This document shows, piece by piece, positions 1 to 64,000 of a stretch of DNA of 64,000 bases (the stretch's first letter is position 1; every line of letters starts with the position of its first letter). The position numbers were made by a program, and so were the translations under genes. This DNA comes from Streptomyces sp. NBC_01478. GTDB taxonomy: Bacteria; Actinomycetota; Actinomycetes; Streptomycetales; Streptomycetaceae. The DNA lies in NCBI RefSeq assembly GCF_036227225.1, contig NZ_CP109444.1:10583501-10647500 (forward strand), read 5' to 3'. A model generated the notes under the pieces. It saw nothing but the letters and a program-made list of their open reading frames with translations. It ran no database searches and had not been told where the DNA came from.

Positions 1-1
1 G

Positions 2-256
2 GACACCATGTCGAAGGTGGGGGCCAACAACCTCTCCAAGATGGAGCACTTCGACTCGCCGGTCTACAGCGGCGACATGCTGTTCTTCAACGCGAAGCTG
101 GACAAGGACGAAGAGGGGTCGTGGGCTCCGCACTGGCCGCCGCACGTCCTCGGCTCCATCGAGGAGTACGACGTGGACGCCACCCACCACGACCTGCACA
201 TGCCGAAACCCGCGGGCCAGATCATGAAGGTCATCGCCCGCAGGCTGGCGCGGTGA
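2..256 (+). CDS. C-terminal end of an NRPS (terminal thioesterase domain), 5' truncated by the window
   Basis: The frame is open from the first bases of the window, so this is the 3' end of a longer gene. The 85 visible residues match the last part of an NRPS-terminal type I thioesterase: a strand ending GDMLFF, a W-x-P-H-V-x-G segment, then VDATHHDLHMP, where the catalytic His of the alpha/beta-hydrolase fold is expected, and a final helix. Such a domain releases or macrocyclises the finished peptide, so this is probably the last module of the main assembly line, most of which lies to the left. The stop codon overlaps the GTG start of the next gene (GTGA), suggesting translational coupling. 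The internal ATG at 8 is not a start. Confidence 0.8.
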   Translation, partial: DTMSKVGANNLSKMEHFDSPVYSGDMLFFNAKLDKDEEGSWAPHWPPHVLGSIEEYDVDATHHDLHMPKPAGQIMKVIARRLAR

Positions 257-1032
257 CGGGGGCGGCCGCCGTGTCCCGCCCCGGCATGTCTTCGCAAGAC
301 CGCGAGCGGCCCGCACTGCTGTGCGTCCCGTTCGCGGGAGCGGGGCCCTCGTTCTTCCACCCGTGGCGGGCGCTGTCCGCCGGCCGCTGGCGGCTGGTCC
401 CGGTCGAACTTCCCGGCCGGGAGCGGCGGATCATGGAGACGCCGTACCGAAATGTCGTCGAAGCGGCCAAGAACTCCGTCGACGACGTGGTCGCGGACCT
501 CGGCGAAGGGACCCGGACCGTGCTGTTCGGGCACAGCCTAGGCGCCGTGCTCGCGTACGAGCTGGTGCATCTGCTGAGCACGCGCGACGTGCGAATCGAC
601 CGGCTGGTTGTCAGCGGCTCGCCGGGACCGTGGACCCAACGGGAGCGGCGGGCCACCGGACTTCCGGACGAGGAGTTCCTCGCCCGGGTCGAGGAGTTCG
701 CGGGATTCAGACACGAGGCCCTCGATCACCCGGAGATGCGTGAACTGATTCTGCCCGTGCTGCAGGCCGACTGCGAAATGCACGAGAACTACGTTCCGAG
801 CACCGACGAAAGGGTGTCGGTGCCGATCTGCTCGATCCGAGGCGGCTCCGACGGCCTGGTCGGCGCGGAGCAGGCGCAGGAATGGCGGAGCGCGACCACG
901 GGTGACTTCAGCTATACGGAGTTCCCGGGCGATCACATGTACCTCGTCGATCACGCCCGGGAGGTACTGGACCTGATCGAGGCGGAATCCGCCTTCGGTC
1001 GCGGACGTCAAGGAGACGACGAACATGGCTGA
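253..1032 (+). CDS. Type II thioesterase (GrsT/LgrE-like alpha/beta hydrolase)
   Basis: A 259-residue stand-alone editing thioesterase that would hydrolyse misprimed or stalled acyl groups from carrier proteins of the assembly line. The N-terminus has the family opening LLCVPFAGAGPSFFHPW. The nucleophile motif is GHSLG with Ser at about residue 95. An Asp in the GGSDGLV segment and His at about 228 in GDHMYL complete the triad. GTG at 253 is chosen because it overlaps the upstream NRPS stop and brings the protein to the usual length of about 250 residues; longer in-frame starts would run inside the NRPS gene. Its 3' end overlaps the next gene by 8 nt. It is one of three complete type II thioesterases in the window. 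Confidence 0.9.
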   Translation: MTGAAAVSRPGMSSQDRERPALLCVPFAGAGPSFFHPWRALSAGRWRLVPVELPGRERRIMETPYRNVVEAAKNSVDDVVADLGEGTRTVLFGHSLGAVLAYELVHLLSTRDVRIDRLVVSGSPGPWTQRERRATGLPDEEFLARVEEFAGFRHEALDHPEMRELILPVLQADCEMHENYVPSTDERVSVPICSIRGGSDGLVGAEQAQEWRSATTGDFSYTEFPGDHMYLVDHAREVLDLIEAESAFGRGRQGDDEHG

Positions 1033-2257
1033 ACCAATCGTTAGCCTGCTGAACCCCGAATTCGAGGACGACCCCGTCGGCGCCTTCGGGCGCCTGCGGG
1101 AGCAGGGCCCGCTCGTCCGTATCGGATTTCCCGGCGGGCCGCCGGTCTGGCTGATCACGCGCAGTGAAGAGTTCAAGGCGGCGTGGAGCGACCCGCGGCT
1201 CGTGACGAACATCAGCAATGTGCCGGGCCAAGAGGGGCCGAGCATCGCGGACCAGGCGCTCGCGTCGCTCGACGTGCCGGACGAGCTCCTGCGCTACTTC
1301 ACCTCCAACCTGATGCTCCAGGACGGTCCGGTCCATTCGCGGCTGCGTCGCCTCGTGGCGCCCGCGTTCTCCGTCCGGCGCATCAAGGCATTGCGGCCGC
1401 GCATCGAGGAGGTCTCGGCCCGGCTCCTCGACGCCTTCGCCAAGAAGGGGTCGGGAGACCTCCTCCGGGAGTACGCCACTCCGTTGACCGGTGCCGTCAT
1501 CTGCGAACTGGTCGGCATCGACGAGGAGGACCAGCCGCAGATACGGCAGTGGATGGACGAGTACGCCAACATCGACCGCGACTTCACCACGAGCGCCCTG
1601 AGCCTGTTCGACTACACCAAGAAGCTCATCGAGCGACGCAGGGCCGAGCCCGCGGACGACATGATCTCCACCCTGGTGCAGACGATGGACGAGGACGGTG
1701 ACCGCCTCAGTGAGGACGAGATCATCTCGATGGTGGGTGTACTCGTCAACGGCGGATATCACTCCACGGCTCACTTCATCCCCAACGCGGTTCTCACACT
1801 CCTCGACAATCCGGATCAGCTGGCGCTGTTGCGCGCGAGGCCGGAGGCACTGCCGCACGCCATCAACGAGTTGATGCGGATCGCGAACCCCATCCCGAGC
1901 GCCGGACCGCGGTACGCGAGCGAGGACATGGAGGTCGCCGGCGTCCCGATCTGTAAGGGGGACGCTGTGACGGGTTCCCTCCAGTCCGTCAACTACGACC
2001 CGCGTGTCTTCGCCGCGCCCGAACGGTGCCAGGTGGACCGGGTGTTGAAGCGTGGGGAGGGCCACCTCGCCTTCGGTGCCGGCCCGCACCGCTGCATCGG
2101 CGCGGCGCTCGCCGAACTGGAGGGCGAGATAGCCATCGACCACCTCTTCCTCAAGCACGACACTCTGGAACTCGCGGTAGCGAGCCGTGAGTTGAGGTAC
2201 CGCGAGCTCATCCCCGGCGGTGCTCGGCTGTTCTCCAAGTTTCCAGTGCGCTTGTGA
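1025..2257 (+). CDS. Cytochrome P450 with atypical I-helix
   Basis: A 410-residue bacterial class I P450. The heme loop FGAGPHRCIG places the thiolate Cys at residue 357, and the K-helix ExxR is ELMR. The I-helix reads G-G-Y-H-S-T at residues 243-248, where most P450s have A-G-x-(D/E)-T-T. The acidic residue is therefore His and the oxygen-activating Thr is Ser, an uncommon combination that may reflect an unusual substrate or oxidation. The gene starts 8 nt inside the thioesterase gene and ends at a strong terminator, so NRPS, thioesterase and P450 are probably cotranscribed. It probably oxidises an amino-acid residue or the polyketide chain of the product; which one cannot be read from the sequence. 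Confidence 0.9.
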   Translation: MAEPIVSLLNPEFEDDPVGAFGRLREQGPLVRIGFPGGPPVWLITRSEEFKAAWSDPRLVTNISNVPGQEGPSIADQALASLDVPDELLRYFTSNLMLQDGPVHSRLRRLVAPAFSVRRIKALRPRIEEVSARLLDAFAKKGSGDLLREYATPLTGAVICELVGIDEEDQPQIRQWMDEYANIDRDFTTSALSLFDYTKKLIERRRAEPADDMISTLVQTMDEDGDRLSEDEIISMVGVLVNGGYHSTAHFIPNAVLTLLDNPDQLALLRARPEALPHAINELMRIANPIPSAGPRYASEDMEVAGVPICKGDAVTGSLQSVNYDPRVFAAPERCQVDRVLKRGEGHLAFGAGPHRCIGAALAELEGEIAIDHLFLKHDTLELAVASRELRYRELIPGGARLFSKFPVRL

Positions 2258-2272
2258 TGACCGGACCCGGCG

Positions 2273-2322
2273 ACGCATACGGGCGCCCCCGAACCATCGT
2301 GTTCGGGGGCGCCCGTATGCGT
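2273..2322. terminator. Long bidirectional hairpin terminator
   Basis: A perfect inverted repeat: 22-nt arms at 2273-2294 and 2301-2322 around a 6-nt loop. It lies between the convergent P450 gene (ends 2257) and PhyH-type gene (ends 2348), so it can serve both strands. Confidence 0.85.
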
Positions 2323-2347
2323 ACGAGGCGTTCAACGCCCTGCCGTA

Positions 2348-3274
2348 TCAGCGTTTCACGGTGCCTTCGCGCAGACGGTCGATCATGTACCGAGTGGTCT
2401 CGATCGGGGTCTCGTCGGGAAGGTCCCGTGAACGCGGCGGCAGCGCCTCGTTGAGCCGGGCCACTTTGTCGCCCCACTCGCCCTGTCCGGCGAAGGGAAT
2501 CGTCTCGCCGTCCAGGTAAGCGGGGAACGGGCGGTAGCTGTTGAGGCTGTTGGTGTCGGCTCCGCGTACGAGCAGTGGGTCGAGGTACAGCCCTTCACTG
2601 TGGAGCCGCGTGGCCGTCGAGATGTAGCCGATGTCGAGGCCGCACCGTCGCTTGGCGGAGGTGTTCGCCTTCGAGCAGTGCAGCAGATGGGGATGGTGGA
2701 TCGAGACGTCGCCCGGCTGGAGTTCAATGGCCACGATTCCGCGCTTCTCCACCCACTCCTGCACCAGGGTTTCGTCGGCGGCGGAGAACAGCATGTTGGG
2801 CTCGTCCGTGCGAACCGACGGTTTGTGCAGTGGCAGTTCGTGACTACCGGGGATCATCCGCAGGCAGCCGTTCTCCGCGGTGCTCTCGTCGACGGCCAGC
2901 CACACCGTGAGCGCTTCCATCGGGCTCAGGGTCCAGTACGCGCCGTCCTGGTGCCACAGCACGGGCTGTCCGTCGTACGGGGGCTTGCAGATGTAGTGAG
3001 CTGTGAAGCACGCCACGTCAGGGCCGAGGAAGAACTCAGCGACGTCCACCAGACGGGGTTCGGAGACCAGGCGTGCCCAGAAGGCGTCGTTGCGGATCAG
3101 AGGGTGGTGGAAGTGTTCGGGGCGCAGATCCGGATACTTGCGGGTAAGCCAGTCAACGTGGCTACGCGCCTCGGCCACGAGATCCGATGGCACGACGTTG
3201 CGGATGATGGAGAAACCCTGCTCGGCGTATTCCGCCGCAGCCTTCTCCAGAACGCCATCGCCAAATGTGTTCAT
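2348..3274 (-). CDS. PhyH-family Fe(II)/2-oxoglutarate dioxygenase
   Basis: A 308-residue phytanoyl-CoA-dioxygenase-like enzyme. The iron ligands are visible as H-x-D in LWHQDGAYW and a distal His in the HHPHLLHC segment, with a following Arg-rich stretch for 2-oxoglutarate. Secondary-metabolite members hydroxylate free or carrier-bound amino acids, or polyketide intermediates; here a building block or tailoring step of the peptide is likely. The ATG at 3274 has a good AAGGAG site 7 nt upstream. The frame stays open for a further 70 codons to an ATG at 3484 with GC-rich third positions, so a longer product is possible. The promoter probably lies in the region of the two palindromes at 3708 and 3782. 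Convergent with the P450 gene. Confidence 0.85.
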   Translation of the reverse strand: MNTFGDGVLEKAAAEYAEQGFSIIRNVVPSDLVAEARSHVDWLTRKYPDLRPEHFHHPLIRNDAFWARLVSEPRLVDVAEFFLGPDVACFTAHYICKPPYDGQPVLWHQDGAYWTLSPMEALTVWLAVDESTAENGCLRMIPGSHELPLHKPSVRTDEPNMLFSAADETLVQEWVEKRGIVAIELQPGDVSIHHPHLLHCSKANTSAKRRCGLDIGYISTATRLHSEGLYLDPLLVRGADTNSLNSYRPFPAYLDGETIPFAGQGEWGDKVARLNEALPPRSRDLPDETPIETTRYMIDRLREGTVKR

Positions 3275-3707
3275 GCGTCGGCTCCTTCTCAGGTCTGCCA
3301 GGTGCTTGCCGTGCGGAACGAGTTCGTGGAGCCGCCACGGCGTACCGTCTGCCAGCTCCTGGAGTTCGGCGTCGGACACAACACGATTCCAGTGGCACGT
3401 CTGCGTGTAGAAGCGACGCTCACGCCCAACAGCGAGCCGCAGGGCCGGGCCGCCGGCCAACCACACCAGCGCGGCCTGGGCCATTTACATTTCCATAGTT
3501 CCTCGGCAGTTGAATACTCTGCCCGTTCGGCAGGGGAGGTGTCAATCGTCATCTGCCCGGCATATCCGCGTCCACCTGTCGATCTCCAAAAGCCACTAAC
3601 GCTTGTCGGCGAAGCGAATAACCGGACTATAATTGGCTCTTGTGTGCTTCGATCCGGCCATGCCATTCCCGTGGTCGGGCACCGGCACCCGTTCGGACGT
3701 CACCCCC

Positions 3708-3725
3708 TGTCCCGCCGGCGAGACA
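3708..3725. promoter_or_regulatory. Palindromic operator, copy 1
   Basis: TGTCCCGCCGGCGAGACA, 18 bp, one mismatch from a perfect palindrome. One of eight copies at the heads of cluster transcription units. It lies between divergent genes, 404 bp (from its centre) before the amidinohydrolase start and about 440 bp before the PhyH start. Confidence 0.75.
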
Positions 3726-3781
3726 ACCCCAGTCGTCGACTATCCATGACTGGCACCAACATGAACGCGGAGAAAGTCAGT

Positions 3782-3799
3782 TGTCCTGCTGACGGGACA
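3782..3799. promoter_or_regulatory. Palindromic operator, copy 2
   Basis: TGTCCTGCTGACGGGACA, same 18-bp architecture as copy 1 and 74 bp (about seven helical turns) from it. This is the only promoter region in the window with two copies. Confidence 0.7.
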
Positions 3800-4119
3800 C
3801 CCACGGCTGCGTTTCGGCGGACACGCTGTAGACCGCCTCGGTAGCGGGATGGCAATGGACCTTTTCGATTTACACTCCTGTGAGCAGCGGCCCGGCCTGA
3901 TAACGGCATGGATCAAGCAAGCGAATGCGATGAGCCGGAACGGACTGTTGCGGCTGCGCCGGATCGAGCCGGCCCGCGGGCCGACATGTCACGCGCGTGC
4001 TGTACGGCGACGGCCGACCCGCGCTCTCCGGTAGCTCGAATAGGCGGCCGGATGCGGTCCGCGGGACTCCGGAGTCGGTTTCAGAATTCTCGATGTTCAT
4101 CCTGCCGAAGGGAGCCAAG

Positions 4120-4962
4120 GTGACGGAAACGCAGTCGGAACGGACCGCGCTCGATCAGCGAAAGGCATTGACCCGGCACTATCTCATGTGCCGCCCCAGG
4201 TACTTCGACGTCACCTATTCGATCAATGCGTGGATGGACCCGGATCGCCCCACATCGACGCAGACCGGACTGGCCCAGTGGAAAAGGCTGTTCGATATCC
4301 TCGTCGGTCTGGGTCACGATGTACGGCTGATCGAGCCGGCACCGGGCCTTCCTGACATGGTCTTCGCCGCCAACGGGGCTCTTGTGGTGGACGGCAAGGC
4401 GCTCGTCGCGCGCTTCCGGCATCCTCAGCGCAGGGACGAGTCCGCGGCCTACCTGGAGTGGTTCAGCCGCGGTAGCTGGTCAGAGGTACGGCAGGCAGAG
4501 TACGTCAACGAGGGGGAGGGGGATTTTCTCTTCACAGGCGCGGAGATCCTGGCCGGCACCGGATTCCGCTCGGAATCGCGAGCTCATGACGAGGTGCGCG
4601 AGTTCTTCGAGCGTCCCGTGATCAGTCTGACCCTCGTCGATCCCCGGTTCTACCACCTCGATACGGCTCTGGCGGTGCTTGAGGACGGCGAAGTCATGTA
4701 CTACCCGGGGGCGTTCTCCCCGCAGAGCCGGGCAGTGCTGGCCGAGCGATTCCCGGACGCGATCCTCGCCGAGGAAGCTGACGCCGCCGTGTTCGGCCTC
4801 AACGCGCTGTCCGACGGCCGCAACGTCGTACTGCCCCGGGGAGCCACCGGCATCGCGGGGCAGCTGCGCGAGCGTGGCTACCATCCCATCGGTGCCGATC
4901 TTACGGAGCTGTTGAAGGCCGGAGGCAGCGTCAAGTGCTGCACGCTTGAACTCCGGGAATGA
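4120..4962 (+). CDS. DDAH-like amidinohydrolase (dimethylargininase / arginine-deiminase superfamily)
   Basis: A 280-residue member of the guanidino-group-modifying superfamily. Known members convert (methylated) arginine to citrulline. The expected catalytic His is in FYHLDTAL (residue 179) and the nucleophilic Cys is one of the pair in SVKCCTLE (273/274) near the C-terminus; the MVFAANG stretch near residue 80 is also typical. GTG at 4120 is preferred because GAAGGGAG sits 5 nt upstream; an in-frame ATG at 4093 lacks a comparable site. Here it stands alone behind two palindromic operators, so a cluster role is likely, perhaps in arginine/ornithine supply for piperazate or in modifying a guanidino building block; that role is inference. 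A hairpin terminator follows. Confidence 0.8.
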   Translation: MTETQSERTALDQRKALTRHYLMCRPRYFDVTYSINAWMDPDRPTSTQTGLAQWKRLFDILVGLGHDVRLIEPAPGLPDMVFAANGALVVDGKALVARFRHPQRRDESAAYLEWFSRGSWSEVRQAEYVNEGEGDFLFTGAEILAGTGFRSESRAHDEVREFFERPVISLTLVDPRFYHLDTALAVLEDGEVMYYPGAFSPQSRAVLAERFPDAILAEEADAAVFGLNALSDGRNVVLPRGATGIAGQLRERGYHPIGADLTELLKAGGSVKCCTLELRE

Positions 4963-5004
4963 GTCCCGGAGTCGGGCAAGTGCCGGCCGGGTTACGGTCG
5001 GCAC
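4951..5004 (+). terminator. Double hairpin after the amidinohydrolase gene
   Basis: Two stem-loops in a row: 8-nt arms at 4951-4958 and 4964-4971, with the stop codon in the loop, then 10-nt arms with one G-T pair at 4980-4989 and 4995-5004, followed by a pyrimidine-rich run. Probably a rho-independent terminator. Confidence 0.7.
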
Positions 5005-5828
5005 CTTCCGTTTTCCGTGGTCGTATGTTCCGCGCAGTGTGAGCTGGTCGTAGAACTTCGCTTTGTGCGGGGGCAGTTGGGCGCAGTAGCGTCAGCGGGC
5101 TGCCGAGCGCTTCAGCTGGTGGGACCCCGCACACTGTGGCTGCGGCTTGAGGATCCATGTCGAGCGGTGTTCACTCGTGGGTCGCGATCAGGCCGCGTCT
5201 GTTCTGCCGCGGTGGGGGAGTGCTCGATTTGGTCAGGATTGAACCCACCTGGCATCTGCGGTGAACCCGGGAGGCTGCGCTCGGCAACTCCCACTACCGG
5301 AGAGCCGGCGTCGAAACGGGCCTCCTTCGCCTGCGCGTCGACCGAGACGAGGGCGGGATCGGCTGTACCGGCTGTTGGACCGTCGCCGCGATGTTGGGCG
5401 CCCTCAGCACCGACGACTACGTCAACCCCGCCGTCGACGTGTGCCGCGAACTGGACATCCGGTGCGCTGGAGGCCACTGATCCTCTGAGCTGCGGTGCTG
5501 GTGGGGAACCACGCCATGAGCGGCTTTGAGCACGGGCTGGCAATCCGTCAGCAAGCAGGCGTTGACCTGACCCGGATGCAGTGTCGAGAAGCCTCGCAGT
5601 TCTGCCCGACCGGGCTGTTGGGTACGTGGCCCTGGGGCTGATAGCCGTGCAGACCGAGCCCTCCGTCCGGCCCGAAGGCGGAGTCCTACGAGTGTGGTCG
5701 TGCCTCCGCGCAGCGATACGTCAGACGCGCCCTGGCTGCCTGCTATAAGGACCGGCACAGAACCGACAGCCGCTACACATGAATTGATATGCAGGAGGGC
5801 GCCACACCTACGACATCGTCTGCGCGAC
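5005..5828. other. No confident gene
   Basis: About 0.8 kb between the amidinohydrolase terminator and the 3' end of the methyltransferase. Short open frames occur on both strands (for example about 5281-5480 plus), but none has consistent codon bias, a good ribosome site or a recognisable family. It may be decayed coding sequence. Confidence 0.5.
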
Positions 5829-6566
5829 TCAGCTCGCCTTGGGCGCAGAGTCCAGCAGCACTGCAACGGACAGATAGCTCGATGCGAAAGAGAAGTAACG
5901 GAACTCGATGTCGAACGCGTCGACGAACTCGGTGAAGGCGCGGTACTCGTGCTGACGCCAGCCTGGGTAGTTGAGGAACTCGTCGAAAACGATGATCGAA
6001 CCCGCCCGCAGCCGTGGGGCAAGTCCGAACAGTACTGTGCGCGCGCTGGAGTACAGGTCCGAGTCAATGTGCAGGAGGGCAACCGGAGCGTCGGTGCCGG
6101 CCAGGTACTTCGGCAGCGTGTCCTCGAACAGGCCGATGTGCAGCTTCGTATTCGACGGAAGGCCGGTCGGTATCCTCCCCTGAGTGCTGTACGTGCCGCT
6201 TGGACTGTCGTGGGTCCAGTCCTCGGGCAGCCCCTTGAACGAGTCGAAACCGTGCACAGTGAGATCCTGGAATTCGTCACAGAGGATGGCCAAGGTCTGC
6301 CCATCCATAACACCGAACTCGAGTACGTCGCCGTCCATCTTCACCGAGCAGCAGGCGTGCCGAAGGAGATTCTCCCGCCCTCCAAGGTTCTGTGCCGACG
6401 CGAAATTCTCTTCCAGGAAGCGGGCGGCGTCTACTACTGACACGATTTTCGCCATTCGAGCGTAGTCGGTCAGCAGGCTTGTGATGTCCGTGCCACGAAG
6501 GTCTGGTAGCAGGCCACTGAGCTCTGGTAGCACTGGTAGCAGCCCTTTTGTAACATCGTTGTCCAT
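5829..6566 (-). CDS. TylF/MycF-family SAM-dependent O-methyltransferase
   Basis: A 245-residue class I methyltransferase of the macrocin O-methyltransferase type. The SAM-binding loop is seen in DVLEFGVMDGQTL, followed by GFDSFKGLPEDW. The HIDSDLYSS segment carries the acidic residues that bind Mg2+ in TylF/MycF. These enzymes normally methylate a hydroxyl, so an O-methylated residue in the peptide is one possibility; the substrate cannot be told from sequence. The ATG at 6566 has GAGGAGG directly upstream; a longer frame to 6635 has no such site. A palindromic operator lies about 260 bp upstream (6828-6845), tying it to the cluster regulon. Confidence 0.85.
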   Translation of the reverse strand: MDNDVTKGLLPVLPELSGLLPDLRGTDITSLLTDYARMAKIVSVVDAARFLEENFASAQNLGGRENLLRHACCSVKMDGDVLEFGVMDGQTLAILCDEFQDLTVHGFDSFKGLPEDWTHDSPSGTYSTQGRIPTGLPSNTKLHIGLFEDTLPKYLAGTDAPVALLHIDSDLYSSARTVLFGLAPRLRAGSIIVFDEFLNYPGWRQHEYRAFTEFVDAFDIEFRYFSFASSYLSVAVLLDSAPKAS

Positions 6567-7123
6567 GTTCCTCCTCGACTCGATTCGCTGAATAAGACCG
6601 TACCGATGGCCGTTCCGCGTGACAACGGTGAGCAAGTAATGGTTCGTACTCGAAAGAAATATCCGTCATTGTCAACCACTCTCGCGTCGGAGTAGCCGAA
6701 AATAGCTGCGAGAATTTTACTGGCCGTCAGGAGATTCTTGAGCGTCTGCGGCACAGTAAGTCCGCATGCCTGCGTGCCGGTCAAGTCAACGCCAGGGCCG
6801 GGACGCCAAGCCGCTGTCGAACGTGCCCGTCCCGTCGGCGGGACACTCTTACGCGATCCTGCGCTGCCCATGGACGCGTTTCCGCCCAGCGCGGCGGCAC
6901 CTTCCGCTCTCGGCGTGCGGTGTTTGGACACAAGGTTCTCTCCCGGTAGGAGGCCCTGCGTGGATTCGGTCCTTTCACGTGGCGCGTGTACGAGACCAAC
7001 CGAGGATGAAGGATGGGATTCCAGCCAAGAACGCCGATGGGGCGGCGTATGCCGACGCGGTGTCGGAGTACGCCGCCCTGGGGCGGGACGAGTTGCGCGA
7101 GGTGGCCCGTACGCTCGGGTTTC
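6567..7123. other. Upstream region of the methyltransferase; one doubtful small ORF
   Basis: Holds the operator at 6828-6845. A 45-codon frame at 7006-7143 (plus) with a weak GAGG site encodes a short acidic helical peptide (EYAALGRDELREVARTLGF). It overlaps the end of the ABC permease gene and may be the remnant of a larger gene. Nothing else is recognised. Confidence 0.4.
6828..6845. promoter_or_regulatory. Palindromic operator, copy 3
   Basis: CGTCCCGTCGGCGGGACA, about 270 bp from the methyltransferase start on the minus strand. No other gene starts nearby, so the methyltransferase is the likely target. Confidence 0.7.
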
Positions 7124-7915
7124 CTACTTCGGGTCGCGGTTGAACTGTGACTGCGACCAGCGGTAGCCGAGGGCTGACAGGCCGACGCACCAGGCGATGG
7201 CGATCCACCAGTTGTTGCCGATCTCGGTGCCGAGCAGCAGGCCGCGCAGGGTCTCGATGGCCGGCGTGAACGGCTGGTACTCGGCGATCGGCTGGAACCA
7301 GCCCGGCATCGTGTCGGCCGGGATGAAGGCGCTGGAGATGAGGGGGAGGAGGATCAGCGGCATGGCCATGTTGCTGGCCGCCTCGGCGTTCGGGCTGGCC
7401 ATGCCCATCCCGACCGCGATCCAGGTGAGCGCCAGGGAGAACAGGGCGAGCAGCCCGAACGCTGCGATCCACTCCAGGACCGTCGCATCCGTGGACCGGA
7501 AGCCGATGGCCACGGCGACGGCGCCGACGAGGACCAGGCTGGCGAGCACCTGCAGCACACTGCCGACGACGTGCCCGATGATCACGGAGCCGCGGTGGAT
7601 CGCCATCGTACGGAAGCGGGCGATGACACCCTCGGACATGTCGGTGGCGACGGACACCGCGGCCCCGATCACGGTGCTTCCGATGGTCATCATCAGGATG
7701 CCGGGGACGATGTAGGCGATGTAGTCGGAGCGATCGGCGCCGCCGCCACCGATGCCGGCGCTCATCACATCGCCGAAGATGTAGACGAAGAGCAGCAGCA
7801 GCATGATCGGCGTGAGCAGCAGGTTCAGGGTGAGGGACGGATAGCGGCGCGCGTGCAGCAGATTGCGGCGCAGCATCGTGTTCGAGTCGCGTACGGCGAG
7901 GCTGAGGGCGCTCAT
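7124..7915 (-). CDS. ABC-2 type transporter permease (DrrB-like)
   Basis: A 263-residue integral membrane protein with about six hydrophobic segments (for example LLLTPIMLLLLFVYIFG near residue 35 and LLALFSLALTWIAVGM in the middle) and the DrrB-type layout of daunorubicin/multidrug exporters. Its ATG overlaps the stop of the ATPase gene (ATGA at 7912-7915), so the two are translationally coupled and form one exporter. It could export the cluster's product and give self-protection. The same gene set with DUF4097 and an RHH protein is also, from memory, common elsewhere in Streptomyces genomes, so a link to this cluster is plausible rather than shown. No palindromic operator precedes this operon. 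Confidence 0.88.
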   Translation of the reverse strand: MSALSLAVRDSNTMLRRNLLHARRYPSLTLNLLLTPIMLLLLFVYIFGDVMSAGIGGGGADRSDYIAYIVPGILMMTIGSTVIGAAVSVATDMSEGVIARFRTMAIHRGSVIIGHVVGSVLQVLASLVLVGAVAVAIGFRSTDATVLEWIAAFGLLALFSLALTWIAVGMGMASPNAEAASNMAMPLILLPLISSAFIPADTMPGWFQPIAEYQPFTPAIETLRGLLLGTEIGNNWWIAIAWCVGLSALGYRWSQSQFNRDPK

Positions 7916-8913
7916 CGGACATCCTCCTTGGACTGGTTGGGCACGTTGGCCGGGCCGGTGAGGGCGAAGAAAACATCGTCGAGGTCGGGGGTGTGCACGG
8001 TCAGCTCGTCCGCCTCGATGCCGACCGAGTCCAGCCAGTCGAGGATGGAGCGCAGTTCGCGCTGGCTGCCGTCGCTGGGGATCTGCAGGGCGAGTGCCTC
8101 GTCGTCCCGAGTCACTTCACGCAGGGTGGTGGCGGCGGCCTGGTAGACGGCCGGGTCGGTGAAGCGGAGCCGGATGTGCCCACCGGGGATGAGTCGCTTG
8201 AGCTCGGCGGCGCTGCCCTGGGCGGCGATCCTGCCGTCGTGGAGCACGGCGATGAGGTCGGCGAGTTGGTCTGCCTCCTCCAGGTACTGAGTGGTGAGGA
8301 AGACGGTCGTACCGCTCGTGACGAGTTCGCGGATGATCTGCCACATGGTGTGGCGGCTGCGGGGGTCGAGGCCGGTGGTCGGTTCGTCGAGGAAGATGAT
8401 CCGTGGGTTGCCGACCAGGGTCATGGCGAGGTCGAGGCGGCGCTTCATGCCGCCGGAGTAGGTGGAGGCGGGCTTCTTGGCGGCTTCGGTGAGGTCGAAG
8501 CGTTCCAGGAGTTCGGCGGCGGTACGGCGGCCTTCCTCCTTGGAGAGGTGGTGCAGGTCCGCCATGAGGAGCATGTTCTCTTCGCCGGTGATCAGGCCGT
8601 CGACGGCGGAGAACTGCCCGGTGACACCGATCGCGGCGCGGACTGCTTGGGGGGCTGTGGCGACATCGTGGCCCGCGACCTGGGCCTGGCCGCCGTTGGC
8701 GGAGATGAGGGTGGACAGAATGTTCACGGCCGTGGTCTTGCCGGCGCCATTGGGGCCGAGCAGGGCGAACACGGACCCGGCCGGGATACGCAGGTCGATG
8801 CCGTCGAGGACGGTCTTGTCGCCGAACGACTTGCGCAGACCGTCTGCGGAGATGGCGGCGGGCGACGGGTGACCGTCAGTCTGAATGGATGTGGGCATGA
8901 CAGATGAAGACAT
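7912..8913 (-). CDS. ABC transporter ATP-binding protein (DrrA-like)
   Basis: A 333-residue ATPase. Walker A is GPNGAGKTT, the signature is YSGGMKRR, and Walker B is IIFLDEPTTGLD followed by the H-loop region. The C-terminal extension of about 90 residues after the nucleotide-binding domain is as in DrrA-type exporters. The ATG at 8913 is preceded by GGGAGGG at 4 nt. It pairs with the overlapping permease gene and lies downstream of the DUF4097 and RHH genes on the same strand. Confidence 0.92.
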   Translation of the reverse strand: MSSSVMPTSIQTDGHPSPAAISADGLRKSFGDKTVLDGIDLRIPAGSVFALLGPNGAGKTTAVNILSTLISANGGQAQVAGHDVATAPQAVRAAIGVTGQFSAVDGLITGEENMLLMADLHHLSKEEGRRTAAELLERFDLTEAAKKPASTYSGGMKRRLDLAMTLVGNPRIIFLDEPTTGLDPRSRHTMWQIIRELVTSGTTVFLTTQYLEEADQLADLIAVLHDGRIAAQGSAAELKRLIPGGHIRLRFTDPAVYQAAATTLREVTRDDEALALQIPSDGSQRELRSILDWLDSVGIEADELTVHTPDLDDVFFALTGPANVPNQSKEDVR

Positions 8914-8987
8914 GGGGCCCTCCCGTTAGAAGGCTGGAGTGACATGGGGGCGGAGGAGGTGCGGCTGGTGCTGAAGTGCGGTGTCGC

Positions 8988-9830
8988 TCAGGCCTTGGCG
9001 CGGAGGATATCGATGTTGCCCCAGTTGGTCCGTACTCGGACCTTGACGCTGTCCTCGGTCCGCTCCGGGGCCTCGGTCCCGCCGAGCGTGTTGCGCACCT
9101 GGCCGTGGTTGGTGCTGACGTCGAGCCAGGCGGCGGCGCCCTCGCGGATGCCGACCTCGACGTTGCCGTTGGCGGTCTCCAACTGGATGCTGCCGTGGGC
9201 GACGTCACCGATGCGAAGAGTGCCGTTGGTGGTGGTGCCGGTGACCGACCCCTCCACGCGCGCGATGTCGATGGCACCGTTGGCGCCGCTCACCCGCAGC
9301 TCGCCGGTCACGGCGCCGATGGTCGTGGTGGCGTGCGAGTTCTTCAGGACGGCAGGGCCGTCGATGAGGCCGACGCGCATGTTGCCGGTGCTGCTGGTGA
9401 TCTCTGCCAGGCCCTCGACCCGTTCCACGTTGATCGAGCCGTGCGACGCCTTCAGCTGCAGCGGGCCGGTGGTGTCGAGGCGAACGTCGCCGGCCGAGGT
9501 CTTCACGTGGACCTCGCCGAGCCGGCCCTCGCCGATCACATGGGCCCCGGCGCCGTCCAGGGCGATGTTCGAGTCCGTGGGCAGTTCGACCGTCACGTCG
9601 ACGGTGCCGCCGCGCCCGAGCAGATTGGCCTTGGGCGTGGCGAGGGTCAGTACGCCGCTCGCGTAGGTGACCTGGGTCTGCTCGGCCGTCCGTACGTCCA
9701 GGTCCTTCTTCGGGTCGCGGGGTCGTACCTCGACGACGGTGTCGAGGCGGTCACCCGCGCTGAACCGGATGGAACCGGCATACACGTAGGCGGTGACCGA
9801 GATCGGTTCGGGGGTGTCGAAAGAAGGCAT
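8988..9830 (-). CDS. DUF4097-family beta-strand repeat protein
   Basis: A 280-residue protein made of short repeated strands of the type x-G-x-(I/V)-x-(V/I)-x (for example GSIQLETANGNVEVGI), predicting a parallel beta-solenoid as in the DUF4097 (adhesin-like) family. The biochemical role of the family is not established. It has no signal peptide or membrane segment, so it is probably cytoplasmic. It sits 74 bp upstream of the exporter ATPase and 81 bp downstream of the RHH gene. A clear paralogue is encoded at 47002-47844 in the same cluster. Confidence 0.85.
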   Translation of the reverse strand: MPSFDTPEPISVTAYVYAGSIRFSAGDRLDTVVEVRPRDPKKDLDVRTAEQTQVTYASGVLTLATPKANLLGRGGTVDVTVELPTDSNIALDGAGAHVIGEGRLGEVHVKTSAGDVRLDTTGPLQLKASHGSINVERVEGLAEITSSTGNMRVGLIDGPAVLKNSHATTTIGAVTGELRVSGANGAIDIARVEGSVTGTTTNGTLRIGDVAHGSIQLETANGNVEVGIREGAAAWLDVSTNHGQVRNTLGGTEAPERTEDSVKVRVRTNWGNIDILRAKA

Positions 9831-9896
9831 GGTTGTCCCGTCCTTGTGAGTCCCTGGGCCGTCCCCGCTGGTGGGACGTGGTGTGGATGAAGCGGT

Positions 9897-9929
9897 ACGG
9901 GTTGGGTGCGGCTAGCGCACCCAACCCGT
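9897..9929 (-). terminator. Hairpin overlapping the RHH stop codon
   Basis: Perfect 14-nt arms at 9897-9910 and 9916-9929 with a 5-nt loop; the TAG stop of the RHH gene lies in the loop. There is no T-run, so it may only attenuate transcription between the RHH gene and the DUF4097/exporter genes. Confidence 0.65.
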
Positions 9930-10427
9930 GTAACTCTGTCCGAGGGTGCGGGTCCTCTCCGTCGTACGCGGCCGGGTGCCGCCATCGACCGCGGCCGATA
10001 CGGTGCGCACCAGCCACGCGTTGACCGACAGACCCTCGTGGGCCGCGGCCTCCTCGGCGCGCGCCTTGAGGTGGGCCGGCAGGCGCAGATTGACGCGCGC
10101 CGTTCCGCTTTCGTCACCTTCGACGGGCGGGTGCGTCCTGAGTGGTTCGACGGGCTCCGTCGGATCCATGGGGCCGACGTCGACGGGCGGCGGCGTTACC
10201 ACGAAGTCGGGGTCCAGCCCGCGCAGCCGTACGTCGACTGAGCCAGGGGCGAGCTCGCGGGTGATCTCGTCCATCGCGGCGGAGAGCACGTTGAGCAAGG
10301 TCAGCCGAGTCGCCGACTCCAGGGGGGCGGTGAGCCGATCGGCCAGCTCGCGGGCGTCTTCGCCGCCGGCTTCGGCGGCCACCGCGAGTTCCCGCCGCAG
10401 GTTGTCGACATACGGAGTGAGGTCCAT
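9912..10427 (-). CDS. Ribbon-helix-helix (HicB-antitoxin-like) DNA-binding protein
   Basis: A 171-residue protein whose C-terminal part (about residues 110-145, RVNLRLPAHLKARAEEAAAHEG then LSVNAWLVR) is a ribbon-helix-helix DNA-binding motif of the HicB/Arc type. The N-terminal half is helical and acidic. No HicA toxin gene is adjacent, so it is more likely a regulator of the DUF4097/ABC operon it heads than an antitoxin. The ATG at 10427 is chosen because the protein opens MDLTPYVDNL there; the frame extends slightly upstream. Tandem 11-bp repeats overlap this start codon and recur about 100 bp upstream, suggesting autoregulation. Confidence 0.8.
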   Translation of the reverse strand: MDLTPYVDNLRRELAVAAEAGGEDARELADRLTAPLESATRLTLLNVLSAAMDEITRELAPGSVDVRLRGLDPDFVVTPPPVDVGPMDPTEPVEPLRTHPPVEGDESGTARVNLRLPAHLKARAEEAAAHEGLSVNAWLVRTVSAAVDGGTRPRTTERTRTLGQSYTGWVR

Positions 10428-10456
10428 AACGCCATGATGGCACCACTGTGGCGCTA
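10427..10456. promoter_or_regulatory. Tandem 11-bp direct repeats at the RHH start
   Basis: Three units in phase: TAACGCCA (10427-10434), TGGCACCA (10438-10445) and TGGCGCTA (10449-10456), each 8 bp with 3-bp spacers. The first overlaps the start codon. Tandem sites with helical spacing are how RHH repressors typically bind. A weaker pair, TTGTGTCA and TGGCGCCA, is at 10538-10556. Confidence 0.55.
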
Positions 10457-11001
10457 TGCGCAAGCCTCAATGGTGCCGGGTGTGGAGTGAGCTTATGGGC
10501 AACTGCCTTGAGCTGCGGAAATCGGTAATAGGGCCACTTGTGTCATCGTGGCGCCATGTGTTCCTGACTGGCTTCGGAGGCGTGGAAAGACGCCGAAGTG
10601 ACAGCGGGGTAGCGTCAAACGGTGACACTCGGCGTCATCCGACGGCTTGGGTGCTCGACCGATCGTGGCCCTGGGCGCCGGCGCAGTGACCTCGGTGGCA
10701 ACAGTCTTGTGCCGGGGCTTGCCTATCGGCATCAGCAGGTTCGGTCTTGTTCGCCCCGACCCGTCAGGGGGAACCGTAGGAACTTGAGCAGCCCCAGCTT
10801 GCCCCTGGCCCGGGCGCGGCAGTGCGCTCGACGAGGCCGAGGGGTTGTCGTTCATTCCCATGCGAGGACGCCTCCTGTGGGCGGGGCATGGGCGGCTCCA
10901 GGACGGGAATGTTGCGACCCTGTGCCGGCGCGGCAGCGCGCACAGGCTGCATGGGATCGAGGAGCGGTCGCCAAGGCAGGGACGCCGTCGCCGGCAACGG
11001 G

Positions 11002-11230
11002 GTCATAGGGCGCGACAGGTTTGTCCGGCTGGCTGGTGGAGCCGACGGCCCGGTGCTGGTCTGCTTCCCCTGGGCTGGAGGCTCGGCATCGACGCACGTT
11101 CCTTTTCCCGAAGGAGCGTCTGCAGCGGCCGAGGTGCTGATCGTGCAGTGTCCGGGCAGACAGGAGTGGCCGACGAGGCCCGCCGTGCTCGCGAGGCCCG
11201 CAGGCGCCCCCGACCTTCGGCGCATCATCA
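11002..11230 (+). pseudogene. Degenerate fragment of a type II thioesterase
   Basis: In frame from about 11002 the translation shows the opening of a type II thioesterase (RDRFVRLAGGADG, then VLVCFPWAGGSAS, then VLIVQCPGRQEWPTRPAV), matching the intact copies here. It breaks down before any GxSxG nucleophile motif appears. No start with a ribosome site is evident. The rest of 10457-11471 shows no other recognisable gene. Probably the remnant of a fourth thioesterase gene. Confidence 0.6.
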
Positions 11231-11471
11231 GTGCAGGTGAGACCACAGAATGTCCGGGGCGCCGCCGGGACAACACTTCAGCGGCCGTGCCGGATCGGCG
11301 GCGATGGAAAACCGCCGGCCGCTCAGGGGCATCGTCGTTCGCCGCTGACGGAGCTGCTGTACGGGGGGGCGACCTACGAGGAACCGGCGGTTCGCCGCGA
11401 CTCGATCCGCCGAACAGGCACCAAGTCAACTGCGAGCTGGATCGCGGGACCCTGTCCTGGTCCGTGGCCCC

Positions 11472-12308
11472 TCACCAGTCGAATGTCTCCCCGTCAGCCC
11501 TGCTGTCGACGCAGTACCTGCGGAAGGCCTGGGCCTTTGCGAGCACCTTGGCGTCCCCGCTCCGCCGCGCGGCCTCTTCGTACCAGTCGAACGCCGCGAC
11601 GGCATGCGTGCGCCGCTCGAAGTGAAGCGCGGCGAATCGACGGAAGTCCGACCGCATGGTCGCCGGGGTCAACGTCCGGCCGGAGCCTGCGAGTTCTTCG
11701 AGCTCCGCTTCTGTCGCCTCAGGTCGTTCGATGATGCGGATCGGCTCGGTCGCGGGTATGTCGTTGCGGATCGCGACGGGCTCTTCGGCGTCCGAGAAGT
11801 CGAGACAGAGGGAGAGCCGGGCGGTCTCGGAAGAGCTGCGCGCGGAATGCGGGACAGTCGTGTGTATCTTCCACACCTCCCCGCGACGGAGGTGGTAGAC
11901 GACATCGTTCTCGGAATGCAGGGACTCTTCGCTGGTACGCAACGGAATCTGTAGCCTGGTGCCTGGTTTGGACCATTCGAGAAAGTCCACGTGCGGAGCC
12001 ATGATTCCGTCACGCAGGCTGAAGATGCGTACCCACTGCAACCGGTCCAGGGAGAAATTCTCGGTCACCAGGGACATGATGCCTGGTAGCTGCTTGCCCA
12101 GTTCAGTGAGGGTCAGACGGCCATCGTGGGGGCGGAAGGCGATATCGGAATCGGCTCCACTGCCGTTGGCCAGGACATGGCACGACCACGACCCGAAAGT
12201 GAGAGCATCGTACTCGCCTCCGTACTCGTGGCTGTCCACGATGGACAGTTCGGAATCCAGATCGAGCAAGTCGATGGGCAGCACCGCAAGCCGTTGCGAA
12301 TTAAGCAA
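11472..12308 (-). CDS. Fe(II)/2-oxoglutarate hydroxylase of the proline 3-hydroxylase / Asp-Asn hydroxylase type
   Basis: A 278-residue double-stranded beta-helix oxygenase. The facial triad is H106-x-D108 (in APHVDFLEW) and H154 (in VPHSARSS), followed by RLSLCLDF. The layout, including LHSENDVVYHLRRGEVW, resembles Streptomyces L-proline 3-hydroxylase as I recall it; relatives hydroxylate proline or pipecolate. The likely substrate is a free amino acid used by the NRPS, possibly piperazate, proline or a beta-carbon; this is inference. TTG at 12308 is preferred because GAAGGGG lies 6 nt upstream; another in-frame TTG is at 12323. It is divergent from the PCP-P450-PKS operon, with an operator between them (12556). 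Confidence 0.8.
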   Translation of the reverse strand: MLNSQRLAVLPIDLLDLDSELSIVDSHEYGGEYDALTFGSWSCHVLANGSGADSDIAFRPHDGRLTLTELGKQLPGIMSLVTENFSLDRLQWVRIFSLRDGIMAPHVDFLEWSKPGTRLQIPLRTSEESLHSENDVVYHLRRGEVWKIHTTVPHSARSSSETARLSLCLDFSDAEEPVAIRNDIPATEPIRIIERPEATEAELEELAGSGRTLTPATMRSDFRRFAALHFERRTHAVAAFDWYEEAARRSGDAKVLAKAQAFRRYCVDSRADGETFDW

Positions 12309-12862
12309 CGAAATCCCCTTCAATGCATGATCGTTTGATTAGCCCAGAAAGTGCTGGGCATTACTCCGAGTCGTCACCATAATTCTTCGTAAATGTGTTG
12401 GCAATGACGTGGCTGGTCGCGAGGTAGTGAGAGCTCGGTCTGTCCAGGGGTGTCGCAGGCCGCGCAGGTGGACTGCCAGCGGTGTCGGCCTGTATCTCCC
12501 AGGCGTCGCGAGCCGGATCGGCCGTCGGTTCGGTCAGGGCGGAGGCGCACATTACTGTCCTGTCGGCGGGACAACGGGTGCCGGCGGGGTGTCTGTGCTG
12601 TCATCCGCCGCACGGGGTTTCCGAGGATCCGCGATGTAGCCGACATCGAACTCGGGGAGGCTACGGAATACCCTCCGTGGAGCCACAATAGGGTGCCGCT
12701 GATGAACATTCGGATGTCTTTCCTGAAGGGGATGGATGCCTTGCGTAGTCTGTAGTAGAGCTTTAGGTTCGTCTTGATTATTCGCGCGGCGCCCGCTGGC
12801 GAACCTTGCGAACATGTAGCGTAGGTGGTCATTTCCGTTCGACGGAGAATGAAAGGCTGGCG
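12309..12862. other. Divergent promoter region
   Basis: About 550 bp between the hydroxylase (minus) and the free PCP (plus). It is more AT-rich than the surroundings and holds the operator at 12556-12573. A 63-codon frame on the minus strand (12361-12552) starts against the operator but has no ribosome site or family match. Confidence 0.5.
12556..12573. promoter_or_regulatory. Palindromic operator, copy 4
   Basis: TGTCCTGTCGGCGGGACA, flanked by ATTAC on one side and AAC on the other, the same flanks as copy 8 at 54447. It can serve the hydroxylase (about 257 bp away) and the long PCP-P450-TE-PKS operon (about 298 bp away). Confidence 0.8.
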
Positions 12863-13174
12863 ATGGAGTCGGGGCCGCAGGTACACCAGCGAGGTGGGCA
12901 GGATGAGGCGTCAGAGAAACAAACCGCGCCTGTAAATGCACCAGTGTCGCTCGTGCATGAGATCTCGGTGCTGTGGGGGGAATACCTCAATGGTTGCGAG
13001 GTCGGGGCGGATGACGATTTCTTCGCGCTCGGTGGGAATTCCCTGATCGGAATCCAGATCATCGACCGAGTTTCCCAGGACTATGGCGTCGAGTTGTCTG
13101 TGCGCGCCTTCTACCTGGCGCAGACCCCGGCTCGGGTCGCCGAGCTGATCGCGCGGGGGAGGTCGTTGCCGTGA
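12863..13174 (+). CDS. Free-standing peptidyl carrier protein
   Basis: A 103-residue carrier protein with the phosphopantetheine motif FFALGGNSLIG, Ser at residue 60, after a disordered N-terminal stretch of about 25 residues. ATG at 12863 has AAAGG 7 nt upstream. It overlaps the P450 gene by 4 nt (GTGA). A free PCP next to a P450 is the usual arrangement for beta-hydroxylation of a PCP-bound amino acid, so this protein probably presents an amino acid (for example leucine) to that P450. No A domain is adjacent; the free A domain at 39377 could load it. Confidence 0.88.
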   Translation: MESGPQVHQRGGQDEASEKQTAPVNAPVSLVHEISVLWGEYLNGCEVGADDDFFALGGNSLIGIQIIDRVSQDYGVELSVRAFYLAQTPARVAELIARGRSLP

Positions 13175-14421
13175 GGTTGACTCCGGGTACCGGGAGCGAC
13201 ATCGACCTCGGCCGCGTCGACCTGTTCGACCTGGATCTCTACACCTCGGGCGATCCGCACGCGATCTGGGACGCGATGCGGGCGAAGGCACCCCTGCATC
13301 ACCAAGTCCTGCCGGACGGCAGGGAGTTCTGGTCGGTGACGCGCTACGACGATGTCTGCCGTGTGCTCGGCGACCACCGGGACTTCACCTCGGAGCGCGG
13401 CACTGTGGTCACCCACCTCGGGGAGGACGACGTCGCGGCGGGCAGGTTGATGACGTCCACAGACCCACCGCGGCACACCGAGGTCCGCAGGGCGATCGGC
13501 TCCAAACTCACCGCGAGGGCCGTGGCCTCCTGGCAGGACCGGATCCGGAAGGCGACCGTGCACTTCCTCGAACCGGCGCTCAACGGCGGCACTTTCGACC
13601 TGGCCGAGCAGGCGCTGCTCCTCCCGGCGATCGTGACGGGACCTGTCCTGGGGATCCCGGAGCGGGACTGGGAAGAACTCGTGCAGCTGACCGCGATGGT
13701 CACGGCCCCCTCGGACCCGCACTTCCAGCACGGCAGCGAAGCCGCGACGCTGGCCATTTCCCACCACGAGCTCGTCACCTACGTCACTGACTGGGTCAAA
13801 CGGCGACGGAAGACCGGAGGCGAGGACGGGAGCCTGCTCGACCACCTCATGAGCGTCCGCGCCGGAGACGCAACGTTGACCGACGAGGAGATCGCCCTCA
13901 ACGGTTACAGCATCTTGTTGGGCGCCAACGTGACGACGCCGCACACCATCTCGGGCACGGTGCACACGCTCATAGAGAGGACCGAGCAGTTCGAGAAGGC
14001 GCAGGCCGACCCGTCGTTGGTTCCGAACCTGGTGGAGGAAGGACTGCGCTGGACATCGGCCGCGTGCAACTTCATGCGGTACGCGGTGAACGACATCCAG
14101 ATCGGCGGGGGCACGGTCCCGGCCGGCGGGGCGGTCGTCGCGTGGATAGGGTCGGCCAACCGGGACGAGTCCCAGTTCCCCGATCCGCACGCCTTCGACA
14201 TCACGAGGAGCGGCGCGAAGCGCCAGGTCGCTTTCGGGTTCGGGCCGCACTTCTGCATCGGGGCACCGCTGGCCCGGCTGACCCTGCGGATCTTCTTCGA
14301 GGAACTGCTCCAGCGGTTCGGACCGATCGACCTCGCCGGCGAACCGCAGCACCTGCGGTCGTACTTCATCGCCGGGATGACCCACCTCCCCATCGTCGCC
14401 CAGAAACGAAAGACGTCATGA
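13171..14421 (+). CDS. Cytochrome P450, probable PCP-bound amino acid hydroxylase
   Basis: A 416-residue P450. The heme loop FGFGPHFCIGAP gives Cys at residue 362, and the ExxR motif is EGLR. The I-helix is G-A-N-V-T-T (251-256): the Thr is kept but the acidic residue is Val. From memory, this hydrophobic replacement is shared by several P450s that hydroxylate carrier-bound amino acids. It starts inside the PCP gene and its stop overlaps the thioesterase start (ATGA), a three-gene cassette of PCP, P450 and thioesterase. Beta-hydroxylation of an amino acid such as leucine, whose oxygen would close the depsipeptide ring, is a reasonable inference. Confidence 0.87.
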   Translation: MRLTPGTGSDIDLGRVDLFDLDLYTSGDPHAIWDAMRAKAPLHHQVLPDGREFWSVTRYDDVCRVLGDHRDFTSERGTVVTHLGEDDVAAGRLMTSTDPPRHTEVRRAIGSKLTARAVASWQDRIRKATVHFLEPALNGGTFDLAEQALLLPAIVTGPVLGIPERDWEELVQLTAMVTAPSDPHFQHGSEAATLAISHHELVTYVTDWVKRRRKTGGEDGSLLDHLMSVRAGDATLTDEEIALNGYSILLGANVTTPHTISGTVHTLIERTEQFEKAQADPSLVPNLVEEGLRWTSAACNFMRYAVNDIQIGGGTVPAGGAVVAWIGSANRDESQFPDPHAFDITRSGAKRQVAFGFGPHFCIGAPLARLTLRIFFEELLQRFGPIDLAGEPQHLRSYFIAGMTHLPIVAQKRKTS

Positions 14422-15155
14422 CAACCGGCTCCACCACCGACACTTCGCCGTGGTTCGTCCGGCCACCATCCACCGACCACCCCGCCCGGATCTTCTGCTT
14501 CCCCTACTCCGGGACCGGGGCGTCGGCCTTCAGCGCCTGGCCGGCCATGATGGCCGACACCGCGGTCTGTCCGGTGCAGTTCCCCGGCCGAGAGAACCGG
14601 CTGGCTCATCCCCACTACGGCACCTACGAGAACCTTGCCGACTGCCTGGTCGACCCCTTGATGCCACTGCTCGACCGGCCGTTCGCGTTCTTCGGGCACT
14701 GCGCGGGCGCGCTGCCCGCGTACGAGACCGTGGTACGGCTCGCCGAACTCGGTCTGCCCGGGCCGGACTGCCTCTTCGTGTCGGGCCAGCCGGCACCGCA
14801 CGACGCCTCGCGTGACCGGATGCTCACCATGACCGAATCCGAACTGCGCGCCGAGGTGGAGTCGTTCGTCCGCGGCCGGGGCATCGAGCCACGGCCGGAC
14901 ATGGTCGATGTGGGCCTGTCCGTGCTGCTCGGCGATCACGCCGCCGCGCGTGCGTACCGGCGGACGGAGCCGGTCGAGGTGCGATGCCCCATCGTCGTAC
15001 TGCACTGGCGGGACGACCCGGAGACGAGCCTCGATCAGCTCCAGGGGTGGCGTCGGTACTCGGATTCGGTCGACTTCCAGGTTGTGGACGGCGGGCACTA
15101 CGACTTCGCGAACGCGCCCGACAAATTGCGGGAGTTGTTGACCTGTTGGCGGTGA
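14418..15155 (+). CDS. Type II thioesterase with Cys nucleophile (GHCAG)
   Basis: A 245-residue alpha/beta-hydrolase of the type II thioesterase family with the usual opening FCFPYSGTGASAFSAW. The nucleophile elbow is F-G-H-C-A-G, so the catalytic Ser is Cys (residue 95). His is at 227 in DGGHYDF and an Asp lies in the WRDDPE segment. A Cys in this position is rare; it may favour acyl transfer or release of a specific PCP-bound residue over general hydrolysis. The ATG overlaps the P450 stop (ATGA), so its partner is probably the preceding PCP. It ends 52 bp before the PKS loading gene and is read in the same operon. Confidence 0.85.
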   Translation: MTTGSTTDTSPWFVRPPSTDHPARIFCFPYSGTGASAFSAWPAMMADTAVCPVQFPGRENRLAHPHYGTYENLADCLVDPLMPLLDRPFAFFGHCAGALPAYETVVRLAELGLPGPDCLFVSGQPAPHDASRDRMLTMTESELRAEVESFVRGRGIEPRPDMVDVGLSVLLGDHAAARAYRRTEPVEVRCPIVVLHWRDDPETSLDQLQGWRRYSDSVDFQVVDGGHYDFANAPDKLRELLTCWR

Positions 15156-15207
15156 ACGCGGTGCAGCTCTCAGCAGCCGTGTGTCGGGAAAACCGGAAGG
15201 AGTTCGC

Positions 15208-18200
15208 ATGAGTGGAGCAGCTGCCGATATCGCCGTCATCGGGATGTCGTGCCGCTTCCCCGGTGTGCACAACCTGGGTGAATTCTGGCGCCTGCTGCTC
15301 GACGGGAGATCGACCGTCGGGAAGTTCCCCGTGCATCGGGCGGTCGCCTCGACCCCCACTCCTCACCCAGACACCGCCACCATGACATCGGGTTCGTTCT
15401 TCGATTCCATCGACGGATTCGATGCGGAGTTCTTCGGCACGGGTTCAGCGGAAGCGACCGCGATGGACCCCGCGCAGCGGCTGGGACTGGAACTCGCCTG
15501 GGAGGCCGTCGAAAACGCCCGCATTTCGGCGAGCGCGCTCGCGGGCCGTGAGATCGACGTCCTGGTCGGTGCCGGACCTTCCGGGTACGACGTGCTGCGC
15601 AGGCTGGCCGGCAGCGACCGGGACGACCACTACGCCGCGCTGGGTTCGAGCGGTGCGCTGATAGCCAACAGGATCTCCAGCCTGTTCGACGCACGCGGTA
15701 TGAGCTTCTGCGCGGACTCGGGCCAGTCCTCGGCGCTCGTGTCGTTGGCGCTGGCCTGCGAACGGATCCGCAGCGGCGCGGTCGACATGGCGCTCGTGGG
15801 CGGCGTGAACCTGATCGTCGATCCGGAAGAAGGACTCGGCCTGGCGAACCTGGGTGCCTTGTCGCCTGACGGCCTCTGCTTCACCTTCGACGAACGGGCC
15901 AGCGGTTTCGTCCGGGGAGAGGGCGGCGGATTCGCCCTGCTCAAACGGCTCGACCTCGCGGTCGCCGACAGCGATCACATCTACGGGGTGGTCCGTGGCT
16001 GGGGTGTTGGCAGCGGTGGCGCGTCCTCGCGCATGCCGGATCCCAGCCCTGAGGCGCAGGCGGCGACCGTGCTGTCCGCTCTCCGACGCGCGGCCGTTTC
16101 ATTCGACGGCGTCGACTACGTTGAGGCCCACGGCACCGGAACACGGCTCGGCGATCCGGCCGAAATCTCCGGCCTGCGTGAGGTGTTCCGGGAAACTGGA
16201 CGCCGTCACCCCCTGGTGATCGGCTCGGTGAAGACGAACGTCGGGCACCTGGAGTCGGCCGCAGGGATCGTCGGCTTCATCAAGTCTGTGCTCTGCCTTG
16301 ACCGCGCTCACCTGGTTCAGAGTCTGAACTTCAGGTCTCCGAACCCCGCCATCCCGGACTTCCAGGAGGACTTCGAAGTCCTCCGCGCCGCGCGGCACTG
16401 GCCCAGTGCACAGGGCCGGCCACGGCGGGCAGGGGTGTCGGCGTTCGGGATGGGTGGCACGAACGCGCACGTGATCCTCGAAGAGGCACCCCAGGAGCAG
16501 ACGCAAATCCGTGCATCGAGTGAGGACGCGGCCTCCGTGGGTGTCTCCGGGGTGGTGCCGTGGGTGCTGTCGGCACGGTCGGAGCCCGCGCTGCGGGAGC
16601 AGGCGGCACGACTGCGGGATCGCGTGGCCGCGGACACGTCGCTGTCCACGGCCGACGTGGGGTACTCCCTGGTGTCGACGCGGTCGTCGTTCGCACACCG
16701 GGCGGTAATACTCAGCGGCGGCCGTGAGGAGTCACTGGCCGGCCTGGACCTAGTGGCGGCAGGCGAGAACTCGGTGCGGGTGATCCGTGGAGTGGCCGAA
16801 GGACCGCCGCTGGGTCCGGTGGTCTTCGTATTCCCTGGTCAGGGCTCGCAGTGGGCCGGTATGGGGAGGCGGCTGTACGCCGAGTCGGAGGTCTTCGCTC
16901 GCGGCATCGACGAGTGCGCGATGGCCTTGGCGCCGTGGACGGACTGGTCACTGGTCGATGTGCTGACCGGCGCGGAGTCGGCCGCGTCGACGGACCGGGT
17001 GGACGTGGTGCAGCCGATGTTGTTCGCGGTGATGGTGTCGTTGGCGCGGGTGTGGCAGTCGCTGGGTGTGGTCCCCGAGGTCGTAGTGGGGCACTCGCAG
17101 GGCGAGATCGCCGCCGCGTGCGTGTCGGGTGCGCTCTCGCTCGACGACGCGGCGCGGATCGTTGCATTGCGCAGCCGGTCCCTGACCGAACTGGCCGCCC
17201 TGGGCGGTGGGATGAGTGCCGTGTCAGCGTCCCCCGAATGGGTTCGGGACCGGCTGGGGGCGTGGTCCGGGCGCCTCTCCACGGCCGCAGTCAACGGGCC
17301 CGAATCGGTAGTGATCTCCGGGGACGACGACGCGCTGGAGGAGTTCGCCGGAAGGGCGGTCGGTGAGAGAGTCCGGGTGCGACGGGTCAACGTGGGCTAC
17401 GCATCGCACTCCAACCACGTCGAACGCATCCGTGATCGTGTGCTTGCGGACCTCGCGGGAATCTCGCCGAGGAAGACGCCGGTGGAGTTCCACTCCACTG
17501 TCACCGGCGAGGTGCTCGACCCACACGCTCTCGACGGACCGTACTGGTACGACAACCTCCGCTCGATGGTGAGATTCGGCGAGGTGGTCGAGAACCTGAT
17601 GCGAGACCGCGGTGGTGTGTTCGTCGAAGTCAGTCCTCATCCTGTGCTCCAGGTGGCGATGGAGGAGGCCGCCGACTCGCTGGCTGCTTCACCGGTGGTG
17701 GTGGGCACGCTGCACAAGGACGACGGGAGCGTGGGCAAGGTCCTGGCGTCGCTGGCCGAGCTCCACGTGCGTGGTGTGCCGGTGAACTGGGAGGCGACGT
17801 TCCTCGCGCACCGGACCCGCCGGATCGACCTGCCGACCTACCCGTTCCAGCGGCAGCGGTACTGGCTGACAGCCCCAGAAGAGAGCGACACCACTCCCGT
17901 TGTCGCCCGTATCAGGACAGCGGACCTGGACTCGGAAGCATCGGTCCTTCATCTCGTGTGCGCCGAAGCCGCACTGGTGCTGGGCCAGAAGGCCGCGGAT
18001 CTGACGGGCGCCGATCTCGCGGCAAGGGGGACCGACACCTTCAAGGAGCTGGGCTTCGACTCCTCGATGGCGGTGCGGCTTCGTAACCGGCTCACCGCGG
18101 CGGCCGGTGTGCGGCTGCCGGCCACCGTCGCGTTCTCCTACCCCACTCCGCGAACGCTCGGGCATCACATCTTCTCCCTCCTTGAGCCGGAGGCGACCGA

Positions 18201-18285
18201 CGTCCCGCAAACGCTCAGGGAATCGAGTCCGGAGAACCACAGCGATGACGAATTGTACGAATTGATCGACCGCGGATACGTGTAG
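15208..18285 (+). CDS. Type I PKS loading module: KSQ-AT-ACP
   Basis: A 1025-residue protein. The ketosynthase (about 7-425) has Gln in place of the active-site Cys (residue 173, in ADSGQSS) while both catalytic His motifs (EAHGTGT and the KTNVGH segment) are kept; this is a KSQ decarboxylase. The AT (about 535-830) has GHSQG (Ser 630) and YASHS at 731-735, the methylmalonyl signature. The ACP Ser is at 952 in GFDSSMA. It should load methylmalonyl and decarboxylate it to a propionyl starter. A short acidic C-terminal tail (DDELYELIDRGYV) is probably a docking segment. ATG at 15208 is chosen because GGAG lies 5 nt upstream; a GTG at 15181 lacks one. It heads four collinear PKS genes. Confidence 0.92.
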   Translation: MSGAAADIAVIGMSCRFPGVHNLGEFWRLLLDGRSTVGKFPVHRAVASTPTPHPDTATMTSGSFFDSIDGFDAEFFGTGSAEATAMDPAQRLGLELAWEAVENARISASALAGREIDVLVGAGPSGYDVLRRLAGSDRDDHYAALGSSGALIANRISSLFDARGMSFCADSGQSSALVSLALACERIRSGAVDMALVGGVNLIVDPEEGLGLANLGALSPDGLCFTFDERASGFVRGEGGGFALLKRLDLAVADSDHIYGVVRGWGVGSGGASSRMPDPSPEAQAATVLSALRRAAVSFDGVDYVEAHGTGTRLGDPAEISGLREVFRETGRRHPLVIGSVKTNVGHLESAAGIVGFIKSVLCLDRAHLVQSLNFRSPNPAIPDFQEDFEVLRAARHWPSAQGRPRRAGVSAFGMGGTNAHVILEEAPQEQTQIRASSEDAASVGVSGVVPWVLSARSEPALREQAARLRDRVAADTSLSTADVGYSLVSTRSSFAHRAVILSGGREESLAGLDLVAAGENSVRVIRGVAEGPPLGPVVFVFPGQGSQWAGMGRRLYAESEVFARGIDECAMALAPWTDWSLVDVLTGAESAASTDRVDVVQPMLFAVMVSLARVWQSLGVVPEVVVGHSQGEIAAACVSGALSLDDAARIVALRSRSLTELAALGGGMSAVSASPEWVRDRLGAWSGRLSTAAVNGPESVVISGDDDALEEFAGRAVGERVRVRRVNVGYASHSNHVERIRDRVLADLAGISPRKTPVEFHSTVTGEVLDPHALDGPYWYDNLRSMVRFGEVVENLMRDRGGVFVEVSPHPVLQVAMEEAADSLAASPVVVGTLHKDDGSVGKVLASLAELHVRGVPVNWEATFLAHRTRRIDLPTYPFQRQRYWLTAPEESDTTPVVARIRTADLDSEASVLHLVCAEAALVLGQKAADLTGADLAARGTDTFKELGFDSSMAVRLRNRLTAAAGVRLPATVAFSYPTPRTLGHHIFSLLEPEATDVPQTLRESSPENHSDDELYELIDRGYV

Positions 18286-18324
18286 CACCACCCGTTCGTC
18301 CAGGTAACAGCCGGGGAGGCCTTG

Positions 18325-21300
18325 GTGGAGGACGTCGACAAGCTGCGGTCCTACTTGCGACGCGCCGTCGGCGATGCGCAGGCCCTGCGCCGGCGGGTGC
18401 GCGAGTTGGAGGAGTCCACTCGCGAGCCCATCGCGATCGTGGGCGCGGGGTGCCGCTACCCGGGCGAGGTGATGTCCCCCGAAGAGCTGTGGGGGGTCGT
18501 GTCCGACGGTGTGGACGCGATAGGTGACTTCCCACTGGATCGTGGGTGGGACCTGGAGTCGCTGTACGACCCGGACCCTGAGAAGCATGGCAAGACGTAC
18601 ACCCGCTCGGGCGGGTTCCTGCCCCATCTCGCCGAGTTCGACGCGGCCTTCTTCGGGATCAGCCCGCGAGAGGCGCTGGCGATGGACCCGCAGCAACGGT
18701 TGATGCTGGAGACGTCGTGGGAGGCGTTGGAGCGGGCGGCCATCGACCCGGCCGGGTTGCGGGGTTCGGCGACCGGCGTGTTCACCGGGATCTACGGGGT
18801 CGACTACGGCCCGCGGATGGGCGGCGGCGCGGCCGGCGAGACAGAGGGTTTCGCGATCACCGGGACCTACACCAGCGCGGCCTCGGGCCGGGTGGCGTAC
18901 GTGCTGGGCCTGGAAGGTCCCGCGGTGTCGGTGGACACCGCGTGCTCCTCGTCGCTGGTCGCCGTCCACCAGGCCGTGCGGTCCCTGCGCTCCGGGGAGT
19001 GCGCGCTGGCGTTGGCCGGCGGGGTGTCGGCGCTGCCGACTCCGGGGCTGTTCGTGGAGGTCGCACGGCAGCGGGGCCTGTCGGCCGACGGGCGGTGCAA
19101 GTCGTTCGCGGCGGCGGCCGACGGCACCGGCTGGGGCGAGGGCGCGGGCGTTCTGGTACTGGAGCGGTTGTCAGACGCGCAGCGCAATGGGCGTCGGATC
19201 TGGGCGGTGATCCGTGGCTCGGCGATCAACCAGGACGGAGCCTCCAACGGGTTGACCGCGCCGAACGAACTGGCCCAGCGGCGGGTCATCCGAGCAGCCC
19301 TGGCCGACGCCGGGCTGTCACTCGCCGAAGTGGACGCGGTGGAAGCGCACGGGACCGGCACGAAGCTGGGAGATCCCATCGAGGCGGAAGCGCTGCTGGC
19401 CACCTACGGTCAGGACCGGGAACCTGGCAGCCCGCTGTGGCTGGGCTCGCTGAAGTCGAACATCGGACATACGCAAGCGGCCGCGGGCGTCGGCGGGGCG
19501 ATCAAGATGATCATGGCGATGCGTCACGGGGTCCTGCCCAAGACGTTGCACGTGGACCGCCCGACCCCGCACGCGGACTGGTCGGCCGGGGCGGTGGAGC
19601 TACTGACCGAAGCCCGGGACTGGCCCAGCACACCGGGGCGGCCCCGGCGTGCCGGCGTGTCGTCCTTCGGGGTCAGCGGCACGAACGCGCACCTCATCCT
19701 TGAGGAGGCACCTGAGGCGGAGGCGGCCGCGGCTCGTCCGGCCGGGGATTCCGGCACCGGCCAGGTATTGGCCGACGTTCCCCGAGCGGTGCCATGGGTG
19801 CTGTCGGGGCGGTCGGCGGAGACGCTGCAGGAGCAGGCGCTGCGGCTGCGGGAGAGGGTGGCTGCGGACTCGGACTTGCCTGTCGCGGCGGTCGGGCATG
19901 CGCTGGTGGCGACGCGATCGATGTTCGAGCACCGCCAGGTGGTGATCGGTGCCGACCGGGACGAGCTGCTCGCAGGCCTGGCCGCCGTGTCCGAGGGAGG
20001 CAGGAGTCCCGCCGGTGTGGTGTCCGGCGTCGCGAAGCCGACGGGCAGGACGGTGTTCGTGTTCCCCGGCCAGGGCTCCCAATGGGTCGGTATGGGACGG
20101 GAGTTGTGGGAGTCGAGCCCGGTCTTCGCCGAACAGCTGCGTGCGTGCGCGGAAGCGCTGGAGCCGTGGGTGTCCTGGTCGTTGACCGACACCGTGTGCG
20201 GGGGGCCGGAGGCGGCGGACCTGGACCGGATCGACGTCGTCCAACCGGTGCTGTTCGCCGTGATGGTGTCGTTGGCGGAAGTGTGGCGTTCCCTTGGGGT
20301 GACACCGGACGCAGTGATCGGCCACTCCCAGGGCGAGATCGCCGCGGCCTGCGCGGCGGGCGCCCTGGCCCTGGAGGACGGGGCCAAGATCGTGGCACTG
20401 CGGTCCCGGATGCTGGCCACGACCGCCCAGGACGGCGGCATGGCAGGCATCGTGGCACCGGAAGACCGGGTGCGGGAGCTGCTGGAGCCGTGGGAGTCCC
20501 GGGTCGCGATCGCCGCGATCAACGGACCGTACTCGACGAGTGTCTCGGGCGAGGCCACTGCCGTGAGGGAACTGGTGGCGGCCTGCGAATCCCAGGGCGT
20601 TCGCGCGCGCTGGATACCGGCGAGCGTCCCAGGGCACTCGCCGCTGATGGACCGGTTCGAGGACCGGCTCCGGGACGAGCTGGGCCACATCGCACCGATT
20701 GCCTCTCCCGTGGAGTTCTACTCGACGGTGACGGGTGGACCGATGGACACCGCTGAGCTGGACGCGGCCTACTGGTTCCGCAACATGCGTGAACCGGTCC
20801 AGTTCGAAGCCGCCATGAAGCGCCTCCTCGAAGCGAAGTACGGCGCCTTCGTCGAAGCCAGCCCGCACCCCCTGCTCACGATCAACATCCAGGTGATGCT
20901 CGACACCACCCCCGGAGCCGACGGGGTGGTCGTGGGTTCACTGCGCCGTGGCGACGGCGGGTCGGCCCGGTTGTACCGGTCGGTGGCCGAGGCCTTCGTG
21001 GCGGGCGTCGAGGTCGCGTGGGAGGCGGCCTTCCCGGGCCGGGACGGCCGGTGGGTCGAGTTGCCCACGTACGCATTCCAGCGGCAGCGCTACTGGCTGG
21101 ACACGCCGGACGAGAGCACCACCCGGAGCACGTCGGACCACCCACTGCTCGACGCCGTGATCGATCTGCCCGACGACGGAGAGCGCGGTGGAGTGGTGGG
21201 CGGCGGGCGCCTGTCGCTGAAGCGCCACCCGTGGCTCGCCGACCACATGGTCCACGGTGCCGTCCTGGTGCCGGAGACAGCGCTGGTGGAGATGGCGATG

Positions 21301-23883
21301 TGGGCGGCGCACAGGGCGGGGTGCGACGTCGTCGACGAACTCACTCTGGAGACACCGCTGTTGCTCTCCCGGACGGCCGACCGTGAGATCCGTGTCGTCG
21401 TTGACGACAAGCGGGTGATCGGCGTGCACTCACGCGTCGAGGGCGAAGCCGAGTGGACGCGGAACGCCGTCGGGGTCCTCGGGGTCGACACCGGAGGCAC
21501 CCGACGGGAGACGGACCTCACTGCGTGGCCTCCGCCGGGCGCGGTCGAAGTGCCCGTGGAGGACGCCGGGTTGTCCGTCCTCGGGTTCGACGACGGACCC
21601 CTGGGTCGTGGCCTGAAGGAGGTGTGGCGCCGCGACGACGTCCTGTTCGCGGAGGTGGAGCTAGCCGCGCTCGACGGCACCGGTTCGGCCGGGTTCCGGA
21701 TCCATCCGGCATTGTTCCAGGCCGCGTTGCTGCCGATCGGCCTCGGGCCGTTCGTCGACGACTCCCGGCCCGAAGGGTGGCTGCCGTACCGCTGGACCGG
21801 GATCCGCCTGAACTCCGCGACGGTGACCGCGCTGCGCGTCCGCCTCGCACCGGCGGGGGAGAACACCGTGTCCGTGACCCTCGCGGATCAAGACGGAGCG
21901 CCGGTCGGCTGTGTCGCCTCCCTGCTCCTGCGGCCCGCTGACGTAGGGCAGTTGACCGAGCTGAGCTTCGACCGCCGGGACTCGCTGTTCCGGGTCGAGT
22001 GGGCCCCGCTCCGGGTCCCGTCCGGCGCCGCCGCGGGCCGGTACGCGGTGATCGGAGCGCCTAACGAGGTGCTCGGACGAGGCGGAGCGGTCTTCGCGGA
22101 CCTCGATCAACTCGCCGCCTCCGACCGGGCGACACCCCCCGTCGTCATCGCCTGCCTCGACCCGGCGCACGCGAGCGACGACGACACACCCGCCTTGGCC
22201 GAACGGAACGTCCACCGTGTGCTGGGGTGGACACGGGACTGGCTCTCCGACGACCGGTTCGCCGAGTCGCGACTGGTCATCGTGACGCGGGGTGCGATCC
22301 ACGACGACCGGATTCCCCGCACCGACCCTGCGGCGACCGCGGCCTGGGGATTTGTGCGCACCGCACAGACCGAGAACCCGGGCCGGTTCGTGCTCGTCGA
22401 CACGGACGATCAGGTCGCTTCGTGGGCCTGCGTTCCGGCGGCGGCCAGGACCGGAGAACCTCAACTCAGGATCCGGGCCGGTGCCTTGACCGTTCCCCGA
22501 CTGGCCCACGCCCGCGGGCCCCTCGGCCGGACCGATCGCGTCTCCGATCTCGGCTGTGGGACGGTGCTGATCACGGGAGGCACCAGCGGCCTCGGAGCGC
22601 TGCTGGCCCGGCACATCGTGGAACGGCACGGAGTGCGCCGGCTGGTGCTTACCAGCAGGCGTGGATCGGCGGCTCCTGCGGCGACAGAGCTGAAGGCGGC
22701 GCTGACCGCGGCGGGTGCCCAGGTCGAGATCGTGGCTTGCGACGTCACGAACCGGGAGTCCGTCGCCGAGCTGATCGCCGCGGTGCCGGACGAGCACCCG
22801 TTGACGGCAGTGATCCACTGCGCGGCCGCGCTGGACGACGGAGTCGTCGAGGCGCTGACCGACGACCGCGTGGACTCGGTACTGGCGCCGAAGGTGCGTG
22901 GCGCCTGGCACCTGCACGAACTGACCCAACACCTGGACCTGTCCGCGTTCGTGCTGTTCTCCTCGATCGCGAGTGTGCTCGGGACGGCAGGGCAGGCCAA
23001 CTACGCGGCGGCCAACGCGTTCCTCGACGGGCTGGCGGAAGCCCGCCGAGCCGAGGGACTGACCGCCGTCGCACTGTGCTGGGGCTACTGGGCCGAACGC
23101 AGCGAACTCGGCGCAGATGTCGGCGAGTTGGACATCGAGCGGCTACGACGGCAGGGCGTGCGGCCGATGTCGTCGAGCGAGGGGCTCGCACTCTTCGACG
23201 CGGCGATCGCGCGCGACGAGCCCGTGCTGGTGCCTGCACGGCTCAACCTCCTGCCCTTGTCCGGGCCGAGCGCCAGTCACGAGAGCCCCCCGCTCCTGCG
23301 CGGTCTGATCGGCGAATCCGCCGGTCCTGGGAGCGGGGACCGTTCCGACGTCGGAATCGCGCGCCAGGTGAGGTCGCTGTCGCAGGCCGACGCGGAGGCG
23401 GTGCTGCTCGATGCCGTCCGGGCGCAGACCGCGCTTGTCCTCGGCCACGCCGACACCGGCCGGATCGGTCCCGCAACGGCCTTCAAGGACCTGGGGATCG
23501 ACTCGCTCATGGCGCTGGAACTGCGGAACAAACTGGCGGCGGTCACCGGCCTGAAGCTGCCCGCCACCCTCGCGTTCGACCACCCGAACCCGAGCGCCCT
23601 CGCCCTGTTCCTGACCGCGGACATCAACCCCGGCTCCGGGAGCGAGCAGGAAACTCCGGCCGACCGTCTGGTCAAGGAGATCGAAGGGCTGGGCGCCCGC
23701 CTGGAGAACGCGTTCCACGATCTCGCGGACGAGGACAAGACCGCCATCTCCACGCTGATCGGCGGGTTGCAGGACCGGGTCCGTTCGACGGTCGGCGACG
23801 GATCACCGGTCGGCATCGTCGACCGCATCACTGCCGCATCAGCTGGAGAGCTTCTCTCGCTGCTGGACAAAGAGCTCGGCTAG
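18325..23883 (+). CDS. Type I PKS extension module 1: KS-AT-(DH)-KR-ACP
   Basis: A 1852-residue module. An N-terminal coiled-coil docking helix is followed by KS (about 33-460, Cys 207). The AT (about 575-870) has GHSQG (Ser 668), but the specificity motif is V-P-G-H-S at 768-772, neither YASHS nor HAFHS, suggesting a bulky extender. The DH (about 930-1200) keeps HxxxGxxxxP (His 974), but the second catalytic residue is Gln (1132, in HPALFQAA) where Asp is expected, so it is probably inactive. The KR (about 1410-1600, Tyr 1560) has an LDD motif, as in B-type reductases. The ACP Ser is 1727. Predicted outcome: a branched unit with a beta-hydroxyl. GTG 18325 follows GGGGAGG by 5 nt. Confidence 0.92.
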
Positions 23884-23892
23884 GGGAGAGCG

Positions 23893-26800
23893 ATGACGAA
23901 CGACGACAACGCCGATGTTCTCGACTACCTCAAGCGGACATCGATCGAACTGATCGAAACACGCCGGCGCCTGAAGGAGCTGACGGAGGCCGCTGCCGAG
24001 CCCATCGCGATCGTGGGCGTCGCCTGCCGTTTCCCGGGAGGGGTGACGTCCCCGGAGGCGCTGTGGGACATGGTGCGGGCGGGCCGGGACGCGATGTCGG
24101 ACTTCCCCGACGACCGCGGTTGGGACCTGGACGCTCTCTACGACCCGGACCCCGACCGCCCAGGCACCTGCTACACGCGCTCGGGCGGATTCCTGCACGA
24201 CGCGGGCGACTTCGACGCCGACTTCTTCGGGATGAACCCGCGCGAGGCGTTGGCGGCGGACCCGCAGCAGCGGTTGCTGTTGGAGACCTCGTGGGAGTCG
24301 CTGGAGCGAGCCGGCATCGACCCGCAGACCCTGCGCGGCAGTGACACCGGCGTCTTCGCCGGAGTGGCGTACTTCGGGTACGGCAACCACTCCTTCACCC
24401 CCGAGGCCATCTCGGGCTACGGGCAGACCGGATCGCTCCTGAGCATGGCGTCCGGACGCGTCTCGTACGCGCTGGGCCTGGAGGGCCCGGCGCTGTCGAC
24501 CGACACCGCGTGCTCGTCGTCGTTGGTGGCGGTGCACCAGGCGGTGCAGTCACTACGGCAGGACGAGTGCGCGCTGGCACTGGCCGGAGGCGTCACCGTC
24601 ATGGCGACGACACAGGTGTTCCGGGAGATGTCGCGGCAGCGGGGCCTGGCGGTGGACGGCCGGTGCAAGGCGTTCGCCGACGCGGCCGACGGCACCGGCT
24701 TTTCCGAGGGCGTCGGGGTTCTGGTGCTGGAGCGGCTGTCGGACGCGCGGCGCAACGGGCGCCGGATCTGGGCGCTGATCCGTGGCTCGGCGATCAACCA
24801 GGACGGGGCGTCCAACGGGCTGACCGCGCCGAGCGGGCCGGCCCAACAGCGGGTGATCCGGGCGGCGTTGGCCAACTCGCGCATCCAGGCCACAGACGTG
24901 GATGTGGTGGAGGCCCACGGCACCGGCACCATGCTGGGCGATCCGATCGAAGCACAGGCGGTGCTGGCGACCTACGGGCAGGACCGGGACCCGGATCGGC
25001 CGCTGTGGCTCGGGTCGTTGAAGTCGAACATCGGCCACGCGCAGGCGGCCGCCGGCGTCGGTGGGATGATCAAGATGATCATGGCGATGCGCCACCGGAC
25101 GATGCCCAGGACCCTGCACGTGGACCGTCCGACGACACATGTGGACTGGTCGGCCGGGGCGGTGGAGCTGTTGACCGGGTCCATGAAATGGCCGAGTGCT
25201 CCGGGACGGCCCCGGCGCGCGGGCGTGTCCGCCTTCGGGGCCGGCGGCACCAACGCGCACCTGATCCTGGAGCAGGCGCCAGAGGACGAGGCGGTGCCCG
25301 ACGCGGTCGGTCAAGTGCCCGGCGGTGCGGACGGGTTGGTGCCCTGGATCGTCTCGGCGCGGTCGGCGGGGGCGCTGCGGGCCCAGGCGGAGAAGCTGCG
25401 CGACTTCGTCACAGCCGACGCGGACCTGGATGCCGTGGACATCGGCCGGTCGTTGGTGTCGAACCGGTCGCTGTTCGAGCATCGCGCGGTGGTACTGGGG
25501 CGCGGCCGGGACGAGTTGCTGAACGGCCTGGCGGCAGTGGGCGAGGGCACGGAGTCGGCCCGGGTGCTGCGCGGCCTCGCCGGTGACCTCGGGGGAACGG
25601 TCTACATGTTCCCGGGTCAGGGCTCTCAATGGGCCGGTGTCGCAAGGGAGTTGTACGAGGCATTCCCCGTCTTCGCGCGGAGCCTCGACGAGGTCTGCGA
25701 ACGATTCGACGCCCAACTGTCCTTCGCGCTCAAGCCCCTCCTCCTCGCCGACGCGCCCCCGGAAGCCCGGGCCCGGCGGACCGACATCGCGCAGCCCGCG
25801 CTGTTCGCCCTGCAAGTCGCCCTGTACCGGCTCATGGTGGAGTTCTGCGGGCCGCCCGACCACCTGCTCGGTCACTCGGTGGGCGAGATCGCCGCCGCCC
25901 ATGTGTCCGGCGCCCTCGACCTGAACAGCGCGACCAGGCTGGTGGCCGCCCGGGGGCGAGTCATGCAGACGGTCACCGAGCGCGGCGCGATGCTCGCCGT
26001 GCGCGCATCCGAGCACGACGTGAGCGCCCTGCTCGGCCCGTACGACCGCATCGGCATCGCCGCCGTGAACGGCCCCGACTCGGTGGTGGTCTCGGGCAGC
26101 CGCGACGAGGTCGTCGAACTCCGCGAACTCCTCGTGGCCGGCGGCACCTCGGCCAAGCTGCTGGAGGTCGACCACGCGTTCCACTCCCCGCTCATGGATC
26201 CGATCCTGGACGAGTTCGCGGCATCGATCGGCGGGTTCCCAGCGGGCGGGATGTCGATCTCGGTCGTCTCGACCAGGCTGGGCCGCGAGGCCACGCCGGA
26301 GGAACTGACGTCCGTCACGCACTGGGTGAACCACGTCCGCGAACCCGTCCGCTTCTACACCGCGGTGGAATGTGCCCGTACGGCCGGCGCGCACGTCTTC
26401 CTCGAACTCGGGCCGGGCTCCACGCTCACGAGCATCACCAGGGAGGCGTTCGCCGTCGCGGGAGTGGACGACGCGGTGGTGCTCGCGTCGTCGCGACGCA
26501 ACCGCGGAGCGGTCGAGCCCCTGCTCGGCGCACTGGCCCAGTTCCACGTCCGGGGCGGGGCGGTCGACTGGGGCGCCCTGTTCGGCTCGCGCCACTCGGT
26601 GGACCTCCCGACGTACGCGTTCCAGCGGCACCGGTACTGGCTGGACTTCCAGGCGGAGGCGGGCGCCAGCAACATGGCCTCGGCCGGACTGTCCACGGCG
26701 GAACACCCGCTGCTGGGCGCCGTGGTGGACCACCCCGGCACCGACGAGGTGGAGTTCACCGGCCTATGGTCCCTGCGGACCCACGACTGGTTCGCCGATC

Positions 26801-29800
26801 ACACCGCGTTCGGCGAGGTCGTCGTACCCGCCACCGCCTATCTGGACCTCGCGCTGTGGGCGGGCGACTTCGTCGGGTGCGCGGCCGTGGCGGAACTCTC
26901 CCTGGAAGTCCCGCTGATCCTTCCCGCCTCGGACGACGTCCGGGTACGCGTCGTCGTCGGCGCGCCGGAGGAGACGGGACACCGCTCCCTGGACGTGTAC
27001 TCACACTCCACCGGAGACGACCCGACGACCGGCGGCTGGACGCGCCACGCGACGGGGAGCCTGACACCGGGCACGGCACTGAAACCTGACGCACCGTCAC
27101 TCGCCGTCTGGCCGCCACCCGGAGCGAAGCGGCTCGACATCGATGGGCTTTACGACACGTTCATGGACGCGGGGTTCGACTACGGGCCGACGTTCCGCGG
27201 ACTGCGGGAGGTGTGGCGGCGCGGTGACGAACTCTTCGCGACGGCCAGGCTGCCGACGGACGGTGAAGGCTCGCTCGGTGGCGGATTCGCCCTGCATCCG
27301 GCGCTGATCGACTCGGCGCTGCACGTCGTGGTGGCCGGCGGCGTCATCGCGGTGGACGGCGGCCAGGCCTGGATGCCCTTCTCCTGGTCCGGTGCGGAGC
27401 TGCTCGGGGAGTGCGGCCCGAGCGTGCGGGTCCGGATCTCCCCGGCCGGCGAGAGCGCGGTGGCCGTGACGATCGCCGACGACCACGGCCACGAGATCGC
27501 CCGCGTCGGGGCGTTGACGTTCCGGCCGACGAGCGCCGAGCAGCTGCGCTCGGCGCGCGGCGCACACGAGCAGTCGCTGTACGAAGTGGGATGGCGGTCG
27601 GTACAGCCGCCGGCGCGTCCAACTCCTCCCGGACAGTGGGGTGTTCTAGGCAACGCGAACGGCTTGGCCGCTCGGCTCTCCCGGCCGGGTGGTGATGAGA
27701 GCGCCGTGTTGTACGCCTCCATGGACGACGCCGTCGCCGGGGAGGCACCATGGCACCTCGTGCTCTGTCTGGACGACCTCGTCGCCGACGACCCCGATCT
27801 GCTCGCTACGGTCGGCGGCGCGGACACGCAGGTGCTGGAGCGGGTCCAGCGGTTCCTCGCCGAGGAGTCGCTCGCCGGATCCACGCTGGTGGTCCTCACC
27901 CGCCTGGCCCTCGCCACCGGCGGCGGAGAGCATGTCGAGAGCCTTCCGGGCGCCTCCGTGTGGGGTCTGATCCGGTCGGCCCAGACGGAGCACCCCGGCA
28001 GGTTCCGGCTGGTGGACGTCGATGACGAGGAGGCGTCCTGGGCGGGTCTGTCCGACGCCCTCGCCCTCGACGAGGACCAACTGGCCCTGCGAGGCGGCGC
28101 GTTCCTCGTGCCTCGCATGACGCGGGCCGCACCGGCGGCCAACCGGATCGAGCCGCCGGCGGTCGGCGCCCACCGGCTGGGCATCCCGGACAAGGGGACG
28201 CTGGAGAACCTGATCTGGGTCCCCTGCCCGGAGGCGGAGGCGCCGCTGACGAGCGGACAGGTCCGCGTCGCCGTGCACGCGGCGGGCCTCAACTTCCGGG
28301 ACGTCACGATCGCCCTGGGGCTGGTGGCGAGGACCGCCATCGACGCGGGCATCGGCAGCGAGGGCGCCGGCACCGTGATCGAGGTGGCGGACGACGTCAC
28401 CGGCCTCGCACCGGGCGACCGCGTCATGGGCATCTTCTCCGGCGCCTTCGGTCGCGTGGCCGTGGCCGATCACCGCATGCTCATGCCCATCCCGGAAGAC
28501 TGGAGCTATGTAGAGGCCGCGTCGGTGCCGGGCGCCTTCCTCACCGCCTACTACGCCCTCTTCCGTGTGACCAACCTGGAGAAGGGCCAACGGATCCTCA
28601 TCCACGCCGCAGCCGGCGGTGTGGGAATGGCGGCCGTACAACTGGCGAAGCACGTCGGTGCCGAGATCTTCGGAACCGCGAGCCCGGCCAAGTGGCCCGC
28701 ACTGCGCGATCTGGGGCTGGACGATGCGCACCTTGCGTCGTCGCGGGACCTGGAGTTCGCGGACACGTTCCTGGAATCCTCGGGCGGTCGCGGCGTGGAC
28801 GTCGTACTGAACTCGCTCGCGCACAGCTTCGTCGACGCCTCGCTGAGGCTGCTGCCCGAGGGCGGGAGCTTTGTCGAGATGGGCAAGACGGACATCCGCG
28901 AGCCCGGGCAGGTGGCGGCCGACCATCCGGGCGTCGACTACCGGGCCTTCGACCTCTACGAGGCCGGCCCGGACCGGATCAGTGAGATGTTCCGGGCCGT
29001 CATGGAGCTGTTCGCCGACGGGCGGGTGCGGTTCAACCCGATCGCCGTCCGGAACATCCGCGACGCACGCACGGCGTTTCGCGAGATGAGCCAGGGCCGC
29101 CACACCGGGAAGATCATTTTCGATCTGGGCAGCGGCTACGGCGGCGGGACCGTTCTGGTCACCGGCGGAACCGGGGGAGTCGGTTCACTGGTGGCCCGGC
29201 ATCTCGTCGCCGAACACGGCGTCCGGAGCCTGGTGCTGGCCGGCCGCCGGGGAATGGCGGCCGACGGGGCCCCGGAGCTGGTCTCGGACCTGGAGAAGGC
29301 GGGGGCACGCGTCAAGGTCGTGGCATGCGATGTCGCGGACCGGGCCGCCGTGGCGGACCTCCTCGCCGACATGCCGCCCGCGTACCCGCTGACGGCCGTC
29401 CTGCACGCTGCGGGAGTGCTCGCGGACGGCACCGTCGAATCGCTGACCGCCGAGAGCCTCGACCACGTACTGCGCGCCAAGGTCGGCGGCGCGGTCAACC
29501 TGCACGCGCTGACCAAGGAACACCACCTCTCCGCGTTCGTCCTGTTCTCCGCGCTCGCGGGCACACTCGGCACCGGAGGACAGGCCAACTACGCGGCGGC
29601 GAACGGCTTCCTGGACGGTCTGGCGGCGTGGCGCAGGGCGTCCGGCCTCGTCGGCACGTCCCTGTGCTGGGGCTGGTGGCAGCAGCCGAGCGGTATGACC
29701 GGGCACTTGAACGACGTCGACCGCTCGCGGGTCCGGCGGCTGGGCGTCGCCGAGATGCCGGCACCGGAAGCCCTGGCCCTGCTCGACTCGGCACGCGCGA

Positions 29801-30441
29801 TCGACAGGCCCGTGCTCATCCCGGCCCGGCTGGACCTCCCCGCCCTGCGCAACACGACCGGAGCCGAACTGCCGCTCCTCCTGCGAGATCTGGTCGACGC
29901 CGGCCGCACCCGCCGCAGGCCGACGGGCATGAGCGGGGGCGGTTCCCTCCTCGGCCTGCCCGACGGACTGGCCGCCTTGGCGCGGGACGAGGCGGAGACC
30001 GCCGTACTGGACTGGATCCGCCTGCAGTCCGCCCTCGTGCTCGGACATCCGTCCGGCGCGACCGTCGACGCCGACCAGGCGTTCACCCACCTCGGATTCG
30101 ACTCGCTGACCTCCGTAGAGCTGTGCAACCGCCTCGCGTCGGCAACCGGACTGCACCTGCCGACCACGCTCGTCTTCAGCTACCCGACACCACGCGACCT
30201 GGCCCGGCACCTGCTCGGCCTGCTGCGTCCGGTGTCCGACACGAGCACGGCCGAGGACGCGGAGATCCGCGAAGCACTGCGGACCGTCCCGATCGACAGC
30301 CTGCGCCGGGCGGGGCTCCTGGAGCTGGTCCTGGCCTGCGCCGAACCACGCCGGCCGGACGCGGACAGCGGCGCGGACGAACTGGGGGCCATGGACCTGG
30401 AAGCGCTCGTCGACCTGGCACTGGACGAGAGGGGCAAGTGA
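23893..30441 (+). CDS. Type I PKS extension module 2: KS-AT-DH-ER-KR-ACP
   Basis: A 2182-residue fully reducing module. Domains in order: N-terminal docking helix; KS (Cys 207); AT with GHSVG (Ser 662) and HAFHS at 761-765, the malonyl signature; DH with HxxxGxxxxP (His 970) and the second catalytic Asp in HPALIDSAL (1140); ER (about 1430-1740) with the NADPH loop [15 protein letters not shown] (from about 1755, Tyr 1900); ACP (Ser 2071 in GFDSLTSVE). All catalytic residues are present, so it should add two saturated carbons. ATG 23893 follows GGGGAG. It begins 10 bp after the previous gene and ends 1 bp before the next, so the set is cotranscribed and probably translationally coupled. Confidence 0.94.
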
Positions 30442-30442
30442 C

Positions 30443-33400
30443 ATGAACAACTCCGCGGAGCGTACGGCGGAGGGCGGGGACCGGGTCGAACGGGCGCTCC
30501 GCACACTGCTGGAGGAACGCGACCGCCTCCGGCACGAGAACGAGGCCCTGAAGGCGGGCCGTGGCGAGCCGATCGCCGTCGTGGGCATGGCGTGCCGCTA
30601 CCCGGGAGGCGTGTCGTCGCCCGAGGACCTGTGGGACATGGTCCGCGACGGCCAGGACATGGTGCGGGAGTTCCCGGCGGACCGCGGCTGGCCGGAGGTG
30701 TACGACCCGGATCCCGACACGGTCGGCGGCTCGTACACGCGTCACGGCGGATTCCTGACGGACGTGGCCGACTTCGACGCGGACTTCTTCGGCATCAGCC
30801 CACGCGCCGCGCTCGCGATCGATCCGCAGCAACGCCTGCTGCTCCAGACCTCGTGGGAGGCCTTCGAGCGGGCGGGCATCGTTCCCGCCGAGGTGCGCGG
30901 TACCGACGTCGCCGTCTTCACGGGGGCCAGCTCGTCCGAGTACGGCGCACGCTTCCTGGAGGGCAGCAAGAACGAGCTGGAGGGCTACCTGCTGCACGGC
31001 AGCGCGTTGAGTGTGGCCTCCGGCCGGGTCGCCTACGAACTGGGCCTGACCGGGCCCGCGTTGACCGTGGACACGGCTTGTTCGTCGTCGCTGGTGGCCC
31101 TGCATCTGGCCGTTCGGTCACTGCGCTCGGGGGAGTGCTCCCTCGCGCTGGCGGGCGGGGCGTCGGTGATGTCGACGCCCGCGATCTTCGTCGAGTTCTC
31201 CCGGCAGCGCGGACTGTCGCCCGACGGCCGGTGCAAGTCCTTCGCGGAGGGCGCCGACGGCACCGGCTGGGCCGAGGGGGTGGGCGTGCTGCTCCTGGAG
31301 CGGTTGTCCGACGCCCGCCGCAACGGCCACCCGGTCCTGGCCGTCGTCCGCGGTACCGCGGTGAACCAGGACGGGGCCAGCAACGGACTGACCGCGCCCA
31401 ACGGCCTCGCCCAGGAGAAGGTCATCCGGCAGGCACTGGCCAACGCCGGGATCACGCCCGCCGAGGTGGACCTGGTCGAAGCCCATGGCACCGGAACGGC
31501 GTTGGGCGATCCCATCGAGGCAGGCGCACTGCTGGCCGCCTACGGGCAAGGCCGGACCGAGGGCAGGCCCCTCTGGCTCGGGTCCCTGAAGTCGAACATC
31601 GGCCACACCCAGGCCGCGGCCGGAGTCGCCGGTGTCATCAAGACGGTGATGGCCCTGCGGCACGGCTTCCTGCCCAAGACCCTGCACGCGGCCACCCCCT
31701 CACACCACGTCGACTGGTCCTCCGGTGCGGTCGAACTCCTGGCCGAGGGGCGTGCCTGGCCCCCGACCGACGGACCGCGCCGGGCCGCGGTGTCGTCGTT
31801 CGGAGTCAGCGGCACCAACGCGCATGTGATCCTGGAGCAGGAATCGCCCCTGGAGCGGACGGACGCACACGGTCCGGGCCCGGGCGTCGTCGGTGGACTG
31901 GTGCCCTGGGTGGTGTCCGGCAGGAGCGCGGCGGCCCTGGAGCGGCAGGCGGCGGCACTGCGCGACTTCGCCGCCGCAGACGAGGATCTCGATGTCGTCG
32001 ACGCCGGCTGGTCGTTGGTGTCGAGCCGGTCGCGGTTCCAGCATCGCGCGGTGGTGCTGGGGCGCGGCCGGGACGAGTTGCTGAGCGGCCTTGCGGCGCT
32101 GGCCGAGGGCACGGAGTCCGTCGGTACGGTCCGCGGCGTGGCGGGGGACCTCGGTGGCACGGTCTTCATGTTCCCGGGGCAGGGATCGCAGTGGGTCGGC
32201 ATGGGCCAGCAGCTGTACGACGCCTTTCCGGTCTTCGCCCGAAGCCTCGACGACTGCGCGGCCGCACTGGCCGAGTGGGTCGACTGGTCCCTGCTCGATG
32301 TCGTGCACGGCGTGGAAGGGGCGCCGACACTGGACCGGGTGGACGTGGTTCAACCCGCGTTGTTCTCCGTGATGGTGTCCATGGCCGCCCTGTGGCGGTC
32401 CTGGGGTGTGGAACCGGCCGCGGTGGTGGGGCACAGTCAGGGCGAGATGGCGGCTGCCCATGTCTGCGGTGCGCTGTCATTGCGCGACGCCGCCAAGATC
32501 GTGGCGCTGCGCAGCAGGGCCCTGGTGAGTCTGGTCGGGCACGGCGGGATGGCCTGGGTCGCGGAGTCCCCGGATCTCGTGCAGGCATGTCTGACTCCCT
32601 GGCACCAGCGGCTGAGCGTCGCCGTCGTCAACGGACCCCGCTCGGTGGTGGTTTCAGGAGAACCGGACGCACTCGACGAATTCGTCGAGAAGATGAAAGC
32701 CGAAGGCGCACAGGCCCGGCGCATATCCGTCGACTACGCCTCGCATTCGCACCAGGTGACGCGGGTCCGCGATCAGGTGATCGGACCGCTGTCCGACGTC
32801 GACCCCAAAACCTCGGCACTGCCCTTCTACTCCACTCTGTACGGCGAGAAAATCGATACCGCGGGCCTGAACGCCGCCTACTGGTACAACAATCTGCGCG
32901 AGAAGGTCCTCTTCGAGTCCTCCGTCCGACGCCTGGTCGACGACGGCTTCCGGGTGTTCGTCGAGATGAGCCCGCACCCCGTGCTGGCCGTCCCGGTGCA
33001 GGAGATGGTCGAGGAGGTCGACGACGCGCTGGTCCTGTCGTCGTCGCGGCGGGACCGGGGCGAGGTCGCGGCCGTGCTCGGCTCACTGGCCCAACTGCAC
33101 GTCCGGGGCGGGTCCGTGGACTGGGACGCCCTCTTCGGTGCGCGGAGGCGGGTGGACCTGCCGACGTACGCGTTCCGGCGACAGCGGTACTGGTTGACCT
33201 CCGCGCCTACGGCGGCCGCACCGGAGGTGGCCGCCACGGAGCCTTCCGTGGATGATGACCAGGCCGTTCCTCTGGCGGAGCGGCTGTCCGGTCTTCCCGA
33301 GGGCGACGCGCGGGCACTCGTGCTGTCCCACGTCCTGGAAAGGGTCGCGGTCGTGCTTGGCCGGTCCTCCGATGAAATCCTCGACCCCGACCTGGAGTTC

Positions 33401-33562
33401 AAGGACAGCGGATTCGACTCGTTGCTCTCGGTGGAACTGAGTAAACGTCTGGCGGCCTCGACCGGGCTCAAGTTGCGGGCCAATCTGGTGCTGCGATACC
33501 CCTCACCGAGACTGGTCGCCGTGCACATCGCGACCTCGATGGCCGACCGCGACCGGCAGTGA
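30443..33562 (+). CDS. Type I PKS extension module 3: KS-AT-ACP
   Basis: A 1039-residue module without reductive domains. N-terminal docking helix; KS with DTACSSS (Cys 213); AT with GHSQG (Ser 665) and YASHS at 765-769 (methylmalonyl); ACP with GFDSLLS (Ser 993). It adds a methyl-branched unit and leaves the ketone. There is no thioesterase and the protein ends shortly after the ACP, so the chain should pass to a condensation domain, most simply that of the NRPS encoded 88 bp downstream. The ketone lies four carbons from the hydroxyl set by module 1, placed for a six-membered hemiketal. Confidence 0.93.
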
Positions 33563-33600
33563 TCCCACCGTGTTCCGGGTGCCTTCCACCCCTGTAGGGC

Positions 33601-33618
33601 CGTCCCGTCGACGGGACA
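33601..33618. promoter_or_regulatory. Palindromic operator, copy 5
   Basis: CGTCCCGTCGACGGGACA, a perfect 16-bp inner palindrome (33602-33617). Its centre is only about 40 bp before the GTG of the NRPS gene, closer than any other copy. It implies a separate promoter for the NRPS rather than read-through from the PKS alone. Confidence 0.75.
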
Positions 33619-33649
33619 CCGTGAGTTCTTCGTTGAGGAGATGATCTGT

Positions 33650-36600
33650 GTGCGTTCGTTCAGTACGTCGTCCGCGCAAAAAGGGCTGTGGCTGGCGCAG
33701 AAAATGTCTCCCGACACGCTGAACCACGCGATGTTCCTGTGGGATGTGGACGGCGAATTGGATGCCGCGGCCATGGAATCCGCATTCCGGCACGTGCTGG
33801 AGGAAGCGCAAGTACTGCGCGTCAACTTCGTCGAAGAGGACGGCGAATTGCGACAGGTTCCCCATGAACTGGGGGACTGGCGGCCGTTCTTCATGGATGT
33901 CGGCGACGCGGCCGATCCCGAGCAGGCGGCCCGTGAGGCGCTCGCAGACCTGGTGGGCCGGCCGTTCGACCTGGAGCGCGATTTGCTGTTCCGGCTGGGC
34001 GTGGTAGCCCTCGCGCCGACCCGCTCCCTCGTGGTGATCGCCTACCACCACCTCGTGTCGGACGGATACGGCGCGGGCGGCCTGCTGTCCGGGCGCCTCG
34101 CCGAGGTGTACACGGCGTTGGTGCGGGGCGAGCGGATACCGGAACTGCCACACCTGTGGGACGTCGAGTCGTTCGCGGCCCAGGGGGCCGAATACCTGAC
34201 CTCGGAGACGTTCACCGACGACACGGAGTTCTGGCGCACCTACCTGACGGACCCGCCCTCGCCCGCCCAGCTCCCGCGCGTCGCCCTGTCCGACAGCACG
34301 CGGACCGCGCTCGGCGAACCCCTGAGCAGCGCCGACCGCTGGTCGCAGCTGGCCGACTCCATCGGCATGGCGAGCCGCACGCTGACCGTCCCGCGTGCCG
34401 AGGCGGACACCTGGACCGAAGCCGCGAAGTCCATGGGCGTGTGGATGTCGTCGCTCCTCGCCGCGGCCGTGGCGGTGCTCGTGCGGCACCGCTGCGAGCA
34501 ACCGGAGTTCCTCCTCTCGCTGGCCGTGGGCAATCGCGCCGGAGCGGCCGCCGAAACGCCGGGCGTGGCCGTGAACGTGGTGCCGATGCGGGTGCGGGTC
34601 CCGCTCGACGCGACCTTCGCCGGGATCGCCGACGCGGTGCTCGACGAGACGTACGAGATCTTCGGTCACACCGCCTGCCACTACTCGGACATCCAGCGAG
34701 CCGCCGGAACCGTCCTCAACGGCCGCGGCAGTTTCGGCACCGTCATCAACGTCGTCGACTTCGCAGAGCAGCTCCACTTCGCCGGCCGACCGGCGCGGCA
34801 CATCGGCGCGACGATCGGAGCCTTCGACGAGCTCTCGGTCGGCGTGCACACCGACGGAAGCGCCGACAGTGACCTGTTCCTCCGGCTCGACGCCCCCACG
34901 CTTCTGTACTCCGGCGCCGAACTCCGCTTCATCGGCACCGAGTTGATGGCGTACCTCCGCGCCCTGCTGGCCGCCGGCCCACAACTGCCGGTCGGTGCGC
35001 TGGACGTGGTGAGCGGCGCCGAACGGGACCGGGTGCTGAGGACACCGGACGACGTCGGCGTCCCGGGGCTGACGGTGCCGGAGCTGTTCGCCCGTCAGGT
35101 GGCGCGAGCCTCCGAAGCCGTCGCGCTGCTGTCCGGCGAATCGGCGCTCTCGTACCAGGAGTTGGACGAGCGATCGAGCCGGCTGGCCCGGGTGCTGCGA
35201 CGACGGCAGGTCGGACCCGAGACGGTCGTGGCGGTGGCGCTGCCTCGATCGGCGGACCTGGTCGTGGCCCTGCTGGGAGTGGCGAAAGCGGGCGGGGCGT
35301 ACCTGCCCATCGACCCGACGCAACCGGCGACGCGGATCAGGCCCGTGGTCAAGGACGCTGGGGCACGTCTGCTGCTCACCGACGCGGTGACCGCCGACGC
35401 GCTCTCCGCCGAGCTGGAGGTCCCGGCGGTCGTGTTCGACGACATCAGGCCGGATCCCGGCGACGACGGCGACGGCGTGCGGGAGACACCGGTCCCGCCG
35501 TACGCGGACGGCCTGTTGGCCGTGCTGTACGGCTCCGAGGCGACGGGCGCGGCCATCGGAATCGGGGTGACGCACCGGAACGTGCAGCGGCTCGTCATGG
35601 AGCACACCCCGCTCGAAGGCAGGCCCGACATCGTGCTGTGGCATGCGCCGCCCACCTCCGAGGCGCTCGCCCTCGAAGTGTGGCTGCCGCTCCTGAGTGG
35701 CGGCCAGGTGGTCGTGGCTCCTCCGGGCGAGCCGCACCTCGACACGCTGACCGAGCTGCGAGCGGCGAACGAGGTCTCCGCGATGTGGCTGCCCCCGAGC
35801 CTGTTCTCGGCGATCGCGGCGGAACGCCCCAAGTGGATCGCCGGGTTGCGCGAGGTGTGGACCGGCGGGGACCGGGTGTCCGCCGCCGCCGTGCGACGGG
35901 TCCGGGAGGCCTGCCCCGAGGTGACGATCGCCAACGGCCACGGTCCGACGGAGACGACCGTCTTCGCCGTGTCCCACCGGCTGGACCCGGACGAACCCGT
36001 ACGGCCCCCCGGCGCGGTAGCTCGCCCGGCGGACGGCACCGCCTGCTACGTGTTGGGACCGGGCCTGGCGCCGGTCCCCGAGGGCGTGACCGGAGAACTG
36101 TATGTGGCCGGACCAGGCGTGGCACGCGGCCGTCCCGGGCGACCGGGGCCGACCGCGGAGCGTTTCGTGGCCTGCCCATTCGGTCCACCCGGCGGGCTCA
36201 TGTACCGGACCGGCGACCGGGCGCGATGGCGCACCGACGGCCTCGTCGAGTACGTGGGGCGGGCCGACGTACAGGCCGAGAGCCGTGGTGTCCGGGTCGA
36301 GCCGGCCGAGATCGAGGAGGCGCTGTCCGAGCACCCCGGGCTGGCACAGGCAGTGGTGGTCCCCAGGAAGGACGACACCGGACAGCGTCGGCTGGTGGCC
36401 TACGCGGTTCCCGTGCGCGACCGCGAGACCGCCCTCACGGCCGCGGAACTGCGCCGGTTCGCCGCGGAACGCCTGCCCGAGTTCATGGTCCCCTCGGCGT
36501 TCGTGCTGCTGGAACGCCTGCCGGTCACGGTCGGCGGGAGGGTGAACCGCGCGTCGCTGCCGGCGCCTGTGTTCGAAGGCGGGCGGTACCGGGCACCGCG

Positions 36601-36874
36601 CAACGACACGGAACGCGTCCTGGTCGAGGCCTTCGCCGACGTCCTCCAACTGGACCGGGTGGGCATCGACGCGGACTTCTTCGACCTCGGCGGCAACTCG
36701 CTGCGGGCGATCAGACTGGTCGGTCTGATCCGGGCCGAGCTGAAACTGGAGGTGTCCATCCGAACCCTGTTCGCGGCCCGCACCGTCGCCGGTCTGTCGG
36801 ACAGGTGGAAGGACCTCGCGAAGTCGAGCAGGCCGACCCTGCGCAGAAGGACGAAAGCGGGCGAAGTCCTCTGA
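33650..36874 (+). CDS. NRPS module C-A-PCP with degenerate adenylation domain
   Basis: A 1074-residue module. The condensation domain has intact HHLVSDG (residues 133-139). The A domain (about 474-970) is decayed at key places: the A3 P-loop reads YGSEATGAAIGIG instead of YTSGSTGxPKG; the usual A4 Asp that binds the amino group is replaced (TSEALALEVW); A8 has QAESRG; and the A10 catalytic Lys is Arg (GGRVNR). YRTGD and GPTE persist. The PCP is intact (LGGNSLRA, Ser 1017). It could still accept the polyketide and condense it with an amino acid loaded in trans, perhaps by the free A domain at 39377. GTG 33650 is preferred, 9 nt after GAGGAG; the ATG at 33641 abuts that site. Confidence 0.9.
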   Translation: MRSFSTSSAQKGLWLAQKMSPDTLNHAMFLWDVDGELDAAAMESAFRHVLEEAQVLRVNFVEEDGELRQVPHELGDWRPFFMDVGDAADPEQAAREALADLVGRPFDLERDLLFRLGVVALAPTRSLVVIAYHHLVSDGYGAGGLLSGRLAEVYTALVRGERIPELPHLWDVESFAAQGAEYLTSETFTDDTEFWRTYLTDPPSPAQLPRVALSDSTRTALGEPLSSADRWSQLADSIGMASRTLTVPRAEADTWTEAAKSMGVWMSSLLAAAVAVLVRHRCEQPEFLLSLAVGNRAGAAAETPGVAVNVVPMRVRVPLDATFAGIADAVLDETYEIFGHTACHYSDIQRAAGTVLNGRGSFGTVINVVDFAEQLHFAGRPARHIGATIGAFDELSVGVHTDGSADSDLFLRLDAPTLLYSGAELRFIGTELMAYLRALLAAGPQLPVGALDVVSGAERDRVLRTPDDVGVPGLTVPELFARQVARASEAVALLSGESALSYQELDERSSRLARVLRRRQVGPETVVAVALPRSADLVVALLGVAKAGGAYLPIDPTQPATRIRPVVKDAGARLLLTDAVTADALSAELEVPAVVFDDIRPDPGDDGDGVRETPVPPYADGLLAVLYGSEATGAAIGIGVTHRNVQRLVMEHTPLEGRPDIVLWHAPPTSEALALEVWLPLLSGGQVVVAPPGEPHLDTLTELRAANEVSAMWLPPSLFSAIAAERPKWIAGLREVWTGGDRVSAAAVRRVREACPEVTIANGHGPTETTVFAVSHRLDPDEPVRPPGAVARPADGTACYVLGPGLAPVPEGVTGELYVAGPGVARGRPGRPGPTAERFVACPFGPPGGLMYRTGDRARWRTDGLVEYVGRADVQAESRGVRVEPAEIEEALSEHPGLAQAVVVPRKDDTGQRRLVAYAVPVRDRETALTAAELRRFAAERLPEFMVPSAFVLLERLPVTVGGRVNRASLPAPVFEGGRYRAPRNDTERVLVEAFADVLQLDRVGIDADFFDLGGNSLRAIRLVGLIRAELKLEVSIRTLFAARTVAGLSDRWKDLAKSSRPTLRRRTKAGEVL

Positions 36875-36923
36875 GCGTCCGTCGTGCGGCAATCAAGTCG
36901 CAAACAAATGTCTGGTGTACGTA

Positions 36924-36957
36924 TGCATTTGTGTCCCGCCGGCGGGACACAAATGCA
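36924..36957. promoter_or_regulatory. Palindromic operator, copy 6, within a 34-bp perfect palindrome
   Basis: The 18-bp core TGTCCCGCCGGCGGGACA (36932-36949) is perfect, and the symmetry continues through TGCATTTG / CAAATGCA to a 34-bp perfect palindrome. It lies between the NRPS stop and the N-hydroxylase start, 186 bp before the latter, and may be the strongest site of the set. Confidence 0.85.
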
Positions 36958-37125
36958 CTGACCGCACGGACGTACCTTGAATTACTCGCGGTGCCGGGTC
37001 TACGTTGGCGGCGCGACCGATGAAAATGCCAACCCGTCTGGACGTGGGAGTTTCTTGGAGCGGAAGATTACCGGTCGAAGATGCGAACAGTGCACCGTGC
37101 AGCCATGCCAGCGGGAGAATTCTCT

Positions 37126-38472
37126 ATGGGTAATCGTGAACACGAGATCTACGACGTGGTCGGCATCGGGTTCGGTCCGTCCAACCTTTCGCTCGCCATC
37201 GCTCTGGAAGAACACGGGGCGGCTGATTCGGAAAACGAGATCAGCGCCCTCTTCTTCGAGCGGCAACCCACTTTCGGCTGGCACCGCAACATGCTGCTGC
37301 CGACGACGACCATGCAGATATCCTTTCTCAAGGACCTGGTTACCTTCCGCAATCCGACGTCGAGTTTCAGCTTCATCGCCTATCTGCACGCGTCGGGGCG
37401 GCTCCCGCAGTTCGTCAACAACCAGGACTTCTTCCCCACCCGCCAGGAGTTCCACCAGTACCTGGAGTGGGCGCAGGCCCGGGTGGCCGACCGCATCGCC
37501 TACGGCTCGGACGTGACGTCGATCCGGCTGCCGCGTGGCGCCGTCCCTGAGCTGTCGGACCGGCTGCGGCTGGAGGTCGCGGACGCCAACGGCAGGGCCG
37601 GCCGCGTGGTCGAGGCACGGAACGTGGTCATCTCCACCGGCCTGGTCCCGAGCATGCCCGAGGGAACCGAGCGCGACGAACGCGTGTGGCACAGCTCCGA
37701 GTTCTTGGAGAAGTACCGCCGGATGGACCCCCGGGAGCTGCGCCGGGTGGCGGTGGCCGGAGCGGGACAGAGCGCCGCCGAGATCACCAGGTTCCTGTAC
37801 GACGAACTCCCGCACGCCCAGGTCTGGTCGGTCATCCCGTCGTACGGCTACTCCGTCGCGGACGACACCCCCTTCGCCAACCAGGTCTTCGACCTGGAGG
37901 CCGTCGACGACTACTACTTCGGCACCGAGCAGACCCGCGAGGCGTTCTGGCGGTACCACCGCAACACCAACTACTCGGTCGTCGACGACGACGTGATCAG
38001 GGATCTGTACCGCAGGTCGTACGACGACGAGGTGCGGGGCGTCAGCCGGCTGAAGTTCCTCAACCTGACGCGGATCACCGGCGTCAAGCGCGTCGGCGCC
38101 GAGACCCGGGTCTCCCTCCAGGGCGGCCCCGACGCCGAGGTGTCCGAACTCGACTTCGACGCCCTTGTCTGCGCCACTGGATACGAGGCCATGGAGCCCA
38201 CGGGCCTGCTCGGCGATCTCGACCGCCTCTGCCTCCGCGACGAGGCGGGCCGGTACCGGGTGGAGCGGGACTACCGCATCGTCACCGCCCCCGAGGCCCG
38301 GTGCGGCATCTATCTCCAGGGCGGTACCGAACACACCCACGGCCTGACCTCCTCGCTGCTGTCGAACATCGCGGTACGCAGCGGCGAGATCGTCGACTCG
38401 ATCGCCGCCCGGCGCGCGGGACACGACGTCGAGCAGGCCGTCCTCGCCGAGGTCGGCGGGGACACCCGTTGA
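37126..38472 (+). CDS. ktzI: L-ornithine N5-monooxygenase (SidA/PvdA/KtzI family)
   Basis: A 448-residue flavin N-hydroxylase. The FAD site is GIGFGPSNLSLA near residue 13; PTTTMQISFLKDLVT and NPTSSFSFIAYL are strongly conserved in ornithine and lysine hydroxylases. The NADPH site GAGQSAAE is near 212 and the late VCATGYE motif is present. It should hydroxylate the side-chain amine of ornithine with FAD, NADPH and O2. With the PaiB/KtzT-type protein at 53692 this is the known two-enzyme route from ornithine through N5-hydroxyornithine to piperazate. Lysine cannot be excluded from sequence alone. ATG 37126 has GGGAGAA about 7 nt upstream; earlier in-frame ATGs lack one. An operator lies 186 bp upstream. 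Confidence 0.9.
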   Translation: MGNREHEIYDVVGIGFGPSNLSLAIALEEHGAADSENEISALFFERQPTFGWHRNMLLPTTTMQISFLKDLVTFRNPTSSFSFIAYLHASGRLPQFVNNQDFFPTRQEFHQYLEWAQARVADRIAYGSDVTSIRLPRGAVPELSDRLRLEVADANGRAGRVVEARNVVISTGLVPSMPEGTERDERVWHSSEFLEKYRRMDPRELRRVAVAGAGQSAAEITRFLYDELPHAQVWSVIPSYGYSVADDTPFANQVFDLEAVDDYYFGTEQTREAFWRYHRNTNYSVVDDDVIRDLYRRSYDDEVRGVSRLKFLNLTRITGVKRVGAETRVSLQGGPDAEVSELDFDALVCATGYEAMEPTGLLGDLDRLCLRDEAGRYRVERDYRIVTAPEARCGIYLQGGTEHTHGLTSSLLSNIAVRSGEIVDSIAARRAGHDVEQAVLAEVGGDTR

Positions 38473-38509
38473 ACACCCGCAAAGCCCGCGACGGAAAGGG
38501 GGCCTCGCG

Positions 38510-39310
38510 ATGAGGAGCCCGGTGGAAGAGCGGTGGGTACGCCGCTACCGCGACGACGACGGGTGCGAGACGAAACTCGTCTGCTTCCCGCCCGCCGGCG
38601 CCGGAGCGAGCGCGTTCCGCACCTGGGCTCTGGGGCTGCCCTCGGACATCGGCGTGCTCGCCATCCGGTACCCGGGCCGCGAGGACCGGTTCGGCGATCC
38701 GTTCCCGCCCAGGCTGGAAGCCCTCGCGGACGAGATTGCCGAGGCTCTCGGCGAACTGACGCGGCACCGGCTGGTGTTGTTCGGCCACAGCATGGGGGCC
38801 TCGGTGGCGCATGAGGTGGCGCTGCGCTTCCAGGAATGGGGCTGTCCGCCGGCCGCCCTGTGCGTGTCCGGCAGACGGGCCACCCACGCGCTGGCCGGCC
38901 GGCAGATGATCTCCGGCACGGACGAGGAGATCATCGCCCATGTCGTGAGCTTCGACGCGAGCCGTGCCGCGGTCTTCGCGGACTCCGACCTGAGTGAGAT
39001 CGTGCTCCCCGCGGTCCGCGCGGACTATCACCTGGTGGACGACTATTCCGGCGGCCCCCGTCCCATGCTCGAATGCCCGGTCTACGGCTACACCGGTGAC
39101 GAAGATTCCGAAGTCACCCCGGAACAGATGCGCCGCTGGGCGGAACTGACACACGGCGACTTCCGGCTCCGGGTATTTCCCGGCGGGCATTTCTATCTCA
39201 GGTTCGAAGAGGCCACACTGCTGGCGGACCTGAGCGAGATACCGGAAATGAAGAGTTCCGCACAAGGACCACCTCGTGACGCCTTCGACGCCATGGGGAA
39301 AACGGTCTGA
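38510..39310 (+). CDS. Type II thioesterase
   Basis: A 266-residue editing thioesterase with the family opening LVCFPPAGAGASAFRTW, the nucleophile motif FGHSMG (Ser 94), the Asp region YTGDEDSEV and the His in PGGHFYL. It differs from the Cys-type enzyme at 14418 and looks fully active. It starts 38 bp after the N-hydroxylase with an AAAGGGGG site and is followed 66 bp later by the free A domain, so it probably proofreads carrier proteins of this assembly line. Confidence 0.9.
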   Translation: MRSPVEERWVRRYRDDDGCETKLVCFPPAGAGASAFRTWALGLPSDIGVLAIRYPGREDRFGDPFPPRLEALADEIAEALGELTRHRLVLFGHSMGASVAHEVALRFQEWGCPPAALCVSGRRATHALAGRQMISGTDEEIIAHVVSFDASRAAVFADSDLSEIVLPAVRADYHLVDDYSGGPRPMLECPVYGYTGDEDSEVTPEQMRRWAELTHGDFRLRVFPGGHFYLRFEEATLLADLSEIPEMKSSAQGPPRDAFDAMGKTV

Positions 39311-39376
39311 TCGTTCTACTCCCGGGAACCCACCTGCACGGCGGTTTCATGAGCGACCTTGGCCTAGGGATGGCAG

Positions 39377-41011
39377 ATGGCAGGTAAATCGACAACGGCG
39401 ACCGTGTCCCGTCCGCACTCCTCGCTGTGGGGCGGCCCGGCGGATCCGCCGTGTCTGCTGGAGGCATTCGCCGTGACGGCGGCGGCGCGGCCGGGCGCTG
39501 TCGCGGTCCGCGACGAGGACCAAGAAGTGACGTACCACGACCTGACCCGGTGGATCGGGCACATCGCCACGCTCCTGGTGGACCACGGAATCCGTCCCGG
39601 CGACCGGGTGGCGATCACCGGCTCACGAAGCGCCGCGATCGTGGCCGCCATGCTCGCCACCGTGCGTCTGGGCGCCACGTATGTGCCGCTCGACGCCGAC
39701 TACCCGGTGCGGCGCCTTGAGCACATGAAGACCGACAGCGGCGCCAAGCTGCTGCTGTTCGCCGGCCCCGAGCCCGAGTTCGCGACCGGCGTGCCGTCCC
39801 TGCCCATACCGTCGGCACCGGACCGGACGACGGCGACCGCGCCCGACGACACAGCCGTGCCGCGGCACGCGTGCCAGGCCGACCTGCCCGTCTACATCAT
39901 CTACACCTCCGGGTCCACGGGCCTCCCCAAGGGCGTCGTACTGCCGCACCGCTGCATCGACAACATGGCGGAATGGCAGCGGAGCCACTCGGTCCGGCCG
40001 GACCTGCGCACCGCCCAGTTCACACCGCTCAACTTCGACGTGTGGTTCCAGGAGGTCCTCGGCACCCTGGGCGGCGGGGGAACGCTGGTGATCATGCCGG
40101 AGCCGCTGCGCCGCGACCCGATCGCCCTGCTCGACTGGCTGGCGGAGCAGCGGATCGAGCGCCTGTTTCTGCCGTACGTGGCCCTGAACATGCTGACCGC
40201 TGTTGCCGCCGCGGCCGAGTCGCTGGACGGTCTCGCGCTCCGGGAGGTCAACATCGGCGGCGAGCAACTTGTCTGCACGCCGACCGTAAAGGACTTCTTC
40301 CGGCGCCTGTCCGGCTGCCGGCTGAACATCCACTACGGCCAGAGCGAGTCCGCCATGGTCACCGCGTACACGCTGACCGGGCCGCCCGAGGAGTGGCCGA
40401 CGCTGCCGCCGATCGGGAGCCCGCTGCCGGGCTGTGAGCTGATCGTCGAGCCGGTCGACGAGGCCGAACCGGCAGTGGGGGAGCTGCTGGTGGCGGGCCT
40501 GCCGCTCTCGGCCGGCTACCTCAACCAGCCCGATCTCACGGCTGCGCGCTACATCCCGGTCGCCCTCGCCCACCCCGGCCGCAACCGGGCCTTCCGTACA
40601 GGCGACCTGGTGCGTGTCGAGGACGACGTCATCCACTACGTCGGCCGCGCCGACAACGAGGTGAAGATCCGCGGAATCCGGGTGAACCCACTGGAGGTGG
40701 ACGCCTGTCTGCTGGCACAGCCGGGTGTCACGGAAGCGGTGTGCGTGCCGCTCCAAATAGCCGAGGGTTCACGGCAGTTGCGGGCCGCCGTCACGGTCGA
40801 CGGCGAGGAAACGGCCTTCGATGCCGACCGGGCGCTGGCCGACCTGACCGCACTGCTGCCCAGGCAATCGGTACCGATCTCCATCACCGTACTGCCGGAA
40901 CTGCCACGTACACCGAGCGGCAAAGCGGACCGCAAGGCGGTCGCCCAGACCCTCGCGGACCTTCACCTGCAAGGCCATGGACAGCACAACCGCCAGCGCG
41001 GAAAGGGGTAG
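39377..41011 (+). CDS. Free-standing amino acid adenylation domain
   Basis: A 544-residue adenylation enzyme without carrier or condensation domains. Core motifs are intact: A3 YTSGSTGLPKG, the A4 Asp in LNFDVWFQEV (so an alpha-amino acid is likely), A5 HYGQSES, A7 FRTGD, A8 GRADNEVKIRG and the A10 Lys in TPSGKADRK. It should activate an amino acid as the adenylate and load a PCP. The next gene, 3 bp downstream, is a free PCP and its obvious partner. Since the A domain of the NRPS at 33650 is decayed, this protein may supply that module or the P450-linked PCP at 12863. Substrate not predicted. Confidence 0.9.
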   Translation: MAGKSTTATVSRPHSSLWGGPADPPCLLEAFAVTAAARPGAVAVRDEDQEVTYHDLTRWIGHIATLLVDHGIRPGDRVAITGSRSAAIVAAMLATVRLGATYVPLDADYPVRRLEHMKTDSGAKLLLFAGPEPEFATGVPSLPIPSAPDRTTATAPDDTAVPRHACQADLPVYIIYTSGSTGLPKGVVLPHRCIDNMAEWQRSHSVRPDLRTAQFTPLNFDVWFQEVLGTLGGGGTLVIMPEPLRRDPIALLDWLAEQRIERLFLPYVALNMLTAVAAAAESLDGLALREVNIGGEQLVCTPTVKDFFRRLSGCRLNIHYGQSESAMVTAYTLTGPPEEWPTLPPIGSPLPGCELIVEPVDEAEPAVGELLVAGLPLSAGYLNQPDLTAARYIPVALAHPGRNRAFRTGDLVRVEDDVIHYVGRADNEVKIRGIRVNPLEVDACLLAQPGVTEAVCVPLQIAEGSRQLRAAVTVDGEETAFDADRALADLTALLPRQSVPISITVLPELPRTPSGKADRKAVAQTLADLHLQGHGQHNRQRGKG

Positions 41012-41014
41012 GCA

Positions 41015-41278
41015 ATGGAAGGCGACTTCGAGACGGAGACGGAACGTCAGCTCGCGACGATCTGGGCCGACGTCCTCAAACTGGACAAGGTCGGGCGCGA
41101 CCAGGATTTCTTCAGTCTTGGCGGGGACTCTCTGCTGGCCACCAAGGTGGTTCTGGAGGCCCGCCGATTCTGGAAGATCGATTTCACGGTCCGCGTCCTG
41201 ATCGACACGCCGGTTCTCGCCGGCCTGGCCGAACGCATCGATCTGCTGACCGACCAGGCCGGGACGCCCGCGTCCTAG
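41015..41278 (+). CDS. Free-standing peptidyl carrier protein
   Basis: An 87-residue carrier protein with FFSLGGDSLLA, Ser at residue 39, and little outside the domain. It follows the free A domain with a 3-bp gap and AAAGGGG just upstream, so the two are translationally coupled. It likely carries the amino acid activated by that A domain while another enzyme acts on it, perhaps the radical SAM enzyme 130 bp downstream or one of the oxygenases. Confidence 0.9.
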   Translation: MEGDFETETERQLATIWADVLKLDKVGRDQDFFSLGGDSLLATKVVLEARRFWKIDFTVRVLIDTPVLAGLAERIDLLTDQAGTPAS

Positions 41279-41407
41279 CGCCCGGCAGGAACGCGCACGG
41301 ATGTCTGTGAAACGGCAGGCCGGAGTCCGCGAGAAAAAGCCGTTGCACCTTTCGTACCCACGTAAATCGACAAGCTGACGGCACAGGATTCGGGGCGGAG
41401 GTCCGGA

Positions 41408-43393
41408 ATGCTCATCAAAAACATCCCGATAAGGACCGGGAGCAGCCACCAGGAGCGCAGGAAAGTCGTGCTCGTGGAGGTTCCCACCTACGAGAACATC
41501 CTGCCGCTCGCGTCTGGCTACATTCAGGCGTGCGCGCAGGAGGACGTCGAAGTCGGGTCGACCCATTCCTTCGAAATAGTTTCCTACCCGGTGACCGATG
41601 ACCGGCACAAGCTCCTGGAGGAACTGGCCGGGAAATACGCACAGGTTTATACCTTCAGCTGCTACATCTGGAACATGAAGCTGGTCAGCTGGCTGCTGAG
41701 GGAACTGCGGGAACGGCAGCCGCAGGCCCACTACCTGCTCGGTGGACCGCAGGTGATGAACCACGCCGCCACCTACCTCGCGGGCGAGCCGGAGAACGTC
41801 TATGTGTGCAACGGGGAAGGGGAGCGCACCTCCGTCGAGTTCCTCAGGCAGCTCAACAGCCCGACGCCCGACATGCACCAGGTCCCCGGTCTCAGCTTCT
41901 GGTCCGCCGGCGAGCTCGTCACGACGGAACCCGCACCGCGGATCAGCAATCTCATGGAAATTCCCTCGCCCTTCCTCACCGGCGTCTTCGACGGCCGCGA
42001 GTTCAGCATGGGGATCCTGGAGACGAACCGCGGCTGCCCCTTCCGCTGCACCTTCTGCTACTGGGGTGCGGCCACCAACTCGAAGGTGATCAAGTTCGAG
42101 GAGGAACGGATCAGGGCCGAGCTGGACTGGATCGCCGAGAACGGGCTCTCCGGACTGTTCATCGCCGACGCCAACTGGGGGCAGTCACCCCGTGACGTGG
42201 AGATGACCGAGCACATCGTGAAACGCAAGAAGGAAGTCGGCTACCCGTTGGTCGTCTACATGGCGGCCACCAAGAACCGGCCGGAACGCATGGCGCAGAT
42301 CACCGAGATCTTCGTACGCGGCGACCTCATGGTGACGCAGCCCATTTCGCTCCAGACGCTGAACCCCGAGGCCCTCAAACTCATCGAGCGGTCCAACATC
42401 CGCGAGGAGACCTTCGTCGAGCTTCAGCGCACGCTCAGGGAAAAGCAGATCAGTTCCTATGTCGAACTGATCTGGCCGCTTCCGGGCGAGACCCCCGAGT
42501 CGTTCAAGGACGGGTTGACGAAGTTGTGCCGGTCCTACGCCGACACCGTCATCGTCTATCCGCAGCTTCTCCTGCACAACACTCCCATGTACAACCAGGT
42601 GGAACAGTACGGCCTGACCACGGAACCCGTTCCGAGCGAGGTGGCCGAGGCGGAGGTCGTGGTCGCCACGAACTGGGTGTCGAAGGAGGAGTGCCGCGAC
42701 GCGTACTGGCTTTACCACGCAATGCACACGATCTACAACATGCGTGGCCTGTTCCTGCTCTCCGGTTATCTCGATGCCGCCGGCATCGTCTCCTACGGCG
42801 ATCTGTTCGACAGCGTCGCGCGTTTCATGCGGCAACAGACGGATTCCGAGGTGCTTCACCTCATCGCCACGTCATTGGCCGACCTGACGAACTACGACGT
42901 GCTCCTCAGCGGAAAGATCGGGCACATGATCCTCAGCACCCATCGTGAGGAGTTCGACAGGGTGCTGGTCGACTACGTCACGACCCAGAAGTGGTGGTCG
43001 GACCCGATGGCCCGGCAGGCGTTCGAGATGGACCTGCTGGCACGGCCCTACATCTACCGCGAACCGGTGAGCGTCCCGGACTACGAGTTCACGGAGGTCA
43101 CTGTGCACGGCCTGGGCGATGCGGAGACCTTTATCGTGGAGGTCTCCGCCGAGCTGGCCCGGCTGCTGACCGAGCGCGAGATGCTCGACGCCGACGTACA
43201 GGGCGACGCCGTATCAGGACGGGTCGAGCTGCGGATCAACCACCATGCCCGGCAGAAGATGCCCTACATGCCGCAGCGGAGCCTTGAGCACAACGCCAAC
43301 TATTGTCACGGCACCGTACTGCGCTTTCGCGAGATCCTGCCTTTCGTCGAGGCTCACGCACCTGACGCCGTGGAGGGTGCGGTAGTTGGCTGA
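41408..43393 (+). CDS. B12-binding-domain radical SAM enzyme
   Basis: A 661-residue protein. The N-terminal part (about 15-170) has the Rossmann layout of a cobalamin-binding domain (YTFSCYIWNMKLVSWLL, then YLLGGPQV), without the DxHxxG motif of base-off binders. The radical SAM cluster motif is CPFRCTFC (Cys 210, 214, 217), followed by a TIM-barrel core and a C-terminal domain of about 150 residues that I do not recognise. Such enzymes often methylate unactivated carbon, but ring-forming and oxidative members exist. Placed after a free A/PCP pair, it may modify an amino acid building block. There is no palindromic operator in front of it; it is probably read from the promoter at 36932. Confidence 0.88.
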   Translation: MLIKNIPIRTGSSHQERRKVVLVEVPTYENILPLASGYIQACAQEDVEVGSTHSFEIVSYPVTDDRHKLLEELAGKYAQVYTFSCYIWNMKLVSWLLRELRERQPQAHYLLGGPQVMNHAATYLAGEPENVYVCNGEGERTSVEFLRQLNSPTPDMHQVPGLSFWSAGELVTTEPAPRISNLMEIPSPFLTGVFDGREFSMGILETNRGCPFRCTFCYWGAATNSKVIKFEEERIRAELDWIAENGLSGLFIADANWGQSPRDVEMTEHIVKRKKEVGYPLVVYMAATKNRPERMAQITEIFVRGDLMVTQPISLQTLNPEALKLIERSNIREETFVELQRTLREKQISSYVELIWPLPGETPESFKDGLTKLCRSYADTVIVYPQLLLHNTPMYNQVEQYGLTTEPVPSEVAEAEVVVATNWVSKEECRDAYWLYHAMHTIYNMRGLFLLSGYLDAAGIVSYGDLFDSVARFMRQQTDSEVLHLIATSLADLTNYDVLLSGKIGHMILSTHREEFDRVLVDYVTTQKWWSDPMARQAFEMDLLARPYIYREPVSVPDYEFTEVTVHGLGDAETFIVEVSAELARLLTEREMLDADVQGDAVSGRVELRINHHARQKMPYMPQRSLEHNANYCHGTVLRFREILPFVEAHAPDAVEGAVVG

Positions 43394-44113
43394 CCTTGCT
43401 GCCATGGTCCGGTCGGGCATGCGGGGTCATGTGCTCCGGCGGTGAGGTCTTTCAAGGCCACGCTGACGGTGCTGGACGTGCCCGATCGGAGTAGGCGGAA
43501 TCGCGGGCGTTCGGCTGCTCCGAGTCACCCGGCAGAGCCACTCGGCCGTGATCCTGTGGGGCACGAACTGCCGGGTCGTGCCCTCGGCCTGTAGGGCCGT
43601 CGAATGGATCATGGCTGGACGGCCGGCGGGCCGTGATCATCGCTGGGCCGTCTTTCGACCGCGCGGGCCCAGCTGCTGACAGGCAGTCACCCGCCCAGGA
43701 TGCGCTTCGTCGTGCCCCCACGGGACCTGTCGGCCTGGCACGCCGACAGGTCCCGCGGAGCTGGCCCACCCGCAGTGCGCTCCCGAACTGTGGCGTCCTC
43801 GCGCGGGCCAGCCGTCGACTTCAAGCTCCTCTTCCGAGGCCGGGACGCCAAGTTCACCGATACGTTCGTAGCCGTGCTCGCGGCGACCGGGATCCTCAGG
43901 GCGCGAGTCCGGGTCCCTCACACGATCGCGGTCACGGAACGCCGGACGCGCCGTCGGCATCGGGAGTTGCAGAAGCCGCCGCCTGCCGGGCCCGGCATCT
44001 GCCCGCTCCAGGGAAGAACGCCCGGGTTCTGTGTCGGGACCGACTCGGCGTCCTGATCCATGAAAATTCTCAGGTCGCATGTGATGACGTGAGTATTCTC
44101 AGGCTTGCAGTGG
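43394..44113. other. Degenerate intergenic region with a transposase remnant
   Basis: About 0.7 kb between the radical SAM gene and the 3' end of the transaminase. The right part holds the integrase-core remnant listed separately; positions 43394-43690 show no recognisable gene. Confidence 0.5.
43700..44056 (+). pseudogene. Decayed integrase-core (rve/DDE) transposase fragment
   Basis: From about 43811 the frame reads VDFKLLFRGRDAKFTDTF and then VAVLAATGI, matching the second catalytic Asp region of IS3/IS481-like integrase cores. After IAVTER the sequence jumps to HRELQKPPPAGP, a segment normally about 80 residues further on, so there is an internal deletion. The N-terminal DNA-binding part is missing. 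It is an insertion sequence remnant and marks past rearrangement inside the cluster. Confidence 0.65.
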
Positions 44114-45403
44114 TTACTGCGATATTCCGATGCTTTCGGCGCGCATGTCGTCGAGCGCCGACGCGATGACCTGGACTCCGGCAGCGATGGTGTCCGGATC
44201 GGGAGTGATGCTGATGCGGAAGCACTGCTGGGCGTGGCGGCCGAGGCTCTGGCTGGGCTCGGCGTCGGTGAAGAAATGTCTTCCCGGCACGACGAAAACG
44301 CCCCTGCGCTTGAGCGTCTCGTACAGACGCAAGTCGTCGAACCACTCCTCGTCCACCCAGACCCAGCAGAACATGCCGCCCTCGGAGGCGTGCAAGTGCC
44401 AGGCGATGTCCTCTGGCAGGGTCTCCGCCAGCAGCGACTCGACGAATTTCCTGCGCTCGGCGTAGAAGGGGCCGATGACCGATGCGACGAGCATGTCGAG
44501 GACGTCGGACCGCAGCGCGTGAGTCAGCGTCGACTGGACCAACTGAGGGGCGTGTAGCGCTGAGTTGGACAAGAACGAGACGATCGGGTCGATGTGTTGC
44601 TCATCGGCGATGGCGAAGCCCAGGCGCTCTCCTGGAAGTCCGGCCTTCGAGAGGGAGAAGACATTGATGACGTGTTCGTCCCGGATCGGCGCTGTCGATG
44701 GTCCGCCGATGGCGGGGAAAGGAGCGCCGTACGCGTTGTCGACCACGAGCGGCACGTCGTGGCTGTGGGCGGCAGCGACAAGCCGCTGTATCTCGTCGTG
44801 TGACGCGCAGCGGCCGGCCGGGTTGCTCGGGCTGGACAGCAGCATGAGCCCGACGTCCGTCAGCCCCTCAAGGCTAGGCAGATCAAATAGATAGCGGAAC
44901 GACCGGTCGTCCTGGAGGTGTAAGACGGGCTCAACTCCCGTGACTCCACCGGGCGTTAGGGAAAGGCCTTGGTAGCCCGTGTAGTCGGGGGTCATCGGCA
45001 GGACAAGCCTGGTGTCGCGGGTCGCGCCCGCCCCGGTGAAGAGCGCCGCGGCGATGAAACAGAGCATCTGGCTGCCGGGACCCACCACGATGTTGCGCGG
45101 CTCGATACTCCAGCCGTAGCGCTTGTTGAAATAGTCGGCGATCGCGTCGACGAGTTCCGGCAGTCCGCGTGACGGTCCGTATCGGCAGCTGACATTTCCG
45201 AAGGAGGCGACCAGCGCTTCGGTGGTCATCCGTTGCCAGGTGTCCATCACCTTGGGTATGGCTGCGGGATTGCCTATGCCGAGGTTGAGCCACTCCGTTC
45301 CAGTGGCGGAGCCAGTGGTCGTGGCGATGTCATCCATGATGAGCCGAAGCCCTGACAGACTGGCCATTTTAGTTCCGGACCGGGACAACTCCACGGGAGG
45401 CAT
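44114..45403 (-). CDS. avtA: AvtA-like valine-pyruvate aminotransferase
   Basis: A 429-residue fold-type I PLP enzyme. It aligns well with E. coli AvtA as I recall it: GNPAAIP near the start, YGPSRGLPELVDAI, the DNAYGAPFP loop, the PLP Lys in SLSKAGLPGER (K253) and the late VVPGRHFF motif. AvtA interconverts valine and pyruvate with 2-oxoisovalerate and alanine. In this cluster it may supply or recycle an aliphatic amino acid, or the keto acid precursor of a branched PKS extender; both are inference. ATG 45403 has GGAAAGG immediately upstream; a GTG three codons in has better spacing, so the start is uncertain. An operator lies 270 bp upstream at 45665. Confidence 0.85.
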   Translation of the reverse strand: MPPVELSRSGTKMASLSGLRLIMDDIATTTGSATGTEWLNLGIGNPAAIPKVMDTWQRMTTEALVASFGNVSCRYGPSRGLPELVDAIADYFNKRYGWSIEPRNIVVGPGSQMLCFIAAALFTGAGATRDTRLVLPMTPDYTGYQGLSLTPGGVTGVEPVLHLQDDRSFRYLFDLPSLEGLTDVGLMLLSSPSNPAGRCASHDEIQRLVAAAHSHDVPLVVDNAYGAPFPAIGGPSTAPIRDEHVINVFSLSKAGLPGERLGFAIADEQHIDPIVSFLSNSALHAPQLVQSTLTHALRSDVLDMLVASVIGPFYAERRKFVESLLAETLPEDIAWHLHASEGGMFCWVWVDEEWFDDLRLYETLKRRGVFVVPGRHFFTDAEPSQSLGRHAQQCFRISITPDPDTIAAGVQVIASALDDMRAESIGISQ

Positions 45404-45664
45404 CCTTTCCTGTCACTGCCGGCGGCCGGCGAGCGAGGCGGTTGTGGCGCAAACGGTTCAGAGCTCGACGCTGTGTCAACGCCTCCTGGGCGTGGTGGGA
45501 GTGCATCCCGTCGGCGCGGCGCCCCTGCCGGCGTGTCCCACGTCGTTTCGTCCTCACCCCGCTGCGCCTCTGACGTCGTGAAAACACCCCCACGTTCACG
45601 GAAGCGGATCAGCTGGTCAAGACAGTGCCGGCACCAGGAGGGCAAGCCGCCGGCGAACTTGCCT

Positions 45665-45682
45665 TGTCCCGCTGGCGGGACA
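45665..45682. promoter_or_regulatory. Palindromic operator, copy 7
   Basis: TGTCCCGCTGGCGGGACA, one centre mismatch from perfect symmetry. It is 270 bp before the start of the AvtA-like gene on the minus strand, with no other gene start near it. Confidence 0.8.
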
Positions 45683-46167
45683 GTCCCACGGGTCGGGAAT
45701 TGTCCCTGACACCGGCGGAGGATCGTCCAACGGGGGAGCGGATTCCGGTCGGTGCGTGCTCTTGAGGACGAAGAACAACAGGAAGAGCGGGACCACGGCG
45801 AAGCGGCCGTTGGCCACTCAGATGCCATCCAACCGGGCCGTTTCAGCAGACACCTCTCTGACGGCCCATCAGTACCATCCCGCATGCGCTTGCCGAGGCC
45901 GTCGAAATGACGGGCACTCGGTAACGCGCTCTGCTCGGCCGACTGCGGGCACATGATGCGGACGTCCACGCCGTACTCGACCAGGGAATGGGCCTGCGGC
46001 TCCTTGCCCGTCGGCTCTCGGCCTGGCCCGTAGCGCCGCCTGGCGCACGTGGCCACCGCGGACGAACTGCTGGTCGTGCGGTCGGACCGGCCTGCCCAGT
46101 GTTCTCGATCCGTTCGAGCCCCTTCTCCACCAGCGGAGGGTCGCACCGCCGAAGTCCGTCCGCGCGG

Positions 46168-46263
46168 GAGGCGAACGGCGGGCTCACGCGTCATTCCGAC
46201 AGACTCGACGATGGCCGGAACGGCAAGGTGAAGCTGTTCAAGCGGCAACTGTTCGGCTGGGCC
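46168..46263 (+). pseudogene. C-terminal fragment of an ISL3-like transposase
   Basis: The frame reads NGKVKLFKRQLFGWADADRL, matching the conserved end of ISL3-family transposases, where N-R-I-K-x-x-K-R-Q-x-x-G-R-A is followed by LLR. Only about 30 residues remain and the upstream part is scrambled. Confidence 0.5.
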
Positions 46264-47001
46264 GACGCTGACCGGCTCCGTAACGGAACACAGGTTGCCC
46301 CGACTTTGGCGTCATCTCATCGCCCGAGAGCGTCGCAGGGGATCCGTACGCTACTTACCAACTTGGCTGAGCGTGATTTTCGCGGGCAACCGACTGCCGG
46401 GTTACCGAGGCCTGTCGGTGCGGTTCCGGTCCGACGCTGGACTGCCCCTTGTCCGTCCTCGCCGGGGATGACGCTTCCCATGTCGTCCAGGGGAAGGACC
46501 TTGCTTCATCTCCTGCACCACGTGAACGTACCGATCTCGCGGGCGTCCCGGGCCGGCCCTTACATCTCGACCGTCACGGTGACGCCCGAGCGTCCGTGGC
46601 CGATTCCGCTTCTTGCTACCTGGAGTTCCAGGCCTCTGCATGCGTGCACGTTCCGTTGTGGGGCTACCGTGTCATCGCGTGGTGTCGGAAGGCATTCGCG
46701 CCCGAACGGTGGGTACCCCATCGACGTTCTCCGGGCCGATGCCGGAAGGAGCCTGCACGGCAGACGGATTCCGGATGCGCAGTTCGACACGATGCGCGCA
46801 CGGCGAGGCCGAAGGGCGAGGTGTCCGCCGTGTTGAGGGCGGGTCAGGATCCACTGCAATACCCGGCAGTACGGGCCCGTGCCCCGGTCGCTCGCACCCC
46901 GGGGACGGAAGTGAGAACCCCCGGTGAAGCGAAGACCTGCGTCGTTCGGGCTGCCGTCCGCACCAGGCCGGCGGCCGCAGACATCCCGAAGGCGGCCCGC
47001 T

Positions 47002-47844
47002 ATGCCGACGTACAACACCCCCTCACCTGTCCGGGTGGCGCTCAGGCTGGCGTTCGGCCAGGTTCGGATCGTTGCGAGTGACCGCGCGGAGACGTTGGTC
47101 GAGGTGTATCCGTGCGACAGCGACGACCAGGACGATGTACAGACCGCGGCACAGTTGCGTATCGGCTACGCCGACGGTCGGCTGCTCGTGAACGTCCCGG
47201 AGCTGGCTGGGAACGTCGGCGCGGTCATCGTGGTGATAGCTGTGCCAACCGGATCAAGCGTGCATGGCCGGGGAATGGTGGCGGACTTTTTCGCGGTGGG
47301 AGAGCTGGGTGAGTGCCGGCTCAGCACGGGTCTGGGGCGCATCAGGCTCCACCGCACTGGCAGTCTGCAACTGGCCGCCGCCCTCGGTGACATCGCGGTC
47401 GACTGTGCGTCCGGTGCTGTCGAGGCAACGGCGGACCGGGGCGACGTCAATCTGGGCCTGGTCGAGGGCAGGACCACGATCAGTGCGAAGGGCGAGGGTG
47501 ACGCGACCGTGAAAGAGGCGCGCGGTATCGCCTGTCTGCATGCGGAGAAGGGGGCCATCAGGATCGGCCGAGCGTACGCCGACGTGGAGGCCCGAACAAC
47601 ACAAGGAGACATCGATGTTGGGGAGGTGGCGCAAGGAAACGTGGTCGCCTCCACCACATTCGGTAGCATCCGGGTCGGTGTGGCCGAGGCCAGCCGTGCA
47701 CACCTGTCTCTCGATTCCGTCGCAGGCACCGTCTATACGGCACTGTCACTCCTGAATGCGTGCGAGCAGGCCGAAGAGGTCGTGTGCGTCCAGGCCCGGA
47801 CCGTGATCGGCGACGTCGTGGTGAAACATCCCGACGGGGAATGA
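47002..47844 (+). CDS. DUF4097-family beta-strand repeat protein (second copy)
   Basis: A 280-residue paralogue of the protein at 8988-9830, with the same opening (MPTYNTPSPVRVALRLAFGQ here; MPSFDTPEPISVTAYVYAG there), the same length and the same repeated short strands (for example YADVEARTTQGDIDVGEVA). It is predicted to be a soluble beta-solenoid. Unlike the first copy it has no RHH or ABC partner next to it; the neighbours are decayed DNA on the left and, 850 bp to the right, an MMPL transporter. ATG 47002 has GAAGG about 9 nt upstream. Function unknown. Confidence 0.8.
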   Translation: MPTYNTPSPVRVALRLAFGQVRIVASDRAETLVEVYPCDSDDQDDVQTAAQLRIGYADGRLLVNVPELAGNVGAVIVVIAVPTGSSVHGRGMVADFFAVGELGECRLSTGLGRIRLHRTGSLQLAAALGDIAVDCASGAVEATADRGDVNLGLVEGRTTISAKGEGDATVKEARGIACLHAEKGAIRIGRAYADVEARTTQGDIDVGEVAQGNVVASTTFGSIRVGVAEASRAHLSLDSVAGTVYTALSLLNACEQAEEVVCVQARTVIGDVVVKHPDGE

Positions 47845-47853
47845 GCCCCGTCG
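47832..47853 (+). terminator. Hairpin at the DUF4097 stop codon
   Basis: Arms CGACGGGG (47832-47839) and CCCCGTCG (47846-47853) with a 6-nt loop holding the TGA stop. No T-run follows, so terminator function is tentative. Confidence 0.5.
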
Positions 47854-48695
47854 CAACCGATGACTGACGTCCTGGTGTTCGTGACCGTATGAGAAGCGTT
47901 GTCGCGCAGTCGATCAGGCCCGCCCTCCAAGGGGCCAGTGGAGACTGACGTAGTGCCACACCGCCACACTCATGGCGTCAGCGTTGCTTCGTTTCCGCTC
48001 GGCTGCGTTCATCCGATCAGGGCTTTGTCCCCCGTTAGTGCTTGGCAAGCACCAGGCTTGCGCGAGAGCCAATGTGGTGCCATGCTGGCGCCATTGGATT
48101 CACCGCCATACATGGCAATCTGAGTTCGCGTCCCCATCACCACTGACGTGCAGAGCGAAGATGACGCTCCCTCTGAACGGCTGGCGCCCAAGTTCCGGTC
48201 CTCCACATCACGCTGCCCACCACCGGTGAGCGCAGACGGTGTCGGGATCAGGCGTGACAGTTGAAGGCACCACGAACTGGGCGCAAGTCACGATCGCGGT
48301 ACCGATGCCGTCCCCCGTCGGTTCATCGGTGCCGTCCGCGCGGGCTCCGGAGAGGAAATCCCCCGCCCTCCGGGGCCCGCGCCTCTGCAAAGGCGCCTGT
48401 TCGAGCTGGGGGTGTAGTCATTCGCCGGGTCTGTTCGGCGTTGGCTGCGCAGTTTGGGGAGCAGGTGGCGACAACGCATGCCTACCTCTGGTGGACGCCC
48501 GCGCGGTAACGATGACGTCTCTCCAGAACCACCCGGAGCGGGACCGGCTGACCAGCGCCATCGGCCGCACCGGCGCTCGCCGGCCGTCGCAGACGTGTCA
48601 CCCGCGTCCGCCGCAGCACCCGGACCTCCAGCGCAGTCCGTAGCAGTCCGCAGCCTCCTCCACTTTCGCCACATGTCCGCAGGAGTTGGATCATC
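47845..48695. other. 850 bp without a confident gene; contains tandem 11-bp repeats
   Basis: No open frame here has convincing codon bias, ribosome site or family match. At 48064-48093 three in-phase 8-bp units with 3-bp spacers (GAGAGCCA, TGGTGCCA, TGGCGCCA) repeat the pattern seen at the RHH gene start and in front of the IS701-like gene. It probably contains the promoter of the MMPL transporter. Confidence 0.5.
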
Positions 48696-50936
48696 TTGGC
48701 TACTTTGCTCTACAGGGTCGGCCGCTTAGCCGCCCGGCGACGAGGTCTCACCGTCCTGTTGTGGATCCTGGTTCTGGGCGGGGTCGGATTTGCCGCGTCG
48801 TCCGCACCGCCCCCTCCCACCGACACTTTTTCCATGCCAGGTACCGAGTCCCAGAAGGCCCTCGACCTGCTGAAGGAGAAGTTTCCGGCCGCAAGTGCCG
48901 ACGGCGCCTCGGCCCGGGTCGTGGTCCGCGTGCCGGCGAACGAGAAGATCTCGGATCCCAGGCCGAAGAAGAACGTGGCCACTCTTGTCGCCGAGCTGGC
49001 GAAGGCCCCACAGGTCGTTGCGACGTCCGATCCGTTCACAACGGGCGCCGTCAGCAAGGACGGCACGTCGGCCTACACGATCGTCACGTACAAGGTTGCC
49101 GCCCTGAAGATCTCCGACGACGCGCACAACGCCCTGAAGAAGGCGGCCGACGACGCTCGCGCGAACGGGCTCGTGGTCGAGATGGGCGGCGACGCGGTCC
49201 CCGTGAAGCAGGCGACGAGCGGCACGTACGAAAGCATTGGCATCGGTGTCGCCGCCCTCATTCTCCTGACGACCTTCGGTTCGCTGGTAGCGGCGGGCAT
49301 GCCGCTGCTCACCGCCGCTGTTGGGGTCGGCATCGGCGTCTCCGCGATCGGCGCCCTGGGCAGCACGCTTGGCCTGTCCTCGACCACCACCACCCTGGCC
49401 CTGATGATCGGCCTGGCCGTGGGGATCGACTATGCCCTGTTCGTCATCTCTCGCTATCGCGCCGAGATGGCCGAGGGCCGGGAGCGGGTGGAGGCCGCCG
49501 GCCGGGCGGTGGGCACTGCGGGCTCCGCCGTGGTCTTCGCGGGCCTTACGGTCATCGTCGCCCTCGCCGGGCTTGCTGTCGTCAACGTCCCGATCCTTAC
49601 GAAGATGGGCTTGGCGGCGGCGGGAACCGTCGCGATCGCCGTTCTGGTTGCCGTCACCCTCGTGCCTGCACTGCTCGGCTTCGCCCCGTTCAAGGTGCTG
49701 CGCCGCAGGGACCGTAAGCGGATCGCGGGCAAGCCGCTGTCCGGGCGTCAGCGTCGCAAGGCCGCGAAAGAGGCCGCCCGGCAGCGGCCGAATCTGGGTG
49801 CTCGGTGGGCGGCCTTCGTCCTGCGCCGTCCCGTCGTCGTCCTACTGTTCGGGGTGCTCAGCCTCGGAGTCGTCGCCGTTCCCGCGACCCGGCTGGAGCT
49901 CGGCCTGCCCAGCGAAGGCACCATGGCCCCCGATACCACCCAGCGCAAGGCGTACGACATGTTGTCGGAGTCCTTCGGCCCCGGCTTCAACGGGCCTCTG
50001 ATGGTTGCCATCGAGGCCCACGACGCCAAGTCCGTGGGGAAGGCTGTTGTCGCCAAGCTGTCCGGCGAGCCCGGCGTCGCCCAGGTGGGCGCGGTGACCC
50101 CGAACAAGGCGGGCGATACCGCGATCGTCAACGTCGTACCGGACAAGGGGCCTGCGGACGACCAGACGAAACAGCTGGTCAAGAACCTGCGTGGCGACCT
50201 CGCCCCGGTCGGGCGTGCCCATGACGCCGAGGTCTTGGTGAGCGGGCAGACAGCCATGTTCATCGACTTCTCCAACACCCTCACTGACGCGTTGCTGCCC
50301 TACCTCGCCCTCGTGGTCGGTCTCGCCTTCCTGTTGCTGATCCTTGTCTTCAGGTCGCTCATCGTGCCGTTGAAGGCAGCTCTCGGATTCCTATTGTCGG
50401 TGTCCGCGGCGCTCGGCGCCCTTGTAGCGATCTTCCAGTGGGGCTGGCTCGCCGACATCGTGGGGGTCGACCAGCCGGGTCCGATCATCAGCACGCTGCC
50501 GATCATCATGATCGGTGTTGTCTTCGGCCTTGCCATGGACTACGAGGTCTTCCTGGTAACCCGGATGCGTGAGGCCTACGTCCATGGGGAGTCGACTCGC
50601 CAGGCGGTCGTCACCGGCTTCCGGCACGGTGGCCGCGTGGTCGCTGCGGCCGCACTCATCATGACCAGCGTCTTCTCCGGCTTCATCGTGCAGGACAACG
50701 TCTTCGTGCGGATGATCGGCCTCGGCCTCGCCCTGGCGGTCCTCTTCGATGCTTTCGTCGTCCGCATGGCTGTTATCCCGGCGCTCTTCGCCCTCCTCGG
50801 CGACCGCGCGTGGTGGCTGCCGAAGTGGCTCGACCGGATATTGCCCGACATGGATGTGGAAGGCGAGAGGCTGTCGCGCCGACCTGTGGTCCAGCGCGGC
50901 CCGCGGCCACTGCGCGAACCCAAGTACACCCGCTGA
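48696..50936 (+). CDS. MMPL/RND-family transporter
   Basis: A 746-residue integral membrane protein with the MMPL layout: one N-terminal membrane helix, a large extracytoplasmic loop (about 35-170), five or six helices (about 175-350), a basic cytoplasmic linker rich in Arg/Lys (about 345-380), then the same pattern again with helices at about 530-700. Conserved loops include GLAVGIDYALF in the first half and GLAMDYEVFLVTRMREAY in the second. These proton-driven exporters move lipids or hydrophobic metabolites; export of the depsipeptide is plausible. TTG 48696 follows AGGAG by 10 nt. A hairpin terminator lies just downstream. Confidence 0.9.
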   Translation: MATLLYRVGRLAARRRGLTVLLWILVLGGVGFAASSAPPPPTDTFSMPGTESQKALDLLKEKFPAASADGASARVVVRVPANEKISDPRPKKNVATLVAELAKAPQVVATSDPFTTGAVSKDGTSAYTIVTYKVAALKISDDAHNALKKAADDARANGLVVEMGGDAVPVKQATSGTYESIGIGVAALILLTTFGSLVAAGMPLLTAAVGVGIGVSAIGALGSTLGLSSTTTTLALMIGLAVGIDYALFVISRYRAEMAEGRERVEAAGRAVGTAGSAVVFAGLTVIVALAGLAVVNVPILTKMGLAAAGTVAIAVLVAVTLVPALLGFAPFKVLRRRDRKRIAGKPLSGRQRRKAAKEAARQRPNLGARWAAFVLRRPVVVLLFGVLSLGVVAVPATRLELGLPSEGTMAPDTTQRKAYDMLSESFGPGFNGPLMVAIEAHDAKSVGKAVVAKLSGEPGVAQVGAVTPNKAGDTAIVNVVPDKGPADDQTKQLVKNLRGDLAPVGRAHDAEVLVSGQTAMFIDFSNTLTDALLPYLALVVGLAFLLLILVFRSLIVPLKAALGFLLSVSAALGALVAIFQWGWLADIVGVDQPGPIISTLPIIMIGVVFGLAMDYEVFLVTRMREAYVHGESTRQAVVTGFRHGGRVVAAAALIMTSVFSGFIVQDNVFVRMIGLGLALAVLFDAFVVRMAVIPALFALLGDRAWWLPKWLDRILPDMDVEGERLSRRPVVQRGPRPLREPKYTR

Positions 50937-50947
50937 CGTGTGCCATG

Positions 50948-50977
50948 GGGGCCGGTTCCGAGCGTGCAACCGGCCCC
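50948..50977. terminator. Bidirectional hairpin terminator
   Basis: Perfect 10-nt GC-rich arms at 50948-50957 and 50968-50977 with a 10-nt loop, between the MMPL stop (50936) and the 3' end of the convergent IS701-like gene (51008). Confidence 0.75.
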
Positions 50978-51007
50978 ACAATCGGTGAGAAGTCGTGCGC
51001 CGCGTGG

Positions 51008-52201
51008 CTACCGCGCCTGTTGCGCCGTGGTGCGGCACGACGTCGAGGTGAACCCGTACAGGCGCCGAAAGGTGTATGCGGCGGAGACGAGGGCCATGTG
51101 GTGGTACCAGCCGAGGAACGAGCGTCCCTCGAAGTCCAACAGCCCGAAGTCCTGCTCCATGGAACCGACCACGGCCATCGTCTCGTTCTGCAGCGCGGCG
51201 ATCGAAGTGACCTCCGCGACAGGCTGATGGGCGAGGCTGGTGAGCCACAGTGGGCCCGGCACACGGTTGGGGCCCTGTTCGGTGAAGAGCCGGTAGAGGG
51301 GGCCGGGCGAGCGCCCATGGGGGTTGTCCGGCAGATGGACGAGCGACGTCTGGATGGGTGTGATGCGCTGCTGCCCGTCCGTGGGGGAGACGACAGCCGT
51401 CTCTGCCCCTTGCGAGAGGATCAGGGTCCTTGCGCTTACGGGAGCTATGGCGCTCTCGCCGGCGTGCAGCACCGCCAGGTGGGGTGGCACCGTGACGACG
51501 AAGTCCCTGCGACGCTTGGCGAGTCCGTGCAGCAGGTACCCCACGTCGGGTTCGTCGCTCATGTCGACGAGGACGACGGAGGACGTGGAGTTCGTGCGGG
51601 CCGACAGCCGGTCGACGAGCCCGAGTACGTGCGCCCACAATGGCCGGTACTGCTCGGAGTCCGGTATGCGTGCCTCACGGCGCCGTCTGGGGTCCTGCGT
51701 CCAGGTCGTCGGCAAGTACAGGCACCAGTCGACGGGAACCTGAGCGGTTCCTACGCACAGGAAGGAGCCCAGTCCCAGTTGGCAGTTGAGCGTACGGGCC
51801 GAAGGCAGATCGAAGTAGCGGTGGACACCCACCGATCGGTCACCGCGCTTCGGCAGGACGGCCCGACCGATGGACCAGACGGGGGCCGGTCGATGGTCCG
51901 TCACCAACTGTGTGAGTTCCCCCATGACTTCGTCGAAGTCCCATGGACTGAGGCTGACGAACTGCCGTAGAGACTGCACGGCGGACGGGTCGCGGGAGAC
52001 TGCGGTGGCGAGCCGGCGTACAGACTTCTTTCCCGACGTGACGAGCAGCCCTCTCAGATAGGTGTGCGCCCAGTTGCGTTGATCAATTCGACGTAAGCTC
52101 TTGAAGATCTTCCGACTGTAATGGTCCAGGGTTAATTCGGAACCGTTGGCGTAAGTCGCGTCTTGTGAAGTCGGTGAGGTGTCTGATTGGACAGTGTTCA
52201 T
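51008..52201 (-). CDS. IS701/DDE_5-like transposase-derived protein lacking the first catalytic Asp
   Basis: A 397-residue protein with the fold of IS701-family transposases: SVGVHRYFDLPSARTLNCQL, then PVDWCLYLPTTW, then RIPDSEQYRPLW in the middle, and DFEGRSFLGWYHHMAL near the end. Where active enzymes have V-D-D-T/S before PK, this one has S-I-G-R-A-V-L-P-K, so Gly112-Arg113 replace the Asp pair that includes the first catalytic residue. The second acidic region (VLVDMSDEPD) is kept. No flanking inverted repeats were found. It may be a domesticated DNA-binding protein, perhaps a regulator. Tandem TGGCGCCA-like repeats lie 50 bp before its ATG. Confidence 0.75.
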   Translation of the reverse strand: MNTVQSDTSPTSQDATYANGSELTLDHYSRKIFKSLRRIDQRNWAHTYLRGLLVTSGKKSVRRLATAVSRDPSAVQSLRQFVSLSPWDFDEVMGELTQLVTDHRPAPVWSIGRAVLPKRGDRSVGVHRYFDLPSARTLNCQLGLGSFLCVGTAQVPVDWCLYLPTTWTQDPRRRREARIPDSEQYRPLWAHVLGLVDRLSARTNSTSSVVLVDMSDEPDVGYLLHGLAKRRRDFVVTVPPHLAVLHAGESAIAPVSARTLILSQGAETAVVSPTDGQQRITPIQTSLVHLPDNPHGRSPGPLYRLFTEQGPNRVPGPLWLTSLAHQPVAEVTSIAALQNETMAVVGSMEQDFGLLDFEGRSFLGWYHHMALVSAAYTFRRLYGFTSTSCRTTAQQAR

Positions 52202-52888
52202 GCCGCAATAACTCCCCCGATGTTACTGAGCGTTGGGGGGAGTCTAGGGGGTGTGCCAGTGTGGCGCCACTCTCTGGAGTTGTCTGATTGGTTCTGGCGT
52301 CTTGAATGGCATGTAGTCCTGGGGAGTGATGAGGCGAGGAAGTGGCTGGATTCGGCTCATACCTTCTGGGTCGGCCTTCATCACTCCTTGGGAGGGTGCC
52401 TGCCCGTGATTGTCGGCCGTAGGGCTCGGACCCTGCGGTCACAAGGCTATGACCTGCAAGAACGTGAGACCTGTCTCTCCTGATGAGGAGGATTGGGGGT
52501 GGACTCGGGGCGGGCTGTGATGGGTTGCGGCTGCCTCCTCTAGGTGTTGTAGGCTCTGCGTGCGTACTCAAATCACGCCATTCGGCAAACTCGGCCGCTA
52601 AGATTTCATTAAGAGGTTCGAACTCTGCAAAGTAGTGTTCGATGGCGCCAAGATCCTTGAAGTTGGCATCGTTGTCGGGATTTACTCGGGGCCGCGGCGG
52701 TTGGTCATCTCGACCTTGGCAGGGAACCGTGCAACAGCTGGTTCAAGCAGGTCGCCCGTAGGTATCTGCGGGCGATGGTCACCGCGCTGGGCATGTATGT
52801 GCAAAGAAGGGGGGTGAACGCTTTCTGCATTCGATGGAGAGCCACCGCGAACCCGACCGGTTTATACGCGCGTTACCACGGAGGCGTG
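52202..52888. other. Divergent region between the IS701-like and LmbU-family genes
   Basis: About 690 bp of lower GC than the genes around it. It must hold the promoters of both genes. Apart from the tandem repeat at 52251-52269 I recognise nothing; the small frames here have no family match. No copy of the 18-bp palindrome occurs, so the regulator gene itself may lie outside the regulon. Confidence 0.5.
52251..52269. promoter_or_regulatory. Tandem 11-bp repeat in front of the IS701-like gene
   Basis: GTGTGCCA (52251-52258) and TGGCGCCA (52262-52269), 8-bp units with a 3-bp spacer, 50 bp upstream of the ATG at 52201. Same pattern as at 10427-10456, 10538-10556 and 48064-48093. Confidence 0.5.
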
Positions 52889-53572
52889 ATGACGAAACAG
52901 GTCGACGACTACAGAGAATCCAAGGCGCTCAAATTCGGCAATACCGAAGAGCGCATGCCGAAAACCCGCAGGGCCGGCGGGGTGGAATCACGGTGCGATC
53001 AGGTACTCACAACGAAGGTAGGGCTGCATATACCCGTAGGGCTCGCCTTCGAGGAGTGGGAACGCGCCGGGCGTCAGCTCTCCGGGCTGCTCAACTCGTC
53101 GTCCTGGTGGCTCGGGGACTGGCTCATCTACGGTAAGGACCAATACGCCGACCGCTATGAACGCGGCATCCGTGCGGCCGGCCTTCAGTATCAGACGTTG
53201 CGCAACTATGCCTGGGTTTCCCGGCGGTTCGAACTACACCGGCGGCGGTCGGCGCTCAGCTTCCAGCACCACGCCGAACTGGCTTCGTTGCCCGTTGATG
53301 AGCAGGAGGCCTGGCTCGATCGTGCCGAGCGGATGAAATGGAACACCAAGCAACTGCGCAACGCCATCCGGGCCGAACGCGAGGGTGCCTCGGAGCAGAC
53401 GAACGCCGTGGCGGCGACACGTCGGCTCGCCGTGCCCGACAGCAGGCTCCAATGGTGGCACAAGGCGGCGGCCCATTCCGGCACCGAGCTGGAAGAGTGG
53501 GTGACGGCCACGCTCGACGCCGCCGCCAGTCAGGTGTTGATGGAGGCCGACCAGCATCTGCCTCTCGATTGA
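52889..53572 (+). CDS. LmbU-family transcriptional regulator
   Basis: A 227-residue protein recognised as a LmbU/NovE/HrmB-type cluster-situated regulator by the run GLHIPVGLAFEEWERAGRQL, SSSWWLGDWLIYGKDQYADR, then YQTLRNYAWVSRRFELHRRR and LSFQHHAELASLP. The central part is predicted helical with an HTH-like segment. LmbU activates the lincomycin cluster and, as I recall, binds a CGCCGGCG palindrome; the eight palindromes in this window have that core. It is therefore the best candidate to control them. ATG 52889 has GGAGG about 4 nt upstream. The frame is open to 52775, but the upstream codons look non-coding. It is convergent with the KtzT-type gene. Confidence 0.9.
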   Translation: MTKQVDDYRESKALKFGNTEERMPKTRRAGGVESRCDQVLTTKVGLHIPVGLAFEEWERAGRQLSGLLNSSSWWLGDWLIYGKDQYADRYERGIRAAGLQYQTLRNYAWVSRRFELHRRRSALSFQHHAELASLPVDEQEAWLDRAERMKWNTKQLRNAIRAEREGASEQTNAVAATRRLAVPDSRLQWWHKAAAHSGTELEEWVTATLDAAASQVLMEADQHLPLD

Positions 53573-53590
53573 CCGACCATCGGCCTGTAC

Positions 53591-53625
53591 GACGGTCACG
53601 TCGGAGGCTGGCGGACGTGACCGTC
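53591..53625. terminator. Bidirectional hairpin terminator
   Basis: Perfect 12-nt arms at 53591-53602 and 53614-53625 with an 11-nt loop, between the convergent LmbU-family and KtzT-type genes. Confidence 0.75.
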
Positions 53626-53691
53626 CGGCGCGGTGAACGTTGCGGGGTTCGCACAGCAAGGGGTGCGGACCCCGCGCCATGGAAAATACTG

Positions 53692-54336
53692 TTACGGCAG
53701 GCGGTCCATGAGATCCGCCGTCTGTGCGTGCCGGGTGCACCCGCGCCCGGCGAACGACTGCGCCACCCGCTCGCGAACCTCGGGGCGCTGTTCCTGGCTG
53801 AGCTTGAACATTCCCTCGGCCTTGGTCACCCGGACACGGAAAGCTCCCACGCCCGGCACTATCTTCCGGAAATAGTCGATGGATTCACGCATGTCCCAGC
53901 TGTCGCCGAATTCCTTCTCGAACGCTCGTACCGTCGCCTGTACGACGCCCAGTGTCTCCTCTGTCGACTCGACCTTTTCTACCTCTCCGCGCACGTGCAC
54001 CGAGGTGAAATTCCAGGTAGGGGCAGCCGGAGTAATTCCGTAAACAGTGGGGGAGACGTAAGCGTGCGGTCCGGTGAATGTCAGCAGGATCATCGACCCG
54101 GTGTCCAGTGCCGCCCAGTGCGGATTGGCCCGGTTCATGTGACCCAGCAAAGGCATCCCGGACAAGTCCGCGGCGGGTAGTCCCTCCCATCGAGGGTCGG
54201 TTATGACCGGAAGATGGGTGGCGATTGGTCCGTCGCCGAGAGTTCCGTTGCTGGCCATCAGCGCCAGAGGGTTTCCGCGCATCAGGTCGACCATCCATGA
54301 AACGTCCGGTTCCCGGTAGTGGTTGGGGACGAACAT
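53692..54336 (-). CDS. ktzT: Piperazate synthase (KtzT/PzbB type, PaiB-like fold)
   Basis: A 214-residue protein of the PaiB (FMN-binding split-barrel) family: MFVPNHYREPDVSWMVDLMR, then GPIATHLPVI, GHMNRANPHW, LLTFTGPHAYVSPTVYG and WNFTSVHVRGEVE. PaiB homologues in piperazate clusters are the heme enzyme KtzT, which closes the N-N bond of N5-hydroxyornithine. In this setting, with an ornithine N-hydroxylase at 37126 under the same operator motif, that role is much more likely than a PaiB regulator. ATG 54336 follows AAGGGTGAG; earlier in-frame codons have no ribosome site. An operator lies 119 bp upstream at 54447. It is the last gene of the cluster on the right side. Confidence 0.88.
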   Translation of the reverse strand: MFVPNHYREPDVSWMVDLMRGNPLALMASNGTLGDGPIATHLPVITDPRWEGLPAADLSGMPLLGHMNRANPHWAALDTGSMILLTFTGPHAYVSPTVYGITPAAPTWNFTSVHVRGEVEKVESTEETLGVVQATVRAFEKEFGDSWDMRESIDYFRKIVPGVGAFRVRVTKAEGMFKLSQEQRPEVRERVAQSFAGRGCTRHAQTADLMDRLP

Positions 54337-54446
54337 GCGGCACTCACCCTTCGTGGTGTGACGGGAACAGGAACTTTGCGACGTTGAGTCCGCGAGACGC
54401 TGCAATGACGCTGTGAAGGTTCGGCTATTCGACGAAACCGTATTAC

Positions 54447-54464
54447 TGTCCTGTCGGCAGGACA
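54447..54464. promoter_or_regulatory. Palindromic operator, copy 8
   Basis: TGTCCTGTCGGCAGGACA, preceded by ATTAC and followed by AAC exactly as copy 4. It lies 119 bp before the piperazate synthase start and marks the right edge of the predicted regulon. Positions 54465-54803 hold nothing else that I recognise. Confidence 0.8.
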
Positions 54465-54803
54465 ACCGGGCTCTCCAGCATGGCCTACGGTCGTCGTTGA
54501 AGCAATGAAAGGGAAGGCCGACACCTGCGAAAAATGCATCAGAAGCCGAAAGATGGATGCCGAATGCACTGATTAAAATTTTCGGCCGGTTTCCACGCGA
54601 CAGTCAGTACATTCGTTGGAGGCTCAGGTCCGCCCTCGGGGAATTCAGAGCAAGCGCTTACTGACCTTGGACTCGGGTTGTCCTTGGTGTGAGTGATGGT
54701 TTTCGGTGAGGCATCCGTCGAATGTGATGGGGCGGTGCTGGAAAGTCGCCTGCGCCGTAGCAGCGACCAAGATGGCCTCGGCCAGATGGAGATCCGGTGG
54801 GTA

Positions 54804-55596
54804 GGGCTCGTAACACGATCATGATCGGTGTTTCTTCAGGCATCTCCAGCCGATGAGTGCGCAGGCGAGGGATACGAATGCGTCGTGCAATTCGGTGCGG
54901 CGTTCCCAGCGGAGGGCGAGGCGTTCGATGTGGTGGAGCAGGGCGAAGCTCTGCTCCACGACGTAGCGGAGTTTGCCCAGGCCCTGCATGTTCGGTGCTC
55001 CTCTGCGGGGAATGACGGCAGGATCCGGCGCTTGCCCAGTTGGCGGCGGTTGGCCTTGGAGTCGTAGCCCTTGTCGCCGAGCAGGGCGTCGGGGCGACTG
55101 CATGGTCTGCCGGGGATGCCGTCGACGAGGGCGAGGGTCTGGGTGATGTCGTTGACGTTGGCTGCGGTGGTGATGACTTTGAGTTAGGAGCCGCGTCCAC
55201 CACAGATCAGGTGGTGTTTGCTGCCCGTTTTCCGCCGGTTGACCAGCGACGGACCGGTGTCGGGGCCCCCTTTTTCGCGCGGATGTGGGAGCCATCCACG
55301 CACGCTCTCGACCAGTCGAGCTCGCCGGCGGCGTTTAGTTCAGCGAGCAGGATGCGGAGCAACTGGTCGAAGACATCGGCCTGCTGCCATCGCTCAAGCC
55401 TGCGCCAGCAGGTCTGCCCGGAGCCGAATTCCAGTTCCAGGGGCAGGAGTTGCCAGGCCATGTCGTTGTAGAGGACATACAGGACGCCCTGCAGGCAGAG
55501 CTGGTTCGCCACCGGCCGCGGCCCCGGCGACCGCTCCGGCCAGGGTGGCAGTAGGGGTCCGACCAGGACACATCAACAAGATCGTGCTACGAGCTC
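54804..55596 (-). mobile_element. IS5-family insertion sequence, defective
   Basis: About 793 bp bounded by imperfect terminal inverted repeats of about 20 bp (54804-54823, GGGCTCGTAACACGATCATG; 55577-55596, whose complement is GAGCTCGTAGCACGATCTTG). A transposase pseudogene fills the element on the minus strand. Target duplication is not clear. It inserted just upstream of the beta-lactamase-like gene. Confidence 0.8.
54819..55573 (-). pseudogene. IS5-family transposase, broken by two frameshifts and a stop
   Basis: The product can be followed through three frames: PVANQLCLQGVLYVLYNDMA, LDWSRACVDGSHIRAKKG, a one-base shift in the G-run near 55265, GSKHHLICGGRG, an in-frame TAA near 55182, KVITTAANVNDITQTLALVD, LLGDKGYDSKANRRQLGKR, a second one-base shift near 55014, then LGKLRYVVEQSFALLHHIER and a normal C-terminus LIGWRCLKKHRS. 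The catalytic Asp residues are in VDGSH and GDKGYD. With three lesions it cannot make an active enzyme. Confidence 0.85.
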
Positions 55597-55622
55597 ATAG
55601 AGGCGAATCAGGGGAGTGGGGA

Positions 55623-56795
55623 ATGGTCATACGCAAGAGATCAAGGACCGGCATGGTCGGTCTGGCGGTACTCATGTTGACGGTCACCGCTTTCACGGGT
55701 TCAGCGCAGGCGTCGCGGGACGCGGCCTTCACGGCGGTTGAGCATCCTGCGACCCAGGGCGCGATGGACGCGGCTGTGAGGGCGGGCGTCCCCGGTATCA
55801 CCGCGGAAGCACGTGACGTCGAGGGAGGCTGGAAGTCGGCGTCGGGTGTGGGGGACCTGAGGACGGGTGTGCCGCGGGGTAGCAACGACCGGTTCCGCGT
55901 CAGCAGTATCAGCGATACGTTTGTGGCGACGGTCCTGCTTCAGATGGAGGCGGAGAAGCGGCTCGACCTTGATGATGCCGTGGCACGTCACCTGCCCGGC
56001 CTGTTGTCGGGTTTTGGCAATTACGGCAGCGAGATCACCGTGCGGCAGCTTCTCAACCACACCAGTGGTCTGTTCGACTACCTCGCCGACCCGACGTACG
56101 CAGAGACGTACCTGGAGGGAGAGGGCTACCTCCGGCACCGCTTCGATACCCTGACGCCGGAGCAACGCGTGAAGGTGGCGCTGTCCCACGTGCCGTTGTT
56201 CGCACCTGGTGCCAGGCACTCGTTCTCCACGACCAACGATGTCCTGGCGGCGCTGATCGTCGAGAAGGTCGCCGCCAGGTCGTATGAGGACGAGGTGCGT
56301 GACCGTATCCTCGAACCTCTGGGGCTCAGGGCGACCTCTTTTCCCGGGAACAAAGTCCGTCTGCCGCGGCCGGCTAGCCGCAGTTATTCCAGGCTTTTCG
56401 CCTCGCAGCCGGATCGGATCGACGATGTCACCGAGGTGAACGGATCACAGAACTGGGGCAGCGGCGACATCATCTCCAGTGCGGCGGATCTGAACCGGTT
56501 CTACGCGGCCCTGATGCGAGGGAAGCTGCTGCCGCCGCGGCAGTTGAAGGAGATGAAGACGACCATCGACAACCCTGATTTCCCGGGCGCGTCCTATGGC
56601 CTCGGCATCGAACGGTTTCAGCTGAGCTGCGGCACCACGCTCTGGTATCACGACGGGGGCATGGTGGGGTGGCTGACACTGGCCGCCACTACAGAGGACG
56701 GCCGTCACCAACTCACGCTCGACTACAACGCGAACTGGGGGGCGGAGACCATCCTGCCCATCGTGAGCGCCGAGTTCTGTCCCTCGCCTTCCTGA
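55623..56795 (+). CDS. Secreted class C beta-lactamase-fold protein with altered active site
   Basis: A 390-residue protein of the serine beta-lactamase / D-Ala-D-Ala carboxypeptidase (beta-lactamase class C) family. It has a signal peptide (hydrophobic core GLAVLMLTVTAFTG, cleavage near AQA-S). The overall layout is normal (LLNHTSGLFDYL, PGARHSFS, YGLGIERF, YHDGGMVGW). However, the SxxK motif reads S95-I-S-D98, so the general-base Lys is Asp, and the Y-x-N motif reads F201-S-T203. Only the third motif (HDG) is intact, so it is probably not an active hydrolase. ATG 55623 has GGGGAG 6 nt upstream. The IS5 remnant ends 26 bp before it, so its native promoter may be lost. Confidence 0.82.
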   Translation: MVIRKRSRTGMVGLAVLMLTVTAFTGSAQASRDAAFTAVEHPATQGAMDAAVRAGVPGITAEARDVEGGWKSASGVGDLRTGVPRGSNDRFRVSSISDTFVATVLLQMEAEKRLDLDDAVARHLPGLLSGFGNYGSEITVRQLLNHTSGLFDYLADPTYAETYLEGEGYLRHRFDTLTPEQRVKVALSHVPLFAPGARHSFSTTNDVLAALIVEKVAARSYEDEVRDRILEPLGLRATSFPGNKVRLPRPASRSYSRLFASQPDRIDDVTEVNGSQNWGSGDIISSAADLNRFYAALMRGKLLPPRQLKEMKTTIDNPDFPGASYGLGIERFQLSCGTTLWYHDGGMVGWLTLAATTEDGRHQLTLDYNANWGAETILPIVSAEFCPSPS

Positions 56796-56858
56796 TCCGG
56801 GCTGGCGACTGGACCCCAAGGCGACAGTTCTTGAGGAGCTCTTACTGTGCGACTCTGA

Positions 56859-58027
56859 AGCTCCTATAGATCGTCAAGTGGCTGGAGATGTTGATGGTGC
56901 GCTGGTGAGGTGGTGGTAGACCTCTCGCGCGACGAAGCGCTTGGGGCACCTGAAGATGTCTCTCGTCTTGAGCCCTTCGAGGGTGCGTCGTGCGACGTAG
57001 TCGCGGGTGCGTGGGTCGTGACGCATGCGGACCAGGACGATGGTGTGCAGCGCGCGGTTGGCCTGGCGGTCGCCGCCGCGGTTGAGTCGATGGCGATCCG
57101 TGCGGCCCGAGGATGCCGGCACGGGTGCAGCCGCACATAGATGGGCGAAGGGCGCCTCCGAGGCGAGCCTGTCGGGGTTGTCCCCAGCGGTGACCAGCAA
57201 CTGCCCGGCGGTTTCGGTCCCGACGCCTGGTAGCGCGAGCAAGCCGGGTGCGGTGTGGGTGATCAGGGCGCGCAACTCGGCGTCCGCGTCCGCGATCTCT
57301 TGGCTCAGGTGCTGGTATCGCTTGGCCAGGCGTTTGAGCGCGAGTTTGACGACGGCGGCCGGGGTGGTCAGATCGGAACCGGGTCGGCTGGCGGCCAGAC
57401 GCCGTATCAGCTCGGTGGTGGTCAGCGAGCGCAGGGCTTCGCGAGTCGCCGCGGGCGCGGTGATGATCAGTGATTTGAGCTGGTTGATGGTCTGGGTGCG
57501 GGCCTTGATAGCGCTGGCGCGTACCACGCGGAGTGTGCGGATTGCCTCGACCGTGCCGTCGCGGTCCTTCGGGGTGCCGTTGGCACGGCCGGAGAGCACT
57601 GCGGTAGCGGCCGCGTAGGCGTCGATGGGGTCGGATTTGCCTGCGGCGCGGCGAGCTCGACGATCGGGTCGGTCCACTTCGACCAGGGTCATCTCGTTGG
57701 CACGCAGATACCGGGCCAGTTCGGCACCGAAGGATCCGGTGCCCTCCATGCCAACCATCAGCACCCGGCCGTGCGAGCGCAGCCACGCCAGGAGGCGCCG
57801 ATAGCCTTCAGGTGTGGTGGGGAATGCCTCGGTGGCCAGGCGCCGGCCGATGGTGTCGATGACGGCAGCCTGGTGGACGTCGGTGTGGGTGTCGATCCCG
57901 CCGATCACTTCGATGGGCTGTGGCATGGCGGCCGGGTTGGTCTTCCGTGCGCGGTCGTGTGGGCTCGCGCGTACCGGCTCGGCGGAAGGACACAACTGTG
58001 ATGGGACCGCCTCGGTCAAGCTCCTAT
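56859..58027 (-). mobile_element. IS110-family insertion sequence
   Basis: An apparently intact element around the DEDD transposase gene. The 10-bp sequence AAGCTCCTAT occurs at 56859-56868 and again at 58018-58027, giving likely ends with a direct repeat. About 90 bp of non-coding DNA precede the transposase start, where IS110 elements carry their structured guide (bridge) RNA. End positions are inferred from the direct repeat only. Confidence 0.65.
56874..57926 (-). CDS. IS110-family transposase (DEDD type)
   Basis: A 350-residue transposase. The N-terminal RuvC-like domain has IGGIDTHTDVHQAAVID, then MEGTGSFGAELARYL and KSDPIDAYAAA, supplying the D, E and D-D residues. The C-terminal domain has LLALPGVGTETAGQLL and the AAPVPASSGRTDRHRLNRGG segment with the catalytic Ser region. 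It is full length and uninterrupted. The ATG at 57926 matches the usual start before the VIGGID strand; the frame extends to 58019 with only a TTG. IS110 enzymes cut and rejoin circular intermediates at a short core sequence. Confidence 0.9.
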   Translation of the reverse strand: MPQPIEVIGGIDTHTDVHQAAVIDTIGRRLATEAFPTTPEGYRRLLAWLRSHGRVLMVGMEGTGSFGAELARYLRANEMTLVEVDRPDRRARRAAGKSDPIDAYAAATAVLSGRANGTPKDRDGTVEAIRTLRVVRASAIKARTQTINQLKSLIITAPAATREALRSLTTTELIRRLAASRPGSDLTTPAAVVKLALKRLAKRYQHLSQEIADADAELRALITHTAPGLLALPGVGTETAGQLLVTAGDNPDRLASEAPFAHLCAAAPVPASSGRTDRHRLNRGGDRQANRALHTIVLVRMRHDPRTRDYVARRTLEGLKTRDIFRCPKRFVAREVYHHLTSAPSTSPAT

Positions 58028-58179
58028 GAGGTCACGATCGCCGAGCCGGTACGCGCAGTGACACCGCTCGGCAGGTCGACGATTCAGAGTGAGGACAGCC
58101 GGAGCGTCAATCGGGGATTGGGTCAGACCCACGAGCGGTGCCTCCCGCATCCTCACAGTCGGGGATCTTGGTTGAGGGG

Positions 58180-58803
58180 TCACTTTCCTTGACGCCACCA
58201 CAAGGGGCGGGGGAAGCCATGCGACACAAGGAATTGCTGAAACGCTGTCGGTCGGCGAGGGCGGTAGGTCGCGTTCTGGGGATCCTGTTCGATAAGGCGT
58301 TCGATGTTCACGGCGATCGCGGTCAGGACGTGCTGGACGTGAGTCTTGGGAAGGCCGTGGTAACGGCAGCGGCGCGCCCGGTGGCCATGGGCCAACTCGG
58401 CGATTGTGCCTTCGACTCCGGAGCGCACGGCGTAGAGCCGGCGCCAGGCGGGGTCCTGCTGGTCGGCGCGGTCCCAGGAGTGGATCGAGCCCCAGTCGTG
58501 TCCGACCAGGTGCACCGGGCGGTCGGGGCTCACGGCGTCGAGAACCGCCTCCAGGTCGGCTTCCAGGCGGGACATCCGGTAGGCGCGCAGACCTCTGGGC
58601 CGGTGGGAGGCACCGGCTCCCCGCACGTCGAAGGCGGTGACGTGGAATTGGTCGGCCAGGCGCTCGGCGACCGGGCGCCACACGGCGCTGGTGTCCGGAT
58701 AGCCGTGGACCAGCACCACCGCAGGAGCCGTGGACGCTCCCCATTGGTAGGCGGCCAACTCCACGCCGTCCCCTGCGATCCGACGGGCGGCCGGGCCGGT
58801 CAT
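58180..58803 (-). pseudogene. Chimera: truncated alpha/beta hydrolase fused to an IS1182-like transposase C-terminus
   Basis: Residues 1 to about 110 are the N-terminal half of an epoxide-hydrolase-like alpha/beta hydrolase: VVLVHGYPDTSAVWRP, FDVRGAGAS and the nucleophile Asp in LVGHDWGS. At about residue 112 (near 58470) the sequence switches to the conserved end of an IS1182-type transposase (LYAVRSGVEGTIAELAHGHR, then KTHVQHVLTAIAVNIERL). The frame stays open through the junction to 207 residues. The catalytic His of the hydrolase is lost, so neither half can work. Its start overlaps the preceding minus-strand frame (ATGA at 58800). Confidence 0.75.
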
Positions 58804-58970
58804 CGGCCACCACCGGCAGGGGCCAACTCGCCGTAGTCCAGACCGCCGTGGAAGAAGCTGGGCCGCACCGGCCAGTGCCGCTTGAAGGGGGCCAGCTCCG
58901 AGGAGGGCAGGATCTGCAGCCAGCGCGGATCGCGCCGGCTGAGGTCGGCGAGGGTCTTCTCCTTGACCAT
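58800..58970 (-). CDS. Short frame, probably the C-terminal remnant of an unrecognised gene
   Basis: About 56 codons (MVKEKTLADLSRRDPRWLQI, then SSELAPFKRHWPVRPSFFHG) with strong GC third-position bias, ending in an ATGA overlap with the hydrolase chimera. It reads like the C-terminal part of a larger enzyme that was once in an operon with the hydrolase, but no start with a ribosome site is visible and the family is not recognised. The FHA gene ends just upstream at 58999. Confidence 0.4.
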   Translation of the reverse strand: MVKEKTLADLSRRDPRWLQILPSSELAPFKRHWPVRPSFFHGGLDYGELAPAGGGR

Positions 58971-58998
58971 GGAGTCGTACTGGTCGAGAGAGTCCTCT

Positions 58999-59652
58999 TC
59001 AGTCCTGGCGGATGGTGATCGTCGTCCAGAGTCCGACGTGTATGTGGTCGCCGTCCTTCAACGGCGCCGGCACGTAGGGGGAGATGGGGTCCTCGGCGCC
59101 GTTCACCGTGGTGCCGTTGGTGGAGCCCTTGTCGATGAGGGACCAGGTGGAGTCGGGTTGCTGGACGAGGAGGGCGTGTTCGTGAGAGACGCCTGGGTCT
59201 TCGGGGGCACTGTCGAGGTCGATGAAAGGAGGCTCGCCCGTGGACTGGTGGCGACGGCCGATCGTGATCACGGTGCGGGTGAGGGGGATGTGGAGGTCGG
59301 GGGAGTAGGTGGGGACGTACAGTCCCTGGTCCTCGGGCTCGCTGTGCGCCATCACCCTGGCGAAGTAGTCGTGGTCGACGCGGACCGTGGCGGTCCAGGT
59401 CGGTGAGCCGGTGGGACCTTCCGCGCGACGAGAGGGCTGCAAGAGAGATGACTGGGGGACGGAGACGGCGCCGGCCCGGGTGACGAAGTTGTAGCGGCAT
59501 CCCTCGCAGAACTGGGCGAGATCCTCGCGGGGCGTACCGCAGTTGGGGCAGAGTTCGGCGGCGGAGGGCGCCGGGGCGGAGGACATGCGGTGGCCGCACA
59601 CCTCGCACCAGTCGTCGGTCTCGGACTGGTGGCCCTTCGGGCAAGTCGGCAT
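58999..59652 (-). CDS. FHA-domain protein with N-terminal zinc ribbons
   Basis: A 217-residue protein. Two Cys-pair zinc ribbons open it (CPKGH...CEVCGH at 4-20 and CPNCG...CEGCR at about 35-52). The FHA domain follows at about 105-217, with TRTVITIGRRHQS, SHEHALL, IDKGSTNGTTVNG and the last strand HVGLWTTITI; it binds phosphothreonine peptides. It is the last gene of a four-gene block (kinase, PP2C phosphatase, vWA, FHA), so it probably reads the phosphorylation set by that kinase and phosphatase. This block has no biosynthetic flavour and marks chromosome outside the cluster. Confidence 0.88.
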   Translation of the reverse strand: MPTCPKGHQSETDDWCEVCGHRMSSAPAPSAAELCPNCGTPREDLAQFCEGCRYNFVTRAGAVSVPQSSLLQPSRRAEGPTGSPTWTATVRVDHDYFARVMAHSEPEDQGLYVPTYSPDLHIPLTRTVITIGRRHQSTGEPPFIDLDSAPEDPGVSHEHALLVQQPDSTWSLIDKGSTNGTTVNGAEDPISPYVPAPLKDGDHIHVGLWTTITIRQD

Positions 59653-59692
59653 CTCGTTCTTTCCCTCTCTGCTCCTCTGCGTGTGGAGAGCG

Positions 59693-61036
59693 CTATTTCT
59701 TGACCCGTACGGTTTTCGTCGAGCGTGTTTCCAGGGTCATTTCGTCCGCGTTGGCCACCCGCGCCTTGAGCCGCACGGTGCCGCTCGCGGCGTCGACGAC
59801 ATCGACCACCTTGGCCAGCAGCTTCGAGGTGTCCTCGTTGCCGGACGCGCTGGCCAGCTGGACGGCGCGACCCAGCTTGGCGGTCGCGGAGTCGAAGTCG
59901 CCCTGCTTGCGGGCTTCCAGGCCCTCCTGGATGACCTGGGCGAGTTCGGCCTGGCCGGTGTAGTGGGCGACTTGGGGGTTGATGCGGGTGGAGGCGGCCA
60001 TGTCGTCGGTCCAGCAGGCACGTACGAGGGCCTGGGCGACCGGCTGAGTCGTGCCGTCCGGCTGCGGGATCACGAGAGAGATCCGGGCGGCCAGCATTTC
60101 CTCGCCGACCTCGCTGCGGGGGACCTGGATACAGACGTGGTAGTCGCGGGACTCGTCGCCCCAGGAGCCGGTGGGGTAGTCACCGGCGCGGGGGCCGGCT
60201 TCGGTGCTGCGGAGGGTCAGGTCCTCGACCGTGGGGGCGACCTGCTTGACCCACTTGACCTTGGAGCCCTGTGGGGTCCACACGCGCAGCGCGACGTCGG
60301 CGACGCCCTTGCCCATCGCGTTCTCCATCATCTGCCGGAAGTCGTCGGCCAGGCCGGAGGGGTCGGCGACGATGTCCACGGAGCCGAGCAACGCCGAGGC
60401 CACTTCGGTGAGTTCCTTGACCTCCCAGTCCGTGCCGACGCCTCGGGCGTCGCAGGTGAAGCGTCCGGCGCAGGCGTTGAGTACGGCCCGTAGCGCCCCG
60501 GGCTCCTCGTGCTCGTTGCGGCCGTCGGTGAGCAGGATGCCGTGGCGTATCGGGACGTCGACCGTGGCGAGCAGCTCGTCGGCGAGCCACAGCCAGCTGC
60601 CGATCGCGGTGCCACCGTCCGCGGCGAGCTTGCCCACGGCCTGCTTGGCCTGGTGGCGGGTGGCGGGATCGGCCACGGCCAGTTGGCCGTCGGCGGGATA
60701 GACCTCGTAGGCCGCGTGGGTGCCGGCGATCACGGCGAAGGCGACGCCGTCGCGGATGGTGTCGATCGCTGCGGCGGTCGCGTCGCGGGCGTTCTGCATC
60801 TTGGTCGGCGGGTTGTCCATCGAACCGGAGCAGTCGACCATGATGACAACGGCCGCGTCCGGAGCGGGTATTCGGGTCGGGTCTGCAGTTCCCAGCGGCA
60901 GGCCGCCGAGAGTACCGCCGCCGGTCGCGGTCACGGTGACGATCGCGTTGACTTCACGGCCGCCCTCCGGCAAGTACTCGTTCTGGTAGATGTCGACGGC
61001 GAACTGCGGCACGTCCGACTTGGAGAAGACAGCCAT
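59693..61036 (-). CDS. von Willebrand factor type A domain protein
   Basis: A 447-residue protein with a vWA domain (about 80-250) whose metal site is complete: DCSGS in the first loop (VIMVDCSGSMDNPP), a conserved Thr, and DGRNEHEEPG in the later loop. The C-terminal part (about 270-447) is mixed beta and helical with no recognised catalytic motif. vWA proteins assemble complexes through Mg2+-dependent contacts; here it is flanked by FHA and PP2C genes on the same strand, so it likely belongs to a Ser/Thr phosphorylation pathway. ATG 61036 has AAGGAG about 7 nt upstream. Confidence 0.88.
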   Translation of the reverse strand: MAVFSKSDVPQFAVDIYQNEYLPEGGREVNAIVTVTATGGGTLGGLPLGTADPTRIPAPDAAVVIMVDCSGSMDNPPTKMQNARDATAAAIDTIRDGVAFAVIAGTHAAYEVYPADGQLAVADPATRHQAKQAVGKLAADGGTAIGSWLWLADELLATVDVPIRHGILLTDGRNEHEEPGALRAVLNACAGRFTCDARGVGTDWEVKELTEVASALLGSVDIVADPSGLADDFRQMMENAMGKGVADVALRVWTPQGSKVKWVKQVAPTVEDLTLRSTEAGPRAGDYPTGSWGDESRDYHVCIQVPRSEVGEEMLAARISLVIPQPDGTTQPVAQALVRACWTDDMAASTRINPQVAHYTGQAELAQVIQEGLEARKQGDFDSATAKLGRAVQLASASGNEDTSKLLAKVVDVVDAASGTVRLKARVANADEMTLETRSTKTVRVKK

Positions 61037-61058
61037 CGATTGCGCTCCTTAGCGTGCT

Positions 61059-62054
61059 TTACGCGGGGTCGTGTTCGGTGGGCCTGGCAGGCACCGGGAT
61101 CGGGAGGACCGCGACCGTCACGTTGTCGCGGCCGCCCCTGTCGAGCGCCACTTGCAGCAGAACCCGCGCGCACCGCAGGGGGTGCGCGCGGGCGTCCGCC
61201 GGCACCGCCGAGGCCAACTCCTCGGCGGATTCTGCGTAGTTCCACAATCCGTCGGTGCACACCACCACGACCCCTGGTCCGTCTGGCTCGAAGGACGTGG
61301 TGTGCGGGTCGAGTTCGGGCGCGTCCGCGCCGAGCCAGGCGGTGATGGCATGCGCGCGGCTGTCCGCGTATGCCTCCGCCTCGGACAGCAGGCCGGCCGA
61401 GACCATCCGGGCCGCCCACGAGTCGTCCTCGGTGAGGCGCGAGGCGGGTGTGTCGCGGTCGTCCGGGATCCAGTACGCGCGGCTGTCGCCGATCCAGCCG
61501 ACGGTGACGACCTTGCCGGAGGCGATGGCGCTCACGCAGGTGCAGGCCGGGGTGTTGTGGTGTGGGGCCTGGTCCGGTTCGGGGTCCTCGGCAGCGAGGT
61601 CGGTGACGGCCTGGCCCGCGGCCAGTAGCGCCTCACGCGTCGCGTCCTCGAACGAGTTGCCGCGCCGCAGCGCTTCGAGTAGTGACGCGTTGGCGCGCTC
61701 GGCGGCTGCCGCCGACGCGTCGTCCGGGCGGTGGGCGGACGACACCCCGTCGCACACCACGGCCACCACAACAGGCGTACCGTTGCGCAGAGTTGACGCT
61801 GACAGCGCGAACGCGTCCTCATTGCGGTGGTGCCGCAGCCCTCGGTCACTGACCGCCGCCGCACCCTCCAACTCCTGCTCCTGGTGGTCGCGTTGGCGCG
61901 GCTCCTCGAAGGTCGGCTCGGGGGACTGACTCGCCGCCGAACTCCCCCTGGAGAGCGTGCCGTTGGAGGCCAGCTCTGTGCCGCATACGCCACAGAACCT
62001 GTCGTCGGGCTCCAGGGGTTCGGCGCAGCAGGGGCTGGCGATTGGTTGCACCAT
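61059..62054 (-). CDS. PP2C-family protein serine/threonine phosphatase
   Basis: A 331-residue phosphatase. An N-terminal zinc ribbon (CCAEPLEPDDRFCGVCG) and an acidic linker precede the PP2C core from about residue 68: SDRGLRHHRNEDAF, VVCDGVSSAHRPDD (metal Asp-Gly), WIGDSRAYWI, VVVVCTDGLWNY and GGRDNVTVAVL. All metal-binding Asp positions are present. It should remove phosphate from Ser/Thr residues, opposing the adjacent kinase. It starts 4 bp after the kinase stop, so the two are cotranscribed. Confidence 0.92.
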   Translation of the reverse strand: MVQPIASPCCAEPLEPDDRFCGVCGTELASNGTLSRGSSAASQSPEPTFEEPRQRDHQEQELEGAAAVSDRGLRHHRNEDAFALSASTLRNGTPVVVAVVCDGVSSAHRPDDASAAAAERANASLLEALRRGNSFEDATREALLAAGQAVTDLAAEDPEPDQAPHHNTPACTCVSAIASGKVVTVGWIGDSRAYWIPDDRDTPASRLTEDDSWAARMVSAGLLSEAEAYADSRAHAITAWLGADAPELDPHTTSFEPDGPGVVVVCTDGLWNYAESAEELASAVPADARAHPLRCARVLLQVALDRGGRDNVTVAVLPIPVPARPTEHDPA

Positions 62055-62057
62055 GTG

Positions 62058-64000
62058 TCACACCCACGTCCAGGGGCGGAAACGATTGGCCCGCTCCACC
62101 AGTTCGACCGCTGAGCTGTCCTGCTGGGCGAGCCGGGCCAGCACTCGGTAGGAGCGCTCCATGCCGAAGCGCAGCCCACGCTCGGTCAGGGGGCAGTCCA
62201 ACAGCCTGACCCCGGTGGCCTCCGGGCCCGCGCCGGGGCTGCCGGAGAGCACCCAGTCGAGTGCGCTGCCCAGTACTTCGGTGGCGAGCTGTTCGCGCCG
62301 CTTGGCGTCGATACCGAGCTGCCGAAGCTCCTCCACCTGGACGGCTGCCGCCCGTAGGTCTTCCAACGGCAGTTCCTGCGGCGGCCGTTCGCGCAGCCGG
62401 GCACGTATCGCGGCGACCCGGGCCGCGGTGAAGTGGATCGAGGCTTCCGGCACCGACTCCAACGCCGCTACGGCCCCGGCCCGTTGGCGCGAGGCGAGCA
62501 GCACGCGGGCGAGGCCGAACGCCGCGCTGACATAGCGCTCGTCGGTGCTCCACACCAGCCGGTAGTATTCGGCGGCCTTCTCCAGTCGGCCCAGCGTCTC
62601 GGCGCAGATGCCCAGCGCCAGCTTGGGCGCGGACTCGCCAGGGAAGGCGTCGTACACGGCGTCGAAGGCCAGCGCGGCACTCTCGTGGTCGCCGGTCGCC
62701 AGCGCGGTCAGACCCCGGTGCCACACCACGCGCCAGTCGTCGAGGTCGTCGTCGGCCAGCGCTGTCAGCATGTGCGTCGCCGCGTCGATGTCATCCGTCT
62801 CCAGCCTTGCCCGCAGGTCCCGCAGCCGTATCTCGACGGAGTCCACGGGCGCCGACCGCAAGGCCGTGATCAGCTCCGCCGGTACGGCGGCGGCCAGACC
62901 CGCCAGGAACTTGGCGTTGGGGTCGGTCGGGTCCACCAGCGGCACCGGCAGCGCGAGGGCGGCGGCCCGTGCGTCGAGCCGCGCGACGGTGAGCGCGGCA
63001 CCTGCCTCGGCCTCGCCCGCCGGGCCGGAAACCTGCGCCGGCACGGTGTACGGCGTACCGGCCGGGGGTGGGGTGTTCCCGAAGAAGACACCGCTCGCCG
63101 ACGGGCCGGAGCCGGACGCGATTGCCTTGCCCGCCGGGCGACTTGGCCGTATGCCGAGGGATCCGTTCGGCGACCGGCGCGGGGCGCCGCGCCGTACCGC
63201 GAGCGTGTGCGCGCCGAGGGTGGAGGTGTTGCCGTCCAGGGGTTCGACCAACTTGTCCTCGACGACCCGCAGTTCCTGCCCGAAGACGCTGGACAGGGCG
63301 GGGCGGGGCTTGCCGGTCTGTGAGGCCACGATCTCGCGCAGGACGCCGAGGAGCTGGTCCGTCATTTCCTCGGCGGAACCGAAACGTCTGTCGGGGTCGG
63401 GGTCGGTGGCCCGGACGAGGAGCCGGTAGAAGGACTCGTACTGCGAGAAGACGGGGATCTTGTCGGGGCCGGGGAGGCTGTCGACGAAGACGGTCGTGTA
63501 GCCCTGGAAGTCGAAGGTGAGGATGGCGAGCGCGCGGGCCACCGTGTAGAGGTCGGAGGTGACGGACGGGCCGAACTCGGCGACTTCCGGCGCCTGGTAG
63601 CCGATCGTGCCGTAGATCGCGGAGTCCTCGTCGTCCATGTGGCGGACCGCGCCCATGTCGATGAGTTCGAGCCGGTCCTCCTGCTGGATGGCGTTGTCTA
63701 TCTTGAAGTCGCAGTACAGCAGCCCGCGTTTGTGGAGGTGGCCGAGGGCTTCCAGGGCCTCGATGGCGTATGCGATGGCTTGCTCGACCGGCAGCGGCTC
63801 GCGCTGGCCGTCCGGGCCGCGCCGCTCGTCGGCGATCTCCTTCAGGGATTTGCCGCCGACGTACTCCATGACGATGTAGCCGTCGAGCGAGCCCGTGCGC
63901 TGGTCGAGATGCTCGACGAAGTTGTAGATGCGGACGATGTTGGGGTGTTCGATCTCGGCGAGGAACCGCCGTTCCGAGACGGCGGCGGCCAGCGCGTCCT
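62058..64000 (-). CDS. PknG-like serine/threonine protein kinase, 5' end beyond the window
   Basis: The frame is open to the window edge; about 647 residues are visible. The kinase domain starts before the window (FLAEIEHPNIVRIYNFVEH is near its N-terminal lobe) and shows MEYVGGKSL, the catalytic loop GLLYCDFKIDNAI, IDMGAVRH in place of DFG (as in PknG) and the APE region GYQAPEVA. The C-terminal half is a helical, TPR-like repeat region (for example YYRLVWSTDERYVSAAFGLA) as in PknG. PknG-type kinases are soluble and regulate central nitrogen/carbon metabolism through FHA-domain partners, which fits the FHA gene in this block. Confidence 0.9.
   Translation of the reverse strand, partial: DALAAAVSERRFLAEIEHPNIVRIYNFVEHLDQRTGSLDGYIVMEYVGGKSLKEIADERRGPDGQREPLPVEQAIAYAIEALEALGHLHKRGLLYCDFKIDNAIQQEDRLELIDMGAVRHMDDEDSAIYGTIGYQAPEVAEFGPSVTSDLYTVARALAILTFDFQGYTTVFVDSLPGPDKIPVFSQYESFYRLLVRATDPDPDRRFGSAEEMTDQLLGVLREIVASQTGKPRPALSSVFGQELRVVEDKLVEPLDGNTSTLGAHTLAVRRGAPRRSPNGSLGIRPSRPAGKAIASGSGPSASGVFFGNTPPPAGTPYTVPAQVSGPAGEAEAGAALTVARLDARAAALALPVPLVDPTDPNAKFLAGLAAAVPAELITALRSAPVDSVEIRLRDLRARLETDDIDAATHMLTALADDDLDDWRVVWHRGLTALATGDHESAALAFDAVYDAFPGESAPKLALGICAETLGRLEKAAEYYRLVWSTDERYVSAAFGLARVLLASRQRAGAVAALESVPEASIHFTAARVAAIRARLRERPPQELPLEDLRAAAVQVEELRQLGIDAKRREQLATEVLGSALDWVLSGSPGAGPEATGVRLLDCPLTERGLRFGMERSYRVLARLAQQDSSAVELVERANRFRPWTWV

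Follow-up and report, generated by a model that had tools for sequence, protein, structure and literature searches.

What reads the 18-bp palindrome that recurs through the putative azinothricin-type NRPS/PKS cluster of Streptomyces sp. NBC_01478, and how much of the pathway does its reader control? The DNA analysed (the window) is 64,000 nucleotides long. A first-pass annotation had reported eight copies of the palindrome in the window, none inside a gene, and had proposed that one DNA-binding protein, for which it named the LmbU family, coordinates the whole pathway; it had also suggested a genome scan and a comparison with related clusters. A direct check located all eight 18-mers and bore out the invariance of positions 2–5, 7, 10, 12 and 15–18 among them, but the cluster total is ten, with two more copies to the left of the window. 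Only three of the ten are perfect palindromes; the other seven contain mismatched pairs (one in four sites, two in two and three in one). The ten copies are spread over nine promoter gaps, and none lies in a gene called by the simple codon-usage caller and Pfam used at these sites. The candidate LmbU boxes, with matrix scores, and the predicted target genes are as follows.

3708..3725, unstranded: candidate box TGTCCCGCCGGCGAGACA, in the gap that separates a PhyH gene from a divergent DDAH-like amidinohydrolase gene, 26.3 bits
3782..3799, unstranded: candidate box TGTCCTGCTGACGGGACA, in the same PhyH/DDAH-like amidinohydrolase divergent gap, 25.1 bits
6828..6845, unstranded: candidate box, upstream of a TylF-like methyltransferase gene (likely start 6566), 25.7 bits
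12556..12573, unstranded: candidate box, between an amino-acid hydroxylase gene (minus) and P450/TE/PKS genes (plus), 28.4 bits
33601..33618, unstranded: candidate box, about 31 bp upstream of the likely NRPS start, 26.7 bits
36932..36949, unstranded: candidate box, perfect palindrome, upstream of ornithine N-hydroxylase/TE/A/PCP/radical-SAM genes, 27.6 bits
45665..45682, unstranded: candidate box, upstream of a class I/II aminotransferase gene (minus), 24.3 bits
54447..54464, unstranded: candidate box, upstream of piperazate synthase, followed on the gene side by N4-TACGGT, 28.3 bits
C1:10552119-10552136 (window position -31381): candidate box left of the window, from the genome scan
C1:10558906-10558923 (window position -24594): candidate box left of the window, from the genome scan
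11472..12323, minus: nonproteinogenic amino-acid hydroxylase (TIGR04531), predicted target
37081..38472, plus: ornithine N-hydroxylase, predicted target
44114..45403, minus: aminotransferase, predicted target
53692..54336, minus: piperazate synthase (FMN_bind_2, KLSQ motif, begins MFKLSQE), predicted target

The KLSQ motif of piperazate synthase is described in the accessible text of PMC10888640. If the piperazate-synthase ORF is taken at its longest, from a TTG start, it includes site 54447; ATG 54336 is the likelier start. Box 12556 lies about 600 bp from the first start of the plus-strand P450/TE/PKS genes. Box 33601, so near its start codon (22 bp if ATG 33641 is taken), occupies an odd position for an activator. 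One of the two boxes left of the window precedes the MbtH-LmbU-NRPS operon. No box above 10 bits was found upstream of the ABC-transporter/DUF4097/HicB unit (7124-10463), the MMPL gene (48696) or the gene for the second LmbU protein described below.

The suggested genome scan found the near-exact motif confined to the cluster. TGTCCYGYCGRCRGGACA with at most one mismatch has ten matches in the 12.12-Mb genome, every one inside 10552119-10637964 (86 kb), and the probability that ten randomly placed sites fall within so short a span is near 4 × 10⁻¹⁹. Exactly two mismatches add seven matches, six elsewhere and one within a cluster gene; these look like background because the reversed control pattern yields 14 matches at up to two mismatches. 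The looser pattern GTCCNGNNGNCNNGACA is barely enriched (16 forward and 12 reverse matches vs 12 and 10 for its control). Scored with a matrix from other genomes, which was trained without the NBC_01478 cluster and includes nine in-gene sites, the ten sites reach 24.3–29.5 bits, and the runners-up in 160 kb reach 17.2 and then 7.9 bits.

Two LmbU-family genes are present in the cluster, and their products both exceed the curated NF038070 cut-off (125 bits).

52889..53572, plus: LmbU-2, LmbU-family regulator, longest ORF from 52775, convergent with piperazate synthase, NF038070 230.8 bits
C1:10559360-10560070, left of the window: LmbU-1, ArtB/PlyB-like regulator within the MbtH operon, NF038070 238 bits

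The helix-turn-helix reads YQTLRNYAWVARR in LmbU-1 and YQTLRNYAWVSRR in LmbU-2. Arg101 (R101) of LmbU from the lincomycin cluster is a DNA-contacting arginine according to the accessible text of PMC6510168, and it probably corresponds to the first arginine of this conserved stretch in both proteins. LmbU-1 has additional N-terminal residues, modelled with low confidence, and an entry from Streptomyces sp. MK498-98F14 (P0069), named as a putative regulator, shares 74% identity with it.

The motif tracks LmbU genes across genomes, in keeping with the binder that the first-pass annotation had named. An exact box match occurs in 43 of 391 genomes of the same order (reversed control, 1/391), and LmbU is encoded in 41 of those 43 vs 63 of the 391 overall (Fisher p 6 × 10⁻³⁷). 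When 5-mer dyads with spacers of 0–20 were counted in 73 LmbU loci, TGTCC-N8-GGACA ranked first (55 vs 3.7 expected); short-spaced GC-rich dyads, which we took for coding periodicity, are likewise over-represented (e.g., CCTCG-N1-CGAGG, 85 vs 17.8 expected). The comparison with related clusters also showed that the sites recur: 63 of the 73 training loci contain one, in each case at 21.8 bits or more. The same loci hold 121 sites above 18 bits vs none in three Markov copies, which contained 5.3 sites per 73-locus set at a lower, 13-bit threshold. A genome control of nine pieces (180 kb) gave two sites above 13 bits and none above 18 bits, but was replaced by the Markov copies because its pieces included L009-L015, chosen for loose matches.

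Loci outside the training set behaved similarly, each set being compared with one Markov copy that contained no site. All 12 plasmid loci fetched, some of them related and hence not mutually independent, have a site (27 in total). Twenty-five of the 27 lie outside annotated genes, in loci whose non-coding share is at most 15% (their gene tables have gaps, and that of L133 was used without its last part); ten of the 12 loci have a site ahead of a gene. In loci from other orders, 11 of 14 have a site, 10 of them intergenic. The motif accompanies LmbU in clusters whose neighbouring genes differ, and in other orders as well. By matrix scan, no site was found within about 10 kb in 10 of the 73 loci used for training, nor in 28 of 70 additional named loci. 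Among the 80 loci listed of 237 matches, which do not include S. lincolnensis, 34 are site-less, and 24 of these belong to the AWVARH or AWIARK clade; a whole-genome search for TGTCYYGYCGRCRRGACA found no match in 15 of 33 genomes with site-less loci.

Placement is mostly non-coding. Outside lmbU, 116 of 117 sites are non-coding, in loci called about 78% coding, and once the ten NBC_01478 sites are added, divergent gaps hold 71 of 126 and convergent gaps two. In 16 of 17 loci a piperazate-synthase match has a site 46–176 bp upstream; the gene is absent from the 17th. The absence of the box from genes, true of this cluster, does not hold as a general rule, because in relatives it often lies within lmbU itself, where the codons for S-R-R-R-D encode it in frame. 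The novobiocin producer Streptomyces niveus and the coumermycin producer S. rishiriensis are among the species whose LmbU-family gene contains an in-frame box. Synonymous codon choice preserves the box in 13 of 16 SRRRD groups (75% identity) vs 1.2 expected and, counted per gene record with some genomes present twice, in 24 of 28 vs 2.0 expected; rare codons (TCT, CGA) sometimes keep it symmetric. Under this codon-usage null, from which 14 of 184 genes were dropped as unplaceable, we reject the in-gene box as a mere coding by-product for SRRRD-type genes. Counting against this rejection, in the later 14-locus set the box is present in one of three SRRRD genes (L245, but not L251, which is the same genome region as L204, or L254). 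The box within the lmbU reading frame may be a new by-product of these comparisons.

The half-sites of the box co-vary at position pairs 5/14, 6/13 and 8/11, which counts in favour of an operator. A near-invariant helix, YQTLRNYAWVARR, is paired with a near-invariant operator across LmbU loci, and in an informal comparison T at box position 5 was commonest with one clade (TSLSYQTLRNYTW). In the accessible text of PMC6510168 and PMC10763038, LmbU of S. lincolnensis is a cluster-situated regulator reported as an activator, and its site is given as CGCCGGCG / TCGCCGGCGA (8-10 bp, 176 genome hits). LmbU is reported to bind the promoters of lmbA and lmbW and not those of lmbC or lmbK. The published core CGCCGGCG forms the middle of the palindrome consensus; it is exact in three of the ten cluster sites (3708, 36932 and -31381), and the other seven vary inside it. 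LmbU-1 and LmbU-2 resemble LmbU in NF038070 membership and in the kind of helix-turn-helix with its key arginine, and the box consensus has its central 8 bp in common with the published site. The systems differ in that the predicted operator here is an 18-bp sequence with ten near-exact genome copies rather than an unspecific 8-10-bp element, and in that boxes here occupy nine promoter gaps. The lmbA site of S. lincolnensis is itself predicted to be a TGTC-TCGCCGGCGA-GACA-like box.

Taken together, these sequence comparisons make it very probable that the palindrome is the operator of LmbU regulators (the LmbU box), and that one or both LmbU proteins bind the ten boxes and coordinate most units of the cluster, probably mainly as activators. 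The box would have the form YGTCYYGYCGRCRRGACR, most often TGTCCYGYCGRCRGGACA, and the published CGCCGGCG element would be its centre. LmbU-1 and/or LmbU-2, acting on ten boxes in nine promoter gaps, would coordinate most biosynthetic units, and the LmbU-1 gene itself belongs to a gene row preceded by a box. Within this model we infer physical binding, the paralogue that binds, activation over repression, and simultaneous control. The idea of a single coordinating protein is upheld to the extent that the genome scan and the related loci point to one binder family cluster-wide; "whole pathway" was too strong, as several units have no box, and the family is represented by two genes.

The expectation of activation follows by analogy with ArtB, LmbU, NovE and HmtD, which are overall positive regulators in the accessible parts of published reports; artB mutants of the related aurantimycin cluster lose most of the product (accessible text of PMC5031334). 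It is unlikely, though a serious alternative, that LmbU acts on the boxes chiefly as a repressor or two-way switch, with lmbU-internal boxes serving as roadblocks. Such action would suit the closeness of box 33601 to a start codon and the reported repression by LmbU of its own promoter (accessible text of PMC6510168). It would also suit a box-N4-TAYGKT arrangement that would touch the core promoter, present in ten flanks, nine of them at piperazate-synthase promoters and the tenth in L054, a contig without a piperazate-synthase gene. This N4-TANNNT peak was the only one; scans of base composition and TANNNT found no general −10 spacing in 252 flanks of 126 sites. As nine of the ten flanks are piperazate-synthase promoters, the peak reflects homology, and it was rejected as a common promoter geometry and as independent evidence. 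Against chief repression stand the positive overall roles of the characterised regulators and the distances from box to called start, mostly 100–350 bp, which leave space for a promoter between box and start.

We think it improbable that the palindrome serves a different cluster-situated regulator (TetR, SARP, LysR or MarR type, e.g., ArtX) as its operator and that this regulator simply travels with LmbU. TetR proteins bind palindromes of similar length too, and SARP, ScbR and TetR genes are present in the plasmid loci. ArtX is found in the aurantimycin cluster in the published text accessible. The motif nevertheless follows LmbU, the sole family sought genome-wide, across unlike neighbours and orders; 13 of 16 SRRRD groups carry it within lmbU, and its centre matches the LmbU core in the accessible published text. 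Very improbable is an RNA hairpin (attenuator or terminator) in place of a protein site on DNA. The TGTCCCG/CGGGACA arms could form a stem with a 4-nt loop, and co-variation is expected of hairpins as well; half-site co-variation was seen at position pairs 5/14, 6/13 and 8/11 but not at 1/18, and kinship among sites inflates it. Positions 8/11, however, would lie in the loop of such a hairpin and still co-vary (90 matched vs null 61.6), the sites lie mainly in divergent gaps well upstream of starts, and none of the eight window sites has a T-run in the following 20 bp. Although GC-rich palindromes are common and TCGCCGGCGA occurs 193 times in the NBC_01478 genome, a dispersed repeat or chance is refuted, and practically negligible, given ten copies in one 86-kb stretch, no site above 18 bits in the Markov copies, and sharing limited to 18 bp with flanks almost devoid of information.

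In the accessible parts of the reports on the azinothricin-type clusters of ArtB (aurantimycin) and PlyB (polyoxypeptin), the order is, as here, MbtH-regulator-A-PCP-hydroxylase-NRPS; a Pfam scan of the ORFs below NRPS/PKS size places MbtH, LmbU, A, PCP, hydroxylase, ornithine N-hydroxylase and piperazate synthase in the art/ply table order. Unlike those clusters, this one has a second LmbU, adjoining the piperazate-synthase gene. The LmbU-family proteins HmtD (himastatin) and Lun18 (lunaemycin) are, like LmbU-2, encoded in piperazate clusters (PMC9866976). In the lun cluster, boxes lie in two gaps, one separating the genes for piperazate synthase and ornithine oxygenase, the other the MbtH and argJ genes; lunaemycins are cyclic hexapeptides and come from a different cluster. 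The published text examined describes no operator for ArtB/PlyB or HmtD/Lun18, and a literature search covering few subscription papers and no supplements found no 18-bp operator, lmbU-internal box or LmbU-ParB link.

The predicted LmbU fold appears to resemble the DNA-binding domains of ParB/Noc, a likeness in the structure model that may be a new by-product. No sequence link was found: a PDB-sequence search gave one match, an unrelated enzyme (E 0.28), and hhalign of LmbU against one single ParB gave a probability of 0.2. Only about 45 residues precede the ParB/Noc-like domain of LmbU-1, which therefore has no N-terminal CTPase domain; it differs from ParB/Noc/KorB, which read parS/NBS-type palindromes, in lacking this room and in having a putative C-terminal ribbon-helix-helix-like part. 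We put at even chances the view that LmbU proteins are CTPase-less ParB/Noc relatives or look-alikes reading an 18-bp parS-like palindrome, with the operator of many members written into the codons of their own DNA-binding region, so that the reading frame would contain either a switch for the gene's autoregulation or a promoter for the gene that follows.

LmbU-type regulators are frequent in Streptomyces and its relatives, being encoded in 63 of the 391 genomes from the order. Their target as published is only 8-10 bp long, and a genome holds close to two hundred copies of the 10-mer. With almost no copies outside its cluster, an 18-bp operator would make these regulons readable from sequence, predicting both targets and cluster borders, as the two cluster sites outside the window illustrate. 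The in-gene box would make autoregulation of the family approachable through synonymous codon changes alone, and the LmbU box may offer a means of activating silent pathways, those to piperazate-containing products among them.

All eight 18-bp palindromes (LmbU boxes, predicted operators of LmbU-family regulators) that the first-pass annotation had reported in the window were recovered in place, with the same invariant positions. The genome is a single contig of 12.12 Mb, on which the window spans C1:10583501-10647500, and window position equals genome position minus 10583500. A scan of all 12.12 Mb with TGTCCYGYCGRCRGGACA at ≤1 mismatch located ten places, every one within 10552119-10637964, as the suggestion of a cluster-enriched motif had anticipated. 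The two additional boxes lie left of the window start and carry negative positions:

-31381, box ahead of a FAD monooxygenase gene
-24594, box in the gap that separates E1-dehydrogenase genes from an MbtH-LmbU-A-PCP-oxidoreductase row, which is followed by NRPS-sized ORFs

Allowing two mismatches added 7 matches in the genome, which is not commoner than the reversed control pattern (14 at ≤2 mismatches). With a matrix trained on other genomes the ten boxes score 24.3-29.5 bits, and the runner-up in 160 kb, at 17.2 bits, is located within a gene.

Genes next to the boxes were assigned with Pfam and NCBIfam. Boxes precede PhyH and dimethylargininase-like genes, a TylF-like methyltransferase, a nonproteinogenic amino-acid hydroxylase, an ornithine N-hydroxylase, an aminotransferase and a piperazate synthase carrying a KLSQ motif, as well as one NRPS-sized ORF and P450/thioesterase genes with long ORFs behind them, which the first-pass annotation called PKS. 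The matrix scan of the cluster found no box at the ABC-transporter/DUF4097/HicB block, MMPL or LmbU-2. The gene order resembles that of the azinothricin-type ply and art clusters, as far as the gene tables of PMC3943440 and PMC5031334 describe them. Rare TTA codons occur in the aminotransferase ORF (window 44114-45403, codon 161) and the MMPL ORF (window 48696-50936, codon 11 of the longest form), hinting at bldA dependence. Transposase genes of two insertion sequences (DDE_5 at window 51008-52201 and IS110 type at 56874-58019) flank the segment containing LmbU-2, piperazate synthase and a serine hydrolase.

The genome contains two LmbU-family genes:

C1:10559360-10560070, left of the window, LmbU-1 (236-aa form)
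window 52889-53572 (+), LmbU-2

LmbU-1 shares 74% identity with a protein from the polyoxypeptin strain Streptomyces sp. MK498-98F14. The LmbU-1 model (L002:15859-16569) predicts a fold resembling the DNA-binding domains of ParB/Noc, ending in a ribbon-helix-helix-like part; no sequence link between LmbU and ParB/Noc was found. Paired LmbU genes in one cluster recur in L130-L132 (annotated) and here, with one gene after MbtH and the other convergent with piperazate synthase; two are also present in L051-L055, L058, L061 and L086.

Across 391 genomes of the order, LmbU-family genes exceeding the curated cut-off are present in 63 and an exact motif match in 43 (reversed control, 1). Forty-one of these 43 belong to the LmbU set (Fisher p 6e-37; 4e-36 with the own genome excluded); the other two are G145 and G270, where the G270 site occupies a convergent gap. 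For training, stretches of ≤20 kb surrounding LmbU genes were extracted from the other 62 genomes, which gave 73 loci totalling 1.42 Mb (terminal-repeat copies in G121 excluded). In these, all 5-mer inverted dyads with spacers of 0-20 were counted with no motif preset. TGTCC-N8-GGACA ranked first (55 vs 3.7 expected), its nested forms took the next two places, and GTCTC-N6-GAGAC was also prominent (14 vs 1.7). The refined matrix places a site in 63/73 loci, and best scores fall apart into 63 loci at ≥21.8 bits and 10 below 7. Sites above 18 bits numbered 121 in the real loci and 0 in three first-order Markov copies. Sites above 13 bits (n=126) were located outside called genes in 116 cases, within lmbU in 9 and in another gene in 1. 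With the own ten included, 71 of the 126 intergenic sites fall in divergent gaps, against 1070/4137 random intergenic points, and 2 fall in convergent gaps, against 593/4137. Using the window's piperazate synthase as query, a site preceded the match by 46-176 bp in 16 of 17 loci checked, and the seventeenth, L054, gave no piperazate synthase match.

The matrix was also applied to loci outside the training set. An LmbU match occurs in 22 plasmid records; twelve of these were picked before the motif was examined and were read with their public annotation. They include the cluster for lunaemycin and a plasmid from Pseudonocardia; some are close relatives (L129/L139, L128/L135). Each of the 12 has a site above 18 bits, and of their 27 sites, 25 fall outside annotated genes. 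A site is ahead of a gene in 10 loci; the sole box of L136 is within lmbU, and L134 has only one in-gene box plus one in a convergent gap. Recurring neighbors are the ornithine hydroxylase/piperazate synthase gap, MbtH, FAD oxidoreductase, LmbU-2 and arginine genes. In other orders (12 genomes, 14 loci, three of them short), 11 loci have a site and 10 an intergenic one. Named loci comprised the best 80 of 237, of which 10 repeat the training set; the 70 new loci split into 42 with a site (intergenic in 34) and 28 with none. The 65 sites divide into 48 intergenic, 14 in lmbU and 3 in other genes. One Markov copy per untrained set yielded 0 sites.

Among the best 80 of 237, 34 loci are site-less, and 24 of these belong to the AWVARH clade or the AWIARK clade (mostly Saccharothrix). 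For these 34, and for two more loci whose only site is weak, whole genomes were searched in 33 of 36 cases: TGTCYYGYCGRCRRGACA matched somewhere in 18 (control 0) and nowhere in 15. In the AWVARH clade, L126, L127, G150 and G295 have a single perfect box away from lmbU, 28 and 15 kb distant in G150 and G295, and preceding adenylation/carrier/MbtH genes in L126 and L127. Among the members of this clade are S. parvulus and S. actinomycinicus, so these are perhaps actinomycin clusters.

In nine first-set loci, and again in named loci, the in-gene box occupies the same lmbU codons, over S-R-R-R-D (SRRRD) just after the HTH. Examples, with L216 and others, are:

L205:10221-10238, box in lmbU
L194:8401-8418, box in lmbU
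L072:10120-10137, box in lmbU

For each gene, every synonymous way of writing the seven codons was enumerated and weighted by local codon usage. Against this null, 24/28 SRRRD gene records have the box (2.0 expected), as do 13/16 groups at 75% protein identity (1.2 expected), where synonymous codon choice keeps it in the lmbU frame. In L205 (Streptomyces niveus) TCT and CGA are used and the box stays symmetric. A later set had the box in 1/3 SRRRD genes, and the own two lmbU genes have no in-frame box. L204:10221-10238 and L156:4207-4224 contain low-scoring compensated palindromes (TGTCG...CGACA and TGTAC...GTACA), perhaps altered-specificity boxes.

For LmbU the published element is CGCCGGCG, with TCGCCGGCGA as its extended form; PMC10763038 reports 176 hits in S. 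lincolnensis. TCGCCGGCGA has 193 hits in the own genome, whereas the 18-bp box is far more specific. Taken together, we regard the finding as a genuine predicted regulon of the known LmbU regulator family, with a better-defined putative operator; the putative operator inside the lmbU gene and the predicted ParB/Noc-like fold are possibly new aspects of this family.
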